This document shows positions 1 to 64,000 of a stretch of DNA of 64,000 bases, one piece after another; positions within the stretch are counted from its first letter, which is position 1, and each line of letters opens with the position of its first letter. The notes beneath the pieces were generated by a model that was not told the DNA's origin, searched no databases, and was given only the letters and a program-made list of their open reading frames with translations. A program made the position numbers and the translations under genes. The stretch covers positions 1-64,000 of the IMG/VR virus record IMGVR_UViG_3300029985_000693, one strand, 5' to 3'. The DNA comes from a virus.

Positions 1-1
1 G

Positions 2-391
2 GGAAAGTTCAACCATTTGACTATCGGAGAGGCAAATGAAAAATATATTACATATAATTTAGGTCAGGAAGTATTTGACTACGATAGCAAAGTGGATTGT
101 ATTTCCACGGACTTAGATGTTGCTTTACCTCAACTCTACCTAAAGCGTTTCTTTTCCCAAAACCAAATGGCTTTAATTGAAAATGCCTTTGAAAATGGAG
201 AGGGAGCCAATATGTATTGCTCCCTGAAAGAAGACAAGATGTATAATGCTTCTCAATATTTTCCAGAAGAATGTAAACCAAACGATCGTATCCGCCTATT
301 AATGGAAAATATCATCCTTAATAAGGGTGAATTTAAGCTTAACTTACTTCCCGTCAAGCGCAAGGGTAAGTGGGTTCTGGAAAAACAATAA
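2..391 (+). CDS. Unknown protein, 5'-truncated by the window edge
   Basis: The reading frame is open from the first complete codon of the window and ends at TAA 389-391. The first possible start inside the window is a TTG at 17 with no ribosome binding site before it, so the real start probably lies outside the window. The visible 129 codons encode a soluble mixed-charge protein with no recognisable motif, ending in a basic tail (VKRKGKWVLEKQ). It sits one base before the GMP reductase-like gene and is probably co-transcribed with it. No function can be assigned. Confidence 0.7.
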   Translation, partial: GKFNHLTIGEANEKYITYNLGQEVFDYDSKVDCISTDLDVALPQLYLKRFFSQNQMALIENAFENGEGANMYCSLKEDKMYNASQYFPEECKPNDRIRLLMENIILNKGEFKLNLLPVKRKGKWVLEKQ

Positions 392-392
392 A

Positions 393-1406
393 ATGAATAA
401 ACCAGATTTATCGTATGACGATGTAGTATTGAAGCCCCGATATTCGACTCTTAGGAGTCGGTCTGAAGCCGATACGTCTGTATCCATTAGTAATGGTATG
501 GGGAAGACTATCACCCTAAAGGTACCTGTGTTAAGTGCCAATATGGATACAATTACAGAGGTAGCCACCGCCAAGGCCATGCATGAAGCTGGAGGTTTGG
601 GATGTCTACATCGATACGCAGATGTGGATGTCACCCTTGCGTGGATTAAACAGCTAAAAGAACACAATACACCTCCATGTGTGTCTGTTGGGGTGGGTTC
701 TGGCGAAGTAGACAAGGCCAAGCTATATATAGAGGCAGGAGCACAGGTTGTTATTGTAGATATAGCTCATGCCCACTCAATACAAATGGGGGAAATGCTC
801 AATAAACTACATGGGTTACCGAACCGTAAGGATTTTATCCTTATTGGAGGGAATGTAGCCACCAAAGAAGCAGCTGTCTATTTAGTAGACAATGGATGTG
901 ACGTAATTAAGGTTGGTATCGGACCGGGTATCGTTTGTACTACTACCAATGTAACAGGGCACGGCCGTCCCCAATTTACCGCCGTGGAAGAATGTGTAAA
1001 TGCCGTTTCAGCCCTTTCTTACCGTAAAACAGTTAAGGTTATAGCTGATGGGGGCCTACGGAGCAGTGGAGATATTGTCAAGGCCCTAGCTGTTGGAGCG
1101 GACCTAGTTATGGTTGGAGGAATGCTAGCTGGCTGCGATGAATGCCCCAAAGACGCCCAAGGCCACACGGTCTACCGAGGTATGGCCAGTGCAGAGGCCC
1201 AACTAGATCACCACCGCTCAGTCCACAATGGAGCCCCAGAAGGAGTATCCAAGCCGGTTACACCTAAAGGTTCAATTGTCAAGGTCATGGAAACCATTGC
1301 TGGAGGTATTCGGTCGGGGATGAGTTACAGTGGTGCTAGAACCCTCAATGAATTAGTCAACAAGGCAGAATTTACAATAACTACCAGTAATTTCAACAAA
1401 AAGTAA
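393..1406 (+). CDS. guaC: GMP reductase / IMP dehydrogenase family enzyme
   Basis: A 337-residue TIM-barrel enzyme of the IMPDH/GMP reductase family, which interconverts IMP with GMP (NADPH) or XMP (NAD). It has the N-terminal signature SYDDVVLKP, the VPVLSANMDTITE segment and the catalytic-loop motif GIGPGIVCTT with the nucleophilic Cys near residue 182. There is no CBS pair, the length is close to bacterial GuaC (about 346), and the GGMLAGCDE segment resembles GMP reductase more than IMPDH, so GMP reductase is preferred. The ATG at 393 is chosen because it follows the previous stop by one base; an upstream in-frame ATG at 327 would overlap the preceding gene. The likely role is adjusting guanine nucleotide pools during infection. 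The exact reaction direction is inferred. Confidence 0.85.
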   Translation: MNKPDLSYDDVVLKPRYSTLRSRSEADTSVSISNGMGKTITLKVPVLSANMDTITEVATAKAMHEAGGLGCLHRYADVDVTLAWIKQLKEHNTPPCVSVGVGSGEVDKAKLYIEAGAQVVIVDIAHAHSIQMGEMLNKLHGLPNRKDFILIGGNVATKEAAVYLVDNGCDVIKVGIGPGIVCTTTNVTGHGRPQFTAVEECVNAVSALSYRKTVKVIADGGLRSSGDIVKALAVGADLVMVGGMLAGCDECPKDAQGHTVYRGMASAEAQLDHHRSVHNGAPEGVSKPVTPKGSIVKVMETIAGGIRSGMSYSGARTLNELVNKAEFTITTSNFNKK

Positions 1407-1409
1407 AAA

Positions 1410-1499
1410 ATGGAAATACTATTCATCAGTTTTGGTATAACAATTCTATTAGCTACGTTAATCCCTTTAATTGAACTATTTATCGATAAGAGGAAATAA
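1410..1499 (+). CDS. Small single-span membrane peptide (29 aa)
   Basis: An ATG three bases after the guaC-like stop opens 29 codons: MEILFISFGITILLATLIPL followed by a short charged end (IELFIDKRK). This is one hydrophobic segment of about 22 residues with a basic C-terminus, the usual form of a small phage membrane peptide. The ribosome binding site is weak, so translation may depend on coupling to the gene upstream. No family is recognised. Confidence 0.45.
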   Translation: MEILFISFGITILLATLIPLIELFIDKRK

Positions 1500-1500
1500 A

Positions 1501-1542
1501 ATGCTATTGACAATTTGTGCATTGGTCGGGTCCCAATTTTAA
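1501..1542 (+). CDS. Possible 13-aa leader peptide
   Basis: A very good ribosome binding site (AGAGGAAATAAA) sits directly before an ATG that opens 13 codons (MLLTICALVGSQF) and stops at TAA 1540-1542, inside the AATTTTAA box and seven bases before the kinase-like gene. It could be a translated leader that opens the small hairpin covering the next ribosome binding site. It is equally possible that the binding site is fortuitous. Confidence 0.3.
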   Translation: MLLTICALVGSQF

Positions 1543-1548
1543 AGGGTA
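1535..1548 (+). promoter_or_regulatory. AATTTTAA box before the kinase-like gene
   Basis: CCCAATTTTAAAGGG precedes the ATG at 1549. It is one instance of a recurrent AATTTTA box of the rightward region. Here CCC and GGG flank the box and can pair, placing the ribosome binding site (AAAGGG) in the hairpin arm. The role as promoter element, processing site or translational control element is inferred. Confidence 0.45.
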
Positions 1549-2832
1549 ATGGCTACCGTAGATATATTCAACACCCAAACCCAAGAGACTTTTGAACTAG
1601 AGGTCTCCAATTCGGAAGAGTTGGAGATCTATCTACGTAGAAATATTAAATTCCTTAACAATAATGTACCTTTTGGTAACTTAGCCAAATGTTTGCAACT
1701 AATAGAAGATGATGGTAATTATCTATTAGACTTCTCCAAAGCAGAAGAGTTGTTTGACTCAATTCCAACTCAAAACATACCAGAAGCCATAGAATCAGAC
1801 CTAAACAGCCACGCCCTTAGCAATTTAGGTAAATCAGAGTCTAGCGTACTGGAAGAAGAGTACGGTATCAAACCAGATAAATGGGCCAAAGTCCTAGGTA
1901 ATAATCTCAAACCATTTAACCCAAAATTAGTAGCACCAAAGGTTATAAGTCCTTGGAATCAGGACGGAATAACCTTCTCCAAAGCCATCAGATCTGCGTT
2001 TGATGCAAATAAAGTACATTACGTACATTTAGGTGGGAAGCACAGTAATGGTAGCATGGTAGCGTTTGATCCATCTACCAAAATACGTTACCTATTAAAG
2101 CCAGGATTTGGAGAGTCTTCTCCTGCGGCTGGTATTAGGGAAACCCCCTACACTCAATCTCAACGAGAAACGGCCTTTTACCATGCATCTGTTTCCATGG
2201 ATTTAGGTAATTATTTACCTGAATGCCAAATGTTGTTGTTTGATGGCAAGGAAGTTGCTTGCATAAAAATGCTTCCGGACTACTTTGTAAATTACGTGGA
2301 CTTCACTACTGAAGACCAGTTTTTAGGTAGAGAAGTTCTGGAAAACTATTTGGTTTCAGGAACCCTACATAAATGGGCTGTCATGGATTACGTTCTCGGG
2401 AACGTAGATAGGCACAGCTCCAACCTAATGGTGGGTAGACCCAAAGGCAACAGCAGCGACGGGAATAAAGGCGTCACTGTTCGCCTAATAGACCACGGTA
2501 GCACCTTGGCTGGTTTGGGTTTTGACCCAGCCAATGATCCTTCCAGCTATTTACCGTATTATTTACGTATGTGGAGTTCCATTTCCAAGTTCCAACGCTT
2601 GATCCCAAAAGACAGGTTTCACCAAATGCCCACAACTTCTTTGGAGGGTGAAAAGATTTTAAGAAACTGGTTCAAAGACCTTGATTTGGTTAAATTGGCA
2701 TGGGTGTTAGAATCTTATGGAATAAACCCCCAACCCATGATTGCCCGTGCGACCCAAATACACCTAAATATGGCAAACGGAAGGCTGGATGAGGCAATAA
2801 ACAAACTATGGGCTGGTTACGATAATCTTTAA
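1549..2832 (+). CDS. HipA/PI-kinase-like kinase-fold protein
   Basis: A 427-residue protein. Residues 1-130 show no known domain. The C-terminal part has hallmarks of the atypical kinase group that includes HipA and PI3/4-kinases: a likely ATP-binding lysine (YLLKPGFGES, K184), a QRETAFYHAS helix with the conserved Glu, the catalytic-loop motif GNVDRHSSN (285-292) and a metal-binding LIDHG (314-317). It would phosphorylate a protein or lipid; the substrate is unknown. It lies between the GMP reductase gene and virion genes and is probably expressed late, so it may be packaged or act on virion or host proteins. Family assignment rests on motifs only. Confidence 0.65.
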   Translation: MATVDIFNTQTQETFELEVSNSEELEIYLRRNIKFLNNNVPFGNLAKCLQLIEDDGNYLLDFSKAEELFDSIPTQNIPEAIESDLNSHALSNLGKSESSVLEEEYGIKPDKWAKVLGNNLKPFNPKLVAPKVISPWNQDGITFSKAIRSAFDANKVHYVHLGGKHSNGSMVAFDPSTKIRYLLKPGFGESSPAAGIRETPYTQSQRETAFYHASVSMDLGNYLPECQMLLFDGKEVACIKMLPDYFVNYVDFTTEDQFLGREVLENYLVSGTLHKWAVMDYVLGNVDRHSSNLMVGRPKGNSSDGNKGVTVRLIDHGSTLAGLGFDPANDPSSYLPYYLRMWSSISKFQRLIPKDRFHQMPTTSLEGEKILRNWFKDLDLVKLAWVLESYGINPQPMIARATQIHLNMANGRLDEAINKLWAGYDNL

Positions 2833-2835
2833 TAT

Positions 2836-3147
2836 ATGGAAATATCAGACAAACAAATCAAAGGCAAACCCAAAGTTGTAGGAAGTACCGAAAATGGACC
2901 GGTACTGTCTATGACCACAAAGGGTGGATTGCATTTAATCCTAGGAATGAATAAGGGCGGCAAGACCGAAACTTTAGCTATGGGTTCGCATCCTGCACTT
3001 GCAAGGCATATAGCCTCCAAAAAAGCCGATATTACGTGGAATTCATTAGAAAAATCAGAAGCTAGGGATACCGAAACATTTAAAGAACTAATCCCTAAAT
3101 ACGAAAAACTAACTGACGAAATTAGAGAATTAGAAAACAAGGAATAA
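2836..3147 (+). CDS. Unknown small protein (103 aa)
   Basis: A 103-residue soluble protein beginning three bases after the kinase-like gene and ending immediately before the next ATG, so it is tightly packed into the operon. The N-terminal half is rich in Gly and Lys; the C-terminal 40 residues are charged and helical in character (ELIPKYEKLTDEIRELENKE), a likely coiled coil. No family is recognised. Position suggests a minor virion or assembly protein. Confidence 0.7.
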   Translation: MEISDKQIKGKPKVVGSTENGPVLSMTTKGGLHLILGMNKGGKTETLAMGSHPALARHIASKKADITWNSLEKSEARDTETFKELIPKYEKLTDEIRELENKE

Positions 3148-4002
3148 ATGGCTCCCAAGAACACCATTACCACAACGCCTATGCCTTATAGCGGGATAAT
3201 GCCCGCTTTCAATCCTGACGATTTTGCGGCTTTCATTGATTCAAATGGAGTAGAGCTTATTCATTATAAGGCCATACCTTGTCCCGTAGGGCTTGAAGAT
3301 GAACAAGATTCTGTTCACAAGAACCATGTACCCCATGCTGGATGCAGTAACGGTTACATATTCATAGAAGCTGGCTGTTTGGTCGCCACCTTCAATAACG
3401 CCCCAAATTTATGGAACCTAGGTGATACCGGACTAGTTTCGGGTTCTACCTGTATGGTTACATTTCCTTTTACTTATACGGATGGAATTACACCCGTAGT
3501 AATAGCCGTACAAGATAGATTTTATCTAAAAGATATACAATGCTATGTTACCTCCCAGCAAAGGTTCCAACGTGGCAACGGTACAACTGATTTCTTACAC
3601 TTTCCCCCAGAATACATAGAATATATCTTTGATTCCAAGGGTTTGCAATACTTGTCTACGGATTATAGCGTTACTCAGGGCTCTCTTCTTTGGGTAGGAA
3701 ACAGACCTGCTGAAGGTACTATTTGTGCCATTAGGTATTTATACCGCCCTTTTTGGTATGCAGCGAGATTATTACACGAAATTCGCGTAGCCAGAACAGA
3801 AAATATGGTTACAGGTGAAAGAGGGCTTACTAGAATGCCTTATTCAGCCCTTTGTAATCGTGAGAACGTAGGTAGAAATGAATATACTCAAATTAACCCA
3901 AATCAAATTGTTCCGCCAAGAGCTATTTTGCCACCCAACCAACGAAATAATTTTTTATCTGGTAAATCACCAAGCTCTATAAGTGAAATAGAGGAAGAAT
4001 AA
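3148..4002 (+). CDS. Probable virion structural protein (connector or neck region)
   Basis: A 284-residue protein with a good ribosome binding site (AAGGAATAA) overlapping the end of the preceding gene. It has many aromatic residues and prolines, a beta-rich middle, and a Pro/Asn-rich C-terminal tail. Two His/Cys clusters (HKNHVPHAGC near residues 56-66; a second Cys-containing stretch about 15 residues on) could bind metal. Similar-sized proteins sit in the head-to-tail connector block of large myoviruses, but I do not recognise a named family. It is followed directly by a homing endonuclease gene. Confidence 0.6.
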   Translation: MAPKNTITTTPMPYSGIMPAFNPDDFAAFIDSNGVELIHYKAIPCPVGLEDEQDSVHKNHVPHAGCSNGYIFIEAGCLVATFNNAPNLWNLGDTGLVSGSTCMVTFPFTYTDGITPVVIAVQDRFYLKDIQCYVTSQQRFQRGNGTTDFLHFPPEYIEYIFDSKGLQYLSTDYSVTQGSLLWVGNRPAEGTICAIRYLYRPFWYAARLLHEIRVARTENMVTGERGLTRMPYSALCNRENVGRNEYTQINPNQIVPPRAILPPNQRNNFLSGKSPSSISEIEEE

Positions 4003-4003
4003 A

Positions 4004-4735
4004 ATGATAGTATATGGATTAGTTTATGCTCTATTGGATCCTTTTGGAAAAATTAGATATATAGGTCAAACATGCGATACAATAGAGCAGAGATTTAAAG
4101 AACACCTATTTCCTTCAAATCTTAAAAATTTAGATCACAAAACCAATTGGATAAAATCATTATTATCAAAAAACCAAAAACCTACGATAAGATTGCTTCA
4201 AGATAATATTCCTGTAAAATTCATAGAAACCAAAGAAAAACAATGGGATATGACTATTATTGATACCACTGAAACAGAATGGATTCGTCTATATAAACTA
4301 ATTGGCGCAAAATTAACCAATAGCACAAATGGAGGGGGAGGTCAGCATGGAAGAATCCCAAGTAAAGAAACTTTACGTAAAATGTCTGAATCTCATAAGG
4401 GTAAAAACAATGGACCCGTAGCTGCTGCTAATATATCAAAAGCCTTAACAGGAAAGAAGAGAGCCCCATTTACAAAAGAACACAAAAGGAATATAGCGAT
4501 AGGAGCTACAGGTAAGCTTCAATCAGAAGAATCAAAATATAAAAAATCAGTTACCTTGAAAGCAAACCAAAAGAACACAGAACATCTACGTAAGCTATCG
4601 GAAGCAAGGAGGGGTGTGCCGCAAAGTCCAGAATTAATAGCAAAAAGAGTGGCTTCCTGTAAACTAACTCTTGAAAGAAACAAAAAAAAGAAAATAGATG
4701 CAATAAATGCTATATTTTCTTTTTTAATGTCTTAA
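4004..4735 (+). CDS. GIY-YIG homing endonuclease with NUMOD3 motifs
   Basis: A 243-residue free-standing homing endonuclease. The GIY-YIG core is at residues 4-23 (YGLVYALLDP...IRYIGQT), followed by the conserved Arg segment (QRFKEHL). The C-terminal half has NUMOD3-type DNA-binding motifs, seen as repeats of the form S-K-E-T-x-x-K-M-S-x-S-x-x-G (RIPSKETLRKMSESHKGK; APFTKEHKRNIAIGATGK; the later LRKLSEARRG). Such enzymes cut cognate alleles lacking the gene and so spread by repair. The ATG overlaps the ribosome binding site region AGAGGAAGAATAAA. It is AT-richer than its neighbours and lies between two virion genes, as expected for a mobile insertion. Confidence 0.88.
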   Translation: MIVYGLVYALLDPFGKIRYIGQTCDTIEQRFKEHLFPSNLKNLDHKTNWIKSLLSKNQKPTIRLLQDNIPVKFIETKEKQWDMTIIDTTETEWIRLYKLIGAKLTNSTNGGGGQHGRIPSKETLRKMSESHKGKNNGPVAAANISKALTGKKRAPFTKEHKRNIAIGATGKLQSEESKYKKSVTLKANQKNTEHLRKLSEARRGVPQSPELIAKRVASCKLTLERNKKKKIDAINAIFSFLMS

Positions 4736-4740
4736 ACCGC

Positions 4741-4756
4741 AATTTTACCACTAAAT
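4741..4756 (+). promoter_or_regulatory. AATTTTA box before the gene at 4757
   Basis: AATTTTACCACTAAAT directly precedes the ATG at 4757 and no Shine-Dalgarno sequence is visible between them. It is an exact instance of the recurrent box of the rightward region. Confidence 0.45.
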
Positions 4757-5584
4757 ATGAAAGATTCTCAATTTCTACAACTTTTCATTGGTAAAGAAGG
4801 AGCCCAAGCCCTTTCTAAGTCTGCGCGCGCAATCCCCTCTATAAATACCGTTATAGCGCCAACAGTACTTTCCACCTGGATCAGCTTAGTTGAGAACTTC
4901 GATGGGGAGGTCCTGGGTAAATCCATTAAATTCCAAAAGAACGAAGATGGGACATATAATGGTTCAGTTCAATTTTCAAAAGGGATGTCTATAGATTTTA
5001 CCCTAAAGGACATTTTTTACGTGGTATCAGCTATTGCTGTAGCCCATGACTTAACAGGCGATATTGGAAATATCAAAAAAACAGACTTAACTGCTTTAAA
5101 TAAGACTATTTCTGCCTTAGTAACACATACTCTTAATAAATCCCAAATGGTAGGAATAAATGCTGGTTTGGCGGCAAAACCACTAGCTGCAATGACTCCT
5201 ACTCCTCCTAGTCCACCATCAATGAAACCCTTGGGAGCTAAGGCTCAAATACCAGGGATGCCCAAAGCGGATCCTTCCTTGTTGGCCAGTCAAGGGGTAC
5301 CCCCCAATGAAATTCATTCCCCCAGTAGCTCTACGGGAACTAGTAGCTTGGGTACCATGAAATTACCTTCCTTGAAGTTGAAGAAGTCAGAAATAGTAGA
5401 CAAATGTGGGATATGTGCCACCAAGCATTTCAAGGAAGACGTACTCAAGGGATGTCTCTGTATTCGGGGATTGCTCAAAACCACAACCGTCGAACTCAAA
5501 GAAGACACCTATGTATTGGTAAATACTAATAATTTAGGTTTAAGTGATTTTGGTTTTATAGCAGACGCCTTGAAGGGTTTTTAA
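4757..5584 (+). CDS. Unknown protein with C-terminal cysteine cluster (275 aa)
   Basis: A 275-residue protein in three parts: a folded N-terminal region (1-130), a Pro/Ser-rich linker (about 140-205) with PTPPSPPSMKP and SPSSSTGTSSLG, and a C-terminal module containing four cysteines (DKCGICATKHFKEDVLKGCLC), a likely zinc site. The modular build with a disordered linker is common in phage proteins that hold two partners together. No family is recognised. It ends two bases before the next ATG. Confidence 0.65.
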   Translation: MKDSQFLQLFIGKEGAQALSKSARAIPSINTVIAPTVLSTWISLVENFDGEVLGKSIKFQKNEDGTYNGSVQFSKGMSIDFTLKDIFYVVSAIAVAHDLTGDIGNIKKTDLTALNKTISALVTHTLNKSQMVGINAGLAAKPLAAMTPTPPSPPSMKPLGAKAQIPGMPKADPSLLASQGVPPNEIHSPSSSTGTSSLGTMKLPSLKLKKSEIVDKCGICATKHFKEDVLKGCLCIRGLLKTTTVELKEDTYVLVNTNNLGLSDFGFIADALKGF

Positions 5585-5586
5585 TA

Positions 5587-6108
5587 ATGGAAAAATCTAA
5601 AGAAAAATCAACCAAAGGTCCCCATAAGTGGATGGACAAATATGTCTTAGTAGACAAAGACGACTCAGCCTCTCTCGATAGGGACAGTGCTGTTGGTGAA
5701 TTTCACAACAAACTCCCCAGAGAGGTAGCCGAAAAGGAAGCTTACCATAAATACACCCAAAAGGTCCATCAAGACGGGGCAATACACCACTTAAAGGGAA
5801 TGAAGGCTGCTGAAGCTACTGGAAATAAAGAAGCCAAAGAGTCCCATGGGTTAAAACTATATCTACATCTTAAGGCTTTGGGTGGAGATCAAACAGAATT
5901 AGCATCTAAAATCAAGGCTTTGGCGGATGAAGACACATCTACCGGTACTTATAAGTTTCAAAGCCATTCTGGGGATGATCTTTTACAAGACTGCCTATCA
6001 AAAACAGAAACAAAAGACTATTTGCGTGAATTACTTAAAAATATGACCAAAAAACTTATCCAGAACGTCTTACAAGACAACAATCTTAATCATAATGAAA
6101 TCAAATAA
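5587..6108 (+). CDS. Unknown charged virion-region protein, C-terminus replaced by an HNH insertion
   Basis: A 173-residue, Lys/His/Asp-rich helical protein with no recognised family. Its last residues (after RELLK near position 149) run NMTKKLIQNVLQ and overlap the start of the HNH endonuclease gene by 14 bases. Just after that HNH gene, at 7294-7344, an orphan in-frame fragment reads ELLKEMVGNLAKAIKK-stop, which repeats the ELLK junction. The simplest reading is that the HNH gene inserted near the 3' end of this gene and supplied a new C-terminus, leaving the original one stranded. The protein probably remains functional, with a changed tail. Confidence 0.65.
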   Translation: MEKSKEKSTKGPHKWMDKYVLVDKDDSASLDRDSAVGEFHNKLPREVAEKEAYHKYTQKVHQDGAIHHLKGMKAAEATGNKEAKESHGLKLYLHLKALGGDQTELASKIKALADEDTSTGTYKFQSHSGDDLLQDCLSKTETKDYLRELLKNMTKKLIQNVLQDNNLNHNEIK

Positions 6109-7303
6109 AAAATACAAATGTGATATTTTAGACGGAACAAGGATCGGAAGATTGACTGTAGTCGAAAAATTAATAGAAAAGACTAAAAATGGTTCTTTGA
6201 AATATTTATGTAAATGTGATTGTGGCAATCAAAAAATCATAAAAGGAGCCAACCTTTATTCAACAAAAACAATTAAGGCGACACAAAGTTGTGGTTGTTT
6301 ACAAAGGGAATCAATCAAATTAATATTTAAAGACTTAGAAATTATAGAAATTGGTAGCAGGGTGGGTCAAGTAACTATATTAAAAGAACTAGAGATTCGC
6401 AATAAGAATGGAAGTAAATACTTTTTATGTAAATGCGATTGCGGTAAAGAGATAAAGACAACAGCGACAAGACTTAGAATCAAACATAAAAGTTCTGCGA
6501 AATATTCAACCATAGAAAGTTGTGGATGTTTAAGAAGCGAACGACGGTTATCTGGCGGCAAAAATCCGCCTGGGTTAAATATCATTAACAAGCTTGTTAG
6601 TGATTATATCACTGGGGCGAAACATAGAGGATATAGCAATACGCTCACCTGGGATGAGCATGTGTATTTATTTAAACAAAACTGTTATTATTGTAATTTA
6701 CCTCCATCGAATATTTTAAAAGCATATAATTCAAGTTATATTTATTCCGGTATTGATAGAATCGATAATACTATTGGATATACTATAGATAATGTTGTCT
6801 CATCTTGCAAGAAATGTAATATAGCAAAGTTCTCTGGCACACAGTTGAATTTCATTAAATGGATTAAGAGTTTATACGAATTTAAAGAAACAACGAACAT
6901 TTTAATTGATTTCGATCCAAAATTCAGAGCATTGAATCAATTAATCAGTAAATACAAAACTTCAGCAAAACAAAGGAAACTAAAATATGATTTAGACAAA
7001 GAAACAGCAATTTTCCTTTTCAAAGGGGCATGTATTTATTGTAAAAAATCGCCATACAGAATATTCAAGATAAGAGCAAAGAAAGAATATTTATATGTCT
7101 ATAACGGTATAGATAGAGTTGATAACCGTCAAGGATATATTAAGGAAAATGTTGTTTCTTGCTGCACACAATGTAATTATAGTAAAAGGGATTTGTCAGT
7201 ACAAGAATTTAAAGATTGGACATTGAGAGCATACAACCATATGAAATCTAATGGTATTTTTGATAAAATAAAGCCCAAAGACAATATTTACAAGAACTTT
7301 TGA
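6095..7303 (+). CDS. Tandem HNH homing endonuclease (402 aa)
   Basis: A free-standing endonuclease of duplicated design. Residues 1-160 carry two copies of a zinc-ribbon-like unit (CKCDCGNQKIIKGA...SCGCL and CKCDCGKEIKTTA...SCGCLR). The second half carries two HNH-like modules, each with CxxC, a GIDRIDN or GIDRVDN core and a following CxxC (NCYYC...SCKKC; ACIYC...CCTQC). The double HNH could give two active sites in one chain. Strong AT bias and codon use unlike the flanking genes support recent transfer. It overlaps the gene at 5587 by 14 bases and is followed by that gene's stranded 3' end. Confidence 0.85.
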   Translation: MKSNKKYKCDILDGTRIGRLTVVEKLIEKTKNGSLKYLCKCDCGNQKIIKGANLYSTKTIKATQSCGCLQRESIKLIFKDLEIIEIGSRVGQVTILKELEIRNKNGSKYFLCKCDCGKEIKTTATRLRIKHKSSAKYSTIESCGCLRSERRLSGGKNPPGLNIINKLVSDYITGAKHRGYSNTLTWDEHVYLFKQNCYYCNLPPSNILKAYNSSYIYSGIDRIDNTIGYTIDNVVSSCKKCNIAKFSGTQLNFIKWIKSLYEFKETTNILIDFDPKFRALNQLISKYKTSAKQRKLKYDLDKETAIFLFKGACIYCKKSPYRIFKIRAKKEYLYVYNGIDRVDNRQGYIKENVVSCCTQCNYSKRDLSVQEFKDWTLRAYNHMKSNGIFDKIKPKDNIYKNF

Positions 7304-7344
7304 AAGAAATGGTCGGAAATCTGGCCAAAGCAATAAAGAAGTAA
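7294..7344 (+). pseudogene. Stranded original 3' end of the gene at 5587
   Basis: In the frame GAA CTT TTG AAA the sequence reads ELLKEMVGNLAKAIKK followed by TAA. ELLK matches the residues of the gene at 5587 just before its sequence diverges (RELLKNM versus ELLKEM). It has no start codon and overlaps the end of the HNH gene, so it is read as a displaced exon-like remnant. The assignment is inferred from this short match. Confidence 0.55.
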
Positions 7345-7379
7345 AGCAATAATCTTATTTACAGGAGATTTAAACAATT

Positions 7380-8051
7380 ATGGCAAATAACATTCGAAGT
7401 GCTACAGCGTCAATGGTTAATACGGGCAGCTACGACGGTCTATGCGTACTAAGCAGTGCAGACGCTTTTGACGTTGGGGCTACAGTGAGTATTACCTCAA
7501 CGGTATACCCCCAACCCAACAATCTAGTAATTCTGGCTAAAAATGGAAGCATCCTCACCCTTGGTCTTCCCAATGGTGGTGGTCTAGCCAATTTAAGCCA
7601 ATACTTCTGCCCTCCGATTGACACCGTTACGGTCCAGCAATCAGCCGGTCCTGGTCCTGGCAGCGGTGGCTACAACATTTTCCCTGGTACTCCGGGTCAA
7701 AACTTTTACGGTAATTTCGGTCTAACCCTTGGACCGGACGTTGGAAGTTCAGCTGTTGGTTCAACCTATTGGTCTCTAGCGGCTCTTGCCGATGCGACTA
7801 CGGGTGATGCTCTTATTTGGGTTGCGGCCACTGCTGGTTATAACGCTCCGGCTTGGGGTGCGTCTCAAGTAATTCAAGCTAGCATGCAACGAGCCTCGGG
7901 CGGTAACGTATATGTTGCCCTAAATAGCGGAACGACCAATAGCGGTCAGACCCCTACCGGAACTACTACTTTTACCGGTACAGACGGTATCACTTGGCAA
8001 TTCTTAGCCACTGCGACACCCGCAACCTTCACTCAAATCGGTATCAAATAA
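7380..8051 (+). CDS. Virion surface or decoration-type protein (223 aa)
   Basis: A 223-residue protein low in charge and rich in Gly, Thr and Ala, beta in character. It has a clear ribosome binding site (AGGAG, spacing about 11) and the AATTATGGC start context shared with the sheath and other abundant virion genes. It is followed by a strong intrinsic terminator, which suggests high and separately controlled expression. It is paralogous to the gene at 8138: both have GNF/GYF-x(n)-TGP/LGPD, a DALIW or DSIIW strand, an NMQR or SMQR segment and GTDGITW near the C-terminus. It is probably an abundant virion protein; its exact location on the particle is not evident. Confidence 0.65.
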   Translation: MANNIRSATASMVNTGSYDGLCVLSSADAFDVGATVSITSTVYPQPNNLVILAKNGSILTLGLPNGGGLANLSQYFCPPIDTVTVQQSAGPGPGSGGYNIFPGTPGQNFYGNFGLTLGPDVGSSAVGSTYWSLAALADATTGDALIWVAATAGYNAPAWGASQVIQASMQRASGGNVYVALNSGTTNSGQTPTGTTTFTGTDGITWQFLATATPATFTQIGIK

Positions 8052-8077
8052 AATTTAATTAAGGTAAATCTCCTGTG

Positions 8078-8117
8078 AAAGGGTTCTGGGTTTAAACACC
8101 TAGAACCTTTTCTATTT
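8078..8117 (+). terminator. Rho-independent terminator after the gene at 7380
   Basis: A 14-bp stem (8078-8091 with 8098-8111; core GGTTCTGGGT/ACCTAGAACC, one G-T pair) closes a 6-base loop and runs into a T-rich tract (TTTTCTATTT). It lies 26 bases after the stop codon of the preceding gene. Confidence 0.85.
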
Positions 8118-8124
8118 GGGGAAT

Positions 8125-8137
8125 AATCTTTAAGCAT
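8125..8137 (+). promoter_or_regulatory. AATCTTTAA variant of the rightward box
   Basis: AATCTTTAAGCAT directly precedes the ATG at 8138, downstream of the terminator, where new transcription would be needed. The same variant occurs at 17862 before the sheath gene. Function is inferred. Confidence 0.35.
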
Positions 8138-9016
8138 ATGACTTTCCCCAACCAAGTTTCCAGTACTACCACGGATGTAGGTACCCCTTTTGGCCAGATA
8201 AACGTGGGTAATTCTAATGGCTTTACACCTGGAGCGACTGTATTGATAAGTTCTCAGGTATTTCCTACTCCCTATCAATTAAAAATACTATCCATACAAG
8301 GGAATCAATTAAACCTAGTAACCCTACAAGACACCATACCTGATTTAAGCCAATTTGGTACCCTACCTACAGATACCACCACTATCACCCAAATAACTAC
8401 TCCGATAGGATGGTATACCCTTTTAGATGGTAATCCCGGTTCTTCATATTATGGTTATTTTAACAAAGTTACTGGTCCCGATACTGGCAACGCCAATGAA
8501 TGGGATCAGTTTTGGTGCTTAAATGCATCCAATAATGGTGATTCAATAATTTGGATTTGTTCTTCTCCAGGTGTTTGCGCTCCTCAATGGGCTGAAGGCC
8601 AATCCATCCAAATAAACATGCAACGCAGTAATGCTGGTCAAAACTACGTTGCTACTTCTAGTGGTACTACTACTGGGGGAAATGCCCCTACTGGTACAGC
8701 CACAGAAACAGGAACTGATGGAATTACATGGATTTATGTAAATAGTTTACCTGTTGCTACATTTAACAGTATATTATTGGCAAGTCCTGGTGGAAGTCCT
8801 CCAACCTTTGTAAACAATGAGATACCAACAGGTTCAATAGATGGTATTAACGGTACCTTTACTTTACTACACATACCTCTTGATGGCATTAATGTGTATT
8901 TATCGGGATTAAGAGTCCCCCCTGTTAATTATACTTTAATTGGCAATGTTTTTACTTTCGTATTAGGGCAAATTCCACCAGAAGGATCTTATCTTTATGT
9001 CGATTACTCATATTAA
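8138..9016 (+). CDS. Virion surface protein paralogous to the gene at 7380, with added fibre-type domain
   Basis: A 292-residue protein. Residues 1-215 are paralogous to the whole product of the gene at 7380 (shared GTDGITW, NMQR and GPDTG-type landmarks). Residues 220-292 add a module (NEIPTGSIDGINGTFTLLHI...YLYVDYSY) of a kind common in phage fibre and baseplate proteins, with the typical 'GTING-x-FTL ... G-x-x-L-x-VDY' layout. There is no Shine-Dalgarno, only the AATCTTTAA box. The 3' end overlaps the next gene by 20 bases. It is probably a fibre or decoration component. Confidence 0.6.
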   Translation: MTFPNQVSSTTTDVGTPFGQINVGNSNGFTPGATVLISSQVFPTPYQLKILSIQGNQLNLVTLQDTIPDLSQFGTLPTDTTTITQITTPIGWYTLLDGNPGSSYYGYFNKVTGPDTGNANEWDQFWCLNASNNGDSIIWICSSPGVCAPQWAEGQSIQINMQRSNAGQNYVATSSGTTTGGNAPTGTATETGTDGITWIYVNSLPVATFNSILLASPGGSPPTFVNNEIPTGSIDGINGTFTLLHIPLDGINVYLSGLRVPPVNYTLIGNVFTFVLGQIPPEGSYLYVDYSY

Positions 9017-10244
9017 GTTTTCTCGTATAACAGGTATTTTAGGTGTAATTGGTCTTATAGCTATAGGGGCCGTTGGTTTTAGGTTTAAGGACGCTATTGC
9101 TGCGGCTACTGGTATTAATACCCAACAAGCTATAACCGCTGCTCCTGTTGCTATGAATATGTCCGGTTTGGATGCAGGAGAAGGGGTTAGTGTAGCTTTT
9201 GCCAAGGCCGATCACGTACACCCTATATCCGGTATATTGTCTCCAATTAACGGAGGGACTGGTCTAAGTGTGGATTCTGGCACCTTCATAATGACCAACG
9301 CTTTGGATGGAGGACAAATTAATGTACAAGCATACATAACTGGTAAAACAGATTATACCCAACAAAGTACCACAATGACCGTAATAGGTGGTCTTGGTTC
9401 AAATGACGGTATGGACATTTTCGGTGGAGACTCAACAGATGGAGGTCAATCTGGTTTCGGCCTAGTCATTTGGGCTGGTAACTCCAATGGTGGCTCCGAC
9501 TTAAACGCAGACGGAGGGGTCGGAGGTAGCGCCTTTTTGGCCTTCGGAACAGGAGAAGCTCAAGGACTTACAGGTATTGGTGGTCCCAGGAACGGATGGG
9601 GACTTTTAGGATATGGTGGTTGCCAAGGAGAATTCTACTATTGTGGAGCTATTGCTTCTGAATACGTAGGAGATGGAGTTGAAGGTTATGGTTATGGGGG
9701 TAACGGTTATTACGGTGTAAGAGGTATTGGAGGTACCCTAACAGATGGAGGTGGAACCACTACAGGAGTAAGAGGTGATGGTTCTCAGGCTGGAGGTAAT
9801 GGAGGTCAGTTCTACGCTCACGGTGGTAATTATGCTGGTATTATAACTCAAGGTGGTCCAGATGGTGGTCCAGGAGCATATATAATTGGTGGAACCGATG
9901 GTGGAGCAGCTTTAGTGTTGTCTCCAAATTCTGGTCCAGCAATTGCAATGCTCCCAACAGCCCCTCCAATGAGTCCAACCACAAATGGTTATATTTATCA
10001 AGATAATGTATTAAATTCATTTATGGTAGGAGATGGCACCTATTCCTACCGTATGCCTAAATGCAAAGTTCACGCTCTTAATGGTTCGGGTATTTACACC
10101 CAAAGTGTTGAAACAGGATCTACCGGATGCTCCGTTACGGACCAAGATAACGCTATTGCTGGTAAATGCAAAATAGCAGCAACCACTCTTACCGTAACAA
10201 TACCCGGTGGAGCTTCAGACAATATAAACCTCTGTTACCAATAA
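8997..10244 (+). CDS. Glycine-rich fibre-like protein with N-terminal membrane segment
   Basis: A 415-residue protein. Residues 10-30 are one hydrophobic segment (GILGVIGLIAIGAVGF) that could be a signal anchor. Residues 60-90 carry the tail-fibre-like phrase ADHVHPISGI followed by INGGTGLS. The middle (130-300) is extremely Gly-rich (GYGYGGNGYYG, GGNGGQFYAHGGN), similar to the glycine-rich receptor-binding regions of some phage adhesins. The C-terminus has four cysteines. The start overlaps the preceding gene by 20 bases. It is likely a receptor-contacting or surface-exposed protein; the membrane segment is odd for a virion protein. Confidence 0.55.
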   Translation: MSITHIKFSRITGILGVIGLIAIGAVGFRFKDAIAAATGINTQQAITAAPVAMNMSGLDAGEGVSVAFAKADHVHPISGILSPINGGTGLSVDSGTFIMTNALDGGQINVQAYITGKTDYTQQSTTMTVIGGLGSNDGMDIFGGDSTDGGQSGFGLVIWAGNSNGGSDLNADGGVGGSAFLAFGTGEAQGLTGIGGPRNGWGLLGYGGCQGEFYYCGAIASEYVGDGVEGYGYGGNGYYGVRGIGGTLTDGGGTTTGVRGDGSQAGGNGGQFYAHGGNYAGIITQGGPDGGPGAYIIGGTDGGAALVLSPNSGPAIAMLPTAPPMSPTTNGYIYQDNVLNSFMVGDGTYSYRMPKCKVHALNGSGIYTQSVETGSTGCSVTDQDNAIAGKCKIAATTLTVTIPGGASDNINLCYQ

Positions 10245-10252
10245 TAGACCCC

Positions 10253-10266
10253 AATTTTAAGGGAAT
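10253..10266 (+). promoter_or_regulatory. AATTTTAA box with pairing CCC/GGG flanks
   Basis: CCCAATTTTAAGGG lies just before the ATG at 10267. CCC and GGG can pair across the box, which would hide the AAGGG ribosome binding site. The arrangement is nearly the same as at 1535. Confidence 0.45.
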
Positions 10267-12384
10267 ATGGCTAATGACACTTTAGAGAAAAATTGGAAGA
10301 GTGCCCTATTGGGTGGAGTTTTAGGAGCTGGACTTTTAGCTAACAACAGTATAGGTCACGAACCAGCCCTTCCCAAACCAATAGTTCAACCAAAGGTGGA
10401 CTCACCTTGGTCTACTACCGGTTTGCATCCAGATTTATTGCCAATAGCCTTCCTAGAAAGTTCCGGGGGTAAATTTACCCAGCACCAACCCCACTCGGGG
10501 GGTCCATACTACACGGCCTTTGGATCTGTGGGATTAAAACCCGTAAGTGCTCATGATTATTACCTAAAAAACAAACAAGTACAAGCTAAATATCCAGATC
10601 TTTCCGATAAGGATAAGTTCACTCAAAAACTAAAGACAGATCCAAAATTCTACAACGAAATGGCTTCAGACCTATGGACTCAAAACGCCAATAAGTTCAA
10701 AAACTCTTTACCTCATGCTGTTTATGCATGGCGACACGGACGCAAGGCGGCTATTGATGCAGGTAAAGAAACAGTACAAAATGATCCTTACGTTAAATCA
10801 TATTTAGGATACCAATCTAAACAAAAAGACATGATACCTAAAGTTAAAGCCGTTAAGGCTCCAGAACACCCCAAAGGGATGACTTGTTCCGATGGTCAAT
10901 GCTCGGTACCAAGTCATTACGATCCTGTAGCAGCCGCAAAATACGAAGAAAGCCTTGGCTTAAACAAAAGTCTAACAGAGGGTATGCTGTTTGATATATA
11001 TATAAGCTGGGCGTTAGAAGAAGTTGAGGTGGAAGCTCAACTCTATGCCAAAGAAGGGAACACCCTCGCCTTACGTAATTTAGAAGACAAAATTAAAGAC
11101 GCCAATCAGTTATGGGAATCATTTTGCCTGAGGACCATGGGCGAAGTGATTTGTGTCGGAGGAATATCAGATGTGGGTAGAATCTTGTTGCACCAAGACT
11201 CTTTAGATGAATTACCGACAATTAAAAGCGAGATAGAGGCTATATTCGACTCTCCCGTAAGTATAGGAGCTGGTAGGGATTTAAAAGAATCCGACCAAGC
11301 CCTGTATATTTGCGCTAAAGAAACCCCTGGTAAAATAGTATTCTACACCCAAGAAATAGCATATAAAATCAAATTAATATCCGATTCTATGGCTAAATCC
11401 GAAAATGCCCCTGCGGCTCAAGCCAAGGAAGACGCTCAAGCTAAAAAAAGGAATTGGAAACAAGCCTTCTCTGCTCATGTCACTACCGCTGATCCATCTA
11501 AAAATTCCAATTGGCACAAAACGGGCTCTTTTAGAGGCAAGACTCATGCTGGTTTTATTCATGCCAAAGCCGGTGGGGATGTTCCAAGCGTACACAAGCC
11601 AAAGGCACCTGAACATACACCAGAAAGAGTTGCTGGACTCCGGAAGCCGAAGGATATTTTGAATGATTTAACCAACCTATCTGCCAAGGGTTCCGGTAAA
11701 CCAAAAGAAGACATAGAAGGAATAAAAAAGAAGATAGTCAAACTCCTAGAAAACCTTAAATCAGAAGAACTAGAACAATTAAAAATAGCAAATCCAGACG
11801 CTTACGCTACGATTCTAAAGCTAATAGGAGCCATTACGTCCATCGGAAGGGCTCTTCCTGAAGCTCCAAGGGAGTCCAATGAAGACTGGGTACCACCACC
11901 CGCTCCAGCTCAAGTCGCCAAAACCGAAGATGTTAACATAGTACAGGCTGCATTCCTAGATAACACCAGCAAGGTTGTATATGGTACTGGTTCTTGTCAT
12001 GATATAAACTACTTACCTACCGAATACAACGAAAAAACCTATACGGAAGGTTTCCTTACAGATGAAAATGAATTCGTATCCAGAGAAGAAGCTGGGGGAT
12101 TAAGATCTGAGGACGTATTCAAAACAAATGATTCCAAAGAGTTCCTTGCTAATTTGAATAAGGGGGGTATAAAGCTGCCATCAATTAAGGTGAAAAGGTT
12201 TATTCGTCCGAGCTATCCCATTGGAACAGAAAAACAAAACGGACTAGGAGTTCTAGAAATAAAGGTGCAACACTTAGGTCCGCAAGGCGAGCCAGGGGAA
12301 ATAGGCTGGAACAAGATCGGCTCTGGCAAGATAATGGGTTCAGATGGCCACCCTATAAGTTCTCAAAATCAAAGAGCTAAATAA
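10267..12384 (+). CDS. Large multidomain protein with lytic-transglycosylase-like N-terminal domain
   Basis: A 705-residue protein. Residues 10-30 form a short hydrophobic stretch. Residues 50-180 resemble a soluble lytic transglycosylase fold: LLPIAFLESSGG (catalytic-Glu-type motif ESSGG near residue 63) and a later HAVYAWRHGRKAAIDAG helix. The middle is helical and charged. Near residues 555-620 is a phage-common module (GTGSCHDIN ... GFLTDENEFVSREEA). The protein may cleave peptidoglycan as a virion-associated or lysis enzyme and carry assembly modules. The 3' end overlaps the next gene by one base. The transglycosylase call is motif-level only. Confidence 0.5.
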   Translation: MANDTLEKNWKSALLGGVLGAGLLANNSIGHEPALPKPIVQPKVDSPWSTTGLHPDLLPIAFLESSGGKFTQHQPHSGGPYYTAFGSVGLKPVSAHDYYLKNKQVQAKYPDLSDKDKFTQKLKTDPKFYNEMASDLWTQNANKFKNSLPHAVYAWRHGRKAAIDAGKETVQNDPYVKSYLGYQSKQKDMIPKVKAVKAPEHPKGMTCSDGQCSVPSHYDPVAAAKYEESLGLNKSLTEGMLFDIYISWALEEVEVEAQLYAKEGNTLALRNLEDKIKDANQLWESFCLRTMGEVICVGGISDVGRILLHQDSLDELPTIKSEIEAIFDSPVSIGAGRDLKESDQALYICAKETPGKIVFYTQEIAYKIKLISDSMAKSENAPAAQAKEDAQAKKRNWKQAFSAHVTTADPSKNSNWHKTGSFRGKTHAGFIHAKAGGDVPSVHKPKAPEHTPERVAGLRKPKDILNDLTNLSAKGSGKPKEDIEGIKKKIVKLLENLKSEELEQLKIANPDAYATILKLIGAITSIGRALPEAPRESNEDWVPPPAPAQVAKTEDVNIVQAAFLDNTSKVVYGTGSCHDINYLPTEYNEKTYTEGFLTDENEFVSREEAGGLRSEDVFKTNDSKEFLANLNKGGIKLPSIKVKRFIRPSYPIGTEKQNGLGVLEIKVQHLGPQGEPGEIGWNKIGSGKIMGSDGHPISSQNQRAK

Positions 12385-13127
12385 TGTTTACAGTAAAACT
12401 CAAAGCTCCAGACTTTGATAAGATAGCCAAAGATCTAGGAAGTGAGATAGACGAGCGTATCGATGGACTTGTATCAACTATGGCTCAAAAAGCATTTGAT
12501 CATATAGTTGATATAGCCCAAGAGGAATTAAAGACTCTAAAAGATAAATATATAGAAGGTCTAGAAATAGAACAATTGACTCCAACCTCTTGGTTGATAT
12601 CTATGACCGATAAATCAGGATGGATAGAAACTGGTCACGAACCAGGATTCCAAATGTTACCGGGCTTTTTAAACAGTCCTAAAGCAAAAACAGCCAAAGA
12701 CGGTTCTAAATACCTAATCATACCAATGGAACATGCTACCGAAACTAGTCATTCCACCCAAAAAGGTCAAGAAACCAAAGACCTATTGAAGAGAGAACTC
12801 AGTCAAAGAGGAGTTCCTTTTACCGGTATAGAAAATGGCAACAACGGAAAACCAAAACTAGGAACTTTGCACAATTTCAACTTTGGAGGTCGCCAGGGGC
12901 TCACTGGTATTCCATATCTTCAAGGTGTGAGGATTAGTCAAAAACAAACCAATCAGGGCGTTAAACGGTCTATAATGACCTGGAGGACCGCTTCTAGCAA
13001 GCAAAACCCATCGGAATATTGGGTTCTAGAGAATGGAACCAAAGGATTGGGTGCTTTTGACAAAACTGTGGATTGGATAGAACAAGAATGGGAAAAATTG
13101 GTATTGGGAGAATTTGGTACCAGTTAG
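12384..13127 (+). CDS. Probable tail-completion/neck protein (HK97 gp10-like)
   Basis: A 247-residue protein. The N-terminal helix pair (DFDKIAKDLGSEIDERIDGL...QKAFDHIVDIAQEEL), the following WIETGHEPGFQM segment and the closing phrase EYWVLENGTKGLGAFDK...WIEQEWEK match the general plan of phage neck and tail-completion proteins of the HK97 gp10 type. It overlaps the gene upstream by one base (TAATG). Its stop overlaps, on the opposite strand, the stop of the leftward gene at 13124. The family call is tentative. Confidence 0.5.
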   Translation: MFTVKLKAPDFDKIAKDLGSEIDERIDGLVSTMAQKAFDHIVDIAQEELKTLKDKYIEGLEIEQLTPTSWLISMTDKSGWIETGHEPGFQMLPGFLNSPKAKTAKDGSKYLIIPMEHATETSHSTQKGQETKDLLKRELSQRGVPFTGIENGNNGKPKLGTLHNFNFGGRQGLTGIPYLQGVRISQKQTNQGVKRSIMTWRTASSKQNPSEYWVLENGTKGLGAFDKTVDWIEQEWEKLVLGEFGTS

Positions 13128-13459
13128 TCTTTAGGGGTATTGTACTTAAAACCCACCATACTCAATAAGTCACTAACATCCCTAATACTTAAGGCATCGC
13201 TAGGATTGTCTGAGTCAAATTCGGAAATTATTGAGTTAATTAGCTTAATAACCTTATTAACAGCTTTTTGCTTGAAAACCATACGATAATGAGTAGAACA
13301 TGGTCGCCCTAAGGCCACTTGTACTTCTATGGATTTCCTAAGTAAATTACCCCGCTGCACTGGCTCTCTGTAAGCCTTAAGAAAATCCTTAAAACAAGAC
13401 AAAATATAAGCTTCCTTAAACTCTGGTGGCTTTAACTGTTCGGGCATATCTAATAACAT
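13124..13459 (-). CDS. Lone leftward gene inside the rightward structural region
   Basis: It encodes 111 residues if started at the ATG at 13459 (107 from the ATG at 13447); longer in-frame starts reach into the next rightward gene. The product is a balanced, helical, soluble protein (FKEAYILSCFKDFLKAYREP...AVNKVIKLINSIISEFD) with no recognised family. It fills a 350-bp space that has no rightward gene, and its stop codon overlaps the stop of the gene at 12384. No clear ribosome binding site is visible. It may be a small regulator, an early gene or a mobile 'moron'. Confidence 0.55.
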   Translation of the reverse strand: MLLDMPEQLKPPEFKEAYILSCFKDFLKAYREPVQRGNLLRKSIEVQVALGRPCSTHYRMVFKQKAVNKVIKLINSIISEFDSDNPSDALSIRDVSDLLSMVGFKYNTPKD

Positions 13460-13480
13460 TGCTAGCAATCTTAGTCTACA

Positions 13481-14494
13481 ATGACCACAAATGTCAATAC
13501 AGTTTCGGTAGATTCGCCTCCTTTGGCGACACCTCAATTGCTATCCAACACAGAAACCAGGGGTATTGTAGATACTTCTTGGGTATTGCGCACCGCTATT
13601 ATGGCTGGTTTGGAAGATATACGCCAAAATCCAGAACTAATCAATTATGCGCTTTCCAATCTTTTCTTAATAGACCCTATAACCAATAAAGACATAAGAA
13701 CCACTATTATAAATACTGCTAAGGACTGGATTCTTAACAGTAAAATCTCAGTGGTGCTTTACCCCAAATTAGACGAAGTGGAATTTCCTTGTGTAACTAT
13801 TAATATACTGGATTCTGTTGAAGTCGAAAACCAATTAGGAGACATCCACTACAAACCGTCCCAAGAAGGGAATACAGTAGATCCGTACCTATTGGGACCA
13901 ATCACCACCTCTGCCTATAATGTAGATACCGGTGAAATCACTCTACCCGCCAGTGCTGGCTCTATATACAGTACAGAAAGAATGGCTGTAATTGGTACGG
14001 ACGGAAAAGAAATACCCATAGTCAAATCTTGGTATGGAAGCAGTATTTTCATTCCTCCTAATACAAATCCGTCCCTAGTTAATATCATAAGTGTAGGAAC
14101 CGCCTCCCCTAACGCTAGGACGAGGTTGGAGTCTGCTAGATTCCTAGAGAAATTTACCATTGGATGCTTTGCTCAAGGCGAACCGTCTTATACTATTTAT
14201 CTCAATAGCATAATTATGTTTGTTTTGTTAAGATATCGAGAAAATCTACTAGAAGCAAGAGGTTACGAACGTACCACCGTAAGTAATGGAGCTTTAACCA
14301 GCTTTTCTCAATTTATAGAAGGCAAGGAAAACGTATTTGGCCGAAATATCAATATAAGTGGATATACTAATGTAGTTTGGCCTAAGTATACCTCGATCGT
14401 TCTTAATAGTGTTGTGACTCAAGTTGTGGCTCAAGTAGTTGGAGAAACCCCATCCAATCCGGTGCCGGGGAATATCTTGTGGACTTCAAAATAA
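13481..14494 (+). CDS. Virion protein, neck or tail-sheath-adjacent (337 aa)
   Basis: A 337-residue protein with no charged clusters, beta-rich from residue 95 on. It contains SSIFIPPNTNPS and a long C-terminal region with several hydrophobic strands. It lies between the gp10-like gene and the sheath gene, where neck, terminator and joining proteins are usually encoded. A box-like AATCTTAG lies 8 bases before the ATG and there is no Shine-Dalgarno. It is followed by a GIY-YIG gene. Function is inferred from position only. Confidence 0.55.
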   Translation: MTTNVNTVSVDSPPLATPQLLSNTETRGIVDTSWVLRTAIMAGLEDIRQNPELINYALSNLFLIDPITNKDIRTTIINTAKDWILNSKISVVLYPKLDEVEFPCVTINILDSVEVENQLGDIHYKPSQEGNTVDPYLLGPITTSAYNVDTGEITLPASAGSIYSTERMAVIGTDGKEIPIVKSWYGSSIFIPPNTNPSLVNIISVGTASPNARTRLESARFLEKFTIGCFAQGEPSYTIYLNSIIMFVLLRYRENLLEARGYERTTVSNGALTSFSQFIEGKENVFGRNINISGYTNVVWPKYTSIVLNSVVTQVVAQVVGETPSNPVPGNILWTSK

Positions 14495-14529
14495 AGCATT
14501 TTTTGGCCAAACAAAATTACCGGAATCTT

Positions 14530-14541
14530 AATTTTAAACAG
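14530..14541 (+). promoter_or_regulatory. AATTTTAA box before the second GIY-YIG gene
   Basis: AATTTTAAACAG directly precedes the ATG at 14542 and favours that start over the ATG at 14479. It is notable that a mobile gene carries the same box as resident virion genes. Confidence 0.4.
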
Positions 14542-15450
14542 ATGGACAAGATAAGATACCATATCTATATATTAAAACATCCTATTACTAATGAAATTAG
14601 ATACGTAGGACAAACGAAAAATACTCTCTCCAACAGACTATATGATCATTTATATGAAGCAAGGAAAAGAAAAAATCTAACATACAAAAATAATTGGGTG
14701 TTTTCATTGCTGCAAAAAGAATTAAAACCAAAAATAGAAATGTTAGATTATGCTTGGGGGATAGAAGAGGCAAATCAAATAGAAAAAACATATATTAAAA
14801 GATTCAAAGAAATGGGAAAAAGATTAACCAATTCAACCACAGGAGGAGAGGGGCATGTACCAATTCCATTAACAGAAGAACAAAAAGATAAGTATCGCAA
14901 ACAAGTTATAGAATTAAATACAGGGAAAATTTACAAAAGCCAAACACATGCCGCTAAAGAATTGGGAGTTCTACCTTCAAGTATATCCGCCATATGCAAG
15001 GGAAAGCATGCTTCTATTCATGGTTATCGATTTCAATACGGGAACACGCCGGTCGATTACAAGAACCCACATAAAGCATTGAAAAGACCAATAATTGAAG
15101 TAAAAAGTGGAATTAAATACAACAATACAAAGGAAGCTGCCGAAACACTAAAGTTAGACAAAAGCCATATATCTGCTGTTTTAAGAGGAGATCGTATTCA
15201 AACGGGTGGTTGTCAATTTAAATACGCAGACGACTCGTCCGTATTTGTATTAAGAAATAGGAAATTCAATAACAAAAAGATCATAGAGACAACCACAAAT
15301 ACAATTTATAACAGTATCAAAGAAGCGGCTTTAAAAAATAACCTTAAGCCATGTTCCCTGTCACAAGCAATTAACGGAAAAATCAAAAAGCTAAGATGTG
15401 GTCTTGTGTTTAAGTTTTTAATAGAAACACAACCAAACCGTAATATTTAA
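14542..15450 (+). CDS. GIY-YIG homing endonuclease with three NUMOD1 repeats
   Basis: A 302-residue homing endonuclease. The GIY-YIG core begins at residue 6 (YHIYILKHP...IRYVGQT) with the Arg helix after it (NRLYDHLYEA). The C-terminal 170 residues carry three NUMOD1 DNA-binding repeats: ELNTGKIYKSQTHAAKELG, EVKSGIKYNNTKEAAETL and ETTTNTIYNSIKEAALKNN, each followed by an SxISxxxxG helix. An in-frame ATG at 14479 overlaps the previous gene and would add a 21-residue extension with no homology to the GIY-YIG core, so the ATG at 14542 is preferred. It is AT-rich relative to its neighbours, consistent with mobility. Confidence 0.88.
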   Translation: MDKIRYHIYILKHPITNEIRYVGQTKNTLSNRLYDHLYEARKRKNLTYKNNWVFSLLQKELKPKIEMLDYAWGIEEANQIEKTYIKRFKEMGKRLTNSTTGGEGHVPIPLTEEQKDKYRKQVIELNTGKIYKSQTHAAKELGVLPSSISAICKGKHASIHGYRFQYGNTPVDYKNPHKALKRPIIEVKSGIKYNNTKEAAETLKLDKSHISAVLRGDRIQTGGCQFKYADDSSVFVLRNRKFNNKKIIETTTNTIYNSIKEAALKNNLKPCSLSQAINGKIKKLRCGLVFKFLIETQPNRNI

Positions 15451-15456
15451 GGGTAT

Positions 15457-17856
15457 ATGTTCTTTAAATGGCGGCAGAATGATACAGCCAATATAGCTGG
15501 GGAGCCCACCCTTCACAGTACCGTTCCCCTAGGAACGAATGGGTCTAGTCATAGTGAATATGTTATCATGCGTTCACCTAAGACCCAAGGCTATACTTTA
15601 GGTCATTTCTTTGGGCATGATCCAAAGCACGAATTACATATTTTAGGTAATAATCACAAAGACATACCTTCTGCTCAAACAGCGGCCGTAGAAGATCATA
15701 AGCTAAATATAGCCAATCCAAACCGTTACGACAAACCGGTACAAGGTGAGCTTTTTCATAAGGCTGAAGCTAAAGACAAAAAGGAAGCCCCGAAGAAGAA
15801 GGCTCCATCTAAAAAGAACAAAGAAGAATCCAAACCGAAGACTTCTAAGCCTAAGGCTAAAAAAGAAGCCGAAAAAGAAACCAAGGCCAAGGAAGAAGCT
15901 CAAAAAGAGATAATCAAACCTAAAGAGGAAGCCGCTACTGAAGCGGCTCCAAAGGCAAAAGCAACGCCTAAAACCAAGAAACCGGCTGGGGAAAAGAAAC
16001 CCAAAGCCAAACAAGCCTTTTCTTGGTTAAACGAATCCAAAGGTAAATCTCCTGCGGCTTTAAAGGTTAAAACCAAAGGTCCAGCCTCTAAAAATGTAGT
16101 AGTGGACCCAAACAAAGCTCCTCCAAAACCAACCATACAAAATACACCTACCTCTTCTACTCCCAATTGGATGGAAAGTCCAAACGATCCTTTCCTTCAG
16201 GCTCCCACTGGAAAGAACGTCCCTCCTCGTCCGCAAGTAGCTAAACCGGCACCAGCCGATACTACTCCCGAATGGATGATGTCTCCTGACTCTAAAGGGC
16301 AACTGCCAGCTAAAAAACCAGTTGAGCCATGGTTTAAATCACCAGATCCAAAAGACAAAAGCGCCCCAACTCCTTTACAACCACGAAGGGTATCACCCTC
16401 TAGCTTAAGAGTCAATCCAGCTACAGATCCAAACAGTAAACCTCCGGCCTGGATGGAATCACCGGAAGATCCTTGGGCTATGTCGGCTCCAACAGGACAA
16501 GTCCCAATCAAACACCCCGCAGTTACTCCTTCTGCTCCCCAGACCGGAGAAGAGTGGCTTAAACCTCCATATGCGTTACCTCCTCCCCCTCCGGCCGATC
16601 ATGACGCTCCAGACGTAGCTCCTGTTGCACCTCAAAGCACTCCATCTGTAGAACAAAACCCAGTAGAGGTGGAGGGGTATGATTATTCCCATTTATTAAA
16701 TCCAAAACACAAAGAAAACGGTGTTGATTTAAGAGTATTCCATGAACCGGGTGGACATAAGGCCGTAATAAGTCATCATGGCAAGCCAGTAAGCTACATG
16801 AAGGCCAAATTCAATCCAGAAGATGGCACAACTACCGCTGGAGCCATGAAACTAGATCCAAGATATGCTGGTTCTGGACATGACAAGATCATGCAACAAG
16901 CTGTTTTTACTCATGGTTTGAGTAGACCAAAAACACCCCATACTGATATTAAACCATTTAAAATCAAACCAGGGGCTACTTTTGATTTAAATACAAATAA
17001 TTATCAAACTCCTTCATCTAATAAAAAATTAATGAGTCAACAAGCTGAGCCTGCATATTCTGAGGATTATGTAGAGAAAAAAGAATCATTAAATAAATCC
17101 CAATCTTATAGTGAAGCAATTACCAATCAGGAGAACGCCTTGGAAGATCCTAAAGTAAATATCAACGAAATCAAGCAGGCTCTATATAAAGCAGCCAAAG
17201 AAGAAATAGCTAATTACACCGTACAGCTAGAAAAACTGCGTAAGGCTGCTATGGATGGCGGGGCTATGGCCCCTGGAATGATGGCGGATCCTGGAACTAT
17301 GAATATGAATGAAAAATCCATGGAAAAGGTAGCCCCTCCTGGATTTGACGAAGCAACAATGCATAAGCTAAAAGCCAAATATGGGGTAGAGTCAGCTTTT
17401 AAAATTGCTTGGGCTGCTCACAACAAGAAAGACAATAAAAAGGATATGAGCAAGGATGAAGACTCTGTGTCCGGCTCAACCTTTCCCAAGGTAACTGGTA
17501 TTGATGCGATCGATGCGGATACCGGTGGTGGTGAAGCTCCTGGAAAATCCAAGGAAATTAGTGCTTCTGGAGCGGGAGGATCTGTTAAGCCCTCAGTTCT
17601 TAAATCAGCCAAAGGTTTAATCAAAAACATCAAGAAGGGGATGGGTGGTGGACTAAAACCCCCAATGGCCCACGCTGGAAGTCCAACTATTCCCTCCATG
17701 GGTGGTGGAATGGGCAAAGATGAAAAATCTATGGGTAAAACCCAAGAACCATCCGGCACAATTCCTGAAAAAACAATATCAGCTAATGGCGAAAAGTCAT
17801 GGAGCAAGGGAGCGGTAATTAAGAATTTAGCTTCTGCTCCAATTAAATCTGAATAA
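15457..17856 (+). CDS. Large low-complexity virion-region protein with WMxSP repeats
   Basis: A 799-residue protein. The N-terminal 80 residues are probably folded. Residues 100-200 are a Lys/Ala/Glu/Pro tract (KKEAPKKKAPSKKNKEESKP). Residues 225-385 hold five spaced short motifs: NWMESPNDP, EWMMSPDSK, PWFKSPDPK, AWMESPEDP and EWLKPP, in Pro-rich linkers. Residues 410-500 form a folded-looking module (YDYSHLLNP...HEPGGHKAVISHHGKP). The C-terminus is Met/Gly/Lys-rich. The repeated W-x-x-S-P-x-D units look like short linear docking motifs. It immediately precedes the sheath. It has no recognised family; a scaffold, internal or assembly role is possible. Confidence 0.6.
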   Translation: MFFKWRQNDTANIAGEPTLHSTVPLGTNGSSHSEYVIMRSPKTQGYTLGHFFGHDPKHELHILGNNHKDIPSAQTAAVEDHKLNIANPNRYDKPVQGELFHKAEAKDKKEAPKKKAPSKKNKEESKPKTSKPKAKKEAEKETKAKEEAQKEIIKPKEEAATEAAPKAKATPKTKKPAGEKKPKAKQAFSWLNESKGKSPAALKVKTKGPASKNVVVDPNKAPPKPTIQNTPTSSTPNWMESPNDPFLQAPTGKNVPPRPQVAKPAPADTTPEWMMSPDSKGQLPAKKPVEPWFKSPDPKDKSAPTPLQPRRVSPSSLRVNPATDPNSKPPAWMESPEDPWAMSAPTGQVPIKHPAVTPSAPQTGEEWLKPPYALPPPPPADHDAPDVAPVAPQSTPSVEQNPVEVEGYDYSHLLNPKHKENGVDLRVFHEPGGHKAVISHHGKPVSYMKAKFNPEDGTTTAGAMKLDPRYAGSGHDKIMQQAVFTHGLSRPKTPHTDIKPFKIKPGATFDLNTNNYQTPSSNKKLMSQQAEPAYSEDYVEKKESLNKSQSYSEAITNQENALEDPKVNINEIKQALYKAAKEEIANYTVQLEKLRKAAMDGGAMAPGMMADPGTMNMNEKSMEKVAPPGFDEATMHKLKAKYGVESAFKIAWAAHNKKDNKKDMSKDEDSVSGSTFPKVTGIDAIDADTGGGEAPGKSKEISASGAGGSVKPSVLKSAKGLIKNIKKGMGGGLKPPMAHAGSPTIPSMGGGMGKDEKSMGKTQEPSGTIPEKTISANGEKSWSKGAVIKNLASAPIKSE

Positions 17857-17861
17857 ATAGC

Positions 17862-17887
17862 AATCTTTAGAACGAGGATAAACAATT
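17862..17887 (+). promoter_or_regulatory. AATCTTTAG variant box and ribosome binding site of the sheath gene
   Basis: AATCTTTAG is followed by a ribosome binding site (GAGGA, spacing 9) and the AATTATGGC start context of the sheath gene. This is the variant form of the recurrent box. Confidence 0.35.
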
Positions 17888-20389
17888 ATGGCTCAATCAA
17901 TTAATTTCGCAAATCAAACAATCACCATTCCTGGCGGCTACGCGCAATACAACGTGCAGAATGTAGCTAATGGTTTAGCCTCAAGTGGTATTATTACGCT
18001 TGTTGGCGAATCAGAGATTGGTCCCTCATGGAATCTAGAAGCCGATCTAGACCTAAATATCTTTGGACCAGACCAATTAGCAGATGCTATTGCCAAGTAT
18101 GGAGATGGTCGTCTAACCGACGCTATGCGTCAAGGAATCGGTCCATGCCTAGATCCAGCCATTACCGGCTCACCTTCTGGTTTTATTCTGGTAAAGACCA
18201 ATGCAGGAACCCAAGCTTCCCTAGTAATTGCCGACCAAGTTAGCGGCAATTACGGTACTTTGTTTAGTCAAAACTACGGGGCTCAATTCAACAGCCTTTT
18301 TAATACCATTTCAGACTCAGTATCAGAAATAGTGCCTGGATTTACAGCTACTTATATTCCTCCTCAGACCGCTTTCGGTTTAGGCATTCGCGTAGATGGT
18401 GGCTCCTCATCCGCCATTACGGTTGCCAATTCACCCGAACTACCAGCGGCTGTAGTTTCGGCTCTAAATGGTGTAAGTGGCATTACCGCTACGGGGGGTG
18501 TGGCTCAAACACTTCTATCTGGTGGAACCACGGTATCCGGTGTTGTTAATAGCGGTACTGGTTTCGGCACTTCTGTAACTTTCTCCATTCCCGGTTCGTA
18601 TCCCACCCCATCGGTAGGAGATACTCTTTTGATGCTAACGAATACCTTGACGGCTAGCTGGAAGGGAGCCTATTCAGTAACCGGTACATCTACTGGTACT
18701 ATTACAGCCATTAAATTAGCTGATATTGGTGGAACTTCTGGTGTAGTTACTACTCCTACCGGAACTCCATCTGCAAGTCTAACAAGTTCAGACATGGAAA
18801 CGTACACAGCCATTAATGTTGTTACCTCTTCAACTCTAATCGATGGTTTGGGCAAATCACTAGAAATACTACAAACTAGTGGCTCTGCTGCTGAAACCCT
18901 ATTCTACGTTCCCGGAACTGCGGTTCCAAGTGGAGTTATTGCTACCTCTACCACTCCTGAATTAAACGTTTCAGCGGCTGAACGTGTCGTTGGTATGTCC
19001 ATCCTCAATGCGGCCACCAATAATGCTTATAATTTCACTGCCGGTGGACAAGTTGTATTAGAAGTTGGTTATTACACCGCTGCGACAGCTACAATGACCA
19101 TTGGTGTGGTTAATGGAGTTCCCAGCTTCTCAACTACAGTAAGCGGTGGAGCCGGAGCCAGCATTGCCACAACCCCTCTAAGCCAATTCTCCACTGTAGG
19201 AGCTATGGCTACCTGGATTAGCAGCAAACTAGGCTATTACGCCGTTCCTTTTAACGCTACTATTGGTTTAATGCCTACTTCTTCTTTGGACTATGGTACG
19301 TTTGGTATTGCTACCAGCCAAAATACAGCCAGCAAAGCTACTGTAGGTCCGGGTAGGATAAAGTCAGATGCGACTTCGTTCTTCAACGCTCTAAGTGCTT
19401 CTGGAACAGAACAACTAAACAGTCCTGCCGCTAGGGCCAGTTCTGGTCTACCAGCCAATATCACCAGTGTACCATTGGCCGGGGGAACCTTGGGTGGAAC
19501 TACTGAAGCTCAATTCCAAGCTGCTATCGATGCTTGCCAATCTGTTACAACCAACTTCATCGTTCCTCTTATAAGCCAAAACGCCTCTTTGGATATCGCC
19601 AGTGGATTAACCGATCCTTCTTCGACATACCAAATCGATGCGGTTAACTCATACGTATTAAAGCACTGCAACTTCATGTTCGGTCCTCCCAATATGGGAA
19701 ATCGTCAAGGGTTCCTCTCGAAGAGGGACACTCTAGCGAATTGTGAACAAGCTGCTGCCAACCTAAATAGCTCTTTGGTTAGTATGGCTTTCCAAGACAT
19801 TAAAATCGTAGAAGCTAACGGTATAGTTCAAGAACAACCTTGGGCTAATGCGGTTACAGCTGCGGCAATACAAGCGGCTGGATTCTATCAAGGTATATTC
19901 TTCAAATCTATCGATGTCAGTGGTGCGGTTCAAGCGGCTGGAGATTTCAACCCCAAGAACCGTAGCCAATTAACTGCGGCTCTCAAGAGTGGATTATTGA
20001 TTATACAACCTGTAAATGGTTTCCGCTATGTTTCAGACCAAACCACCTACGGTACGGATAACAATCCAATCTACAACTCAATCCAAGCGATTTATGCGGC
20101 CAACCTATGCGCTCTAACTCTAGCTCAACGTATGGAAACAGCCTATGTAGGTAAATCCCTAGCAGACACCAGTGCTTCCTTGGCTTTGGCTTCAATTGAC
20201 CTAATTTGCCAAAATCTATTTAATGCTAAATTGATTGCGGCCAGCACTGGAGCGCCAAAGGGATACACTAACGCATCCGTAAGGATCGTTGGTCCTCAAA
20301 TGATGGTTCAATTGGACTTATACGTCGCTACTTGTTTGTACTTTGTAACCATTAATTTCAACGTACAACAAATCGTCCAAAGCGCCTAA
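17888..20389 (+). CDS. Contractile tail sheath protein
   Basis: An 833-residue sheath subunit. The C-terminal third has the layout of myoviral sheath proteins: EQPWANAVTAAAIQAAGFYQG, a RSQLTAALKSGLLIIQPVNG strand pair followed by a short turn and the Thr-containing TTYGTDNNP, then a helical ALTLAQRMETAYVGK stretch and a closing set of strands (VRIVGPQMMVQLDLYVATC). Residues 170-450 are a large Ser/Thr/Gly-rich insertion that probably decorates the outside of the tail. At 833 residues it is longer than T4 gp18 (about 660). Its neighbour at 20434 is the tail tube, which supports the call. Confidence 0.82.
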   Translation: MAQSINFANQTITIPGGYAQYNVQNVANGLASSGIITLVGESEIGPSWNLEADLDLNIFGPDQLADAIAKYGDGRLTDAMRQGIGPCLDPAITGSPSGFILVKTNAGTQASLVIADQVSGNYGTLFSQNYGAQFNSLFNTISDSVSEIVPGFTATYIPPQTAFGLGIRVDGGSSSAITVANSPELPAAVVSALNGVSGITATGGVAQTLLSGGTTVSGVVNSGTGFGTSVTFSIPGSYPTPSVGDTLLMLTNTLTASWKGAYSVTGTSTGTITAIKLADIGGTSGVVTTPTGTPSASLTSSDMETYTAINVVTSSTLIDGLGKSLEILQTSGSAAETLFYVPGTAVPSGVIATSTTPELNVSAAERVVGMSILNAATNNAYNFTAGGQVVLEVGYYTAATATMTIGVVNGVPSFSTTVSGGAGASIATTPLSQFSTVGAMATWISSKLGYYAVPFNATIGLMPTSSLDYGTFGIATSQNTASKATVGPGRIKSDATSFFNALSASGTEQLNSPAARASSGLPANITSVPLAGGTLGGTTEAQFQAAIDACQSVTTNFIVPLISQNASLDIASGLTDPSSTYQIDAVNSYVLKHCNFMFGPPNMGNRQGFLSKRDTLANCEQAAANLNSSLVSMAFQDIKIVEANGIVQEQPWANAVTAAAIQAAGFYQGIFFKSIDVSGAVQAAGDFNPKNRSQLTAALKSGLLIIQPVNGFRYVSDQTTYGTDNNPIYNSIQAIYAANLCALTLAQRMETAYVGKSLADTSASLALASIDLICQNLFNAKLIAASTGAPKGYTNASVRIVGPQMMVQLDLYVATCLYFVTINFNVQQIVQSA

Positions 20390-20397
20390 GTAATAGT

Positions 20398-20405
20398 AAT
20401 TTTAA
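20398..20405 (+). promoter_or_regulatory. AATTTTAA box before the tail tube gene
   Basis: AATTTTAA lies nine bases after the sheath stop and 28 bases before the tube ATG, so this copy leaves room for a short leader. Exact instance of the recurrent box. Confidence 0.45.
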
Positions 20406-20433
20406 GCAATAAATAAGAAAATGGATATAAACT

Positions 20434-20979
20434 ATGGCTACTAATCTACCCCGTGCGAAAATTTGGTCTGGAGCCCGCGCACTTGTATACGTAAATGCGG
20501 TTCCAAACGCAAATGGTTCAGCCTCACCCAGCCAGGGGGGTGGTACCGTTCAACCCACCACTGGAGACGGTCTAGTTCTAATTGGTCTATTCACTACCGT
20601 ATCGTATAATTTCAGCTATATGGAGCAAGACATTGATATACTTGGTCGTTTCGGACCAGTACAAATTGAATACGTAGGGGCTACCACCGTATCAGGTTCA
20701 GCCAGCGGATGGCGTGTAGTTGACAATGGTCCGATGGCTACCGGTTTGTTCCCTACGATGGATCAATTGCTAAATTATACCGATTTGGTATTCCAAATAG
20801 TTGATCGCCAAGACCCAACCAAAATCTTTTGCAATATTACTAATGTTAAGCCTTTAAATTACAGCTCCGGTACTGCCAATAAAACAGCCAGTACGTTCAG
20901 CTTGGATTTCAAGGGTCTAATACTAGAAGAGGACGGCGTTTCCAACGCTGAAATCAACGTACCCAGCTTGCCAATTTAA
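20434..20979 (+). CDS. Tail tube protein
   Basis: A 181-residue protein directly after the sheath gene, the usual order in myoviruses. It has a beta-rich plan: an N-terminal arm (ARALVYVNAVPN), a GLFTTVSYNFSYMEQDIDILGRFGP strand set, an SGSASGWRVVDN segment and a C-terminal TFSLDFKGLIL strand. Length and plan fit tube subunits of the gp19/gpFII type, which stack as hexameric rings inside the sheath. The assignment rests mainly on position and size. Confidence 0.75.
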   Translation: MATNLPRAKIWSGARALVYVNAVPNANGSASPSQGGGTVQPTTGDGLVLIGLFTTVSYNFSYMEQDIDILGRFGPVQIEYVGATTVSGSASGWRVVDNGPMATGLFPTMDQLLNYTDLVFQIVDRQDPTKIFCNITNVKPLNYSSGTANKTASTFSLDFKGLILEEDGVSNAEINVPSLPI

Positions 20980-21015
20980 ATTAAGTAGGACTTGATTTTG
21001 CCCAAGGGGAACGGA

Positions 21016-21348
21016 ATGGCCACAAGTGAATTTGATACTAATCAAATCCTATCTGCTATCGATAGGGTTAATGAAAAGCTTGACAATATCAAGGATAGTC
21101 TTCATTCCGTTCAGTCCGACATGAATGGAAGGTTCAGTGGCTTAACTGAATGGAAAATATCCCAAGAAGACGCCATAGAAGATTTAAAAACCAATTTCAA
21201 AGCTCTTGATACGGCGCGTCAAGAAATGGAAAAAGAATTTGCCGCAAATAGGGCTAAGGATAAAATTGTTACCTTTATAGGTACCACCATATTAACCCTA
21301 GCTGGTTCAGTGGCAACTCATATTTTTTTACATACAGTTACCAAGTAA
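21016..21348 (+). CDS. Holin-like / XhlA-like protein with C-terminal membrane span
   Basis: A 110-residue protein from the ATG at 21016, which has the ribosome binding site AAGGGGAACGGA. An earlier TTG at 20992 would add 8 residues and is less likely. Residues 8-75 form a coiled coil (ILSAIDRVNEKLDNIKDSLH onward) and residues 85-105 form one membrane span (KIVTFIGTTILTLAGSVATHIFL). The plan, a coiled coil followed by one C-terminal span, matches the haemolysin XhlA group of phage lysis accessory proteins. A role in lysis is inferred. Confidence 0.55.
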   Translation: MATSEFDTNQILSAIDRVNEKLDNIKDSLHSVQSDMNGRFSGLTEWKISQEDAIEDLKTNFKALDTARQEMEKEFAANRAKDKIVTFIGTTILTLAGSVATHIFLHTVTK

Positions 21349-21367
21349 TACTTTGATTGCCATAGAA

Positions 21368-21386
21368 GTCCTAATTTTAGGACCAT
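21368..21386 (+). promoter_or_regulatory. GTCCTAATTTTAGGAC hairpin box
   Basis: A perfect inverted repeat (GTCCTA/TAGGAC, loop ATTT) built around an AATTTTA box lies four bases before the ATG at 21387. The AGGA that would serve as ribosome binding site is inside the stem, so folding should lower translation initiation. Confidence 0.5.
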
Positions 21387-21968
21387 ATGAACACTCAAAT
21401 ACTAACTGATGCCCTTAATTGGATTATAACCCATAAAACTGCAATAATCGCTGGAGCCTTAGCGGCCCTTCCGACCATTATTACGGCCCTGTCCAACTAC
21501 CCCAAGGCGGCTGGATTAGAAGCTGTACTCAAAACAATTCTAAATATACTGTCTATTGCTACTCACAACGATAGTCCTGGTACATTGAAGCTCCCAGGAA
21601 CGATGTCCAAGCCTCCGGCTGGGCAAACAGCCACACTCAGTGTGGGCAATGGAGCCAAAGTAGCCATAATCATAGCAATGCTACTTCCTTCTACCGGATG
21701 TACCTTCATGAAGTCAATCGCCAAGCCATCAGAACAATGTGGCATGGCCGAAGTTGTTCCAGTGGTAGGAGCTATTTCTGCTGGGGATGAAGCTACGATT
21801 GTTGCTGATCTTGGAAACGCAGTCGAATGTGAAATAGGAGTTATCGTAAGCACTCTTCAAGGTAAAATCGATACTGCTACCGCTGCTGGCAAGGCGAATC
21901 CTTTAACCAAGACCGAACAAAAGTTACTACGGGTTGGTCAAGCATGGCTCAAAGCTCATAACAAATAA
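21387..21968 (+). CDS. Two-span membrane protein with internal lipobox-like site
   Basis: A 193-residue protein. Residues 13-37 are a membrane span (WIITHKTAIIAGALAALPTI) and residues 90-103 a second hydrophobic stretch ending in LLPSTGC, similar to a lipoprotein signal site (Cys 106). The remainder has three further cysteines and an Ala-rich helical end. An internal ATG at 21603, preceded by AGGAACG, would make a separate 121-residue product with that lipobox near its N-terminus. Position beside the holin-like gene suggests a lysis or membrane role, possibly nested genes. No family is recognised. Confidence 0.5.
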   Translation: MNTQILTDALNWIITHKTAIIAGALAALPTIITALSNYPKAAGLEAVLKTILNILSIATHNDSPGTLKLPGTMSKPPAGQTATLSVGNGAKVAIIIAMLLPSTGCTFMKSIAKPSEQCGMAEVVPVVGAISAGDEATIVADLGNAVECEIGVIVSTLQGKIDTATAAGKANPLTKTEQKLLRVGQAWLKAHNK

Positions 21969-21994
21969 TTTAGTATTAATTAAAGGAATAAAAA

Positions 21995-23152
21995 ATGGAT
22001 AATTGGCTATTGGTAGCTTTATTTTCTGTAGGAAGCTGGGGGCTCAGCTTTCTTTTAATGAAGCTTTACGACAATAATATAAAATCTGAATTTAAAGCTA
22101 CCGCCAAATCCATTAAAGATACGGCTGATAAGGTAACTAAGGATCTAGTTGCCATTTTAGAAGAAAAGGACAAAACCGTCAATGCTTTGGCACAGGGGAT
22201 CTCTTCACTTAATAGCCACAAAGTTGTAATGGAAGGATTCAGCAAAGAAACAGCTGAAAAACTAGTAGCCATCGATATTGAACACCTTAATGTAAATGGA
22301 AGTATCCGACAAACAAACGATGTATTAAATAAACACAAAACATCGGTTCAAGACAGCTTTACGTCCATAAATAACAAATACGAGGACTTAAGAAATCAAT
22401 TAACAGGCTGTACTCAACACATGGAAATGATGACTAGGATTCAAGAACAAACAACCAAATCCCTAGAATCAGCCATTGCTAATTTAAACGTAAATAAAGC
22501 TACGGTGCTTTCTTTAGATCAAACAAACAATGAAATAAATAAAATCAACCAAGAATTAGCCAAAATCAATAAGTTTGATGAGCTAAAAGAGTCTATTGTA
22601 CGTACAGACATGGCTAAAGTCAACAACGAGAGGCTAACTGAGCTACAAGCCGCCCTATTAGACAACAAGAACCTACACACCCAGCTAGAAATATCCCTTA
22701 AAGAACAACTGGCTAATATTAAAGAATCTTTAATTGGTATTAACAGTGAAAAATCCAAACTAGAATTAGACATAATCAATAAGTTCAATGAATTCAAAGC
22801 TAATTTAGATAAAGAGTCTATTATTAGATTTAATGATCTAAAGAAGGCCGTGGAAAATATTATACCTAATTCCGATACAGCAAATATCGTTAAAACAGCC
22901 ATAGAAGAAGTAGACGCCCTAAAAGATGAAACAATACAAGAATCTATAGTTAAAGCTAAACAAAACCATGAAGCTTATATAGAAGAGCGTAAAAGCCGTA
23001 GGGCTGCTAATCATGAAAATGATCCTAAAACCTTAGAATTTCATCCAGACCAAAAAATAAAAGCCTTAGCCCAAAGAGTCCAAAGAGATTTAACCCAAAA
23101 AGGATACAAAGTAACACTAGAAAAAATAATCAGTATGGTTAAGGGGAGCTAA
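21995..23152 (+). CDS. Membrane-anchored long coiled-coil protein
   Basis: A 385-residue protein. Residues 4-24 are an N-terminal membrane anchor (WLLVALFSVGSWGLSFLLMK) and nearly all the rest is a charged heptad-type coiled coil (for example KINQELAKINKFDELKES and NKFNEFKANLDKESIIRFND). The C-terminal 40 residues are basic (ALAQRVQRDLTQKGYKVTLEK). It has a good ribosome binding site (AAAGGAATAAAAA). The shape suggests a spacer or scaffold extending from the inner membrane. No family is recognised. Confidence 0.6.
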   Translation: MDNWLLVALFSVGSWGLSFLLMKLYDNNIKSEFKATAKSIKDTADKVTKDLVAILEEKDKTVNALAQGISSLNSHKVVMEGFSKETAEKLVAIDIEHLNVNGSIRQTNDVLNKHKTSVQDSFTSINNKYEDLRNQLTGCTQHMEMMTRIQEQTTKSLESAIANLNVNKATVLSLDQTNNEINKINQELAKINKFDELKESIVRTDMAKVNNERLTELQAALLDNKNLHTQLEISLKEQLANIKESLIGINSEKSKLELDIINKFNEFKANLDKESIIRFNDLKKAVENIIPNSDTANIVKTAIEEVDALKDETIQESIVKAKQNHEAYIEERKSRRAANHENDPKTLEFHPDQKIKALAQRVQRDLTQKGYKVTLEKIISMVKGS

Positions 23153-23156
23153 CCAA

Positions 23157-23498
23157 ATGAATGTATTCACTCCGGTTCCATTTGGACCAACATACAACGT
23201 ATCTACCTTAACTCCATTGATAGGTAATTTTCTTATTAGTGGCTATGATACAGTTATAATTACAATCCAAAACCTAGATTCAACTCATACGGTAACTCTA
23301 GTGGTAGATCCTAGTACTTCTGGGGTCGTATTCAATACAACCCAGCGCCAGCAAAGTTATGCATTGCCGTTAGAGGAAGGGTCGGTGACTATCCAAACTT
23401 CTGCATATCAATATATAAGAGTTTCAGCTCAAACAGACGGTCCATCTTACCCTACCGTTCAAGTAAAGTTTCAAATTAATGGTAGTAAGGATATATAA
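23157..23498 (+). CDS. Small beta-rich protein upstream of the exported proteins (113 aa)
   Basis: A 113-residue, Thr/Val-rich protein with about eight predicted strands (TVIITIQNLD, HTVTLVVDPS, SVTIQTSAYQYIRVSA, PTVQVKFQING), giving a jelly-roll or Ig-like impression. It has no signal peptide. The stop overlaps the ATG of the next gene by one base (ATAATG), so translation is coupled. It may be a virion or adhesin accessory subunit. Confidence 0.6.
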   Translation: MNVFTPVPFGPTYNVSTLTPLIGNFLISGYDTVIITIQNLDSTHTVTLVVDPSTSGVVFNTTQRQQSYALPLEEGSVTIQTSAYQYIRVSAQTDGPSYPTVQVKFQINGSKDI

Positions 23499-26400
23499 TG
23501 AAACGATTTTTCCTACTTATAATTCTAGTGAGTTTTGGTTCTTTAGCCAATGTAAGCGACCCAGCCGTAACAGCTCCGGTTGGTAGGGCTACCCCTTCGG
23601 CCCTGTCTGTTCAAGGTCAAGCCGGAATGATTCCTATAGCTGTTACTTGCTCTAATTGTGGTTCAGGGGGTGGCTCTGGAGGAGGTTCGGGTGGAGGCAG
23701 CGGTGGTTCGGGTGGAGATGTAAACATTATAGAGGTTGGAGGCGCAGCTGTTTCTTTGGGTTCTAAAACTTCTGTTAATAGCTTTCCTGTAGTAATAGCT
23801 TCAGATCAGGGGGATGTGCCTGTTTCTGCTGTTTCTTTGCCACTACCTACCGGCGCGGCAACTTCTGCCAATCAAACCAGTGAAATAACCGTACTGGAAG
23901 CAATTTCAGCTCAATTACCCGCCTCACTAGATGGATCTGGAGATCTAAAGGTACATGAACAAGGCATAGCAAATGTAGATATTACCAACTCAAGCATTCC
24001 CGTGACGCAAAGCGGTTCCTGGACCGTTACAGCTAATGCCGGTACTAACCTAAATACATCCCTGTTGGCCTTGGATACGTCTGTAAATGGTATTTTGGTA
24101 GCCCAAGCATCTACTACCTCTGGAGAAAAGGGACCGCTAGTTCAGGCTGCGGTAACAACATCCGCCCCAACCTATTCCAATGGGCAAACAAGTCCATTAT
24201 CTTTGGATTCTACTGGTAGCTTACGTGTAAACGTAACGGCTGGTGGAGGAGCCAACGCTTCTATAGGTACAATTGGCGCTACTTTGCCTGGATCTGCTAC
24301 CACTGTAGGTTTCAAGGACGGCTCAGGTAATTTGCAAGCGTTTATTGGAGACACCACAAATGGCATTAAAGTACAATTACCTACTGGTTTTGCTACTTCT
24401 GCTTTGCAAACAACAGGAAATGCCACATTGGTTACCATAAATTCAACACTTGGAACCCCTATGCAACAAACAGGTGGTAGCGTTACTGCTAATGCCGGTA
24501 CCAACCTAAACACATCCCTATTGTCTTTGGATACTTCAGTTAATGGTATATTGGTAGCTCAAGGTTCAACGACTTCTGGAGAAAAAGGACCATTAGTTCA
24601 AGCTGCGGTAAACACAGCTGCTCCTGTTTATTTAGACGGTCAAACAAGCGCCCTGTCCTTAGATACTACCGGTAGCTTACGTGTAAACGTAACGGCTGGT
24701 GGAGGAGCCAACGCTTCTATAGGTACAATTGGAAGCGCAATACCATCTTCTGCTACCACTGTTGGATTTAAAGATGGTTCTGGCAATCTACAAGCTTTCA
24801 TTGGTGATACAACAAACGGTATTAAAGTACAATTACCCGGTGGTAGCGTTACTGCTAATGCTGGTACTAACTTAAATACATCCTTATTAGCTTTAGATAC
24901 TTCAGTTAATGGTATTTTAGCTACTCAAGGCTCTACCACCGCTGGAGAAAAGGGTTCCCTGATGATGGGAGCGGTTACCACGTCCGCTCCATCGTACTCC
25001 AATGGGCAGACAAATCCATTCTCTTTGGACGCTGCTGGTAATTTAAGGGTCAACGTAGTGAGCGGAGGTGGTTCTAATGCTTCGGTTGGTTTAACCGGTA
25101 CAACGGCTCCTACTTCAGCGACAGAAATGGGTATGATCACCAGTGGTAACTTAGTTGGTATTACAAGTGGTCAAACAACCATGACGAATAGCCTTCCAGT
25201 GGTAATAGCGTCGGACCAATCTACAATTACGGTACAAGGCGCTGGAACTGGATTAGCTCAATCGGGAGGAGTGTTGTTGACTCAGCCGACCCAAGCAAAA
25301 ACAGCCTCTACCGTATTTAACGCATTAAGTCAAACACTTGTTATCCCTTTGGCTGGCTCTCAAGGGGCTGTATTCCAGCTGACAGCTATTTCAGCGGGTA
25401 CTATGACTGCTGTAGTGGATGCCAGCTGGGACAACGGAACTACGTGGACTAGCTCAGGTTACCAATTCGAAGGAGTATTGAGTTCTGCTACATTTGCATC
25501 CTTAGCTGCAAATACAGGTACAAACGCACTAGACGCTTACATGTTGATCCCAAACAACTCAACCTTTACAGCCAATGCTCCCGCCTACACCCCTACCCAT
25601 TTGAGGATTAGGGTTTCAGCCTATTCATCTGGCTCCATTACAGGAACCCTTACTGCTATACCTGTTAATGCAAATCCAAGCACGGGAGCTATTAACGGCA
25701 CATACAACCTTCCAGGTGCCGCCACCCTAAACGGTGTAGATATCGGTAACGGTTCAATGGGACCCGTTTGGGGTGCAACTGTCAACTCATTAGCTCCTCA
25801 AGTCGGTATGGAAGTATTGACAGGTGTTGCTACGTCGGCTATCAGGGCTGCAACCTCAGGAAATATGGTCATGCCTAGCATCGATAATGCCAACGGAGAT
25901 GCTTTTGTCGAAATTGCGAGCGGTGTAACAAAAGCGGCTGTAGTTACAAACAATACCACCGCCGTTGGTATTGGTTTGGAAGTGCTAGATCACGTAGCTG
26001 AAACACTAGGAAGCACTGCGTCATATTCAACCGGAAATAGCGTGGCCGCAGCTGTGGACCTTTCGGGTCGTACATATATAGTAGGGCAGATAGCAGATAA
26101 CACCGCTGCCGCTGGCAATCCTGTAGCCATTGCAGCCAAGGGCGTAGCCGATGGCGCTGCTCCTTCAGCCGTATCTGCCGGTAGCACTGGTTATCCAATT
26201 ATGTCACTCGATCGTCGTCTTTATGTGGATACCACTCATCCTAATTTTTTCTCTTACAACATGAGCGGACAAACGACAAATACTCAATTAGTTGGTTTAT
26301 CTGGTGCTAGCGTTTCATATTATATTGATTCTGTTACGTTTTCGACTAGCGCTGCTACAAACATGTCTTTGGTTAGTAGCACTACAGCTGGTACGGCTTG

Positions 26401-26572
26401 CGTTTCAACACCAACAATTGTTGTTCCTACTATATACCTAAACTCGGGTGGGGCTGGTGCCACCATGACTTTCCCAAGTCCCATCAAAGTGACCGCAAAC
26501 TCCGCGTTATGCTGCACTGTAAGTGCAGCCAACGCTTCTAGCTGTGTCGTAACTGGACATTTGGCTCCTTAA
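23498..26572 (+). CDS. Exported repetitive fibre-like protein (1024 aa)
   Basis: A 1024-residue protein. Residues 1-17 are a Sec signal peptide (MKRFFLLIILVSFGSLA, likely cut before N18). A cysteine pair (CSNC) is followed by a Gly/Ser linker at about residues 53-75. Residues 170-480 hold three copies of a repeat that begins TANAGTNLNTSLLALDTSVN and includes GSLRVNVTAGGGANASIG and FKDGSGNLQAFIGDTTNGIK, spaced 152 then about 122 residues apart. The C-terminal 450 residues are Ser/Thr/Ala-rich and beta in character, with a Cys-containing end. The sequence style is that of a phage fibre, but a signal peptide is unusual for a virion part. Confidence 0.6.
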   Translation: MKRFFLLIILVSFGSLANVSDPAVTAPVGRATPSALSVQGQAGMIPIAVTCSNCGSGGGSGGGSGGGSGGSGGDVNIIEVGGAAVSLGSKTSVNSFPVVIASDQGDVPVSAVSLPLPTGAATSANQTSEITVLEAISAQLPASLDGSGDLKVHEQGIANVDITNSSIPVTQSGSWTVTANAGTNLNTSLLALDTSVNGILVAQASTTSGEKGPLVQAAVTTSAPTYSNGQTSPLSLDSTGSLRVNVTAGGGANASIGTIGATLPGSATTVGFKDGSGNLQAFIGDTTNGIKVQLPTGFATSALQTTGNATLVTINSTLGTPMQQTGGSVTANAGTNLNTSLLSLDTSVNGILVAQGSTTSGEKGPLVQAAVNTAAPVYLDGQTSALSLDTTGSLRVNVTAGGGANASIGTIGSAIPSSATTVGFKDGSGNLQAFIGDTTNGIKVQLPGGSVTANAGTNLNTSLLALDTSVNGILATQGSTTAGEKGSLMMGAVTTSAPSYSNGQTNPFSLDAAGNLRVNVVSGGGSNASVGLTGTTAPTSATEMGMITSGNLVGITSGQTTMTNSLPVVIASDQSTITVQGAGTGLAQSGGVLLTQPTQAKTASTVFNALSQTLVIPLAGSQGAVFQLTAISAGTMTAVVDASWDNGTTWTSSGYQFEGVLSSATFASLAANTGTNALDAYMLIPNNSTFTANAPAYTPTHLRIRVSAYSSGSITGTLTAIPVNANPSTGAINGTYNLPGAATLNGVDIGNGSMGPVWGATVNSLAPQVGMEVLTGVATSAIRAATSGNMVMPSIDNANGDAFVEIASGVTKAAVVTNNTTAVGIGLEVLDHVAETLGSTASYSTGNSVAAAVDLSGRTYIVGQIADNTAAAGNPVAIAAKGVADGAAPSAVSAGSTGYPIMSLDRRLYVDTTHPNFFSYNMSGQTTNTQLVGLSGASVSYYIDSVTFSTSAATNMSLVSSTTAGTACVSTPTIVVPTIYLNSGGAGATMTFPSPIKVTANSALCCTVSAANASSCVVTGHLAP
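24215..24732 (+). repeat. Exact 62-bp direct repeat inside the exported fibre-like gene
   Basis: The 62 bases at 24215-24276 recur exactly at 24671-24732, offset by 456 bases (152 codons). They encode GSLRVNVTAGGGANASIGTI. Exact DNA identity where flanking repeat DNA has diverged suggests recent gene conversion or duplication inside the gene. Confidence 0.8.
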
Positions 26573-26573
26573 T

Positions 26574-29500
26574 ATGCTTAAGAGATTATTTATATTATTA
26601 ACAATAGTTGGAAGTGCAGCCTATGCCGGAGATGCATGGGTAGGAAGCAACAGTGCTACATCCTATTATAGCACTAATAACGGTTCTACGTGGACTGCTG
26701 CAACTGGAATGGCAAGTCAAGGAATACAACCTTCATGCGTTGGTAGTAATTGCACTACCTTTTTTTATGCAGCTACTGGAAATACAGCTTATTATACAAC
26801 AAATGGAGGAGCTACATGGAGTACATCAACACTGCCAGCAACTCAGGGGTGGCAAACTCCAAGTTGTGTTGGAACCAACTGTAGCGCAACTGCTGGTTGG
26901 TTTGCTGGAGTAAACACAACGACTGCGGCTTTTAGCTCTAACAACGGACAAACATGGGTATCGTCTACATTGCCATCATCTCAATTGTGGTGGGCTCCCT
27001 CTTGTTCTACTGGAAGTGTTTGTGTTGTTGTATCTGGAAGCACATCAACAAACGTTGCCGCTTTTTCTACTAATAGTGGATCTACATGGACCGCTTCTAC
27101 TTTACCGGCAACCGCCTCATGGGGATATTCGGTGTGCAATGGTTCAAACTGTGTCGTCACGGAAACAGGATCAACCACAACGGCGGCCTTTAGCAGTAAT
27201 GGTGGTTCTACCTGGGCAACATCTACGATGCCAAGTTCAGGTCAGTGGAGAGTTTCTTGTTCTGGAACAACATGTGCTGGAACAAGATATGATACAAACA
27301 CAACAGCGGGAGCTTTCTCTTCCAATGGAGGAGCTACTTGGTCTGCGTCAACCCTACCATCAAGCGGAACTTGGAGTTCCATATCATGTTATTCATCTAC
27401 TTGCTTTGCTTTTAGGAATGACTCTGCCACCACCGCTGCTGCCGTATCAACCAATGGTGGCTCTACTTGGTCAGCTTCTACAATGCCATCGTCAGCAGCA
27501 CCGTGGGGTAATCCTTACGCTGATTTTGGCGTTACAAACAATGCAGCCGTTGTCTGCAATGCCACTCTATCTGGGTGTATGACATACAATGGAGGTACTG
27601 GTTATGCCTTTACGGCAAATAGCGGTACTTCTTGGACGGGTGGCACTATTGGTTCTGGTTATAGCGGATGTGGTCTAGCGTATGCTTCAGTGGCACCGGC
27701 TATCACGTCCTTTACTGGCTCTCCAGGTGTATTTGGGGCGGCTGTAACAATTACAGGTTCTGGGTTTACAGGCGCTACATCATTGTTGTTTAATAATTTT
27801 TCCCAACCAACATTCACTATAGCTTCTGATTCTACAATTACAACTACAGTTCCAACCGGGGCAACAACAGGACAATTATCTGTAACATCACCATCAGGTA
27901 CTGGTCTGTCCGCTTCCAATTTCATAGTTTCTGGACATTCTGGTGGGGCCTTCTTTATAGGTAATAACGGTAGCAATCCAAAAGCCAATGTAGCTTACAG
28001 TACAAACGGCTCATCTTGGTTTTCAGCAACAGCTTTTGGATCAACATTTTGGAGTAATCTACAAGGAAATACAACGTCTTGCAATTCTACCACAAATACA
28101 TGTGTTCTTACTGTCGATCCAAGTTCACTGGGTTTTTTTACAGCTTATTCTCCCAATGGAGGTCAAACATGGCAATTAAGTTCTCAATTAGCCGCCAACA
28201 CATGGGGGGGTGGGGTGAGCTGCCCATCTCTTTCTGGATGCGTAATGGTACAAGGTATTTCGACCAATACGGTAGCTTTTTCAACAAATGGAGGCTTATC
28301 ATGGAGTACTTCTACAACTCCATCTACCACGACCTGGAATGCTCCTGCATGTGTTGGAGCTAATTGTACACTTACCTCAAATGCCGGTACGGCTGGAGCG
28401 GCTTATTCAACAAATGGAGGTTCTACATGGACCGCTGCGACGATGCCTTCTGCCGCAACATGGAACACACCTACATGTGTAAGTACGTTTTGTACGGTAA
28501 CGGCTTATTTTACAACTACAACAGCGGCGGCTTATTCAGCCAATAACGGACAAACTTGGTCTGCCGCCATAATGCCTTCTTCCCAATCATGGAATCCTCC
28601 GACTTGTAGCGGAACGACTTGTTCAGCAACAACAAACACAACAACAACCGCAGCTGCCTATAGCACCAACAATGGCTCTACGTGGGGTGCAGCTACAATG
28701 CCATCTTCAAATCAATGGAACTCACCATCTTGTAGCGGAACTGTTTGTGTCGCCACTATAGTAGCATCCGGCACCACAGCGGCTTATTCAACAAATAGCG
28801 GGCAAACCTGGACAGCCGCTACAATGCCATCTTCTCATGCTTGGGGAAATCCAGTTTGTGTGAGTAGCAATTGCATTGCGATTCCTTTTGGAGGTACAGC
28901 TACTACCGCTGCTGCATATTCAATAAACGGTGGTCAAACTTGGACAGCCACTACACTACCAACATCGCAATCGTGGGGTCAACCAACATGTATTAATACA
29001 AATTGTACGGTAACGGCTTATTACAGCTCAAGCGCTGCTGCATATTCGACAAATAACGGTCAAACTTGGACTGCAACAACTATGCCACCGCAAGACGTTC
29101 CATTAAATGCAATATCATGTGGCTCTACAACATGCGCAAGCACAAGTAGCTTGTATTCTGGCACTGGAAGTTTCTATACTGGTAATGGATATTACTGGAC
29201 CAGTCCAAACTCTCTTCCGGGAAATTCATTAAACTGGAAGGCTGCTTCCTGTGCTGGTTCTACATGTTCAACAGTAGTAACCAATTCTAGTACAGCCGCT
29301 GCTTTTAGCTCTAATGGAGGATCGTCTTGGGTATCCGCAACAATGCCTTCTTCGGCAATATGGAATACACCTCTATGTATTGTTGGCGGGTTTTGCGTTG
29401 CAACAAACGCTACATCTGGTACTGCTGCTGCCTATTCGACAAACGGTGGTTCTACTTGGGTCGCAGCAACGATGCCTTCGAGTGGTGTTTGGAACACTCC

Positions 29501-30149
29501 TTCCTGTTATGGAATTTACTGTTCTGCTACAAATACAACCTCCGGAACCGCTGCTGCTTATAGCTCTAATAACGGTTCTACCTGGGTTGCCGCAACGATG
29601 CCTTCGAGTGGTGTCTGGAACGCTCCAGGTTGTTCTGGTTATACTTGTGCCGCCACAACCACGGCATCGGGTACTGTTGCTGCTTATAGCTCTAATAACG
29701 GCTCTACCTGGGTAGCCGCAACGATGCCTTCAAGTGGTGTTTGGAACGCTCCATATTGCTATGGTGTATATTGCATAGCTACACTTACTACGTCTTCCAC
29801 AGCGGCTGCTTATAGTTCTAACGGTGGTTCTACCTGGGTTGCAGCAACGATGCCTTCGGCGGCGGTATGGAATGGTAATCCTATTTGCAATGGAGCTATT
29901 TGTGTAGATGTAACGGCTGCGGCTGGTGTTACGACTATGGCCTACAGTCTTAACAATGGAGCTACTTGGTCTTTGGGTACCCTACCTGTAGCGGCTACGT
30001 GGAGCAATCCAACCGTAGGGGTTCTCAATATCACTATAGCAAATACAGGATTTACTAATTATTGGGGATACAACGACTTAATCCACGATCCTGTGGGTTG
30101 GCCATCCTCATTAGAAATATTTAATCAATACACACGTAATTTTAATTAA
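26574..30149 (+). CDS. Exported Asp-box (BNR-like) repeat protein with IPT/TIG domain (1191 aa)
   Basis: A 1191-residue protein. Residues 1-18 are a textbook signal peptide (MLKRLFILLTIVGSAAYA, cut before GDAW). About 24 repeats of 40-48 residues follow, each with an Asp-box-like turn S-x-N-G/N-G-x-T-W and a T-M-P-S-S segment, and most with a cysteine pair C-x(4-5)-C (PSCVGSNC, PTCVSTFC). This suggests one or more beta-propellers stabilised by disulfides. Around residues 372-460 an IPT/TIG Ig-like domain (ITSFTGSPGVFGAAVTITGS) splits the array. Asp-box propellers occur in sialidases, but no catalytic sialidase residues are evident. Export is inferred; the role may be surface adhesin, receptor mask or virion fibre. 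Confidence 0.7.
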   Translation: MLKRLFILLTIVGSAAYAGDAWVGSNSATSYYSTNNGSTWTAATGMASQGIQPSCVGSNCTTFFYAATGNTAYYTTNGGATWSTSTLPATQGWQTPSCVGTNCSATAGWFAGVNTTTAAFSSNNGQTWVSSTLPSSQLWWAPSCSTGSVCVVVSGSTSTNVAAFSTNSGSTWTASTLPATASWGYSVCNGSNCVVTETGSTTTAAFSSNGGSTWATSTMPSSGQWRVSCSGTTCAGTRYDTNTTAGAFSSNGGATWSASTLPSSGTWSSISCYSSTCFAFRNDSATTAAAVSTNGGSTWSASTMPSSAAPWGNPYADFGVTNNAAVVCNATLSGCMTYNGGTGYAFTANSGTSWTGGTIGSGYSGCGLAYASVAPAITSFTGSPGVFGAAVTITGSGFTGATSLLFNNFSQPTFTIASDSTITTTVPTGATTGQLSVTSPSGTGLSASNFIVSGHSGGAFFIGNNGSNPKANVAYSTNGSSWFSATAFGSTFWSNLQGNTTSCNSTTNTCVLTVDPSSLGFFTAYSPNGGQTWQLSSQLAANTWGGGVSCPSLSGCVMVQGISTNTVAFSTNGGLSWSTSTTPSTTTWNAPACVGANCTLTSNAGTAGAAYSTNGGSTWTAATMPSAATWNTPTCVSTFCTVTAYFTTTTAAAYSANNGQTWSAAIMPSSQSWNPPTCSGTTCSATTNTTTTAAAYSTNNGSTWGAATMPSSNQWNSPSCSGTVCVATIVASGTTAAYSTNSGQTWTAATMPSSHAWGNPVCVSSNCIAIPFGGTATTAAAYSINGGQTWTATTLPTSQSWGQPTCINTNCTVTAYYSSSAAAYSTNNGQTWTATTMPPQDVPLNAISCGSTTCASTSSLYSGTGSFYTGNGYYWTSPNSLPGNSLNWKAASCAGSTCSTVVTNSSTAAAFSSNGGSSWVSATMPSSAIWNTPLCIVGGFCVATNATSGTAAAYSTNGGSTWVAATMPSSGVWNTPSCYGIYCSATNTTSGTAAAYSSNNGSTWVAATMPSSGVWNAPGCSGYTCAATTTASGTVAAYSSNNGSTWVAATMPSSGVWNAPYCYGVYCIATLTTSSTAAAYSSNGGSTWVAATMPSAAVWNGNPICNGAICVDVTAAAGVTTMAYSLNNGATWSLGTLPVAATWSNPTVGVLNITIANTGFTNYWGYNDLIHDPVGWPSSLEIFNQYTRNFN
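29440..29870 (+). repeat. Near-identical tandem Asp-box repeats at the DNA level
   Basis: Four consecutive units share almost identical DNA around GCAACGATGCCTTCGAGTGG, one every 120-130 bases, encoding NGSTWVAATMPSSGVWN. They are part of the coding sequence and have no spacer structure of a CRISPR array. Units elsewhere in the gene are more diverged, so this end has expanded most recently. Confidence 0.7.
30138..30145 (+). promoter_or_regulatory. AATTTTAA box before the zinc-finger gene
   Basis: AATTTTAA overlaps the last codons and stop of the Asp-box gene and lies 24 bases before the ATG at 30170, with a ribosome binding site (AAAGGAA) in between. Because it overlaps codons for Asn-Phe, chance occurrence is more likely than at other sites. 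Confidence 0.35.
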
Positions 30150-30169
30150 ATTCAAAGGAAATAATCAAA

Positions 30170-30499
30170 ATGCCAGCTAATTTAAGTTGTGACCGTTGTG
30201 GAACTCCATACGTACCTACAAACGGTGATACCACCGAAAATGCCACTATAAGCATTCGCAGGGCTAGTGATGCTGCTCCTGGAGGTAACTTCGTTCGATT
30301 TGTTTGCCCTACTTGTGAGGCTATGGACGAACAAATCGTTGCTTTTGCATTCCCATGGTCTAATTATGCTGATTTGGTGTTAAATCCACAACAAATAGCG
30401 GCTGCAAAGGCGGCTGTGGTAGCGTCAATGACTCCACCTGTCACTACCACTCAAGCTCCTGCTCAACCTCCGTCTGAAACGACCGTAGCGCCTCAATAA
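30170..30499 (+). CDS. Small zinc-finger protein (109 aa)
   Basis: A 109-residue protein with two cysteine pairs, SCDRCGTPYVP near residues 5-9 and FVCPTCEAMDEQ near residues 45-49. Together they make one four-Cys zinc ribbon. The C-terminal 30 residues are a Pro/Thr/Ala-rich disordered tail. A ribosome binding site AAAGGAA precedes the start. Zinc ribbons of this size in phage late regions may be structural or regulatory; no family is recognised. Confidence 0.65.
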   Translation: MPANLSCDRCGTPYVPTNGDTTENATISIRRASDAAPGGNFVRFVCPTCEAMDEQIVAFAFPWSNYADLVLNPQQIAAAKAAVVASMTPPVTTTQAPAQPPSETTVAPQ

Positions 30500-30502
30500 G
30501 CC

Positions 30503-30985
30503 ATGAAAAACATATATTTGGGGTTCTCAAACCACAATGATTGGTTTTCAAAACTAATCATGTGGGTTACCGAGGCACCGGTAAGTCATTGTTTTGTATT
30601 GATTAATGATCCCATATTGGGAGACATGGTTATGCAAGCTACTTCGGGAGGAGTGCAGATAAACACTCTGAAAACCTTTAAATTGACTCACAATATAGTT
30701 ACCGTGATAGAACCCAAAGTTGATTTATCTCAAGCCATAAAGGAAATCATAGAAGAAGACTTGGGAGACGGATATGACTATACGGGTGATTTAGGTGTAG
30801 CTTGGATTAGACTGGGAAAATGGTTAGGAAAGAAATGGCACAACATTTTCCATACCAAAAAACATGAGTTTTGCTCTGCATTGTTAACCAAATTAATACA
30901 AAAAGCCCGGTGGCCTGGATCGGAAACACTGGTACCAGACGAAGTGGACCCTGGCGAACTATTAAAGTTCGTCAGTAAACCTTAA
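30503..30985 (+). CDS. Permuted NlpC/P60-like (YiiX-type) cysteine hydrolase
   Basis: A 160-residue protein with the order of catalytic elements seen in permuted papain-like NlpC/P60 hydrolases: an N-terminal VSHCFVLI strand with the likely catalytic His (H29) and a downstream helix HEFCSALLTKLIQ with the likely nucleophile C124, then VPDEVDPGEL. Such enzymes cleave amide or thioester bonds in peptidoglycan peptides or lipids. Its place after the exported proteins suggests a late envelope-acting or tail-associated enzyme. The 3' end overlaps, on the other strand, the end of the membrane ClpP-like gene by four bases. Confidence 0.65.
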   Translation: MKNIYLGFSNHNDWFSKLIMWVTEAPVSHCFVLINDPILGDMVMQATSGGVQINTLKTFKLTHNIVTVIEPKVDLSQAIKEIIEEDLGDGYDYTGDLGVAWIRLGKWLGKKWHNIFHTKKHEFCSALLTKLIQKARWPGSETLVPDEVDPGELLKFVSKP

Positions 30986-31767
30986 TTACTCCAATCTATT
31001 GGGTAAATTAGGTAGTGGTTTCGTATTTTATCTACAGCATGGACTTGTAATGCCTCTTCTGAATCCATCTTCCAGTCAGCATCTTTAATTTTAGAAACAT
31101 AGTCTTCCACCTTCATATACATACGTTTGGCTATAAAATCAGCCATAGAGTTAGACATTTCTTCCAATGAATCCAATCTTTCCTTTAATTCATACTTATT
31201 AAGACTTGACTCAGGAATAACCGAAAACGGTTCATGGGTTAAAAGTATAGCGTCAGGAGCCATTTCTCTGAATGGGCACGCCTGTAATATGTAAAATCCC
31301 ATACTAGCACTGTATTCATCTACATAACAAGTTACAGTCTTAGGGTAGGAGGCGATTAATTGAGCCAATCTCATTCCTATCTCTACATCTCCACCTTCGG
31401 TGTTTAGTCTCAATAAAATGGTATCTATAGAAGGATCCCGAACGTGATCTATAAATATATCTATTAGTTTTATAGAGTTACTACCATTAATCTTGCCGTC
31501 GAAGTCTATAATCAGTTGACGGTCTTTGACTCCCATCTCTATAACCCTATCGGTACTCTTAGTTCCCTCACCGTCAGGTATGCACAAAAGACGGGAAAAT
31601 GGTAAATGTAGGTAATTGGGTACATTTACTACTGTTTGATTCGGAGAATCGTTCTTAATTACGCTTTGGGGTAGCAATCTGCAATCATATCCACCAACTA
31701 AAGGCAATAGAAACAAACCTATATTAAACCCCAACACCAACGCCACAATCTTAGATAATGAAACCAT
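30982..31767 (-). CDS. Membrane-anchored ClpP/SppA-like serine protease
   Basis: A 261-residue protein. Residues 5-25 are a membrane anchor (SKIVALVLGFNIGLFLLPLV). From about residue 80 it has the ClpP/crotonase fold with a complete triad: Ser155 in EYSASMGF (compare GQAASMGA of ClpP), His178 in LLTHEP and Asp231 in DADWKMDSEEAL. The oxyanion-loop-type motif NTEGGDVEIGM (122-132) is present. ClpP itself is soluble, so this is closer in layout to SppA or membrane ClpP-like proteases. It could process virion or host envelope proteins. It is the first of two such proteases in the window and converges with the hydrolase gene. Confidence 0.78.
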   Translation of the reverse strand: MVSLSKIVALVLGFNIGLFLLPLVGGYDCRLLPQSVIKNDSPNQTVVNVPNYLHLPFSRLLCIPDGEGTKSTDRVIEMGVKDRQLIIDFDGKINGSNSIKLIDIFIDHVRDPSIDTILLRLNTEGGDVEIGMRLAQLIASYPKTVTCYVDEYSASMGFYILQACPFREMAPDAILLTHEPFSVIPESSLNKYELKERLDSLEEMSNSMADFIAKRMYMKVEDYVSKIKDADWKMDSEEALQVHAVDKIRNHYLIYPIDWSN

Positions 31768-31790
31768 TTTTACACCCTATATAACTTAAA

Positions 31791-31985
31791 TTACCTCTTA
31801 CGTTTCTGGGTGGAATGGTAAGACCAATTACAGCCTAATTTGATGGCCTCTCTAGTGGAGTCGTTCATTGTATATATTAATCCACAAGACGTACAATAAG
31901 GCCATTTAAGTATTTTACCGCTTGACTTATGCGGTTCATAAGAGTAAGATATACGTTTGGTTTCATTAACTTCATCTATAGTCAT
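31791..31985 (-). CDS. Small Cys-containing protein (64 aa)
   Basis: A 64-residue basic protein with YCTSCGLIY near residues 30-35 and a later GCNWSYH, a possible small zinc site (Cys, Cys, Cys, His). It ends 23 bases before the membrane protease and probably forms an operon with it. A ribosome binding site (TAGGG, spacing about 7) overlaps a TATAAC sequence, so the promoter position is uncertain. No family is recognised. Confidence 0.6.
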   Translation of the reverse strand: MTIDEVNETKRISYSYEPHKSSGKILKWPYCTSCGLIYTMNDSTREAIKLGCNWSYHSTQKRKR

Positions 31986-32040
31986 AGTTATACCCTAACC
32001 CAAAGCAACAAGCAAGTCAAGTATCAACAAAAGGAAACAC

Positions 32041-32430
32041 ATGTTAAAGTCAGAACCAGTTGATTTTGAAATAAATGTAATTGCCGAAAACGGAGAAGAA
32101 TACCGGGGTTTCTTTTCAGCCCTACCCCAACTATCCCATCGCCTAACCCTCCAAAAGGATCGTAAGTACCGAGAACTATTAGGAGACAAACCCGATCAGG
32201 CTGATGAGTATTCCAAGCTCCTAAGTATTTACTTGGCAGATTTAGGTGTACGTTTAGTACGCACCCCCAATTGGTGGAAGGAAACGGACGGGGGTCTAGA
32301 ATTGGAATCTTTCAATGTAATTAGCGAAATAGCTCAAAAAGTAAGTGAAATCATCAAAAAGGCAAACGATGAAATTCAAGCCAAAGCGGAAAAGTCTCGT
32401 AAAGAACTAAAAGACACAAAACCGCTATAA
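32041..32430 (+). CDS. Possible tail assembly chaperone, first of pair
   Basis: A 129-residue protein with a ribosome binding site (AAAGGAAACAC). It has an N-terminal beta-strand region (SEPVDFEINVIAENGEEYRGFF) and a helical, charged C-terminus. It lies just upstream of the tape-measure-like gene, where phages encode tail assembly chaperones. The following gene is in the same reading frame, separated by one TAA and two codons. No frameshift site is seen. Assigned by position. Confidence 0.5.
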   Translation: MLKSEPVDFEINVIAENGEEYRGFFSALPQLSHRLTLQKDRKYRELLGDKPDQADEYSKLLSIYLADLGVRLVRTPNWWKETDGGLELESFNVISEIAQKVSEIIKKANDEIQAKAEKSRKELKDTKPL

Positions 32431-32436
32431 TTCAAT

Positions 32437-32853
32437 ATGAATAAGTATCGGGCTATTCAAACAATAGCCCTAAACTCAGTTCTCAAGAAAACCACTGAAT
32501 CCCAATTAAACCATATATTTCGGTGGTTTAGCAGGGAATTTAGCACTCCATTGCATTTAGTGGAAGAAATGAGTTTAGAGTACATTTTAACACAATACTA
32601 TGAAGACTGTTATGAAAACATGACCAAAGAAGAACTAGAAAAGGAACGAATAGATCTATCTTTGGACGAAAATGACATAATAGCCCGAGAAGAAGAGGAC
32701 GATGAGTTCGTAGAAACCATCAAAAAACAGATCAAACAGGCGTCAGTACCCACCCCCATAGCTAGTTCCGTTAAAAACATACATCCCATAACCAAAGAAG
32801 AACTGGAAAAAGAACTAGAGCAATGGAAAGACATTAAAATGACCTTCGATTAG
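32437..32853 (+). CDS. Possible tail assembly chaperone, second of pair
   Basis: A 138-residue acidic, helical protein (EELEKERIDLSLDENDIIAREEEDDE). It begins seven bases after the stop of the gene at 32041 and in the same frame, with no obvious Shine-Dalgarno, so it depends on coupling or on reading through the TAA. In many phages the second chaperone is made as an extension of the first; here that would need stop-codon readthrough. Function is inferred from position. Confidence 0.5.
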   Translation: MNKYRAIQTIALNSVLKKTTESQLNHIFRWFSREFSTPLHLVEEMSLEYILTQYYEDCYENMTKEELEKERIDLSLDENDIIAREEEDDEFVETIKKQIKQASVPTPIASSVKNIHPITKEELEKELEQWKDIKMTFD

Positions 32854-32864
32854 ATTTCTGCCCT

Positions 32865-32872
32865 AATTTTAA
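32865..32872 (+). promoter_or_regulatory. AATTTTAA box before the tape measure gene
   Basis: CCCTAATTTTAATAAG lies 24 bases before the ATG at 32897, in a non-coding gap of 43 bases. Exact instance of the recurrent box. Confidence 0.45.
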
Positions 32873-32896
32873 TAAGTTAACCCCGGAAAATAAGAT

Positions 32897-35038
32897 ATGT
32901 CTGACCCCAAAAAACCCAAATTAGAGATAGGTATTGAAGTTGACAAAAAAGGCGACGCTGAAACCTTAAAAATTCTAAAAGGAACTAAGAGTGAAATCAA
33001 AGGGATAAGCCAAGAGGCAAAGGAAGCCACCAAAAGCCTTAAGGAAATGAAGAGTGCTCTCGATTCTGTTAAATCGACAAGAACGGGAGGAGTTAAAAAC
33101 GGAGGGGGATTTGGGAAACCACCAGACAATGGCGATAGAGGAACTCCGGGAACCAATGGAGGTACTATCGGGGGAAGTGGGAATAATTTTAAATTTCCAG
33201 AAGCTCCAGGTATAGATGAATCGAGATTCTCTCCAAGGAGCAGTCTAGGGGGAAAGTCTTTGGCTGGCATTGCAGCATTGGCCTACAGTGGACTCCGAAT
33301 TCCACAATTAATAACATCTGGATTGGACGCAAACAATCTACAATATAGTCAATATGCCAGTTCTTTTGGGATTCAACAACAGTTTTCCCAGGGTAAGATG
33401 AATAGGGATCTATCCAGCCAAGTGGCGCTCAATAGAATAATGGCGAATCCAAACCGTAGAGCCGAATACGAAGGATTGTCAAATTACAATACAAGATATA
33501 CAGATGCAATCGGAAAAGGATTAGCCAATGTTGGAGGGTTTGCCTCTGGGGCCATTACCGCTGGAACCGGTATAGGACTCATGACTGGAAGTGGTGGGTT
33601 GGGAGCAGGAGTCGGATTGGGAATGTTTGGCTTTGGAGTCAACATGATGAGTGGCTCCAACTTAGCAGAGGGATTGAATTTATTAGGCAATAGCGAAGTT
33701 AGAGATGCATATATAAAGAAAAATATATTAGAAAAACAAAAAATGATGATAGATTCTCAAAAAGAACAAAATCCAATACTTATGGCTGGATTAAGTGCTG
33801 TTGCTGGAAACTCTTCTTCGGATGTCGATCTTCAGCGCAGATTATTTGGAGGTATGTCCAAAGACAATCCTCTACGTAAAAACAATAACAACTTCCAGGA
33901 CTTTTACCAATCAATTGGAAGTGAATATAAATTCAGAGGAAATCAAAAGTTATCACCTGACGACCAAAGGACTTTACTTTCAAATTTAGCGGCGGCCGGA
34001 ACAGCTACTACGGCCGTTAATAGAGGTGTGTTAAATACAGCTATAGACATGAAACTGGCAGGTATAAGTCCACAGGCGGCTGCTACCTTATTGGGAACAT
34101 ACGCCAATGGAAGTATCGTTGGAGCCAAAGCCATGGGAGCCCAACTGGCACACATGTTAGGAGACAATAGAGTGAAGGATCAGGCAGCTGCCTTTGTTGG
34201 AAATCAAGCCTATAGTCTAAATTATGGAGCTACTGACGGCTCAGGTCTATTGAGCACATTAGCGGTAAGGCGTGGAATGAGCGATCCAAACAAAATGTTA
34301 GCCAACACGGCAGCGGTAGCCTCTTTTCCTCAGTGGCAGACAAAAGATCAATATCAAATGGCTTACGGACAGGTTCAAGACTTAAAATTCGCAAAAGCAA
34401 ACGGAGGAAATGTAAATCTAGCCTATGCGTTGGATAGATTTCGACAAAACCCTCAATTTATGAAAATAATGCAAAACGGCTCCTTGCCCCAGGAATTAAT
34501 TGATGAGGGAATGACCCCAAAGGGATGGGAAGACTTTAAACAACACTACGATGTTTATGGAACAAAAACAATTATGGCCAGAAGGATACCATCTGGTATT
34601 CCGGGAAACAAAGGCGACAAAATAGCCAAATTACTAATGGAGCACAATGGAGATTTAAGGGATCCATCAATTACGGACGACCTAAGAGATGCTTACGCAA
34701 GTGACATGGCCGGATTAGGTGTTGATCGGGAAACAGCTCTTTCTCAATGGGACGAAAGACGAAGGGGCTTAGGGGTTAAACACAAAAAACGGAAAGGGAA
34801 CGGGTCCTCATCGGCAGGAGAAGATGTTGCTGAGCAAGGAACAGGGGCAGCTCTTGGGGTTAATTCTGGAGCAGCAGACGAAGCAAGCAGAGCGTACAAT
34901 CAAGGGGTAGGGGCGGTTCTTAATGCTCAATTGTCAGAACAACAGAAAACAAACGTATTCCTAGAGAGATTATTAGGTAAACCTGGAGCATTTTCTGTTG
35001 ATTATTCACACAAACCAAAGAAAACTGGTGGGAAATAA
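32897..35038 (+). CDS. Tape-measure-like protein (713 aa)
   Basis: A 713-residue protein. Residues 1-60 are a charged helix (KGTKSEIKGISQEAKEATKS), 60-100 a Gly/Pro-rich linker, and residues 115-135 and 210-260 are hydrophobic Gly-rich stretches (FASGAITAGTGIGLMTGSGG) like the membrane-active segments of tape measure proteins. The rest is helical, ending in a basic tail (SHKPKKTGGK). It sits between the chaperone-like pair and the baseplate hub gene, the usual tape measure position. At 713 residues it would set a tail length of about 100 nm if the common rule of about 0.15 nm per residue holds. Confidence 0.65.
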   Translation: MSDPKKPKLEIGIEVDKKGDAETLKILKGTKSEIKGISQEAKEATKSLKEMKSALDSVKSTRTGGVKNGGGFGKPPDNGDRGTPGTNGGTIGGSGNNFKFPEAPGIDESRFSPRSSLGGKSLAGIAALAYSGLRIPQLITSGLDANNLQYSQYASSFGIQQQFSQGKMNRDLSSQVALNRIMANPNRRAEYEGLSNYNTRYTDAIGKGLANVGGFASGAITAGTGIGLMTGSGGLGAGVGLGMFGFGVNMMSGSNLAEGLNLLGNSEVRDAYIKKNILEKQKMMIDSQKEQNPILMAGLSAVAGNSSSDVDLQRRLFGGMSKDNPLRKNNNNFQDFYQSIGSEYKFRGNQKLSPDDQRTLLSNLAAAGTATTAVNRGVLNTAIDMKLAGISPQAAATLLGTYANGSIVGAKAMGAQLAHMLGDNRVKDQAAAFVGNQAYSLNYGATDGSGLLSTLAVRRGMSDPNKMLANTAAVASFPQWQTKDQYQMAYGQVQDLKFAKANGGNVNLAYALDRFRQNPQFMKIMQNGSLPQELIDEGMTPKGWEDFKQHYDVYGTKTIMARRIPSGIPGNKGDKIAKLLMEHNGDLRDPSITDDLRDAYASDMAGLGVDRETALSQWDERRRGLGVKHKKRKGNGSSSAGEDVAEQGTGAALGVNSGAADEASRAYNQGVGAVLNAQLSEQQKTNVFLERLLGKPGAFSVDYSHKPKKTGGK

Positions 35039-35041
35039 AGA

Positions 35042-36880
35042 ATGGCTCAAACATATGATTTGGTTAAGGATTTTAATATAACCTCGAATTCAAGCACTCC
35101 TCAAACCGTCTCAGTTTCGAGTGGATGGGTAGTGGCTATATTTCCCTATCAAAATCAAATTACGGGGAATAGAAGTAAATTATTATCAAGCAATGTCAAC
35201 GACGTGTCTTTCACTAAAGAAGCGGACGTAAAAACCAATCCAACAATAATAATATCCCATGGATGTGTTAGTTTAACTGTTTCTGCACAAAAAGAAAACC
35301 ACACAATGTCTCTTCAGGCAGAGCTAGCCCCCACCAGGAATTTCATAAAAGAGTGCCATCCGGGAGACTGGGTGATGGCCTGGATGTGTCAAAATCAGGA
35401 AGAAATTAACAAAATCATAAAAATTATTAATACAACCAATACATATGTGGGTGGTTCGGCAAGAGCTAATTACTTCAATTCAGGACTTAAATTCGTAGGG
35501 AAAATTTGGAGCGTATCTCAAAATGGTTCAATTGATGGATCTGGAGACAAGAGGATCTCTTATAGCTTAAATGCTTATGGATTTAGTGAATTAGATAATG
35601 AAATATTATACTTTTACGCTATAGAGTTAGCGTCTCAAACCTATGGTGATTGGATGAGTAGGATGGGTATATTGTTTAATGATATAGTAGTGGAGGGGGA
35701 GGCTGATATAAACTTATTGTATCCAGCAATGATACAAGCCACCCTTGGAAATAAAACAGCCACAGGAACACCAAATCCGGCTGGAAGTATACCGGAACTC
35801 CCCCTAACTCCAAACGTACCATACGCCATTCCCGGCAACGTATATTCATATTTAACAGGGAATCCATACAGCGGAGGAACAAAAGCCTATACGGACATAA
35901 TGGCTGCTTTTATTGGAATACAGGACTATGGTAGTAGCAGTTTAACTGAAAATAATACTTTTGGTATATTTTTACCAAAAACCTCCACTCCTATCGAATC
36001 TGATTTTCCTAAATTATACGCAACTAAAACTCCAATGATAGGCAGAACCCCTCCCATCCCTCCATCCTTGGATTATAAACCTATATGGAATATGCTGGGT
36101 GAATTTTTAAATCCTGGATTAAATGAAATGTACATGGCGTTAAGAGTTGCCGATAATTCCGGAAATATATATCCTACATTTGTCTCTAGACAAAAACCAT
36201 TCACTACGAATGAATTAGATCAAGACATAAAAACAGCCAACTCTAGTAGTTCGAGTCTTAATACTACGAATTTTCCATATACAAAATTTACGGATCTACC
36301 AAGATGGTTAATAGATGATGAAATCATTTTAAATTATTCCGTTTCAAATGACAATTCACTTAGGCATAATATGATAGATATTGTCGGAGTTAGTCCTGCC
36401 TTCGATACAGTTCAAAATGCTCCAAGGGATAGATTTTTAAGAGCTAGTCCAAAATGGGACTCAACAGACATATCAAGAAATGGGGTCCGGGCCTTTATGC
36501 AAAACGTAAACGCAACGATACAGGATGTAAATCAAAATAACCCCCAGTGGGTTGCTTTTAATGCTGATATATTAATGAATCAACAATTACAGTTAACGGG
36601 CACCTTTGTTGTTCATGGCATACAGTCCCCCATTGCAATAGGGGACAACCTGCAATACAAAGACGTTGTATACCATATAGAGGGACTAGCGCATTCTTGC
36701 TCCATAGATAGGGGTGGGAACAAAAGATTCTTTACTACCATACAGGTTACAAATGGAATGACATCAGATAAATACGGAGAATACATTGGGGTATACATGT
36801 ATCCCACTCTGACCAAAAACATCAACATAGGCAACGAACCGGCTATCGATGGAACACAAATAACCAAAGGATCTCAATAA
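35042..36880 (+). CDS. Baseplate hub-like protein (612 aa)
   Basis: A 612-residue protein. The N-terminal half has strands and the phrase HPGDWVMAWM (residues 105-114) typical of hub proteins of the gp27/gpD group, and the middle has a long helical region. The C-terminal third includes VAFNADILMNQQLQLTGTF and GIQSPIAIGDNLQYKDVVYH, features seen in the OB-like and hub modules of tail tip proteins. It is followed, with a one-base overlap, by the spike-like gene. This gene pair order (hub then spike) supports the call. No enzymatic motif is visible. Confidence 0.6.
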   Translation: MAQTYDLVKDFNITSNSSTPQTVSVSSGWVVAIFPYQNQITGNRSKLLSSNVNDVSFTKEADVKTNPTIIISHGCVSLTVSAQKENHTMSLQAELAPTRNFIKECHPGDWVMAWMCQNQEEINKIIKIINTTNTYVGGSARANYFNSGLKFVGKIWSVSQNGSIDGSGDKRISYSLNAYGFSELDNEILYFYAIELASQTYGDWMSRMGILFNDIVVEGEADINLLYPAMIQATLGNKTATGTPNPAGSIPELPLTPNVPYAIPGNVYSYLTGNPYSGGTKAYTDIMAAFIGIQDYGSSSLTENNTFGIFLPKTSTPIESDFPKLYATKTPMIGRTPPIPPSLDYKPIWNMLGEFLNPGLNEMYMALRVADNSGNIYPTFVSRQKPFTTNELDQDIKTANSSSSSLNTTNFPYTKFTDLPRWLIDDEIILNYSVSNDNSLRHNMIDIVGVSPAFDTVQNAPRDRFLRASPKWDSTDISRNGVRAFMQNVNATIQDVNQNNPQWVAFNADILMNQQLQLTGTFVVHGIQSPIAIGDNLQYKDVVYHIEGLAHSCSIDRGGNKRFFTTIQVTNGMTSDKYGEYIGVYMYPTLTKNINIGNEPAIDGTQITKGSQ

Positions 36881-37821
36881 TGTCTACAGTAATTCCTCAT
36901 TATCTAAAATCATACGAAACGGATTCCTCCAAAACAGATTCAGAGCATTTTACCAATAAATCATTAAGATACGGCGTCGTAATAAAAGCTTACTATCCAA
37001 AAGATCCTAAAAACACCAATAAAAACTTCATGGAGTATGATGTAAATGTTAATGTAAGAAATGGTCTCAACACCCGAGAGGTGAATACCGTTTATCGTTG
37101 CATTTGTGCAAATTTATTAGGAAGTACCGATTATATCAAATTTGCACTAAGGGTAGATCCATCTCAATTACAAAACAATCAAATATCCGAGGGGGCCAAC
37201 GTGTTGATACTTTGTGCCAACGGAGAGACTACAAATGCAATAATAATAGGCGGAACAAGTAACGGCGGTTCTCATTCAAACAACAAATCAACAACTCCTC
37301 CAGATCCAAATTCCGGCCTATTTTATCAATTTTTATACAACGGAGTAGGTATAAATGTAGACAACGATGGACAACTATCCATATCTGCGGCTGGAGCTAC
37401 CAAAATAGACGGCTCTCCAGACGACAATAGACCAGAAACCAACAAAACACCTACCATTAATTTCACCAAAGAGGGGAATCTGCAATTAACTGACAATACT
37501 ACTGAATCAGTACTATTGGACACGGTTAATTCTGCCCTAAACATAGAAGCTGGCAAACAAATAGAGGTTACGGCCCCTCAGGTAGGTCTTGGACCAGATC
37601 CAATAGGTGGGGCTCTAAATGGAATTGCCTATAACGAAGCCCTAGCACCTATAAACCAGACATTAATACCCCTGTTGACCACAATAGCGGCTCTTTCGGC
37701 TCTACCTGTTGTTCCTGGAGCTACTCTGGTTCCAATTCTGACAGACATAGTAGCTGCCCTTCAAGCCATAATTGGTTCAATCCAACCATCCACCTCTCAA
37801 TCTGTAATTATATCTAAGTAA
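36880..37821 (+). CDS. Baseplate spike / gpV-like protein (313 aa)
   Basis: A 313-residue protein. Residues 25-125 resemble the N-terminal OB fold of gpV/gp5-type spikes (YGVVIKAYYP, EYDVNVNVRNGL, EGANVLILCANGETTNAIIIGG). Residues 140-240 are repetitive short strands (GQLSISAAGATKIDG, KEGNLQLTDNTTESVLLD) as in a beta-helical spike stem. The C-terminus is a hydrophobic helix. The ATG overlaps the hub stop (TAATG). The spike closes the central baseplate and punctures the outer membrane; this role follows from the family. Confidence 0.65.
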   Translation: MSTVIPHYLKSYETDSSKTDSEHFTNKSLRYGVVIKAYYPKDPKNTNKNFMEYDVNVNVRNGLNTREVNTVYRCICANLLGSTDYIKFALRVDPSQLQNNQISEGANVLILCANGETTNAIIIGGTSNGGSHSNNKSTTPPDPNSGLFYQFLYNGVGINVDNDGQLSISAAGATKIDGSPDDNRPETNKTPTINFTKEGNLQLTDNTTESVLLDTVNSALNIEAGKQIEVTAPQVGLGPDPIGGALNGIAYNEALAPINQTLIPLLTTIAALSALPVVPGATLVPILTDIVAALQAIIGSIQPSTSQSVIISK

Positions 37822-37826
37822 GGAGC

Positions 37827-37840
37827 AATTTTAATCAATT
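37827..37840 (+). promoter_or_regulatory. AATTTTAA box before the wedge gene
   Basis: AATTTTAATCAATT directly precedes the ATG at 37841. The only Shine-Dalgarno-like sequence (AGGAG, 37820-37824) lies upstream of the box, 16 bases from the ATG. If the box were a -10 element the mRNA would start almost at the ATG. Confidence 0.45.
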
Positions 37841-40375
37841 ATGGCTACTACTTATGCAAATCCACCCCAAGATACCACTCCGCTAGATACTATAGACCAC
37901 ACAATCATTCCGATTGGTGGTAACAATCTCAATCCTACCCTATTTGCCCAGGTAGGCACGGATGCCACCTTATGGAATAAAGCTTTCCCTTATAGATTTC
38001 AGATACTTGAACAGGATCCCATTAAAGGTCTAATGAATACAGGTAGATATTTCGACCTACCCATCCCACCGGAAGCTTTGGAAATCAACACACCCTTTGC
38101 CATTAATACATCTGTAACCCTAAATGGTATTATAGAACAACACAATGCGTTCCCATTGCTCAATATCTTTCTTAGGGGCTCTACGGGTGTATTAAACAAA
38201 CTAAACGTAAGGACTGGGAGTAATCAATTACCAGCCAAAGGTATTCTTGCTGGTACAATAAACGCTGTAAATGCCTTTGCTAAAGATATTAAAAGCTTAA
38301 ATGCACAACCAGGACCAAATACGGCTATTTATTCTCCTTCACTGATAGGAAATACAGATTTTTCAGGAAGCGGTCAGTCTCTTTCAGATGCAGTAACTGG
38401 AGCTGTTAATGCCTCTTTGGCTGGAACCGGCTATTCCAGGTTCCTGGCCTTACGTAACTTCTTAGAATCATACGCTATTTTGAAGAAACAACAAGCCTAC
38501 CAAGGATATCGATTAGCATTTACCACCTACAAAGACCAATATAGTTATATTTGTACTCCCAAGATGTTCCGTATGGTAAGATCTGCGGAAAGTCCTTTCG
38601 AGTTTAAATACGAAATACAATTGGAATCTTGGCAAAGAATCAAAGCTGACCAAATTAAACCAAATTTTAGCGGTCAGCATCGTGCATCGCAAGCCAATAA
38701 TAGTACTTGGCAAAACATACTGAAATACGTTCAATTAGGATTGACCTTACTAAACGACCTTTCCGGTATAATTTCAGGTGTAATCAGTGACGTTCAAGGC
38801 ATTTTGAATGTTGTTAGGGAAATATCATTATTCCTTAAGAATCTGGTAGGAGTAGCGTTACAAGCTGCCGACATGCCTGCGGTCATTGTTAATAACCTAA
38901 AAAATGCTATTTTAGCTTCTATAAATAATATAGCTACCGCTACTGCTGGTTCCAATGGTCAATTTCCGTCCAGTCAACAAGTTCAAGCAGATTATCAAGC
39001 CTGTTTAAGATGGTGGACGACCCAGCAAATGGTTAATCCAATAGTGATAAACGGTCCTGTTAACAATATGTTAAGGACTAATGTGGATTACATATTTGAA
39101 AATCCAAGCCAGCACTATGGGTTTTTCAACTCTATTGCTTTGAATAGTCTAAACAACATGACTTCAGCTATACAAGCTCAAATCAATACAGAGATTCAAA
39201 ATGTATCGGCTTACAGTGTGGTTGATTTTAAGAACGCAGTAGCCACCCTACAGAACGCATCGAATGTATATGCTCAAGCGGTAGGAGCTAGTGACCCAAC
39301 CTATATAGAAACCTACCAATTGGGATCTGTAAATCAAATAAGGGACACACCTACAGATGATGATTATGCGGTATTAAATACCATTAATGATATGATCATT
39401 CAAACCAACAATATAATAGCAGCTCTACAAAGCAATACAAACATCACAACACCTCAAGCGGTTACATTTGTTGCAAATCTAGCAAATCAGGCCGGAATAC
39501 CGTTTGATATTCCTTTAAGTAAATATCCAATTCCATTTCCTTACGGTGGAACCCTTGAAATGATAGCTCAAAATTACCTAGGAGATCCAGATAAATGGAT
39601 AGAAATAGCCACCCTGAATGGCTTAAGGTCTCCCTATGTAGACGAAATAGGATTTTTGCTAGATTTAACCACCAATGGCAACAACGACACTATTACCGTA
39701 GCGGATGTAAGCAATCTAATACTAGGGCAAACAGTATGGATTGGTTCCAATACGGTGCCAGTACAATCCAGGTCTATTTTGGCAATTAATAATCTAAGTC
39801 CAGATAGCTGGTCTGTGACCTTGGATGGTCCAGATGATCTAGGTATACTAAAAACTAGTGACAATGCCTATTTACATGCATTTTTACCATTTACCGTAAA
39901 CTCACAAGGATTCGTAGCTATTCCATCTCAAAATCCACCGGTTGGAGCTAGCGATCCTGTATCTAGAAACGATCAAATCAGTGTTGCCCAGCAAATATTC
40001 GATGCTGCTGGTACAGATTTATTAATAGACTCCGACAACGACCTAATTATAACTCAAAACGGTGATTGCAGATTAAGCCAAGGTGTCCAAAATATCATCC
40101 AAACCCTCAAAATTCTTATCGAATTACCAAGAGGGTCTCTCCTACATCACCCTACAATAGGTGTAAATCTAGTAGGTGGCAGTTTGGCAGACCTGAGCGC
40201 TACAGACATAGCATCTACCATCAAAACAGCTATAGATCAAGATGGTTTTTTCAGCAATTGGACATATTCCGTTACAGTAAAGGTTGACTCCAATTGGGCC
40301 AATGTAACCATTAACCTAAATGTAAGCAATGTACAACAATTACTGCCAATTACATTCAAGCTAAACATTAACTAA
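37841..40375 (+). CDS. Baseplate wedge fusion protein, gp53/LysM-like and gp25-like (844 aa)
   Basis: An 844-residue multidomain protein. Residues 40-270 include FRFQILEQDP-type and FDLPIPPEALEINTPFAI segments and a later KYEIQLESWQRIK, as in LysM-associated tail proteins that contact the sheath initiator. Near residues 550-600 there is a LysM-like stretch (GGTLEMIAQNYLGDPDKWIEIATLN) as in gp53. The last 115 residues (DLLIDSDNDLIITQNGDCRLS...LIELPRGSLLHHPTIG) match the gp25/GPW fold of baseplate wedges. T4 encodes gp53 and gp25 separately, so this is a fusion of two wedge functions. The N-terminal start context is AATTATGGC. Confidence 0.72.
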   Translation: MATTYANPPQDTTPLDTIDHTIIPIGGNNLNPTLFAQVGTDATLWNKAFPYRFQILEQDPIKGLMNTGRYFDLPIPPEALEINTPFAINTSVTLNGIIEQHNAFPLLNIFLRGSTGVLNKLNVRTGSNQLPAKGILAGTINAVNAFAKDIKSLNAQPGPNTAIYSPSLIGNTDFSGSGQSLSDAVTGAVNASLAGTGYSRFLALRNFLESYAILKKQQAYQGYRLAFTTYKDQYSYICTPKMFRMVRSAESPFEFKYEIQLESWQRIKADQIKPNFSGQHRASQANNSTWQNILKYVQLGLTLLNDLSGIISGVISDVQGILNVVREISLFLKNLVGVALQAADMPAVIVNNLKNAILASINNIATATAGSNGQFPSSQQVQADYQACLRWWTTQQMVNPIVINGPVNNMLRTNVDYIFENPSQHYGFFNSIALNSLNNMTSAIQAQINTEIQNVSAYSVVDFKNAVATLQNASNVYAQAVGASDPTYIETYQLGSVNQIRDTPTDDDYAVLNTINDMIIQTNNIIAALQSNTNITTPQAVTFVANLANQAGIPFDIPLSKYPIPFPYGGTLEMIAQNYLGDPDKWIEIATLNGLRSPYVDEIGFLLDLTTNGNNDTITVADVSNLILGQTVWIGSNTVPVQSRSILAINNLSPDSWSVTLDGPDDLGILKTSDNAYLHAFLPFTVNSQGFVAIPSQNPPVGASDPVSRNDQISVAQQIFDAAGTDLLIDSDNDLIITQNGDCRLSQGVQNIIQTLKILIELPRGSLLHHPTIGVNLVGGSLADLSATDIASTIKTAIDQDGFFSNWTYSVTVKVDSNWANVTINLNVSNVQQLLPITFKLNIN

Positions 40376-40380
40376 GCACC

Positions 40381-40388
40381 AATTTTAT
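40381..40388 (+). promoter_or_regulatory. AATTTTAT box before the gpJ-like wedge gene
   Basis: AATTTTAT starts the gap between two wedge genes, 17 bases before the ATG at 40406. No Shine-Dalgarno is visible. Confidence 0.4.
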
Positions 40389-40405
40389 CATCAGAACCCC
40401 AAATT

Positions 40406-43400
40406 ATGGCAAACTCTCCCCAACCACAGCCGTTGTCGTATCAACAATTGCTAGGTAATAGCGTAAATACGCTTTTAACCAAGCTTGGTCTATCCGGTTT
40501 AACTGTCGGAGGTCCCCTATTATCAGTAATGGAGACCGTAGCTACCGGTCAGGCACGCACCAATGCCGACCTGTTTGCCATGTTGGCTTCTCAGGACTTG
40601 GACAATTGCACTGGAACCGCCCTAATTAATCGGGGAGCAGATGAGGGCTTGACTCCCATCAATGCCACCTACGCCCAGCAAAACAACCTAGTAATTACAG
40701 ATACTTCTTTTACTCCAATTACTTCTTCTGTATACCAAGGGGCTCCAGCCCCAATTGCGGGAAGTTCGGCTGTAGTGATCTTGACTAATACCTCATTCCC
40801 TTCTACCGGAGCTATTTACATCGGTAGGGGTACTCTGAACTACGAAGGCCCTTTAAATTATAGTTCCATAACAAATTCAGGTGCTTACTCTACTATTAAT
40901 TTGACTACCCCCACAACCCGTTACCACAACAAGGGTGAATCAGTAATTCTATCTCAAGGTGGAAGTCGGTTAATCCAAACCGGTACTATTTGCTCCACCC
41001 AGCCAAACAACAACGTATCAGTAGCCCAATACAGTATTTTGAATGATTACACCATTTTAGATGGTGATAATACCTTGGGTGGTATAGCGATTATAGCTCT
41101 AAATCCTGGAAGTGGTGGGAATGCCGCTGCTAATAGTATTACATATTTCCCAACCCCTCCGTTCAATGGTGCTACTATTAACAATCCACAGCCACTCACC
41201 AATGGGTTAGACCAAGAATCAGAAGACTCCTTCCGGCAACGTATAAAAGACGTTATCTCCAGCCGGAACACTGGTACCAACCTAGCCATTACGACCGCCG
41301 TTACAGGGGCTACGGCTCCAGACGAGTCAGCTGTAGTGGTATCAGCTACCACCTATGCCAGTCCGGTAAACACATTATATATTGATGATGGAACCGGTTA
41401 CGAAGAGAAATCCGAAGGAATTGGGCTTGAAACCATTTATGTGGATCCTAGCGGTGGAAGCCAATACGTTGGCCTTACCGGTGGGACCCCAATGGCTAAG
41501 GCTTTCGTTCAAACAACGATTCAAGAACCATACGCTTTGGTCGATGGAGCCGAACTAAGGGTGGCGGTAAACGGAGTAGCCTACAGCGTATTCTTTGACA
41601 GTTATGAGTTTAACAATATTAACAATGCTACGGCCTATGAGGTAGTTGCGGCTATCAATAACGACCCCCAAGCTCCGTTTTTAGCCAGAGTTTGCAATGT
41701 TGGTAATTCAGTAGCCATTCAAGCTAAAGCCGACACAGACGAAGACATTCAAGTTGTATCAGCTTTAAGCACAATTGATGCCAATAATTACCTACAGTTC
41801 CCTCTAACGCATACCTATACGTTAGATCTATACAAAAACGACCGTCTACTAAGTAAAGACGGAGTGTTAGCCCAAGTATACTCTGCCGACCAATCTGTTT
41901 GGGGTGGTATTTCAGATGGAGCTACTTTAGATATAGCCATAGATGGAACCTCTACCCAATCAATAACCTTTACCAATGCAGATTTTATTGCGTTAGGACA
42001 GTTGGGGGTAAGTGCTTCTGTTCCCTTGAGCATATGGGCTCAAGTATTTAATAACAAAATAGCCGGTATCACCGCTACCGTACAAAATGGACAATTATTG
42101 GTAACTTCCAATGCCGGACCGGTTAGCAGGGCTGAAGTATCTATCATAAGTGGTTCTTTAATTACGTCTGGTATGTTTATTGTACAAACAGCCATGGGTC
42201 AACCAAATGATTACACCCTTAATAGAAATACAGCTACTATTAGTTTGACCAATCCACTACTAATCGGAGATACCCTATCGGCCGGTAGTGAATACACTCG
42301 CAGTTATATTAAAAGCCAATCATTTACAACCATAACCACCCCAACGGGAACATCCAATCAGTGGTGGGTTGTAGATGGTAATGTAAATATCATTCAAACT
42401 GGTCTAAATAACAATATATCTATAGCGGTAACATACAATTCAGCTAGGAATTCAACTACCTTAACTGACTCTACCTTTGGTACTGCTTTTTCAACCCTAT
42501 CAGATGGCGATTGGATTATAGTTTGGGACCCAAGTTTAGCCGGAGTGGGAATATCGGGTGTTTTTCGGGTATATTCTTGCAATCCAGCTTCCATTTCTTT
42601 CCGTCAAGCATCCACTCCTACTGTTGGTAGTATTACCATGTCAAACAATGGAGTTACAGCCTTGAGTTGTACCGCTCCAATACAGAAGTTCACAGTAAGC
42701 TCATCAACAACCTATTCTGCCGCTACGCTGCTAAATCTATACCTAGCTCAGCTAGAAGGGGTAGATGTTTACCAAACCAACACGACCAGCTTAAGGGTAG
42801 CCACCAAGACGTGGGGAACTTCTGGTCAAATAGCTTTGGTTGCCGCTGATTTAAATGGCCAATTATTGCCATTTAGTACTGGAATTGTATCCAATCAGTT
42901 TTACCATTATGGATTTGATGTCTCTAAATCTGTACTAGGAACCCCGGAATTCTACTGGTTGGGACAAACTGGCTCCCCTAGTGGTTCTACCATACCTGTT
43001 GATTATGCCCAAGCTAGCTTTATTGGTCTACAGGCTAATTATGAGGATCCAATAAAACTTGGGATAGGACCTCCCACAAGTGCCTGGAACGCATTGTTAA
43101 CTTCCGATAAATACAGTTTCAATAATATTTACGATTTCACCAGTACTTCAATCACTACGGATACCATTACCAATCCATCTATAACAAATGACAGTTTGTT
43201 TTTAACTAATCCTTTTGCCTTGTTACCAACAGACACCCTAGATGTAGTATTTGATGGCGACAATACCTCCAAGAACTACTCGGTACCATTAGGGTATCCA
43301 GTAAAGCCATACTCTCCATCCCCTTCAGATGTAGGTTGGTATCAAACCAATAGTTATCTAACAAATCCAGACGGTACGTCCCTAAATGTACAGTTTGGCA

Positions 43401-46102
43401 ATTCAAATGATTTTAGTCAATACAAGATATTTGCCCATCCAAGGACCTATCTCCAATACCCTCCAAGTTCCAATACGGAAACTCAAGGAATGTTGTTTAG
43501 ATTAAATACCTATGGTTCTTCAGCGGGTACATTCTATAATAACCAGAACAACTTTAGTGGAAATACCTACGTTCAGTACGTAAATCCACCGGTACCCAAC
43601 GCTCCTGTAACTGTTACTGCTGGACCGCAAGTAAGTGGTACGCCCCCTTACAATCTAGATGGATTTGTAATTAATATAGCCCTACCATCAACTCCCCAAT
43701 TAACTGGATTCCAACCCCAACCCTTATGGGCTGCGGAGTACATAGCTGGCTCTTCAACCTCACCCCAAGGTGCAGCCATTATGATGTGTGGCGTTACTGG
43801 AAATGCCACGTATATTAGTTCTAATCTTTGGAGTTTTTCAGTTACAGCTAATGCTTATACCGGAAATCATCACTTCAAAAATGGGGACTATTTTTATATA
43901 TTTTCTGGTTCTGGATTACCTGCGGGCCAATGCCAAGTTCAAGCTGCTGGATTAACTTCTACTGGTTTTGAGTTTGTTTATGTAATTGCAAATGGAAGCA
44001 CGGCAAGTTCAACCAACTCCGTATTGGTTGCCATACCCAACCCCACATACGTACCGGCCACGCCAGCTTGGGGTACCGGAGCGGGACCTGGAGATTTGAT
44101 GTCCTTTTATGGGGCTGGATTCAACAATGCTTTTCTCGATAATGCATTTAGAATCAAAGCCATGGATAATACCAATAGGTTGTGGGTATTAATTTATGGT
44201 GATTACACTTTGTTTGCATCCTTGGGTACGACCTTAAACTACACGACCCTACAACAACCCAACTCACTCTACGCTCCAGACCTTAGCCAAACAACTGCCA
44301 ATTCTGCATTTGCCAACCTAATAAATAGTGCCCCTGGCAATCAATGGGTGACAGCGGCTGCTCCAGTCTGGACTCTTAGCGCCGGACCAGTCACTCAAGT
44401 GAGTGAATCATCTAGCGATCGTTTGTGGTTTCTCGGAGACACCTATTTTGACCAGGGTTTATTTACAGGAGGGGATTTCTATGTGGAATCGTCTGTATAC
44501 AACCCAGGTTCAGCACCAAATGAATACCAATTACAAAGTGGTGTTTTCGCTACGGTCCCAAATCCATCCAACTCGGCATGGGCTACAAACGAAGACTGGC
44601 CATACGAAACAGCATATTTAGTGCCAGTAACCATTAAAAGTTTATTGAATTACCTTAATAATCTCTCCATTAATGGTATTAGTAATACCGGGAACGTAGA
44701 AGCCGCCAATAATATGTTGGAACTACAGATTAATACCGACACTATTGGATCTACCGGTAGTGTGCAAATATCTGCCACTAAGGGCAATACCGCTACCGCC
44801 TCTGTGGTTGGTATGGCCACGCCCCAACTTAATGGTAATTGTACCATGTTCGATGTAGAGACTTCCCAAGCGTTGGGTTTCTGTGCCAATCAATGGGTTT
44901 CTTTACAAAATACTACTCCGGTATCGTTGAACCTAGGTTTTGGTTCAACATCAACAATGACGGTTACCAATCCAACATCAACAACCAGTAGTCTTACGGT
45001 TGGTACTGCTGGTCAATGGGGAACCCAACTTGCTGATATATCGGGAGGAATATGGAGAGTAGAAAAACAAGGTAATTTCGCTTGCTATATACTAATGCCC
45101 GATAATTATTCCAGTTTTGGTGGACCAGACGAGCTATGCTGGGTTAATTTTGCAGATTCTGGTCTTCCGGCTGGGAATCAGGGATATTTCCGTATAGTAA
45201 ACTTCGTAAACAATGGTTCTTCTGGAGCCTTCAAACGTAACGCTATTTGGGTTGAAAATCCAAATGCGGTCGAGGGTGTTTATACTATTTCAGACGTATT
45301 TATTTACGACCAAAATTCAGTACGACCAGGAGACACTCTAAATATAAATGGAACAGTGCTTGGTGCGTCTGTTTCGGGGAGTTATAAAGTATCTGAAATC
45401 ACAGATGCCGGAACCGTAACAACCATAACAGTTACCGGAAACATACCAGCCCAAGGACCTGTAACCCTATCGGGTTCAACTTATGGTCAATTCCAGGTAG
45501 TACCTCAAAAACCAGCTAGATTAATTGAAAAGCTAGCATACGTTCAACCGGATGGAGCCAATATTGGTTATACATTAATGGGTATTTGCTCCGGAAACGG
45601 GTCAGAATACATCTCTGCGGCCCTGGGAACGGTAGTGACAGCCTTGGACAAGCTAGATTTCAATACGGATCTTCTAAGTGGTATCGATGCCTACAGAGTA
45701 AATACAGGTCTAATAGCCCAATGCAACAAAATAGTATATGGAGATCCATCCGATACGGTAACATTTCCAGGAGTATTAAGCTCTGGTACCAATATAAATA
45801 TAAATGGTCCAATTGTAACCAGGGTTGTATTAAGCATGGCTGTTAGAATAGTTCAAGGAATCCAAAACAACATCGTTCCTCAAGTACAGAACGCTGTTAC
45901 TCAGTTGATTAATTCAAACACCATAGGAACTCCAATAGCTCTAAGCTCAATAATCGATGCGGCCAGCAATGTTCCAGGAGTGGAATCGGTCGTAATGATA
46001 TCTCCCCCCTTAACAGATTCTACAGATACCATTTCGGTTCAACCATACGAAAAGGCTATGGTAATTAACGTAAACGATATAGCGGTAAGTGTGTTATCCT
46101 AA
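40406..46102 (+). CDS. Giant baseplate wedge protein, gpJ/gp6-like (1898 aa)
   Basis: The largest gene of the window (1898 residues). Residues 10-110 match the start of gpJ/gp6-type wedge proteins (helices then LINRGADEGLTP). Residues 270-320 hold the conserved ESEDSFRQRIKDVISSRNTGT segment of this family. The C-terminal 250 residues (VVLSMAVRIVQGIQNNIVPQVQNAVTQLI, then SSIIDAASNVPGVESVVM) are also typical. Between about residues 350 and 1640 lies a very large insertion of beta-rich repeats (for example GLPAGQ/SGLPAGNQG phrases). Typical relatives have 350-700 residues, so the insertion probably carries exposed domains. Confidence 0.75.
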   Translation: MANSPQPQPLSYQQLLGNSVNTLLTKLGLSGLTVGGPLLSVMETVATGQARTNADLFAMLASQDLDNCTGTALINRGADEGLTPINATYAQQNNLVITDTSFTPITSSVYQGAPAPIAGSSAVVILTNTSFPSTGAIYIGRGTLNYEGPLNYSSITNSGAYSTINLTTPTTRYHNKGESVILSQGGSRLIQTGTICSTQPNNNVSVAQYSILNDYTILDGDNTLGGIAIIALNPGSGGNAAANSITYFPTPPFNGATINNPQPLTNGLDQESEDSFRQRIKDVISSRNTGTNLAITTAVTGATAPDESAVVVSATTYASPVNTLYIDDGTGYEEKSEGIGLETIYVDPSGGSQYVGLTGGTPMAKAFVQTTIQEPYALVDGAELRVAVNGVAYSVFFDSYEFNNINNATAYEVVAAINNDPQAPFLARVCNVGNSVAIQAKADTDEDIQVVSALSTIDANNYLQFPLTHTYTLDLYKNDRLLSKDGVLAQVYSADQSVWGGISDGATLDIAIDGTSTQSITFTNADFIALGQLGVSASVPLSIWAQVFNNKIAGITATVQNGQLLVTSNAGPVSRAEVSIISGSLITSGMFIVQTAMGQPNDYTLNRNTATISLTNPLLIGDTLSAGSEYTRSYIKSQSFTTITTPTGTSNQWWVVDGNVNIIQTGLNNNISIAVTYNSARNSTTLTDSTFGTAFSTLSDGDWIIVWDPSLAGVGISGVFRVYSCNPASISFRQASTPTVGSITMSNNGVTALSCTAPIQKFTVSSSTTYSAATLLNLYLAQLEGVDVYQTNTTSLRVATKTWGTSGQIALVAADLNGQLLPFSTGIVSNQFYHYGFDVSKSVLGTPEFYWLGQTGSPSGSTIPVDYAQASFIGLQANYEDPIKLGIGPPTSAWNALLTSDKYSFNNIYDFTSTSITTDTITNPSITNDSLFLTNPFALLPTDTLDVVFDGDNTSKNYSVPLGYPVKPYSPSPSDVGWYQTNSYLTNPDGTSLNVQFGNSNDFSQYKIFAHPRTYLQYPPSSNTETQGMLFRLNTYGSSAGTFYNNQNNFSGNTYVQYVNPPVPNAPVTVTAGPQVSGTPPYNLDGFVINIALPSTPQLTGFQPQPLWAAEYIAGSSTSPQGAAIMMCGVTGNATYISSNLWSFSVTANAYTGNHHFKNGDYFYIFSGSGLPAGQCQVQAAGLTSTGFEFVYVIANGSTASSTNSVLVAIPNPTYVPATPAWGTGAGPGDLMSFYGAGFNNAFLDNAFRIKAMDNTNRLWVLIYGDYTLFASLGTTLNYTTLQQPNSLYAPDLSQTTANSAFANLINSAPGNQWVTAAAPVWTLSAGPVTQVSESSSDRLWFLGDTYFDQGLFTGGDFYVESSVYNPGSAPNEYQLQSGVFATVPNPSNSAWATNEDWPYETAYLVPVTIKSLLNYLNNLSINGISNTGNVEAANNMLELQINTDTIGSTGSVQISATKGNTATASVVGMATPQLNGNCTMFDVETSQALGFCANQWVSLQNTTPVSLNLGFGSTSTMTVTNPTSTTSSLTVGTAGQWGTQLADISGGIWRVEKQGNFACYILMPDNYSSFGGPDELCWVNFADSGLPAGNQGYFRIVNFVNNGSSGAFKRNAIWVENPNAVEGVYTISDVFIYDQNSVRPGDTLNINGTVLGASVSGSYKVSEITDAGTVTTITVTGNIPAQGPVTLSGSTYGQFQVVPQKPARLIEKLAYVQPDGANIGYTLMGICSGNGSEYISAALGTVVTALDKLDFNTDLLSGIDAYRVNTGLIAQCNKIVYGDPSDTVTFPGVLSSGTNININGPIVTRVVLSMAVRIVQGIQNNIVPQVQNAVTQLINSNTIGTPIALSSIIDAASNVPGVESVVMISPPLTDSTDTISVQPYEKAMVINVNDIAVSVLS

Positions 46103-46105
46103 TAT

Positions 46106-47449
46106 ATGGCATTTACAGTTACAAACTCAGTTCAAAATAGTAACTTTTCGATCAGGTTAACCTTTTCGTTGCCACCTAGAGCTTTAGGGGATGGAAACTT
46201 TGCCGATGCATTAAATCCTATAAATTATCTGATTAAATCACCAAGTGCGGCTACTGCTCCTACTAGCAACATAAATACAGTTCCAGGAGATCCTCTATCT
46301 ATAGACTTGGTATTCACTCAAATATTAAACACGGGTAATTATCTGGTTCAAGTAGGACCCAATATCGAATCAGCGGGTAACTTACCGGAATCTATAGGTA
46401 TTATTACCAATCTAACGGTGCCCATAGATATATCTATACCCCAAAGCCTTACGGTTGGAATAGACGCCCAAACAAGCGAAACGCAATTAATGGATAATTT
46501 CAATTTAGCCCTTAGGGGTGACAATTGGACTGCCTTGATTTCTTCTTTGGCCGTTGGACAACAAGCCATATCTGAAAACTCAGAAGCTGTATTTAATCAA
46601 TTATTCTACTCTACAGCTCAAGGACAATATCTAGACAAAAAGATGGCTGAGATTAACTTAACCAGACCTATAAATTTTGGTTTAAATGATGAGGTATTTA
46701 GAGAAGTTGGATTGGTTACAAAAAACCATAAGCTGTTAAATAGTTCTATTTGGAAAATACTAGACGCCTATTACGGCGACAACGAAGTTAAAGTATTTCA
46801 AGAAACCACCACATTCCAACCATGGGCTCTATCCAATGGGCAGCAATTATTCATACAAATAGATGGTTTTCCAATGATTAAAGCAACATTTAATACGGCT
46901 AATTTTACAGATATAGCCAATGCCACAGCTATAGAATGTGCGGGAGTAATCAATAGAGCCTTTACGTTAAACAATATAAACGCTTATGCTATAGATTATT
47001 TCAATCCAGAAGATTCAAATACATATTTACGTATATTTTCAAATACATACAGTTTGGCTGCGGACGTAAGGATATTGGGTGGTGAAGCTCAAAATGAGTT
47101 CCTTTTTGCTCTGTTGGTCGGAAGGTCGTTGGGAGAACTACCAACCGTTCCTACTTGGCATATAGTCCCTCAAGGCAACGGAATAGTTAGAATGACTTAC
47201 TATGCTGGACCGACTCCTGATATTTCTGGGGTACAAGTAGGAGATTACCTTAATTTTTATGGTACAACAACAACTAATAGGGGTACCTGGGTTATAACAG
47301 CTATATATGTAGATCCAGTATCCAATACCTATTGGTTTGAATTTTTCAATCTAAATGGAGTTACAGAGACATTTATAGAATCCACAAATACTGATTTGAT
47401 GTTCTTTAGACCGGTTAGGGGAAGTGTTCAGAAGGGGTATGTAGTATAA
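46106..47449 (+). CDS. Baseplate-associated protein (447 aa)
   Basis: A 447-residue protein. Residues 1-115 look like an Ig-type strand domain (FSIRLTFSLPPR...NYLVQVGPNIESAG). Residues 120-240 are helical and polar. Residues 350-447 (GNGIVRMTYYAGP, GVQVGDYLNFYG, RGTWVITAIYVD) resemble phrases in the insertion of the giant wedge protein, so the two probably share a domain. It follows the wedge gene by three bases and is likely a second wedge or tail-fibre attachment component. The stop overlaps the next start by one base. Confidence 0.55.
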   Translation: MAFTVTNSVQNSNFSIRLTFSLPPRALGDGNFADALNPINYLIKSPSAATAPTSNINTVPGDPLSIDLVFTQILNTGNYLVQVGPNIESAGNLPESIGIITNLTVPIDISIPQSLTVGIDAQTSETQLMDNFNLALRGDNWTALISSLAVGQQAISENSEAVFNQLFYSTAQGQYLDKKMAEINLTRPINFGLNDEVFREVGLVTKNHKLLNSSIWKILDAYYGDNEVKVFQETTTFQPWALSNGQQLFIQIDGFPMIKATFNTANFTDIANATAIECAGVINRAFTLNNINAYAIDYFNPEDSNTYLRIFSNTYSLAADVRILGGEAQNEFLFALLVGRSLGELPTVPTWHIVPQGNGIVRMTYYAGPTPDISGVQVGDYLNFYGTTTTNRGTWVITAIYVDPVSNTYWFEFFNLNGVTETFIESTNTDLMFFRPVRGSVQKGYVV

Positions 47450-48417
47450 TGTCAGATAATTCAATACTGGTTGTATTACCTGTAACTACTACCTCTTTAT
47501 CCAGGGAAGAGGGTACAGGCTCTTACCTGCACGCCTCCACTGTACACAACATAACAGACTATTCGATTACCATAGCCTCCAACCAAACCACAGCCAGCAT
47601 CATAGTGACTACGGTAGACAACCACGGCCTACAAGTTGGCGATTGGGTGTTTATCGATGGAGTACAATGGCCAGTCACTTTGGTTAGTGGAGATTGGGTT
47701 ATCAATGGAAACGATCCATCCATTATTTTTGCTGCGGGTAGATTAAATGGATTATTCAGGGTCAGCATAATAGGTACCAGCACAATATTTGGTTTTAATA
47801 TAGAAAATACTATTTTAGGACCGTTACCAACCCAACATATTACCAATACAGGTACAGTGGCTGCTGTTGCACAACCAGTAAATACAGAGTTTCCGGGTCC
47901 TTATATATTTGATCCTGTCGATGGTATAAGTATAACCGATACCTCTACTGATATAGAACAATCAATTCCGGTTGGTTCCACCAATCCTGTCTTGACCGTA
48001 TCATCTACAAACGGCTGGCCAAATACTCCTGGCTGGGTAGCCATAGGATATGGTTCTAGTTATTTCGATAGGCCGATTAAATATGTAGGAGTGCAAGATT
48101 CTACCCATTTACAAATAGACCCCAACTATGTTTTTCCAAAGAACATAAGTTCTGGTACAGACGTAACCTTACTATACAGCAAGGCTCCTTGGATTCCTCC
48201 CAATATAACGTCAGTAGGGGCTTTTTGGGCTACCGCCAATACAGCCGGAGTAAATGCAGCCATTACGGATATAACAGCCATAGTTGCTTCAGGAGTGGAT
48301 TTGACCTTTGACGTTATTTATCCAGGAGATACAGGCTTGGGGGCCGCAGGTTATCCTACCAGTGGTAACGGTAAATTATCAAGTATTACGCAGGTATACG
48401 ATATTAACGGGGAATAA
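47449..48417 (+). CDS. Baseplate or tail-fibre-region protein (322 aa)
   Basis: A 322-residue beta-rich protein with low charge. It includes GLQVGDWVFIDGVQWPV and GLFRVSIIGTSTIFGF, the same type of 'VGDxV/L ... G.FRV' strand module found in the two preceding genes. This points to a shared, repeated baseplate domain. The ATG overlaps the previous stop (TAATG). No catalytic motif is seen. Confidence 0.55.
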   Translation: MSDNSILVVLPVTTTSLSREEGTGSYLHASTVHNITDYSITIASNQTTASIIVTTVDNHGLQVGDWVFIDGVQWPVTLVSGDWVINGNDPSIIFAAGRLNGLFRVSIIGTSTIFGFNIENTILGPLPTQHITNTGTVAAVAQPVNTEFPGPYIFDPVDGISITDTSTDIEQSIPVGSTNPVLTVSSTNGWPNTPGWVAIGYGSSYFDRPIKYVGVQDSTHLQIDPNYVFPKNISSGTDVTLLYSKAPWIPPNITSVGAFWATANTAGVNAAITDITAIVASGVDLTFDVIYPGDTGLGAAGYPTSGNGKLSSITQVYDINGE

Positions 48418-48864
48418 ATGACCCAAGCTGCTTCCAATAAAGTAATGGGTGGTTCCCAAATACTGGTATTTATTAACGGATTTCCATGGGGAAACTGCCG
48501 TAGCATAAGGTTGCGTATCGTAAACACATCCAAAAAGCTGTTTGGATTAGATAGCGCCTTTCCTTTTGATAACATCCCTACCACAATACAGGTAGATGGA
48601 ACCATAGAACTATATAAACTGGTGGGGGATGGAGGGTTGGAGGGACAAGAAATAACAGCCCCTCCTCTTTTGGTTCAAAACTCCATGTTTGCCAGCATAA
48701 TTTTAATAAACAGAATAAGCCAAGAAGTGATATTTCGTTCCGATACCTGTTTGGTCCAATCTCAAGATTGGGATATACCCTCCAGAGGTATAATTAGTGG
48801 GTCAGTAGGCTTTACGGCCATCGATTGGACCAGCGACGGTATCCAACTAGAAAGCACGATTTAA
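48418..48864 (+). CDS. Small beta-barrel-like tail protein (148 aa)
   Basis: A 148-residue protein directly abutting the previous gene. It has strands typical of tube-like or baseplate ring proteins (QILVFINGFPWGNCRSIRLRI, IQVDGTIELYKL, MFASIILINR, GIISGSVGFTAID). The overall size and plan resemble tail-tube-fold proteins used as adaptor rings. The fold call is inferred from strand pattern only. Confidence 0.5.
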   Translation: MTQAASNKVMGGSQILVFINGFPWGNCRSIRLRIVNTSKKLFGLDSAFPFDNIPTTIQVDGTIELYKLVGDGGLEGQEITAPPLLVQNSMFASIILINRISQEVIFRSDTCLVQSQDWDIPSRGIISGSVGFTAIDWTSDGIQLESTI

Positions 48865-48875
48865 AAGGATAGACT

Positions 48876-48938
48876 ATGAAAAAACAACAACTTGAAAATC
48901 CAAAAATGGCTAAAAAAGAACAAAAAGGCGGTATATAA
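48876..48938 (+). CDS. Twenty-residue Lys/Gln-rich peptide
   Basis: An ATG with a good ribosome binding site (AAAAGGATAGACT) opens 20 codons (MKKQQLENPKMAKKEQKGGI). Its TAA overlaps the ATG of the fibre gene at 48938 (TAATG). A tiny coupled gene placed this way may serve to set translation of the next gene, or may be a basic structural peptide. Confidence 0.5.
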   Translation: MKKQQLENPKMAKKEQKGGI

Positions 48939-51247
48939 TGTCTGTACTTAGAGCGGCTGCTTTATATAGTCAACAGCGCGTAGACGTTTCTACATTGCGG
49001 CTTTTTGACGCAGGAGTGCAAGGAGATTTTGACTGTTTAGCCGGTCAAATTATGAGTGGTAGGGATCCTTTGGTGATCAGAGGGGCTACTATCAATCCAG
49101 CCGGTATTGGTGGTCCTCCTACGGCCCTACAATTAGACCTTTCCGATACAGCGCTGCTCCATTATGGAGCCACCTCTTCGGGAACCATATTTTATACAGC
49201 TGAATCAGAGCCAGTACAAATACTATCCACCACAAATCCACTAATTGTTGGTTCCTTTACGGCAAATACAGTAAATTATGTTGGTTTGGATTTGGTCCGA
49301 ATACCAGACGACACAACTGCCGACCAAGTAGCTTTTTTGATACCCAATTTGGATCAAGAAGTATACCGCGAAACAGATACAGGGCAAATTCTACAATACC
49401 GTATTTACATTTCTACTACCCTTTTCGGTTCTAGTCCAAATGTTTGCCCGGTAGCTCAAGTCGCTGTAGATGACCGTGGCAACGTAACGAGCATAGAGGA
49501 CTGCCGACCCATGTCGTTCCGGCTAGGAAGCGGTGGAGACAGTCCTAGCGCCTCAAATAGCTATGTTTGGCCTTCGTCCACCCTGCGCTTAGTAGAACCA
49601 AATATAAGTTCGACCAGCACCAGCAATAATCCATTCGTTTCTGCTGATAAGTCTATTTACAGCCAAAAAGCTTGGCAAGATGCCGTAATGTCTCGTATAT
49701 GGGAAATAGGTGGTGGTAGCAATTGGTACAGCCCATCCACAGGTGCAAACGATGTTGTAACGGCCATAGGTGCTGGAGGTGGATTTACCTATGTATCTCC
49801 AACACTTACATGGACCGGAATAACTGTTGGTTTTACAAATTCAAACGCCAACTACAATACCATTACAAATGGTACTGCCGATTTAAGCGCTACAGGTAGT
49901 GTACTTTACATACTATTAGACAGAAGCGATACCAGCCCTAGTACCGCTTTAGTTCCTGCTGTTTGTCAGTGGAACAACCTATACTTACAGGGATCTGGGA
50001 CTCCTGGAATCCCATATGCTTTGGCTTGGAATTTCAACGGTACGGTTTACGCTAGAGGAGATGGAAATCCAGTTCCTATTGTTTTAGGAGGGGTTGCTAC
50101 GGTTAGCTCTGGAGGTACTGGCACTACTGGTATCGTTGAAATCTACAACGACCCCACTAGCTTATACACAAACAGTGGAACCTCCAGTACCTCCACCCCT
50201 ATTGTACCGGTGATGTCTGGAGCCCATAGCGGACAAATATTAGCTCTAGGCTTAACACGTCCAGCTTCAGGAACAATAATGATTGGTGCCAATACCTATG
50301 ATACTGGAGTGAGTATTGGTCAATCTGGATTTGGAACAAGTTTAACTTTAACTGGCGCTCTTAATCATCACAACTCAGTTTCATCAGGAGTTACATGGTT
50401 TCAGACAGACAACGTAATTGGTGGATATTCAGACGTGTTCCGGGGAAAAGCTGGAAATTCAACCACAAATGCCTTAATTGAGGTGGTTGGACAAACCCCT
50501 GGCGCTCAAATTAAACTAGAAAACGACTCTTCTACTTTATTGAGTTTGGTAGGAAATACAACCGCCTACCCTGCCGCTGGAACAGGAACAGGAGCTACAA
50601 ATACTGGTTCTCAAATCAATACGGGGACATCAGGCCCATTGGTTCTAGTTGGAGGTGGAGTGTCAACTAGCGGTCCTGGAGTGATTTTAAATACAGAAGC
50701 AGCGTTAGTAAGTGGGAAAGCTGTGTCTATTAGAAATTTCAACACAGAAATAGCATCAATAGACTATCAAGGTTATATAACAAGTGCCGGAAATCTAATT
50801 CCACCTCCAGGTGTTGGTATGTGTAATTATGCATCAGCCGCCGTAAGCGTTACAAATAGTCAAAGTCATTTATGGGTAGGTTCCGTAAGTGCAAACCCCG
50901 TAACACCAATTGGCGGTGTTACAATTTCTACAACCGCTGGAGCTACAAATGGAGCACTTACAATACCAGCGACTCAGGGTACATACATAATAACCATTGG
51001 AGGGACGGCCCTTTTTTCAAGCGCTGCAAATTATACCTACTCAATTTATAACATGACTGTTGGTTCGGCATCTTTTACTGGAACAGTCACACTAAGCTCC
51101 ACGGCAGCCGTCGTATTGTCTGGAGCCTATGTCTTCCAGCCACTTGGGATTTCAAATACATTTATTATTTCATTGGTAGCTGGTCTTGCTGGACCATACA
51201 CTGTCACAAGTGATAGTTTGTTTTTAATGGCACAAAGAGTGGCTTAA
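48938..51247 (+). CDS. Tail fibre or fibre-baseplate connector (769 aa)
   Basis: A 769-residue protein. The N-terminal 200 residues (VDVSTLRLFDAGVQGDFDCL, then NYVGLDLVRIPDDTT and QILQYRIYISTTLFG) have the layout of phage baseplate-anchoring proteins that carry fibres. Residues 210-560 are Ser/Thr/Gly-rich fibre-like sequence. Residues 440-600 include a GSQINTGTSGPLVLVGGGVS repeat-like stretch, and the C-terminus (SAANYTYSIYNMTVGSASFTG) resembles C1q-like or TNF-like tips. It is likely a receptor-binding component. The family call is by composition and position. Confidence 0.55.
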   Translation: MSVLRAAALYSQQRVDVSTLRLFDAGVQGDFDCLAGQIMSGRDPLVIRGATINPAGIGGPPTALQLDLSDTALLHYGATSSGTIFYTAESEPVQILSTTNPLIVGSFTANTVNYVGLDLVRIPDDTTADQVAFLIPNLDQEVYRETDTGQILQYRIYISTTLFGSSPNVCPVAQVAVDDRGNVTSIEDCRPMSFRLGSGGDSPSASNSYVWPSSTLRLVEPNISSTSTSNNPFVSADKSIYSQKAWQDAVMSRIWEIGGGSNWYSPSTGANDVVTAIGAGGGFTYVSPTLTWTGITVGFTNSNANYNTITNGTADLSATGSVLYILLDRSDTSPSTALVPAVCQWNNLYLQGSGTPGIPYALAWNFNGTVYARGDGNPVPIVLGGVATVSSGGTGTTGIVEIYNDPTSLYTNSGTSSTSTPIVPVMSGAHSGQILALGLTRPASGTIMIGANTYDTGVSIGQSGFGTSLTLTGALNHHNSVSSGVTWFQTDNVIGGYSDVFRGKAGNSTTNALIEVVGQTPGAQIKLENDSSTLLSLVGNTTAYPAAGTGTGATNTGSQINTGTSGPLVLVGGGVSTSGPGVILNTEAALVSGKAVSIRNFNTEIASIDYQGYITSAGNLIPPPGVGMCNYASAAVSVTNSQSHLWVGSVSANPVTPIGGVTISTTAGATNGALTIPATQGTYIITIGGTALFSSAANYTYSIYNMTVGSASFTGTVTLSSTAAVVLSGAYVFQPLGISNTFIISLVAGLAGPYTVTSDSLFLMAQRVA

Positions 51248-51256
51248 CGGAAAGGT

Positions 51257-51270
51257 AATTTTACTAAATT
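51257..51270 (+). promoter_or_regulatory. AATTTTAC box before the last rightward gene
   Basis: AATTTTACTAAATT directly precedes the ATG at 51271. As at 37827, the only Shine-Dalgarno-like sequence (AAAGG) is upstream of the box. Confidence 0.45.
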
Positions 51271-51669
51271 ATGGCTCAACCAACCACTTTACAACAATTT
51301 AACGTAGCATTATCCTCCAACGGCGCTGCCAATGGAACCGTAGTTATTCCAACAAACAACGCATCTATGACTATGGTAGGAGCTACTGTGTTCTTGAACG
51401 ACAGTACCAATACCATTGGGCAAGAATGCGTTGTAACGTCTGTAGACGGGACCACCGGTACGATAGGTATACGGTTTGTACGTAATGAGCAAACTACCAA
51501 CAATGACTATGGTTTCGGTGGAAGCGCCAATTACGGACCGCCTCAATATGGCAGGACTAGTTGTGCGGCTTACCTAACAGCCAATAGTGCCTACATGTTA
51601 CAGCCGGCCCAGCTATTGTTTAATGGTAAATCAGACGATAGCTCAACTGCTGGCCCTCTAACAACCTAG
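51271..51669 (+). CDS. Small virion-type protein (132 aa)
   Basis: A 132-residue protein, low in charge, with an N-terminal strand set (NGTVVIPTNNASMTMVGATV) loosely like the N-termini of the proteins at 7380 and 8138, and a Gly/Tyr/Pro loop (GFGGSANYGPPQYGR). It shares the AATTATGGC start context of abundant virion genes. It is the last rightward gene and its stop is two bases from the stop of the convergent deformylase gene. It may be a decoration or fibre-tip protein. Confidence 0.55.
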   Translation: MAQPTTLQQFNVALSSNGAANGTVVIPTNNASMTMVGATVFLNDSTNTIGQECVVTSVDGTTGTIGIRFVRNEQTTNNDYGFGGSANYGPPQYGRTSCAAYLTANSAYMLQPAQLLFNGKSDDSSTAGPLTT

Positions 51670-51671
51670 AC

Positions 51672-52118
51672 CTATTTATGGCCCTTGCTGGTCATAAGGA
51701 CACCCCAAGCATGATCTATTTCATGTTGTATACATTGAGCTTTTAAGCCCGTAGCTGTGTCGGTCCATGTAGTACCATGTGGGTCTTGGTAGGTTACCTT
51801 GATTTTATCAAATCTAGATACAAACAGATAATTACCTTTATCAGATAAACACCCTTCGTATTTTTCCACCAAAACACTTCTCGGAGTTGTAACCCAGGAA
51901 GCATTTATGTATACCTTTTTGATACCGTCAATATAGGTAACAAATACTTGTACCGGCACACCTATCTGTACGGCTGATAATCCAACTCCACCCTCTACCA
52001 TTAAGGTGTCTTGAAGATTTTTGATTAAATCAAGGATTTCACTGTTAAATTCAGTAACAGGAGCCGACTTTTGGGAAAGTAACGGCTCTGATATAGAGAG
52101 AACTGGATATACAGCCAT
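51672..52118 (-). CDS. def: Peptide deformylase
   Basis: A 148-residue peptide deformylase, which removes the formyl group from N-terminal fMet of new proteins. All three family motifs are intact: GVGLSAVQIG (44-53), EGCLS (88-92, metal-ligand Cys90) and QHEIDH (131-136, two His ligands and the catalytic Glu). It lacks the C-terminal extension of bacterial enzymes (about 165-170 residues), as do several other phage deformylases. It is probably expressed from the promoter at 52457 with the gene at 52127. A likely role is supporting protein synthesis when host deformylase is limiting. Confidence 0.92.
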   Translation of the reverse strand: MAVYPVLSISEPLLSQKSAPVTEFNSEILDLIKNLQDTLMVEGGVGLSAVQIGVPVQVFVTYIDGIKKVYINASWVTTPRSVLVEKYEGCLSDKGNYLFVSRFDKIKVTYQDPHGTTWTDTATGLKAQCIQHEIDHAWGVLMTSKGHK

Positions 52119-52126
52119 GGTATTCC

Positions 52127-52411
52127 TTAAGGCAAGAAACCATCTGGAATGCTATTGTTGCTTAGATGGGCTCGTACTTCTTCTTGACTTGGAGGAAGTC
52201 CAAGGACCTGAATTTTCTTGACCCACCGAAACGCATTCATTTGTGACTCAACTGTAGGTTTAGAGGAATTGTCAAAAAAATTACTGTAAACTTTATAGAC
52301 TGGCCAGCCATCTTCCTTGCGTACTAACTCTCCTCGGTACTCAGCTACTATTTTGGTACCAGTAAATGGATCATTAACAAATACTTCGTATTGTTGCTTT
52401 GGAATTGCCAT
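52127..52411 (-). CDS. Unknown protein (94 aa)
   Basis: A 94-residue soluble protein with a clear ribosome binding site (AAAAGGAAGAAAAACAC). The N-terminal half looks beta-rich (YEVFVNDPFTGTKIVAEYRG) and the C-terminal half helical. It is the first gene after the promoter at 52457 and ends eight bases before the deformylase start. No family is recognised. Confidence 0.65.
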   Translation of the reverse strand: MAIPKQQYEVFVNDPFTGTKIVAEYRGELVRKEDGWPVYKVYSNFFDNSSKPTVESQMNAFRWVKKIQVLGLPPSQEEVRAHLSNNSIPDGFLP

Positions 52412-52456
52412 GTGTTTTTCTTCCTTTTAGTTTAGTTAGGTAGAGACTACCCAAGC

Positions 52457-52484
52457 ACTATACCAGACTCTCAATAAAAGTCAA
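52457..52484 (-). promoter_or_regulatory. Sigma70-like leftward promoter
   Basis: On the minus strand TTGACT (52479-52484), a 16-base spacer and TATAGT (52457-52462). It would give a leader of about 40 bases ending in the ribosome binding site of the gene at 52127. The -35 element overlaps the stop codon of the small membrane peptide gene upstream. Confidence 0.72.
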
Positions 52485-52591
52485 GGCTTGCGATTGGAAT
52501 TGATTGCTTTTGTTAATGGGGCCAAAATAACCATTAACAACACAGAACCAAATACAAACTCAGCGATTAATAGCTTTTTAAGCTTAAACAT
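52481..52591 (-). CDS. Small membrane peptide (36 aa)
   Basis: The ATG at 52591 overlaps the stop of the gene upstream (TAATG) and opens 36 codons: MFKLKKLLIAEFVFGSVLLM, then VILAPLTKAINSNRKP. This is one membrane span of about 20 residues with basic residues at both ends. Coupled translation is likely. Confidence 0.55.
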   Translation of the reverse strand: MFKLKKLLIAEFVFGSVLLMVILAPLTKAINSNRKP

Positions 52592-52902
52592 TACGCAGCC
52601 TTACGGAATTTACAATCCGAGCAGATCAAAAACACCTTAAATCCTAGATCGTGGACATCTAATTCCCCCTCACAATTAGGGCAGGGAGGCTTAGTAGAAG
52701 GTGGTTGGTCGAATGGCTCGTCTTCTTCTTCAAACGCTTCAGGAGACCCACCCTCGGCCCTAGATAGGGCCTTTCTAGCCTTAGCTAGCTGTCGGGTTAG
52801 GTGTTTGACTTCTGACTCGAGTTCCCTCTCTCGACGACTGAGTTTTGCTTCTCTGCTTGGACGATGTTGTGTTGCTTGCCTATTGAGAGTTCCATGTGCC
52901 AT
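52591..52902 (-). CDS. Coiled-coil zinc-ribbon protein (103 aa)
   Basis: The product is 103 residues from the ATG at 52902 (ribosome binding site AGAGG); a longer start at 52947 would add 15 residues and run through the likely promoter. Residues 17-47 are a basic coiled coil (REAKLSRRERELESEVKHLT), then an acidic linker (FEEEDEPFD), then a C-terminal zinc ribbon with CPNC and CSDC pairs. This plan suits a small DNA- or RNA-binding or adaptor protein. No family is recognised. Confidence 0.65.
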   Translation of the reverse strand: MAHGTLNRQATQHRPSREAKLSRRERELESEVKHLTRQLAKARKALSRAEGGSPEAFEEEDEPFDQPPSTKPPCPNCEGELDVHDLGFKVFLICSDCKFRKAA

Positions 52903-52913
52903 GATGCCTCTTG

Positions 52914-52942
52914 TATATAAATTGTCTCTACAGAAGCGACAA
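52914..52942 (-). promoter_or_regulatory. Candidate sigma70-like leftward promoter
   Basis: On the minus strand TTGTCG (52937-52942), 17 bases, TATATA (52914-52919). Transcripts would start only about five bases before the ATG at 52902, leaving little room for a ribosome binding site, so this one is uncertain. Confidence 0.35.
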
Positions 52943-52956
52943 CCCAAGCAGAAAAG

Positions 52957-53199
52957 TTACTTCTTAACAACAGCCTCCATACGGACTATCCAGTACCCAT
53001 CTCTAAAATACATCTCCAAATAGTCAAACGGTTTTCCATCACAAAGAGCGTTGTTTGGGTCCATAAGGAATGTAAGCAAAATACCCCTCTCTTCCAGACC
53101 TTGAAGAGAAAGGGGTTCTTGACAAAAACTAGACTTCAAAACAGTAGAAATTTTCTTGCTACCGTAATCCAAATCTGAGGTATAAACCTTGCGGTCCAT
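52957..53199 (-). CDS. Unknown protein (80 aa)
   Basis: An 80-residue protein with ribosome binding site AAAGGATCGA. It is mixed in composition with one aromatic-rich stretch (DYLEMYFRDGYWIVRM) and two cysteines. No family is recognised. It lies in a run of small leftward genes. Confidence 0.6.
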   Translation of the reverse strand: MDRKVYTSDLDYGSKKISTVLKSSFCQEPLSLQGLEERGILLTFLMDPNNALCDGKPFDYLEMYFRDGYWIVRMEAVVKK

Positions 53200-53211
53200 T
53201 CGATCCTTTAG

Positions 53212-53397
53212 TTAGTCTGCAAATGAGAGTTCTTCTTCTTCATCTTTTTTGGCAGGATCATCATGAGCTTCCAAACTCTCTTCCAGCCGAGTAATTACAC
53301 TTTCAATAATATCTGGAATAAGTTCTTCATCTACTTTATTTTCAACCAAAACATCCTCCAAAGAGGATTCCAGCAACTTATAGGCGAGACGGTTCAT
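53212..53397 (-). CDS. Small acidic protein (61 aa)
   Basis: A 61-residue, strongly acidic helical protein (LEDVLVENKVDEELIPDIIE, ending DEEEELSFAD) with a good ribosome binding site (AAGGAAAAAC). Small acidic early proteins often bind and block host proteins or mimic DNA, but there is no specific evidence for that here. Confidence 0.6.
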   Translation of the reverse strand: MNRLAYKLLESSLEDVLVENKVDEELIPDIIESVITRLEESLEAHDDPAKKDEEEELSFAD

Positions 53398-53405
53398 GTT
53401 TTTCC

Positions 53406-54035
53406 TTAAAATGTTATACTTGCTTGAATTCCTACGTTTTTTTGCTTATCCGCATAAATTCCCAACCAAATGGGACCTACAATGCGTCTATCTAATTGCA
53501 ACCCAAAGTTTATATTGTCTTTAGTTGGAGTCTGAGTTACGTTCAGGCCAGCATAGATCCCCAACCGCCAGTTTAATGGATCATTTGTTACGGTAACAGT
53601 GTTGATTTTGGTATCTTTATCTATGGTTTTTGTATCTGTAGCTACTTTAGTTTCGGTGGTAGGAATGGATGCTGTTTGATTTTTGTTACTGTAGTCTGTT
53701 TGGTTGTTCCAGTCAATGGTTTTCTTTATGGTTACGTTACCTTGAGGATCCTTATGCTCTTCCACGACTACATGACCGGACCTATGAACCTCTTGGGCTT
53801 TCTCTTCATTCTTTATGGTAGGAGTGGTCGTGACCTGGGTTGTAACGGTTTGACCTACAGTCTTATCGTCATTTTTAATGATTTGTTGCTGTACGGTCTT
53901 TAATGGCTTAGACATCTTACCAGTACCAAAACCTATTAAAAACATAACTATAAGAGCTACGGTAATTCCACCAAGCTTCTTCCAATTAGTCTTTAAATAA
54001 GCTAAAATGTCTGTCAATATAGTAACTTCACTCAT
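53406..54035 (-). CDS. Membrane protein with outer-membrane-like C-terminus, possible spanin
   Basis: A 209-residue protein. Residues 23-40 are an inner-membrane span (GGITVALIVMFLIGFGTG). Residues 45-145 are a Thr/Lys-rich extended region, long enough to cross the periplasm. The last 55 residues alternate hydrophobic and polar residues (WRLGIYAGLNVTQ, PIWLGIYADKQ, VGIQASITF) and end in Phe, as outer-membrane beta-barrel strands do. A protein that links inner and outer membranes would fit a unimolecular spanin or other envelope-bridging role. The ATG overlaps the stop of the ClpP-like gene. Confidence 0.5.
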   Translation of the reverse strand: MSEVTILTDILAYLKTNWKKLGGITVALIVMFLIGFGTGKMSKPLKTVQQQIIKNDDKTVGQTVTTQVTTTPTIKNEEKAQEVHRSGHVVVEEHKDPQGNVTIKKTIDWNNQTDYSNKNQTASIPTTETKVATDTKTIDKDTKINTVTVTNDPLNWRLGIYAGLNVTQTPTKDNINFGLQLDRRIVGPIWLGIYADKQKNVGIQASITF

Positions 54036-54679
54036 TAATTCTTCTTCTTTTTGGTATAAGGTACAATTTCATCAACCAAACCAAGGTCTATAGCCTGTTG
54101 AGCATCGTAATAGGTATCTTTCTTGCAAGCCTTAACTACGTCCGAATGACTCATTTTACCCTTAGACGAATTAGCTAAAACATTGTAATACCGTTCGTTG
54201 TTTTCTTTTAGATCTTCTGCGTGTTCAAGCATTTCGTGAGCTTGAAATTGGTTCTCGCCAGAAATAAATAGTTTCCCCTGGTGAATCATGATCCTACTTT
54301 CCGGCATCATCCTGCGGGTGTCTGCGGCTTGAAGGATAAGGGCTCCAATGCTACTTGCGGCTCCAGCCACGTCCATAGTAACGTGGTTTCGGGCCGTTCT
54401 AATGGCATCGTAGATAGCCATCCCTATCTCCATGGAGCCGCCATTGGAGTGAAAGGTTATATAGATAGGAGCTTCAAAAGTATCCATAACTGAAAATGCA
54501 GTTATAAATGCCTTAAATAGTTCTTCATCTACATCCCCAACCAGAAACAGTCTACGCTCCCTAAGGCTGACACCCATGCTGACGGCTATTTGTAACTCAC
54601 CAGCTACAGTACTAATTTCTACTAACTCACCAGGATCTGTCCTGGTTGTGGTTTTCGTCTTTTTGGGGGCTTTAGGCAT
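54035..54679 (-). CDS. Soluble ClpP-like serine protease
   Basis: A 214-residue ClpP-type protease without a membrane span. The triad is intact: Ser110 in GAASSIGA, His133 in MIHQG and Asp188 in KKDTYYDAQQAIDLGLVDEI. The length is close to ClpP (about 207). There is no ClpX or ClpA partner in the window, so it may use host ATPases or act alone. It could serve as prohead protease or in host takeover. The basic N-terminus (MPKAPKKTKTTTR) is an addition. The ribosome binding site AAGGAAA lies inside the end of the helicase gene. Confidence 0.82.
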   Translation of the reverse strand: MPKAPKKTKTTTRTDPGELVEISTVAGELQIAVSMGVSLRERRLFLVGDVDEELFKAFITAFSVMDTFEAPIYITFHSNGGSMEIGMAIYDAIRTARNHVTMDVAGAASSIGALILQAADTRRMMPESRIMIHQGKLFISGENQFQAHEMLEHAEDLKENNERYYNVLANSSKGKMSHSDVVKACKKDTYYDAQQAIDLGLVDEIVPYTKKKKN

Positions 54680-56173
54680 TTATTGACCATTTCCTTGATT
54701 TTGATAGGCTGCTAAGAACTCATCCGTTACAAACTTATTGGGGTACTGTAGCATTAAGTACTGGGCCATGTCAATGTCTGAGGATGTACCCCTATATGCT
54801 ACCCCTCCGAGTTCATTACTATGGGTAGTAGTAGTACCGAAATTACTATTACAGGTAACAGCTATACCGGTTTCGCTGCCACGGGATTTATCCACATAAT
54901 ACGTAATCAAGTTCTTGGCTTGAGATTCAGGGTTACGATTGACAGTTATGATGTTAGAGGCTGTTTGCATAGGTCCGTAAGCTTCGGCTGCATCTTCTTG
55001 CGTTAGGAACCTTGAGTCGTCAGCCTTGTTCACCTTAGCCCCCTCACGGTTGGATTGGTAGGCAACAATGCTATGCCAATTAAATTCCAAAGCGTAATTA
55101 ACGTAATAATCATAGACAATATCCAAGCTAAAACGCTTTTCTAGCTTGCCCCCAGCATTTTGCTTGGTCCGTAGTTTGGCCGGGTAGTCACAAACAAACA
55201 GGTCGTATCCTTTGCCAAACTTAGCGACACGCTCATCCTGCTTGGTTCGGATGATAGGTTCAACGTCTTCAATACTCATTCCGGCTTTAGCGTAATGAAT
55301 AAATGTTAGATTGCGCTTTAGTTGAGCCAAAGCTGTATCTAGACGCTTCTTTCCTTCTGGATCGGTTAGCATCTTAAATAGTTCGGCTCGTTTAACCCCA
55401 AGCATGCATTGCCAGATTTTGAAGTTAATATCTGCTGGACGGCCCTCATGAACCATGAATAATACTGATTTATTGCGCTTTACGTTGGCACAGATGGTAG
55501 TTATTAGGGTTGAAGTTTTGCCAGTATTACTTGGAGCAAGTACGATAGTCTGGTCGCCAGGGAGGAGTCCTCCCCCCTGATTGTCTGGCAGTAAAACCTT
55601 ATCCATAACTCCAATACCAAATGTTAAAGCCTTGTCCCGATCTACTAGTTCTTGTTGGAAATCAGTAAGATAGTTCTCGAATTGAAATTCCTTGTCTTCT
55701 ACGAAGCGGGTGGTTTTAATGTCTTCTATCTTTTTACCAAAAAAATGATAACACTCCTGAAATCGTTGTTGTAGGAACAACGTCTTAGCTTCTTGGGCTG
55801 TACCTTGAAACATTACAGCCTGTAGCCATCCTTGTAGTTCGGTAGCAATTACATCCTTACCATAGTTTTTGGACTCCAAAAGGGAAAGCTTAACCTTTTG
55901 TTGCATTTTGCTACGAACCAAAGGTTCTTCCGTAACGAAGTCTCCCCACTCCGTAAGTTCTTCTACGGTTGGAATGCGCTTAAATTCATCATAAAACTTT
56001 ATCTTGGTGGTCCAAACCTTGCTAGAAATGGCATCTAAAAACCAATTAGCTTGGATTTTATAACGGGAAAGAGTAAAAAACTGAGGATCTGTAAGTAAGT
56101 GACCCAAAACGGCATCTTGTTTTTTAGCACTAAAGGGGAGTTGAATTGCGTCTAGATCGTTTTCGACAGACAT
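54680..56173 (-). CDS. dnaB: Replicative DNA helicase, DnaB-type
   Basis: A 497-residue helicase. The N-terminal 150 residues are helical and resemble the DnaB N-terminal domain. The RecA-like motor has Walker A APSNTGKTS (213-221), Walker B LFVCDYPAKL, a downstream YQSNREG segment (sensor region) and the C-terminal YVDKSRGSETG with the arginine-finger-like residues. It unwinds DNA at the fork, probably with the intein-carrying primase upstream. The ribosome binding site is AAGGAA with a spacing of 12. The gene lies in one leftward operon with primase and RecA. Confidence 0.88.
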   Translation of the reverse strand: MSVENDLDAIQLPFSAKKQDAVLGHLLTDPQFFTLSRYKIQANWFLDAISSKVWTTKIKFYDEFKRIPTVEELTEWGDFVTEEPLVRSKMQQKVKLSLLESKNYGKDVIATELQGWLQAVMFQGTAQEAKTLFLQQRFQECYHFFGKKIEDIKTTRFVEDKEFQFENYLTDFQQELVDRDKALTFGIGVMDKVLLPDNQGGGLLPGDQTIVLAPSNTGKTSTLITTICANVKRNKSVLFMVHEGRPADINFKIWQCMLGVKRAELFKMLTDPEGKKRLDTALAQLKRNLTFIHYAKAGMSIEDVEPIIRTKQDERVAKFGKGYDLFVCDYPAKLRTKQNAGGKLEKRFSLDIVYDYYVNYALEFNWHSIVAYQSNREGAKVNKADDSRFLTQEDAAEAYGPMQTASNIITVNRNPESQAKNLITYYVDKSRGSETGIAVTCNSNFGTTTTHSNELGGVAYRGTSSDIDMAQYLMLQYPNKFVTDEFLAAYQNQGNGQ

Positions 56174-56197
56174 TTAGATGGTATTCCTTGTTAGAAG

Positions 56198-56515
56198 TTA
56201 GGGTAATTGAGACTTCTTAAATTTATATCCGTACTGCTTTTTCTTTATTATGTCGGGCGAGCACTCTGATACCATATAGGCTTTCGCTGCATTTAATTGT
56301 CTCAAAAGTTCGTCAATCCAAGTACTAGACGCACACATCTGATTAAACCAAACACCATCATCCTCCATTAATATATTAATCATAACGTGTGGGTCTTTAT
56401 CGCCATTGCGAGGGGATAATCCAACCCCAAGACACTTTCCTTTGAATTCTTCGGTGTAATCCATCTCATTGTCTCCATCATACCCAAAATCTGTCATGTC
56501 GTCTGTATCTGCCAT
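56198..56515 (-). CDS. Unknown acidic protein between primase and helicase (105 aa)
   Basis: A 105-residue protein with a strong ribosome binding site (AAGGAG). The N-terminus is acidic (ADTDDMTDFGYDGDNEMDYT) and the rest mixed, ending in a basic stretch (KKKQYGYKFKKSQLP). It may be a small replication accessory protein, for instance a helicase loader or mediator, given its position; there is no sequence motif to support this. Confidence 0.6.
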   Translation of the reverse strand: MADTDDMTDFGYDGDNEMDYTEEFKGKCLGVGLSPRNGDKDPHVMINILMEDDGVWFNQMCASSTWIDELLRQLNAAKAYMVSECSPDIIKKKQYGYKFKKSQLP

Positions 56516-56523
56516 AACTCTCC

Positions 56524-58599
56524 TTAGAAGTTAAAAGCTTGATCAAAAATCAGTTTGGCTTTATTTATTCGTTTTGCCACACTATACTGCTCAAGTACTT
56601 CTTCAAATGTCATTTCGCCTAGGTCTTTGTGGCCCTTAGAGGGTTCCATCAAATACAAATCAAACTCATCTTCGTATTTTTGAACCAATTTAATAGTCTC
56701 ATCTAAAGCGTCTGGGTCTAATCCAAGGTATATTTTCTTAATGCCGAGATGGCGTAACAGTTGTATTTGGTGTTTAGTGACGATTTTGCCCATAGAGGCT
56801 ACGTTCCCGCCAATCATATCACAGTTGTGTACAACTGTAAAGTCTTTAAGAAGAAACAAATGATCTCCGTCTGTTTCAATACCATAAAAAACCCCATCTT
56901 CAACTGAATTTATTTTGAACTGGCTTTTTGTTGGAATATGTTTTGGGGTGTAGGAAGTAGGAACTTTTTTTCTAGGGACGCGCAAGGGAATTTCAGACAA
57001 ATCACCACCAATCGTAACACTATAATATAAACTTGGTCTGCCGGGAGTTTTGCTCGTAGAACGCACATAAGGCGTCAGACATGTTTTAAACCCCAAGGAT
57101 CTGGATAGCCACACAAAAGAATCTACGATAACTTTGGATTTTTGAGTAAACCTTATATGATTTTTGTTAGTAGTACCGTCCGTATCAATCAAACCCGCTA
57201 AAAGTTCTAGTCTTTGTTGTCTAGATCCATGTAAATAAATGTCTGGAATGTGTTTATTATTTAATACTCCCAATTCATTTAATTTTAATTTAGAATTAGT
57301 CATTATTGTTCGAGCTTTACCCTTACACCCATTTCTCTTTCTTAGTACCTTTCCTGACAAAAATTCCAAAGCGATAGTAAATGGTTTAGCTGCATATTTT
57401 GAAGCTTTGTTTCCCGTCCTATCTAAAATTTCTACAAAATCATCATTTTTATTGACCCAATTACACCACTCTTGGGCTATCTCACTATCCATACTAGTCA
57501 AAAGAGCTTGATCAGAATCTCCGTCACCCAGCCAAATACCAAGAATATACGGTGGAATGGACAACGATTTTTCTGGAAATTCTAAAATAGCTCGATATAA
57601 AGAAAAGTGTTGTTGAGTGTTATGCTTGTATTTTAAATAATTATTGACCGAAATTTCTATTTTATTATATATAGGTTTTTTATCGTGTCTCTTTTCCAAT
57701 GACAAAATATGTTCTCCATTACAAACCCACGAGTCCCCACCGCCAGATGGAGTGATCTTATATAGCGGACCAAATCCATCATTAACAGAAAGAACGTTAC
57801 GGGCGTTGCCGTCTGGACCCATTAGTTGGTCACCCACTACAATATTTTGAACGGCTTTTGAAGAGCCATCCGACATCATAACCATTGTATCGATACCAAA
57901 ACATTTCATAGAATCCAGAGGCCCCTCGCTTATAACAGCTTTGTCGCCGGGAGTCAAGCGGTCATAAAACATCACCAATTTATCCCTAGGAGTTCCATTT
58001 TCTGTAAGGATCTTGGGGATCCTTCTTACTTGACCATCCTTAAAGTAGGTGGTTTCACCCGTAAAGCGACCTTGCCAGCCGTAAAGGGTACCACCGGCTT
58101 TGACCGGGAAGACCACCCGTCTCGACGTAATGTCATAGTGCAGGTCGTATTTAACGGCAACTTCCAGGGGGATTCCACGGGATTCCAAATAGCGGAGCCC
58201 TCGGGAGGACAACTTGTGCGAGATAGGGTAATAACCATACGGATATACTTTCGGTTCTAATACTAAAGGTTCTTCTGGTTCTGGTTCTTGCTGAAAATCT
58301 AAAAAATTAAATACAAATGTCTCTTCAAAATTACTTAAGGTTATTTCCCCATACAGCTTGGATTTCATTTCACTTAAGGGAATACCAGTCAACACAGATA
58401 GAGCGTATTCTGCTTTGCCCTTGAAATTATTAGTTTCAGCGCAACTAAAGCATATAAACGCTCCATCTTTCTTACGTATATAGAGTTTGTCAGGCTTGTC
58501 GCATAACGGACATCTAAATACGTAAGAATTTGTTGTTGTTCGAAAATTAAGACCCAGGTCGTCTATGACCTTAAATAATTGTTTGGGTTCTATAGACAT
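56524..58599 (-). CDS. DnaG-type primase interrupted by an intein
   Basis: A 691-residue precursor. Residues 28-53 form a DnaG-type zinc finger (FRCPLC...FICFSC). The TOPRIM domain begins at VISEGPLDSMK (motif with catalytic Glu225) and continues after the intein with CDMIGGNVASMGK and the acidic LGLDPDALDE. An intein occupies residues 233-592; removal gives a 331-residue primase. It makes RNA primers for lagging-strand synthesis and lies upstream of the DnaB gene, as is common for phage primase-helicase pairs. No clear Shine-Dalgarno precedes the ATG; translation is probably coupled to recA, which ends nine bases before. Confidence 0.9.
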   Translation of the reverse strand: MSIEPKQLFKVIDDLGLNFRTTTNSYVFRCPLCDKPDKLYIRKKDGAFICFSCAETNNFKGKAEYALSVLTGIPLSEMKSKLYGEITLSNFEETFVFNFLDFQQEPEPEEPLVLEPKVYPYGYYPISHKLSSRGLRYLESRGIPLEVAVKYDLHYDITSRRVVFPVKAGGTLYGWQGRFTGETTYFKDGQVRRIPKILTENGTPRDKLVMFYDRLTPGDKAVISEGPLDSMKCFGIDTMVMMSDGSSKAVQNIVVGDQLMGPDGNARNVLSVNDGFGPLYKITPSGGGDSWVCNGEHILSLEKRHDKKPIYNKIEISVNNYLKYKHNTQQHFSLYRAILEFPEKSLSIPPYILGIWLGDGDSDQALLTSMDSEIAQEWCNWVNKNDDFVEILDRTGNKASKYAAKPFTIALEFLSGKVLRKRNGCKGKARTIMTNSKLKLNELGVLNNKHIPDIYLHGSRQQRLELLAGLIDTDGTTNKNHIRFTQKSKVIVDSFVWLSRSLGFKTCLTPYVRSTSKTPGRPSLYYSVTIGGDLSEIPLRVPRKKVPTSYTPKHIPTKSQFKINSVEDGVFYGIETDGDHLFLLKDFTVVHNCDMIGGNVASMGKIVTKHQIQLLRHLGIKKIYLGLDPDALDETIKLVQKYEDEFDLYLMEPSKGHKDLGEMTFEEVLEQYSVAKRINKAKLIFDQAFNF
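56824..57903 (-). mobile_element. Intein with LAGLIDADG homing endonuclease inside the primase
   Basis: A 360-residue intein. It starts with Cys1 (CFGIDTMVMMSDGSSKAVQN, block A, residue 233) and ends with VVHN (residue 592), followed by Cys+1 (C593) of the extein. WVCNGEHILSL near residues 291-301 fits block B, here with an EH in place of the usual TxxH. Two LAGLIDADG motifs are present: LGIWLGDGD and LAGLIDTDG. All residues needed for splicing (Cys1, penultimate His, terminal Asn, Cys+1) are present, so it is probably active. The insertion splits the conserved TOPRIM active site. Confidence 0.93.
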
Positions 58600-58608
58600 G
58601 GGCTCATC

Positions 58609-59694
58609 TTACTTCGATACGATGCCCAAGTCCAGTTCTTTGATTTTCTTTAAAACATCATTATAAAGGACATTATCGTCACGCAAACCTAGTAAAAAGG
58701 CTTCCTTACTAGTAAAAGTCTTACCTCCAAATTCATAGGTGCGATTATTTGGGCGATGAATGATATTTTGGTTTACAGATAGGGTGAAAAGCTCTTCGTG
58801 TTGATTAATAATACCCTTCTTGTAATCAAAAAGGAATTCACCGGTACGACCTACGCAAGAACCGTCAGCTGAACTTCCCTTCATAGTAACTTTGATTTTA
58901 TGACCAGTTAAAATGGGCTTTTCATTAAAGTCCAAACGAGTATCATCTTCAAACTTATTCCCTAATTCATCAACCTTACCGTCTGCATTCATAAGTCTCT
59001 GAACATGCATAAAGTACTCAGCATAGTGTTGGACGCCCCAGCTAGCAGACATCTTGGTTGTGTTTCCACGCATACGTTCAACTTGGTCCAGTTCGGCCCT
59101 AACGTGGGCTGTGGCAATAACAGCAAACTTGTATTTACGTTGAACAGGAAGTATGCGCTTGAAGCCTTCTTGTAGGGTCTGGGCTACATCACCAATGGTC
59201 ATATCCATAATAGACTCATTATTTAAACCTCTGCGTCCTTGAATTTGAGTGATAGAGTCTATAATAATAAGTTTAATCGGCGCGCCCTCTTCGCATTGTT
59301 CAGCTATATTATGCTCAATAGTATCAAATATAGAAGGAGAATTGGTTTGGATAGTGCGAATACGGTCCGGATCTATTCCAAACAGCTTATTGGCTTGTTC
59401 TGTATCATCCTGGCCTCCCTGTAGACCTTCTCTGAACTCAGTGTCGAACTTAATAACCAAAGCTTCCGGATCGTATTTATGAAGGTGACCTGCAAAGTAA
59501 TTACTTAAAACACTTTTTCCACACTTTGGAGGACCATACATAATAAGGCTATAAGCAAGAGGTAAGCCGTGAGACTTCCCAAAAGTATAATTTACACTAG
59601 GTGAAGGAGTTTCGATTGTATGAGCAAATGGGTTATAGTTCTTTTGCATTACACCGTCCCATTTGTCTATTTTTGCCATCCATTTATTAGCCAT
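58609..59694 (-). CDS. RecA/UvsX-like recombinase
   Basis: A 361-residue RecA-fold ATPase. It has Walker A GPPKCGKS (54-61), a strand with LVIKFDTEF as in UvsX/RecA, Walker B LIIIDSIT, and a FAVIATAHVRAE segment followed by SASWGVQHYAEYFMHV, matching the L2-proximal part of phage recombinases. It would catalyse strand exchange and recombination-dependent replication. It lacks the long C-terminal acidic tail of RecA. The ribosome binding site is TTGGAGAT at a spacing of about 12, inside the end of the preceding gene's 3' region. Confidence 0.85.
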   Translation of the reverse strand: MANKWMAKIDKWDGVMQKNYNPFAHTIETPSPSVNYTFGKSHGLPLAYSLIMYGPPKCGKSVLSNYFAGHLHKYDPEALVIKFDTEFREGLQGGQDDTEQANKLFGIDPDRIRTIQTNSPSIFDTIEHNIAEQCEEGAPIKLIIIDSITQIQGRRGLNNESIMDMTIGDVAQTLQEGFKRILPVQRKYKFAVIATAHVRAELDQVERMRGNTTKMSASWGVQHYAEYFMHVQRLMNADGKVDELGNKFEDDTRLDFNEKPILTGHKIKVTMKGSSADGSCVGRTGEFLFDYKKGIINQHEELFTLSVNQNIIHRPNNRTYEFGGKTFTSKEAFLLGLRDDNVLYNDVLKKIKELDLGIVSK

Positions 59695-60261
59695 TTATTT
59701 AATATCTCCAAAATACGTATCTACTCTTGCTTTACTATTAAAACCAAGCCGACGATTAGCCTCATCGGCACCATTTAATTCAGATTGACGATTATTTAGG
59801 TTAGGATTATGCTCACCAATCTGCTTCTTGGCTCCAGTATAGCCCATCTCTAAAGACTTTAAATGATGCTTTAGGAGTTCTTGAAGAGCCGCCAATTGCT
59901 CTACTACGTCCTTAATTTGAACGTAGTCAGAATCAGTCTCCATCATTGCGTCTATATTACTTTTAGTGTCTTTGAGGTGCTTTTCCTTTAGTTTAGTAGG
60001 TATTTCATCCAAAACAAGGATACTCTTACGCTTGTTAAGAGCAGCAACAGCATTGATTTCTTCCAAGCGAACAACATTTAAATATTTTCCTAATACCAAA
60101 TAAGCCTTATTAAAAGTACTCATTAGCTCGGGTGCTTTCATTGGGCTTAGGCTTCCAACCTCAGATATGCGACCCAAAACTTCGTATACATGGGTTAGAT
60201 CAACCTCTAGACCATCTGTTCTTCCAGGTAGGGTTGGGATTTTTACTATTAAGTTTGACAT
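59695..60261 (-). CDS. Unknown replication-cluster protein (188 aa)
   Basis: A 188-residue, mostly helical protein between the origin-like gap and recA, whose ATG abuts its stop. Residues 30-160 are long amphipathic helices (IKDVVEQLAALQELLKHHLK). The C-terminus is polar. The position suggests a recombination mediator or replication accessory protein, but there is no motif to confirm it. It is the first gene after the 222-bp gap, whose possible transcript would make its leader. Confidence 0.6.
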   Translation of the reverse strand: MSNLIVKIPTLPGRTDGLEVDLTHVYEVLGRISEVGSLSPMKAPELMSTFNKAYLVLGKYLNVVRLEEINAVAALNKRKSILVLDEIPTKLKEKHLKDTKSNIDAMMETDSDYVQIKDVVEQLAALQELLKHHLKSLEMGYTGAKKQIGEHNPNLNNRQSELNGADEANRRLGFNSKARVDTYFGDIK

Positions 60262-60483
60262 AATTTAGATTTATAAAAGCTCCCTCTTGTGAAAAATAGC
60301 GTTCAGTCCTAACCCATGGTGGAATTCGTTTACTACTTATCCACATCTCCGGGCCATCCTCCAGGGATACCCGGTATTTTGATTAAAATAGGAGTCGGTT
60401 CCAGCCCGGTTATTTTCCAACAAGAGAGAGAAGTATAGTAACATCTATAATACTGCGTTATATTACCTCACCACAACTACATT
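60262..60483 (-). other. Origin-like or structured-leader intergenic region
   Basis: A 222-bp gap with no gene on either strand in a tightly packed region. It contains a perfect DnaA box TTATCCACA at 60337-60345, an AT-rich tract at about 60431-60470, and nested inverted repeats: CCGGGC/GCCCGG (60349-60354 with 60404-60409), CTCC/GGAG (60359-60362 with 60391-60394) and a perfect hairpin TATTTT-GATT-AAAATA (60375-60390). The middle is GC-richer than its surroundings. It may be a replication origin, a structured 5' leader of the downstream operon, or both. Confidence 0.55.
60337..60345 (+). other. Consensus DnaA box
   Basis: TTATCCACA is identical to the high-affinity E. coli DnaA box. It is the only box of this form seen in the gap; a functional origin would normally have more than one, though phages can use fewer. 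Confidence 0.5.
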
Positions 60484-61560
60484 TTACTGACTTAGGTGAT
60501 CCATTAGTTCTTGTTCGGTAGGGGTAGCTACCGTGACTGATTTGTGTTTAGTGGCTGCCCGTAGGTAGTCCAACCCGCTGTCCTCCGAAGCAACAGGAGC
60601 TACGGTACGCTTTACCTCGACAACCCCAGGAGCGGTCGGTTTGGCCTGATTGACTTCGCCTGGAGCTAGCTCTATGACATTATGCAGGGTAGTTTGGGCT
60701 GCATCCATGATTGTATCTACTAGTTCTAGGTTCCCCTCACCATTATCAACCAATTGTTGAATTTGAACTTCCGTTAATACCGGTGTAGCGTGGGCATGAT
60801 TTAGATCCATGCAGAAACGGCTGATCTTCTCAACATCGTCTTGGACCAGAGGAGCCTTTACGCGCTTCTGGAGAGCCTCTCCGTCAACATTGACTTCAAC
60901 GCTGTAAGGTTTGGCTGAATATACAGTCTTACCAGAAGAATCAACTCCCCGACTAAACTCAAAGAAGCAACCTTCCTTGGGGCTAATGGTCTTCTCTTCG
61001 CCCATCTTATCGATGCAATCCTTTACATCGTTATAGGCCCCAGCCCCAATGCACATATTTCCAAAGGTTCCGTCTAGGTACTTAACAGCGATATAGTACT
61101 TGCGATCACAGTTGAAGTTGCGAATCCAAGCTGATAGGTTAACCCAACGGGCATCGGCCTTCTTGGCGACTTTGATTTGTTCCTTGCTGGGATTTGCCCC
61201 TAGGCTGTTCTCAATGTCACTCTCTAGCTTCTTGAGGGTGTTGGATTGTTCCTCAAACGAGGTGCATTGAGGGCAGTTTTGGGTAACCATCTTGGTCTTC
61301 CAGTCTCTTTCTTCAATGCAAAGAAACGGAGCGATCCAGGGAGAACCATTTACGTCCTTTTTGTTGGTACGCTTGAAGCCCCAATGGACGCCATGGCGCT
61401 TGGCCCAGCGACCAATACTCCTATTGCTCTTAAAGGGTGGAACGACCCTGGCAACTACCGTTTCGCCTTCTTTTAGCTTACGGGCACTAAGATAAGTGCG
61501 CTTTGAAAGGGTTTCATTTTTACCAGCTACTCCAAATACATCATCGAAATTATTGTCCAT
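60484..61560 (-). CDS. Phage single-stranded DNA-binding protein (gp32-like)
   Basis: The product is 358 residues from the ATG at 61560, which has ribosome binding site AGAGGAAAAACAAAA; longer starts run into the preceding gene. An N-terminal basic segment (LSARKLKEGETVVARVVPPF) and a core with HWGF, a Cys pair (NCPQC, residues near 105) and aromatic-rich strands (KYYIAVKYLDG) match the plan of T4 gp32-type proteins, which bind one zinc. The C-terminal 90 residues are acidic and low complexity, as expected for the interaction tail. It coats ssDNA for replication and recombination. The call is by pattern and position. Confidence 0.65.
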   Translation of the reverse strand: MDNNFDDVFGVAGKNETLSKRTYLSARKLKEGETVVARVVPPFKSNRSIGRWAKRHGVHWGFKRTNKKDVNGSPWIAPFLCIEERDWKTKMVTQNCPQCTSFEEQSNTLKKLESDIENSLGANPSKEQIKVAKKADARWVNLSAWIRNFNCDRKYYIAVKYLDGTFGNMCIGAGAYNDVKDCIDKMGEEKTISPKEGCFFEFSRGVDSSGKTVYSAKPYSVEVNVDGEALQKRVKAPLVQDDVEKISRFCMDLNHAHATPVLTEVQIQQLVDNGEGNLELVDTIMDAAQTTLHNVIELAPGEVNQAKPTAPGVVEVKRTVAPVASEDSGLDYLRAATKHKSVTVATPTEQELMDHLSQ

Positions 61561-62275
61561 TTTTGTTTTTCCTCTTTGACTTGTTGCTGCTTTTTGGGGA
61601 CGACATGTCCACTTGGTTTTCAGTGCTAGGTTCAATATTAGGACTCTGTTCGGTCCCAATTGACTTCGTGTAAGTACCCGAAAACATACGGGAAATTGTA
61701 CTTACTTTATTTGGTTTTACATTTTTAATAACAACATTTGGAAGTGTTTCCTTGGTATCCTTGCGTTCGAATAGCTTATCCAAAATAGACTTACTTAGGT
61801 ATCGGTCAGCAAAGTAATCTATATGGGCTTTTTCAAATAGCTCTTTAAGGTGTACTGGTAGTCCTTGAGCGTCTGTTGCAACCGCAAATAAACGACTATA
61901 ATCAATAGCATCGAACTCCATTATACCTAACTCTAGCGCGTTTTCAAGCATAAAATTACGCATGTGAGCTATATTGTTTACATCAAAACGTCCCTTAACG
62001 AAGTTAGGAATAGACTTACCCATATCGACGTAAAACTGATTTGCATCAAACACCAGCGTATCTACCGAAGGCTCTACATCATCGGCAAATACAGGCGTAA
62101 CCGCCTTAGCAATGAGACCACCGTATGAAGAACGTAAGTTCTTTAGCTCTTCCACAGATTGGTTCTTACGCATGGTCCAAGCCGCACGAACGTTCAAGGG
62201 AACCTCATCCACATTCATAGTGCTGGCCTTGACAGCCAATTTGGCCTTGTCTACGATAATATCTATTTTATCCAT
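61550..62275 (-). CDS. Unknown replication-region protein (241 aa)
   Basis: A 241-residue protein, helical in the first 170 residues, with a polar, Ser/Lys-rich tail. It ends in KRKNKNGQ, which is the translation, in a shifted frame, of the ribosome binding site and start of the next gene (11-base overlap). The ribosome binding site is AAAGGAAAAT. No family is recognised; its location between small early genes and the ssDNA-binding protein suggests a replication or nuclease accessory role. Confidence 0.6.
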   Translation of the reverse strand: MDKIDIIVDKAKLAVKASTMNVDEVPLNVRAAWTMRKNQSVEELKNLRSSYGGLIAKAVTPVFADDVEPSVDTLVFDANQFYVDMGKSIPNFVKGRFDVNNIAHMRNFMLENALELGIMEFDAIDYSRLFAVATDAQGLPVHLKELFEKAHIDYFADRYLSKSILDKLFERKDTKETLPNVVIKNVKPNKVSTISRMFSGTYTKSIGTEQSPNIEPSTENQVDMSSPKSSNKSKRKNKNGQ

Positions 62276-62298
62276 TATTAGATTTTCCTTTAAACTAT

Positions 62299-62508
62299 TT
62301 ACGTAACCACTTGAAATAACTTAGCGAATGCAGTTTGGTCCAATACTTGAACAATACCAGTTTCATGGTCCCTGACAACCCAGTCGCCAGGATTGGCGTT
62401 AAGTGCAAAACCAAAGGGGGTTTCGACTTGAATATAATCATCAACTTGATACGCTATTGCCGGTGTAGGTTGATGTACCACCTGTAAATATACGATTTCT
62501 TTAGCCAT
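62299..62508 (-). CDS. Small protein (69 aa)
   Basis: A 69-residue protein with strand-rich sequence (YIQVETPFGFALNANPGDWVVRD) and a C-terminal helix. The phrase NPGDWVV is common in short phage proteins of the 'PGDW' type, whose function is unknown. Its start overlaps the preceding gene by eight bases with ribosome binding site AAGGAAG. Confidence 0.6.
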   Translation of the reverse strand: MAKEIVYLQVVHQPTPAIAYQVDDYIQVETPFGFALNANPGDWVVRDHETGIVQVLDQTAFAKLFQVVT

Positions 62509-62914
62509 TTTTATTCTTCCTTTTTACCTTCAGCACGTCCGCTAGATTAAGAAGAGGAAACACAAGACGATCTGCTTGATTTTCGTCGTAATAAGCATGA
62601 TCATTCGCCTCCATTACAAGGTCGGCAGCGGTTTCAAATGAAGTCGGATTGCGACTCCAAGGCATTTGTTCGTCATGAAGGTAGTTAGCTTCCCACTTGA
62701 CGTGACCAAGAGCGCAGCTTGGGCCAATGATCTTATCTTTTGAATCAACATTCAATAAATCATTAAATGAATAAAATGTATTATTTGAAACAATAGGTTC
62801 CTTTTTGAATTCCTGTCCAATGTCAAAATGCTTTACTTCCCCACTTGCACATTTTAACGCTAGATTGCGCGCTGCTCGTGCCATTCGTGTACGGATCTTA
62901 TCTTGTGTAGCCAT
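62501..62914 (-). CDS. Unknown protein (137 aa), first gene after the sigma70-like promoter
   Basis: A 137-residue soluble protein with ribosome binding site AAAAGGAAGAATAAAAA. It is basic at the N-terminus (RTRMARAARNLALK) and has His/Trp/Tyr-rich middle parts. It ends KVKRKNKNG, again the shifted-frame translation of the next gene's ribosome binding site. Its leader is the 53-bp repeat that copies the 3' end of dnaE. No family is recognised. Confidence 0.65.
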   Translation of the reverse strand: MATQDKIRTRMARAARNLALKCASGEVKHFDIGQEFKKEPIVSNNTFYSFNDLLNVDSKDKIIGPSCALGHVKWEANYLHDEQMPWSRNPTSFETAADLVMEANDHAYYDENQADRLVFPLLNLADVLKVKRKNKNG

Positions 62915-62963
62915 TTTTTATTCTTCCTTTTGGGTTATAGGTTCTCTTATTACATTGATTAAA
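62911..62963 (-). repeat. 53-bp direct repeat, copy in the leader of the gene at 62501
   Basis: Identical over 53 bases to 63061-63113 (offset 150). On the minus strand this copy holds no complete gene but contains the codons for NVIREPITQKEE-stop, the end of DnaE, followed by the ribosome binding site and ATG of the next gene. It is therefore a duplicated dnaE 3' end now serving as a 5' leader. Confidence 0.85.
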
Positions 62964-62974
62964 AACTTAACAAC

Positions 62975-63003
62975 AAGATACACTAAAAAAACTTACTTGT
63001 CAA
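62975..63003 (-). promoter_or_regulatory. Strong sigma70-like leftward promoter
   Basis: On the minus strand TTGACA (62998-63003), a 17-base spacer and TATCTT (62975-62980). The -35 and spacing are consensus. The predicted transcript begins near 62968 and its leader is the 53-bp repeat. It should be read by host RNA polymerase, and so be early or middle. Confidence 0.78.
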
Positions 63004-63019
63004 GCAAGACGGGTGGATT

Positions 63020-63064
63020 TTAAATAATTTGCAGCATTAACACAAAATTATCAATATCTTCCAT
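63020..63064 (-). CDS. Possible 14-aa peptide behind dnaE
   Basis: The ribosome binding site and ATG copied in the 53-bp repeat open 14 codons (MEDIDNFVLMLQII) just after the dnaE stop. It may be the remnant of a gene lost when the repeat arose, or just an untranslated accident. Confidence 0.25.
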   Translation of the reverse strand: MEDIDNFVLMLQII

Positions 63065-63113
63065 TTTTTATTCTTCCTTTTGGGTTATAGGTTCTCTTAT
63101 TACATTGATTAAA
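63061..63113 (-). repeat. 53-bp direct repeat, copy at the dnaE 3' end
   Basis: This copy is the genuine end of dnaE with its stop codon (63068-63070), then AAGGAAG and an ATG at 63064. Compare 62911-62963. Confidence 0.85.
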
Positions 63114-64000
63114 TCAAGTGAAGGATCTTTCCCCTTCTTTGATTTAGTTAAAACAGCAATAACTATACAGCCTGTCAAGTCTTTTTTGAAGGAAGATATT
63201 AACTCTCCTGTATTGTAATCTGGCCACTTTACCACTTTAATTTGTTGTCCAGCTACATCCAATACATACTCCGCAGCTTCCTTGGTTCCATGGTAAGTAA
63301 ACAACCTATACTCCAAAACAACCGCCGCTACAGCCACTGTTGTCTTATTTGGCAATACGGGTAAATCTTCAAGCATAGACAAATAGGAGGGGTTAACAAA
63401 CGGATATCGATCTAGGTAAACATACATCCGTTTTTCTTCATTCCTGGTAACATCCTGGATTTTAGAATCTACCATAATAGGAAGAACAGATCCAGCAAAA
63501 TAAGGCATAAGTTGTTTACGGTACTGGTATCGAGTCAAAGCGTCAAATTTAAGAAACTTTTGTTCTATTGATTTTTGTTTAGATCCAGTAATTAATGCTT
63601 TTTCTTGTTCATACAGTTGTAATTTAGACAATATGTCCATATTTTCAGGAAATAGAGAATCAGCAATACCAGATATAATCAAATTATAAGCAACCTTGCG
63701 ATTTATAGCAGAGTGAGCTTTTTTAATCTTTGGTGGTTCGTTAGGAGTGGAGAATAGGTCTATTTGTTTGGATTCCTTAACCTCTGGCTCTATTGTAGTT
63801 CCATTGGCAATACTTTCGTTTTCTATCTTTTGCAAGAAATCCTTAATATCAGTAAATGGACCAAGCTTGGTCAATTCCAAATACGCCTTTTCTCCAACCC
63901 CCTCTAATAACCATAGCGGGGCTCTTAGTTTGTTTCCTTCTACGATAAAGCCAGAACCGGAGTATTTAATGTCCGGCAACAAAACAAAGCTAGAGCAATA
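63068..64000 (-). CDS. dnaE: DNA polymerase III alpha-like protein, 3' part only
   Basis: Open to the window end; 310 residues of the C-terminal part are visible. The start of the visible part, LLPDIKYSGSGF followed by LWLLEGVGEKAYLELTKLGPF, is characteristic of the end of the DnaE fingers and the helix-hairpin-helix region (compare PPDINxSxxxF and GxGxKA). The last 150 residues, with AVAAVVLEYRLFTYHG and a closing GCIVIAVLTKSKKG, fit the OB fold. It is the replicative polymerase, of bacterial family C rather than phage family B or A. Polymerase active-site and PHP domains lie outside the window. Confidence 0.88.
   Translation of the reverse strand, partial: YCSSFVLLPDIKYSGSGFIVEGNKLRAPLWLLEGVGEKAYLELTKLGPFTDIKDFLQKIENESIANGTTIEPEVKESKQIDLFSTPNEPPKIKKAHSAINRKVAYNLIISGIADSLFPENMDILSKLQLYEQEKALITGSKQKSIEQKFLKFDALTRYQYRKQLMPYFAGSVLPIMVDSKIQDVTRNEEKRMYVYLDRYPFVNPSYLSMLEDLPVLPNKTTVAVAAVVLEYRLFTYHGTKEAAEYVLDVAGQQIKVVKWPDYNTGELISSFKKDLTGCIVIAVLTKSKKGKDPSLDLINVIREPITQKEE

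Follow-up and report, generated by a model that had tools for sequence, protein, structure and literature searches.

The late promoters of phage T4 (TATAAATA) consist of a -10 element only, and are read by the host RNA polymerase with the help of gp55, a small sigma factor that lacks a -35-binding helix. Leaderless middle and late mRNAs were reportedly described for the Thermus phages P23-45 and phiYS40, by Sevostyanova in 2007 and by Berdygulova in 2011. The middle and late promoters of P23-45 belong to the extended -10 class, for which a -35 element is not needed (PMC7403470). In Deinococcus-Thermus bacteria, leaderless mRNAs start from a -10 motif that lies a few bp ahead of ORFs, at a required spacing (PMC12340547). 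In phiKZ (TATG) and AR9 (AACA-6N-TA/G), late promoters are short words set at a constant distance from the start site (PMC5312081).

Here we describe a sequence box that would serve as a late promoter's -10 element, without a -35, in a form common to contractile-tail phages related to Myxococcus phage Mx1. No published account of an AATCTT/AATTTTA promoter was found in the literature searched. The likeness to T4 lies in the -10-only late promoter and in a candidate small phage sigma without a -35 helix. However, the Mx1-like word is YAATCTT rather than TATAAATA, leaderless spacing is frequent, and a profile comparison of the truncated sigma family with gp55 found no homology (hhalign, probability 0.7%). 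Whereas the host sigma is modified by phage proteins in the P23-45/phiYS40 systems, the Mx1-like phages carry a sigma candidate of their own, and a single box serves both leadered and leaderless genes. The Deinococcus-Thermus motif is TANNNT, used by a cellular sigma in bacteria; the Mx1-like word is AATCTT, and stands almost only before late-strand genes. As in phiKZ and AR9, we see a short late promoter word at a fixed distance, but those phages use multisubunit RNA polymerases of their own, and no match to an RNA polymerase beta subunit was obtained in any of ten records. AR9 differs further in having leaders of 26-491 nt.

Results

The window analysed here, a stretch of 64,000 nucleotides (positions 1 to 64,000 of IMG/VR record IMGVR_UViG_3300029985_000693), is part of a 126-kb relative of Mx1. 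On its plus strand, 11 of the 17 copies of AATTTTA lie at most 40 nt upstream of one of 38 rightward gene starts, a region that covers 2.0% of positions (p=2.5e-15), and the word is the commonest 7-mer in this upstream set. None of the seven minus-strand copies is found in the same 40 nt. Counted over both strands there are 24 copies, compared to a shuffle mean of 33.6, so it is the placement that is enriched and not the word. An earlier sequence-only reading of the window had pointed out the box and had asked whether the word occurs equally often within genes or ahead of leftward ones; these counts show that it does not. All 11 AATTTTA copies listed in that reading were found at their coordinates, as were the variants at 7351, 8125, 15442 and 17862. 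The variant placed at 13466 is present, but its true start is 13467, and the box at 14530 was confirmed, but the downstream gene starts at 14542. The list had missed two sites (2824, AATCTTTA, before 2836; 6082, AATCTTA, before 6095). The sites are collected in Table 1.

Table 1 Box sites in the window, with distances to the downstream start codon
Box	Position	Strand	Distance before ATG (nt)	ATG	Remarks
AATTTTA	1535..1541	+	8 (from hexamer)	1549	
AATCTTTA	2824..2831	+	6	2836	orthologs with box 6/6
AATTTTA	4741..4747	+	10	4757	orthologs with box 4/6
AATCTTA	6082..6088	+	7	6095	
AATCTTA	7351..7357	+	23	7380	Shine-Dalgarno AGGAG
AATCTTTA	8125..8132	+	7	8138	
AATTTTA	10253..10259	+	8	10267	
AATCTTA	13467..13473	+	8	13481	orthologs with box 5/7
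AATCTTA/AATTTTA, overlapping	14524..14536	+	6 (from second hexamer)	14542	
AATATTTAA	15442..15450	+	9	15457	weak variant, membership uncertain
AATCTTTA	17862..17869	+	20	17888	tail sheath; Shine-Dalgarno present
AATTTTA	20398..20404	+	30	20434	gene after sheath
AATTTTA	21373..21379	+	8	21387	box in 6-bp inverted repeat
AATTTTA	30138..30144	+	26	30170	Shine-Dalgarno AAGGAA
AATTTTA	32865..32871	+	26	32897	
AATTTTA	37827..37833	+	8	37841	baseplate gene
AATTTTA	40381..40387	+	19	40406	baseplate wedge; orthologs with box 4/7
AATTTTA	51257..51263	+	8	51271	

A strand-specific motif search, as the sequence-only reading had suggested, gave different results for the two gene orientations. De novo analysis of 57 rightward upstream regions of the 126-kb record recovered gYAATTTTA together with AATCTTA variants (log-likelihood 75 vs 23-30 for shuffles), while the leftward upstream regions yielded AAAGGAA alone, which is a Shine-Dalgarno sequence. 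The box motif was recovered de novo in two genomes, with GC contents of 42% and 55.5%. Outside the window, the same record has further box sites at 91616, 104076, 105387 and 109107. The box also precedes two leftward genes, which start at 96112 and 105348, in the orientation of these genes. The earlier claim that no reversed copy precedes leftward genes thus holds in the window but not elsewhere in the genome, and the box tracks genes rather than the replication strand.

The preference for one strand is also seen across the family. In seven genomes, the counts of boxes on the late vs the other strand are 17/0, 20/0, 14/0, 11/0, 18/2, 12/1 and 23/2, based on simple gene calls and with the late strand defined as that carrying the structural genes. 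Summed across genomes, the box is about twice as common in late-strand genes lying behind an opposite-strand gene (26/84) as in those inside runs (110/710).

In T4, a hairpin hides the ribosome site of the e, soc and 49 genes. Hairpins around the box were not significant in either of our two sets, as 36/300 and 120/300 shuffles reached the observed mean. Single striking hairpins are seen at 28836 in Mx1 (8 bp) and at 21373 in this genome (6 bp).

Mx1 was the one named phage matched (terminase 44%, sheath 40%). No relatives were found at the DNA level in the phage collection or by a sheath-based scan, and no host-linked relatives in the bacterial genomes scanned; a terminase profile led to 43 viral loci, some of them near-duplicates. 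The rightward strand of Mx1 has no AATTTTA, and CAATCTT is found there in the same kind of place before rightward genes, with AATCTT at most 40 nt from 14/86 rightward starts vs 0/164 leftward starts. At the junction between the terminase and the next gene, YAATYWW is present in 42/42 relatives (1.4 expected) and the exact YAATCTT in 35 (0.4 expected), in loci that span 40-64% GC. Two loci, L040 and L054, have AATCAT at this junction, and in G006, the genome behind L054, AATCAT fills the role of the box genome-wide. By comparison of these putative promoter sequences, the element reads (C/T)AATCTT in Mx1 and its metagenomic relatives, and AATTTTA is the AT-rich version used in the present branch.

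The positions themselves also tend to be conserved in relatives, another point that the sequence-only reading had left to be checked. Orthologs of the box genes of this genome have a box in 51/85 cases, compared to 10/123 for orthologs of boxless genes (p=6e-16). The relatives are of common descent and near-duplicates occur among the loci, so that neither these counts nor those at the terminase junction are independent events. The genes at 10267 and 1549 have the box in this genome and few or no box-bearing orthologs.

The hexamer is -10-like, with conserved -11A and -7T. A weak preference for R, G, C, C and G is seen at -18 to -14. Further upstream than about -18 no column is conserved, and so there is no conserved -35 element 16-18 nt upstream of the box, in agreement with the earlier statement that the box is not a sigma70 promoter. 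A candidate reader is encoded by the phages. In Mx1, the gene directly after the helicase gene (CDS 2071-3078) carries the annotation of a putative sigma factor, and the syntenic gene of the present genome (84948-87215) is split by an intein, with outer parts that are 44% and 37% identical to the Mx1 sigma. Seven other whole records were checked, and each has the truncated-sigma gene, which adjoins the helicase in most loci reaching that far. Region 2, responsible for core binding and -10 recognition, matches RpoD in the PDB (E=2e-5); phrog_351 is matched by 15/17 members, and Sigma70_r2 is matched below the Pfam cut-off in the Mx1 sigma and the first member. An AlphaFold model (pLDDT 77) gave sigma-A chains as top Foldseek hits, with whole-chain TM-scores of only 0.25-0.33. 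The aligned members reach no further than the beginning of region 4.1 or slightly beyond it, and lack the -35-reading helix-turn-helix, which fits a promoter without a -35. From synteny and architecture, which are what link the two, this truncated phage sigma is probably the reader of the box.

The genome also encodes a second, complete sigma factor (124346-125071), and the box could instead be a late promoter -10 read by this protein or by the host sigma. The nature of the link between box and truncated sigma leaves some room for this, as does the fact that this genome differs in box form and spacing. We nevertheless consider it unlikely that either is the reader. Among ten records searched, the second sigma gives a strong match in this one only, whereas the box is family-wide; a complete sigma ought to make use of a -35, yet no conserved one is present; and AATCTT is constant in phages of 40-64% GC, which argues for a phage-carried reader. 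A search for a single-subunit T7-like RNA polymerase gave no match, and the control genomes gave no match either. The sigma of G006, the genome with the AATCAT box, is one of the most divergent (35% to Mx1) and differs in the segment after the intein site; this is one case.

The distance between AATCTT and the ATG was compiled for Mx1 together with five relatives (168-182 kb). The distribution peaks sharply at precisely 6 nt, with 38 sites there and little nearer, where 59 permuted hexamers average about 0.6 sites each. As a -10 hexamer (-12 to -7) is normally separated from +1 by 6 nt, the predicted +1 would be the A of the ATG. At sites with long leaders, which are informative on the start base because the ATG cannot impose a signal there, the seventh base after the hexamer (+1) is a purine in 62/83 and the sixth (-1) a pyrimidine in 54/83, compared to 50% for each in permuted-hexamer controls. 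At the 6-nt sites, a pyrimidine precedes the ATG in 33/33. Shine-Dalgarno pairing, scored against a generic anti-Shine-Dalgarno, is found in 6/46 genes with the box at 6-9 nt vs 59/73 with the box at 14 nt or more (p=1.6e-13). In the window, the leaders of 20434, 32897 and 40406 have a weak or absent Shine-Dalgarno. The commonest spacing in this genome is 8 and not 6, indicating that the start may be 2 nt before the ATG, or that the rule may differ. Overall, the patterns of spacing, start base and Shine-Dalgarno pairing fit a promoter that would use the ATG as its start in the close class; they are a misfit to a translation element and fit a cleavage site less well. The near-absence of a leader at 37841 and 51271 had earlier been taken to argue against a promoter. 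With the excess at 6 nt, the general lack of Shine-Dalgarno sequences in genes at 6-9 nt, and a box 6-7 nt from the ATG in 7/7 relatives for orthologs of the baseplate gene at 37841, that argument turns around: the predicted near-absence of a leader would be design, and is the most informative feature.

An RNA processing site, at which an endonuclease would cut at a fixed distance after the box to give trimmed and sometimes leaderless mRNAs, would account for the fixed distance to the ATG and for a close class without Shine-Dalgarno sequences, and many boxes do lie within co-oriented gene runs. We regard it as very improbable, as the pyrimidine/purine step at the predicted +1 of the long-leader sites is a transcription-start signature, and the roughly twofold excess of boxes behind opposite-strand genes concerns genes that have no co-oriented transcript next to them for an endonuclease to cut. 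A translation enhancer, in which an AU-rich stretch of mRNA close to the start codon would attract ribosomes, is scarcely credible: many boxes do sit 6-10 nt from the ATG, approximately at the Shine-Dalgarno position, but at least half are 14-45 nt away, with a separate Shine-Dalgarno (in the 59/73 above), phages with a GC content of 63% retain the C of the box, meaning that it is not simply AU-rich, and the box is almost restricted to late-strand genes. Both of these RNA-level options had been offered by the sequence-only reading and are disfavoured; the option of a late promoter -10, which it had named beside them, is supported by the 6-nt spike, the Shine-Dalgarno split, the start-base signature and the conservation.

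Discussion

The strand, spacing, Shine-Dalgarno split, initiator signature and conservation of the box, like the presence of the sigma gene, are statistics of sequence, and from them we infer where RNA starts, recognition of the box by the sigma, and late action of the sigma. In the mechanism that we propose, the promoter box reads CAATCTT in the family at large and either AATTTTA or AATCTTA in the present genome. The host's RNA polymerase, bound to a phage sigma that has core- and -10-binding regions without the -35 helix of region 4, would open the DNA at the box, and RNA would start at about the seventh base downstream of the hexamer. With the box 6-9 nt from the ATG, the mRNA would have its 5' end at the start codon or right beside it, and no Shine-Dalgarno would be needed; where the box is 14 nt or more away, a short leader with a Shine-Dalgarno would be made. 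We assign a probability of roughly 0.78 to this reading as a whole, that is, a -10-only late promoter, the truncated phage sigma as its reader, and near-leaderless mRNAs. That the box is a promoter of some kind seems to us very likely indeed. On the evidence of its distribution, the putative late promoter element is real, family-wide and of a new sequence type, and the box very probably drives near-leaderless mRNAs at many genes.

The promoter reading predicts leaderless late mRNAs, and the box helps to correct gene starts. On the early side, as seen in Mx1, a second promoter class based on GATC may share the leaderless geometry. Taken together with a dedicated phage sigma without region 4 that would give many late mRNAs no leader, this raises the tentative idea, which we find rather doubtful, that infection might rely largely on leaderless translation in hosts outside Deinococcus-Thermus. 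The Mx1-like phages would in addition offer a natural pair of a -10-only sigma and its promoter, in which the box varies between members (AATCTT, AATTTT, AATCAT), and this variation would be useful for understanding how sigma region 2 reads DNA.

Sigma factor genes and mobile elements

The sigma gene of the 126-kb record containing the window, syntenic with a putative sigma factor of Myxococcus phage Mx1 and a candidate reader of the box (the proposed late promoter -10 element), is interrupted by an intein (PF14890) at or near the -10-recognition segment, and the sigma gene of another relative likewise carries a PF14890 intein at or near that segment. Beyond the window, the record also encodes a second, complete sigma factor of 241 aa with a Sigma70_r2 match (E=4e-12) and a weak region 4 match; a comparable match was absent from the nine other records searched. 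Within the window, two homing endonuclease-like genes are each preceded by their own box, and, as judged by eye from the translation, a primase-like gene contains an apparent intein with a homing endonuclease. The protein encoded by one further window gene has a match to PF00454, the PI3/PI4-kinase domain (E=1e-8), which is unusual for a phage.

Coordinates of the features discussed
Feature	Position	Same feature, other numbering
Sigma gene with intein	G000:C1:84948-87215	L003:2948-5215
Relative's sigma gene with intein	L057:2611-4851	L056:466-2706
Second sigma factor	G000:C1:124346-125071	L005:4346-5071
Homing endonuclease-like genes (HNH- and GIY-YIG-like, by eye)	window 6095-7303, 14542-15450
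Primase-like gene, leftward	window 56524-58599
PF00454 gene	window 1549-2832
Mx1 putative prohead protease, annotated start with CAATCTT	L016:13002-13023
Second ATG, in-frame-looking	L016:13023

Promoter-like motifs in Mx1

The GenBank start of the Mx1 putative prohead protease is probably too early, since CAATCTT, the family form of the box, lies inside it, 6 nt before a second ATG. Upstream of Mx1 leftward genes (L017-L019), a second promoter-like class was seen, TAGATCA..C..G-TA. GATC occurs within 40 nt upstream of 55/161 leftward vs 7/55 rightward Mx1 genes, and is also enriched in the relative G005. In 16 Mx1 leftward genes it sits exactly at -22 to -19 from the ATG, with a pyrimidine directly 5' of the ATG in all 16. 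This GATC class may be an early promoter, and it too may be leaderless.

Follow-up and report, generated by a model that had tools for sequence, protein, structure and literature searches.

Among exported phage proteins, Llp of T5 and the Cor proteins of T1-type phages are small lipoproteins that act at the host receptor (PMC9586334). Llp blocks its receptor, countering superinfection as well as phage attachment to the fragments of lysed cells (PMC9586334), and adsorption of a phage is inhibited by its own receptor-binding protein in free form (PMC12946066). With respect to fold, Asp-box β-propellers are represented by DAIP, YCF48 and the Vps10 domain of sortilin, as well as by giant phage proteins of the cyanophage type. 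Lambda Lom, an outer-membrane barrel, is a further exported protein and is encoded in the tail-fibre region.

The window analysed here, 64,000 nucleotides of a 126 kb phage record, encodes two very large proteins of 1024 and 1191 residues (P1024 and P1191), which likewise carry predicted export signals. Their size and the lack of a lipobox set them apart, by description, from Llp and Cor; like Lom they would be exported from a fibre region, but they consist of fibre repeats and propellers as opposed to a barrel. The modelled fold of P1191 is similar to YCF48 and DAIP (Foldseek against the PDB, E about 1e-8) and to sortilin Vps10 (overall range about 1e-8 to 1e-7), yet identity is 10-19%, and P1191 differs in having a C-x4-C hairpin in nearly every blade, in its approximately 24 blades per chain and in being phage-encoded. 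Its blade type is that of the cyanophage-type proteins (many of the loci L209-L257), with approximately 34-53% identity in the A3 matches, although those proteins lack signal peptides and have few or no cysteine pairs.

Locus and domain architecture of the pair

The pair had been assigned to a late region in a preliminary description, and this is borne out by a contractile tail sheath gene (17888-20389, + strand; phrog_279, E = 1.9e-22; 40% identity over 92% to the sheath of Myxococcus phage Mx1) and by baseplate genes at 37841-46102. The sheath is followed by a tail tube candidate (20434-20979, +), whose homologues come immediately behind the sheath gene in more than 50 related phage loci. 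As phage tail genes occur on both sides, misassembled bacterial DNA can be ruled out. A 113-residue protein (P113; 23157-23498, +) is translationally coupled to P1024 (23498-26572, +), the two frames sharing one base (TAATG), and a single base separates P1024 from P1191 (26574-30149, +), such that the sizes, back-to-back order and spacing first given for the two large genes hold. Downstream, a permuted papain-like protein (30503-30985, +; phrog_1128, 1.5e-18; weak YaeF match) is kept in related phages at 29-37% identity (L009, L010, L014, L030 and L036); in L014 its gene lies approximately 0.8 kb downstream of a signal-peptide-less P1024 homologue. Promoter-like sites for the cassette are no more numerous than in shuffled sequences. 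None of the PADLOC models matched the three proteins, which speaks against a known anti-phage defence system, and tblastn searches with them recovered no relatives among GenBank phages.

Signal peptides were called with a simple heuristic (n-region charge, hydrophobic core and cleavage site), which was passed by six of 137 non-overlapping ORFs of the record. P1024 and P1191 present the clearest combination of these features, consistent with the good signal peptides initially ascribed to both: that of P1024 (MKRFFLLIILVSFGSLA; 23498-23548, +; hydrophobicity 3.2) has its predicted cleavage before N, and that of P1191 (MLKRLFILLTIVGSAAYA; 26574-26627, +) before GD. Both display the charged n-region, hydrophobic core and A-x-A-type site typical of Sec/SPase I substrates, the site being clearer in P1191. 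The remaining flagged ORFs are either membrane-anchor-like (8997 and a minus-strand, ClpP-like ORF at 30982) or questionable as ORFs (117674 and 118154). No cysteine that could be lipidated is present near either predicted cleavage site and no autotransporter domain was seen in the pair, leaving passage across the outer membrane without support. Judging from these sequence features, both proteins are predicted to be exported.

In P1024 the signal peptide precedes a CSNC segment with a Gly/Ser linker, fibre-type repeats and a C-terminal β domain with four cysteines. The repeat region (24017-24547, +) contains an ANAGTNLNTS motif common to exported and non-exported phage proteins, and an iterated HMM search detected the C-terminal domain (26303-26572, +) in 10 family members with a signal peptide and 16 without one. 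P1024 is a member of a phage repeat family, with signal-peptide-less homologues in the related myophages L014 and L021; it has no match in PHROG, and its likeness to phage proteins lacking a signal peptide is limited to the repeats and the C-terminal domain. The AlphaFold model of residues 590-1024 was poor (pLDDT 46), and its Foldseek matches were therefore set aside.

P1191 is predicted to be an Asp-box (BNR) β-propeller protein, with S/T-x-D/N-x-G-x-x-W hairpins in modelled four-stranded blades. The Pfam BNR family is matched at E = 1.2e-24 and approximately 24 Asp-box-like motifs can be recognized by eye; further, 44 of its 45 cysteines form 22 short-spaced pairs about 42 residues apart, and a C-x4/5-C pattern fits 20 pairs, whereas 2000 shuffled sequences averaged 2.6 and never exceeded 8. 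Hence, the earlier count of about 24 such repeats with paired cysteines stands. AlphaFold, suggested at the time as a check, modelled the first propeller (26628-27689, +; approximately 7-8 blades) with pLDDT of about 70-95 over most blades and recovered the above-mentioned likeness to YCF48, DAIP and sortilin. The second array (27939-30026, +; BNR E = 4.9e-21) comprises approximately 16 blades and 15 cysteine pairs. The intervening spacer (27690-27938, +; approximately residues 373-455) had been described as an IPT/TIG domain, which it resembles by eye, but Pfam gave no match even on the isolated fragment. No sialidase family in Pfam or NCBIfam matched P1191, and no enzymatic domain was found in either protein. 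Viral and bacterial genomes scanned with full-length P1191 yielded nothing, its relatives being obtained instead through an alignment of blades. The closest viral relative (L208, 7512-8555; 57% identity) has a signal peptide and seven cysteine pairs, and the homologues in L213 and L223 have neither cysteine pairs nor a convincing signal peptide. The oxidising location once proposed thus gains support, as a prediction, from the signal peptides and from the cysteine pairs of P1191.

The same cannot be said of P113, which lacks a signal peptide, has no convincing family matches and is not significantly similar to the protein at the corresponding position of L001 (E = 0.38), ruling it out as a conserved exported partner. 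Additionally, the 1024- and 1191-residue families recur separately and not as a three-gene unit: L208 has an exported Asp-box protein and lacks the P1024 motif, L001 has a motif protein alongside a Gly-rich exported partner, and L014 and L021 have the 1024-residue family without any signal peptide. On these grounds the undescribed three-gene system envisaged in the preliminary description is unsupported, while its suggestion of a new-looking exported adhesin is supported and surface or superinfection roles are sensible possibilities.

Exported fibre-like proteins in other phages

A signal peptide is found at the called start in 26 of the 119 ORFs of the ANAGTNLNT motif family, compared with a mean of 6.4 and a maximum of 13 for shuffled N-termini; the heuristic is passed by 8% of the remaining ORFs in these loci. 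At least four cysteines occur in 18 of 27 exported clusters versus 6 of 75 non-exported ones (p = 7e-9), and the cysteine background of the loci differs only slightly between exported and non-exported members. A similar enrichment in cysteines accompanies the signal peptide among proteins with the P1024-type C-terminal domain (p = 0.002). Exported fibre-type proteins recur at loci for fibres or lysis, frequently as several consecutive genes. Fibre-like phage proteins with export signals would form a widespread class that seems to have gone unremarked, with P1024 and P1191 among its members; in the part of the literature covered, signal peptides on tail-fibre proteins were not found described as a class. 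Approximately 80 sheath-related loci, with flanks of up to 10 kb, contained no other large exported fibre, and the pair therefore looks like a local acquisition in this phage group. Exported proteases are also encoded by the group.

Cultured phages provide comparable cases. BcepC6B gp19 and PBR31 orf035 combine a signal peptide with only the distal part of the phrog_11393 tail-fibre profile (281-538 and 319-538 of 538), and their last 140 residues are 35-46% identical to T7-type fibres (KpV74_48, Peat1, BF25/12 and PPWS1). Unlike those fibres, they have a Sec signal peptide and lack the N-terminal attachment half, as does a protein of L102 (4598-5617), in which a signal peptide is joined to positions 363-632 of an 801-position tail-protein profile; loss of the virion anchor is clear only in these three. 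The annotations of gp19 and orf035 do not mention the signal, and the available portion of the PBR31 paper notes a signal peptide on gp40 only.

Possible functions of the exported proteins

We tentatively favour the view that P1024 and P1191 are fibre-type adhesins exported to work at the host envelope, off the virion, with receptor masking as their likeliest role. Its basis is computational, namely the gene structure, the export signals, the Asp-box propeller, the cysteine pairs tracking signal peptides and the fibre homology. Both proteins would be made late as tail-fibre or adhesin-type proteins, leave the cytoplasm through Sec and acquire their disulphides in the periplasm, and would probably lack the usual attachment to virions. 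The wider class would comprise Sec-signal fibre-type proteins, some without the virion-attachment half, with an ordinary fibre adjoining in the cases checked. The exported protein might then bind the receptor or surface glycan seen by the fibres, on the producing cell and on debris at lysis; with the receptor so occupied, progeny would be kept from adsorbing, and being lost, to infected cells and fragments, and late-coming phage would be excluded. A generalization appears more doubtful: that numerous tailed phages encode a second version of their fibre, exported and in many cases without an anchor, which never enters the virion and acts as a secreted, disulphide-stabilised receptor blocker derived from their own receptor-binding domain, freeing progeny from infected cells and debris and excluding competitors. 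If the class is real, "tail fibre" annotations would have to be read differently, since assembly of virion fibres takes place in the cytoplasm and yet the class carries Sec signals, in environmental and cultured phages alike; host-range prediction and catalogues of receptor-binding proteins would include proteins absent from the virion, and the cultured phages would offer testable models of the way in which progeny are kept from being wasted on cell debris.

Alternatively, though this seems unlikely, the proteins could be virion fibres secreted into the periplasm, where oxidation stabilises them by disulphides, and joining virions only once lysis mixes periplasm and cytoplasm. Their genes lie in fibre loci, their homologues are fibres (L208 1144-4167 is homologous in sequence to known fibres), and a seemingly whole fibre N-terminus is retained in the mature exported protein of L208 and follows the signal peptide in L127 and L161. 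However, gp19, orf035 and the L102 protein lack the attachment half, and a separate signal-peptide-less fibre or tailspike lies just upstream of the exported gene in BcepC6B (gp18, an ordinary fibre), PBR31 (a tailspike), L208 (356-1147; Gp53-like_C, 3.8e-16) and L182. We know of no tailed-phage precedent for secreted fibres joining virions at lysis. A general rule by which the signal peptide invariably takes the place of the virion anchor is contradicted by L208, L127 and L161.

Ranking behind this is the idea of moron or lysogenic-conversion adhesins, exported, like Lom, to benefit the infected or lysogenic host by way of attachment, biofilm formation or aggregation. Integrases are present in PBR31 and BcepC6B, and L208 has an integrase-like gene; the run of exported proteins in L208 contains one that resembles an outer-membrane barrel (OMP_b-brl 0.0012, below the cut-off). 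Further, a secreted protein of Legionella steigerwaltii (L258) has the same Cys-rich, Cys-paired Asp-box design, for which reason P1191 could serve the host's surface. These genes are nevertheless situated in the late tail/lysis region and not beside a repressor or integrase, and no integrase was noticed in a non-exhaustive look at this record.

That they are standard virion proteins with a hydrophobic N-terminus that does not work as an export signal would accord with the signal-peptide-less homologues in the same phage group and with the simplicity of the heuristic and its above-noted 8% rate, but is improbable given canonical signal peptides in both neighbours, the like pattern in cultured phages and the tracking of signal peptides by cysteine pairs across two unrelated folds. 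Least probable is a lysis-linked role in loosening or occupying the envelope, which the frequent position of exported genes directly before holin, endolysin or spanin genes and the exported proteases might recall, but against which stand the lack of a detected enzymatic domain in P1024 or P1191 and the fact that the homologues are fibres, the genes for which commonly adjoin lysis genes.

Export signals and fold of the two large proteins

The gene arrangement reported in the preliminary description holds, with the 113-aa protein (23157-23498, +), P1024 (23498-26572, +) and P1191 (26574-30149, +) in succession and translational coupling present. Applied to the complete record (137 non-overlapping ORFs), a simple signal-peptide heuristic ranks P1024 and P1191 highest as classical Sec substrates, in agreement with the signal peptides ascribed to both; the other flagged ORFs are doubtful or membrane-anchor-like, and the 113-aa protein lacks a signal peptide by this heuristic. 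The paired cysteines noted in P1191 are equally evident: 44 of its 45 cysteines form 22 short-spaced pairs at a spacing of about 42 residues, and C-x4/5-C fits 20 pairs as against a maximum of 8 in 2000 shuffles. Its Asp-box repeats are recovered by Pfam BNR (E = 1.2e-24), and the AlphaFold model of residues 19-461, with pLDDT of 70-95 across most blades, retrieves YCF48, the Streptomyces protein DAIP and sortilin in Foldseek searches (E about 1e-8 to 1e-7). P1191 is an Asp-box propeller chain, comprising about 7-8 blades, a spacer and about 16 further blades; the spacer, previously described as an IPT/TIG domain, is TIG-like without Pfam confirmation. This fold and cysteine pattern suit an oxidising compartment, and actual export of the pair is highly probable.

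Relationship to tail fibres

A scan with the blade alignment matched 50 phage loci. The best match, a 347-aa protein of the phage locus L208 (7512-8555), has a signal peptide and 7 cysteine pairs, and the single bacterial match, from Legionella steigerwaltii, is likewise exported and cysteine-paired. Neither cysteine pairs nor a convincing signal peptide are present in the L213 and L223 homologues, and giant proteins of cyanophage type with blades like those of P1191 are devoid of both features. In this small set, cysteine pairs track the signal peptide.

In L208, baseplate-type genes (recognized by eye) precede a fibre lacking a signal peptide (356-1147; Gp53-like_C, 3.8e-16), which is followed by four exported genes and then lysis genes. 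The first exported product shows tail-fibre/depolymerase similarity (phrog_4250, 1.4e-20), another is weakly barrel-like, another begins like a fibre and the remaining one is the Asp-box protein. BcepC6B gp19 and PBR31 orf035, both from cultured phages and both clearly equipped with a signal peptide, share the C-terminal 140 aa of this first product, as do T7-type tail fibres, which have no signal peptide. Against the fibre profile phrog_11393 (538), gp19 and orf035 match the distal part only (281-538 and 319-538), and the adjoining BcepC6B gp18 carries the N-terminal region without a signal peptide. L102 4598-5617 displays the same truncation against a different tail family. In L208 and L127/L161, a fibre-like N-terminus follows the signal peptide, indicating that anchor loss is not universal.

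P1024 is a member of a phage repeat family with the motif ANAGTNLNT. Its homologues in the related myophages L014 and L021 lack a signal peptide; that of L014 lies about 0.8 kb upstream of a homologue of the window's papain-like gene. This gene (30503-30985) encodes a permuted papain-like enzyme (phrog_1128, weak YaeF match) conserved in the phage group near a P1024-type gene. A pattern scan of IMG/VR yielded at least 119 motif-bearing ORFs with a usable N-terminus, the matches listed being a sample. In 26 of these 119, a signal peptide begins at the called start, compared with 6.4 on average and at most 13 for shuffled N-termini; the heuristic also flags 8% of other ORFs in the family loci. 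After clustering of the listed ORFs, at least four cysteines occur in 18 of 27 exported versus 6 of 75 non-exported clusters (p = 7e-9); the other genes of the listed exported and non-exported loci differ only slightly in cysteine content. Further, the C-terminal domain of P1024 is shared by 26 members, 10 of them exported and 16 not, and the exported members again have more cysteines (p = 0.002). By eye, the mature start of the exported protein equals the start of the non-exported one in several pairs (L127 and L153; L161 and L154).

Exported family members often have exported neighbours, with which they form runs (L186, L196, L202, L208). Two such environmental phage loci, L186 (2300-8982) and L196 (220-6446), have at least five consecutive signal-peptide-bearing genes, extending beyond the fibre family. 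L001 has the same order of small gene, exported motif protein and exported Gly-rich protein, but kinship of its small gene to the 113-aa protein is not demonstrable.

Possible role of the exported proteins

These comparisons place the pair in a recurrent exported fibre-type class encoded next to ordinary fibres, and the existence of such a class is probable. Such proteins would be absent from virions and might bind receptors at the envelope; release at lysis would make outer-membrane passage unnecessary. Partial literature coverage yielded no virion proteome of an exported-fibre phage, and the JC1 proteome is silent on the matter. A precedent for receptor blocking by exported phage proteins is T5 Llp, which by blocking the receptor guards against superinfection and against adsorption to the fragments left by lysis (PMC9586334); in phage SD286, free gp38 acts as an inhibitor of adsorption (PMC12946066). 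Receptor masking by P1024 and P1191 is a tentative proposal, perhaps somewhat short of an even chance.

The phage and its neighbouring genes

The window is the initial 64 kb of an IMG/VR virus record 125,960 bases long and comes from a contractile-tailed phage; GC content is 42%. The tail sheath (17888-20389) shares 40% identity with its counterpart in Myxococcus phage Mx1, baseplate genes lie downstream (37841-46102), and the minus strand carries genes for a DnaB-like helicase, a primase and a UvsX-like protein. A 193-aa protein (21387-21968) has a hydrophobic segment at its N-terminus and, internally, a lipobox-like AMLLPSTGC. It adjoins a membrane-anchored coiled-coil protein (21995-23152), and the two possibly constitute a spanin pair.

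A recurrent feature of the phage group, close to the tail genes, is a ClpP/SppA-like serine protease that bears a Sec signal, lipobox or membrane anchor (window 30982-31767, -; L012 19296; L018 19220; L034 19502; L037 12998; L059 11010; L061 9843; L077 15859; L032 12456, -; L073 9808, -). Other members instead have a trypsin-like lipoprotein (Trypsin_2: L014 16998, 3.7e-16; L029 19715, 1.8e-11), with look-alikes by eye in L021, L036, L040 and L065. An exported protease is a conserved trait of this contractile-tailed phage group. A second, cytoplasmic ClpP-like protein of the window (54035-54679, -) is 27% identical to the exported one.

Elsewhere in the full record, tandem small Cys/His-rich ORFs with CKH/CPH motifs (111344-114005; L006 about 7344-10005) form an apparent expanded paralogue family, and near the record end two ORFs (121337-121831, -; 125606-125956, -) carry short, pentapeptide-like repeats, RTAQVRVAQ and APDRLAPDR.
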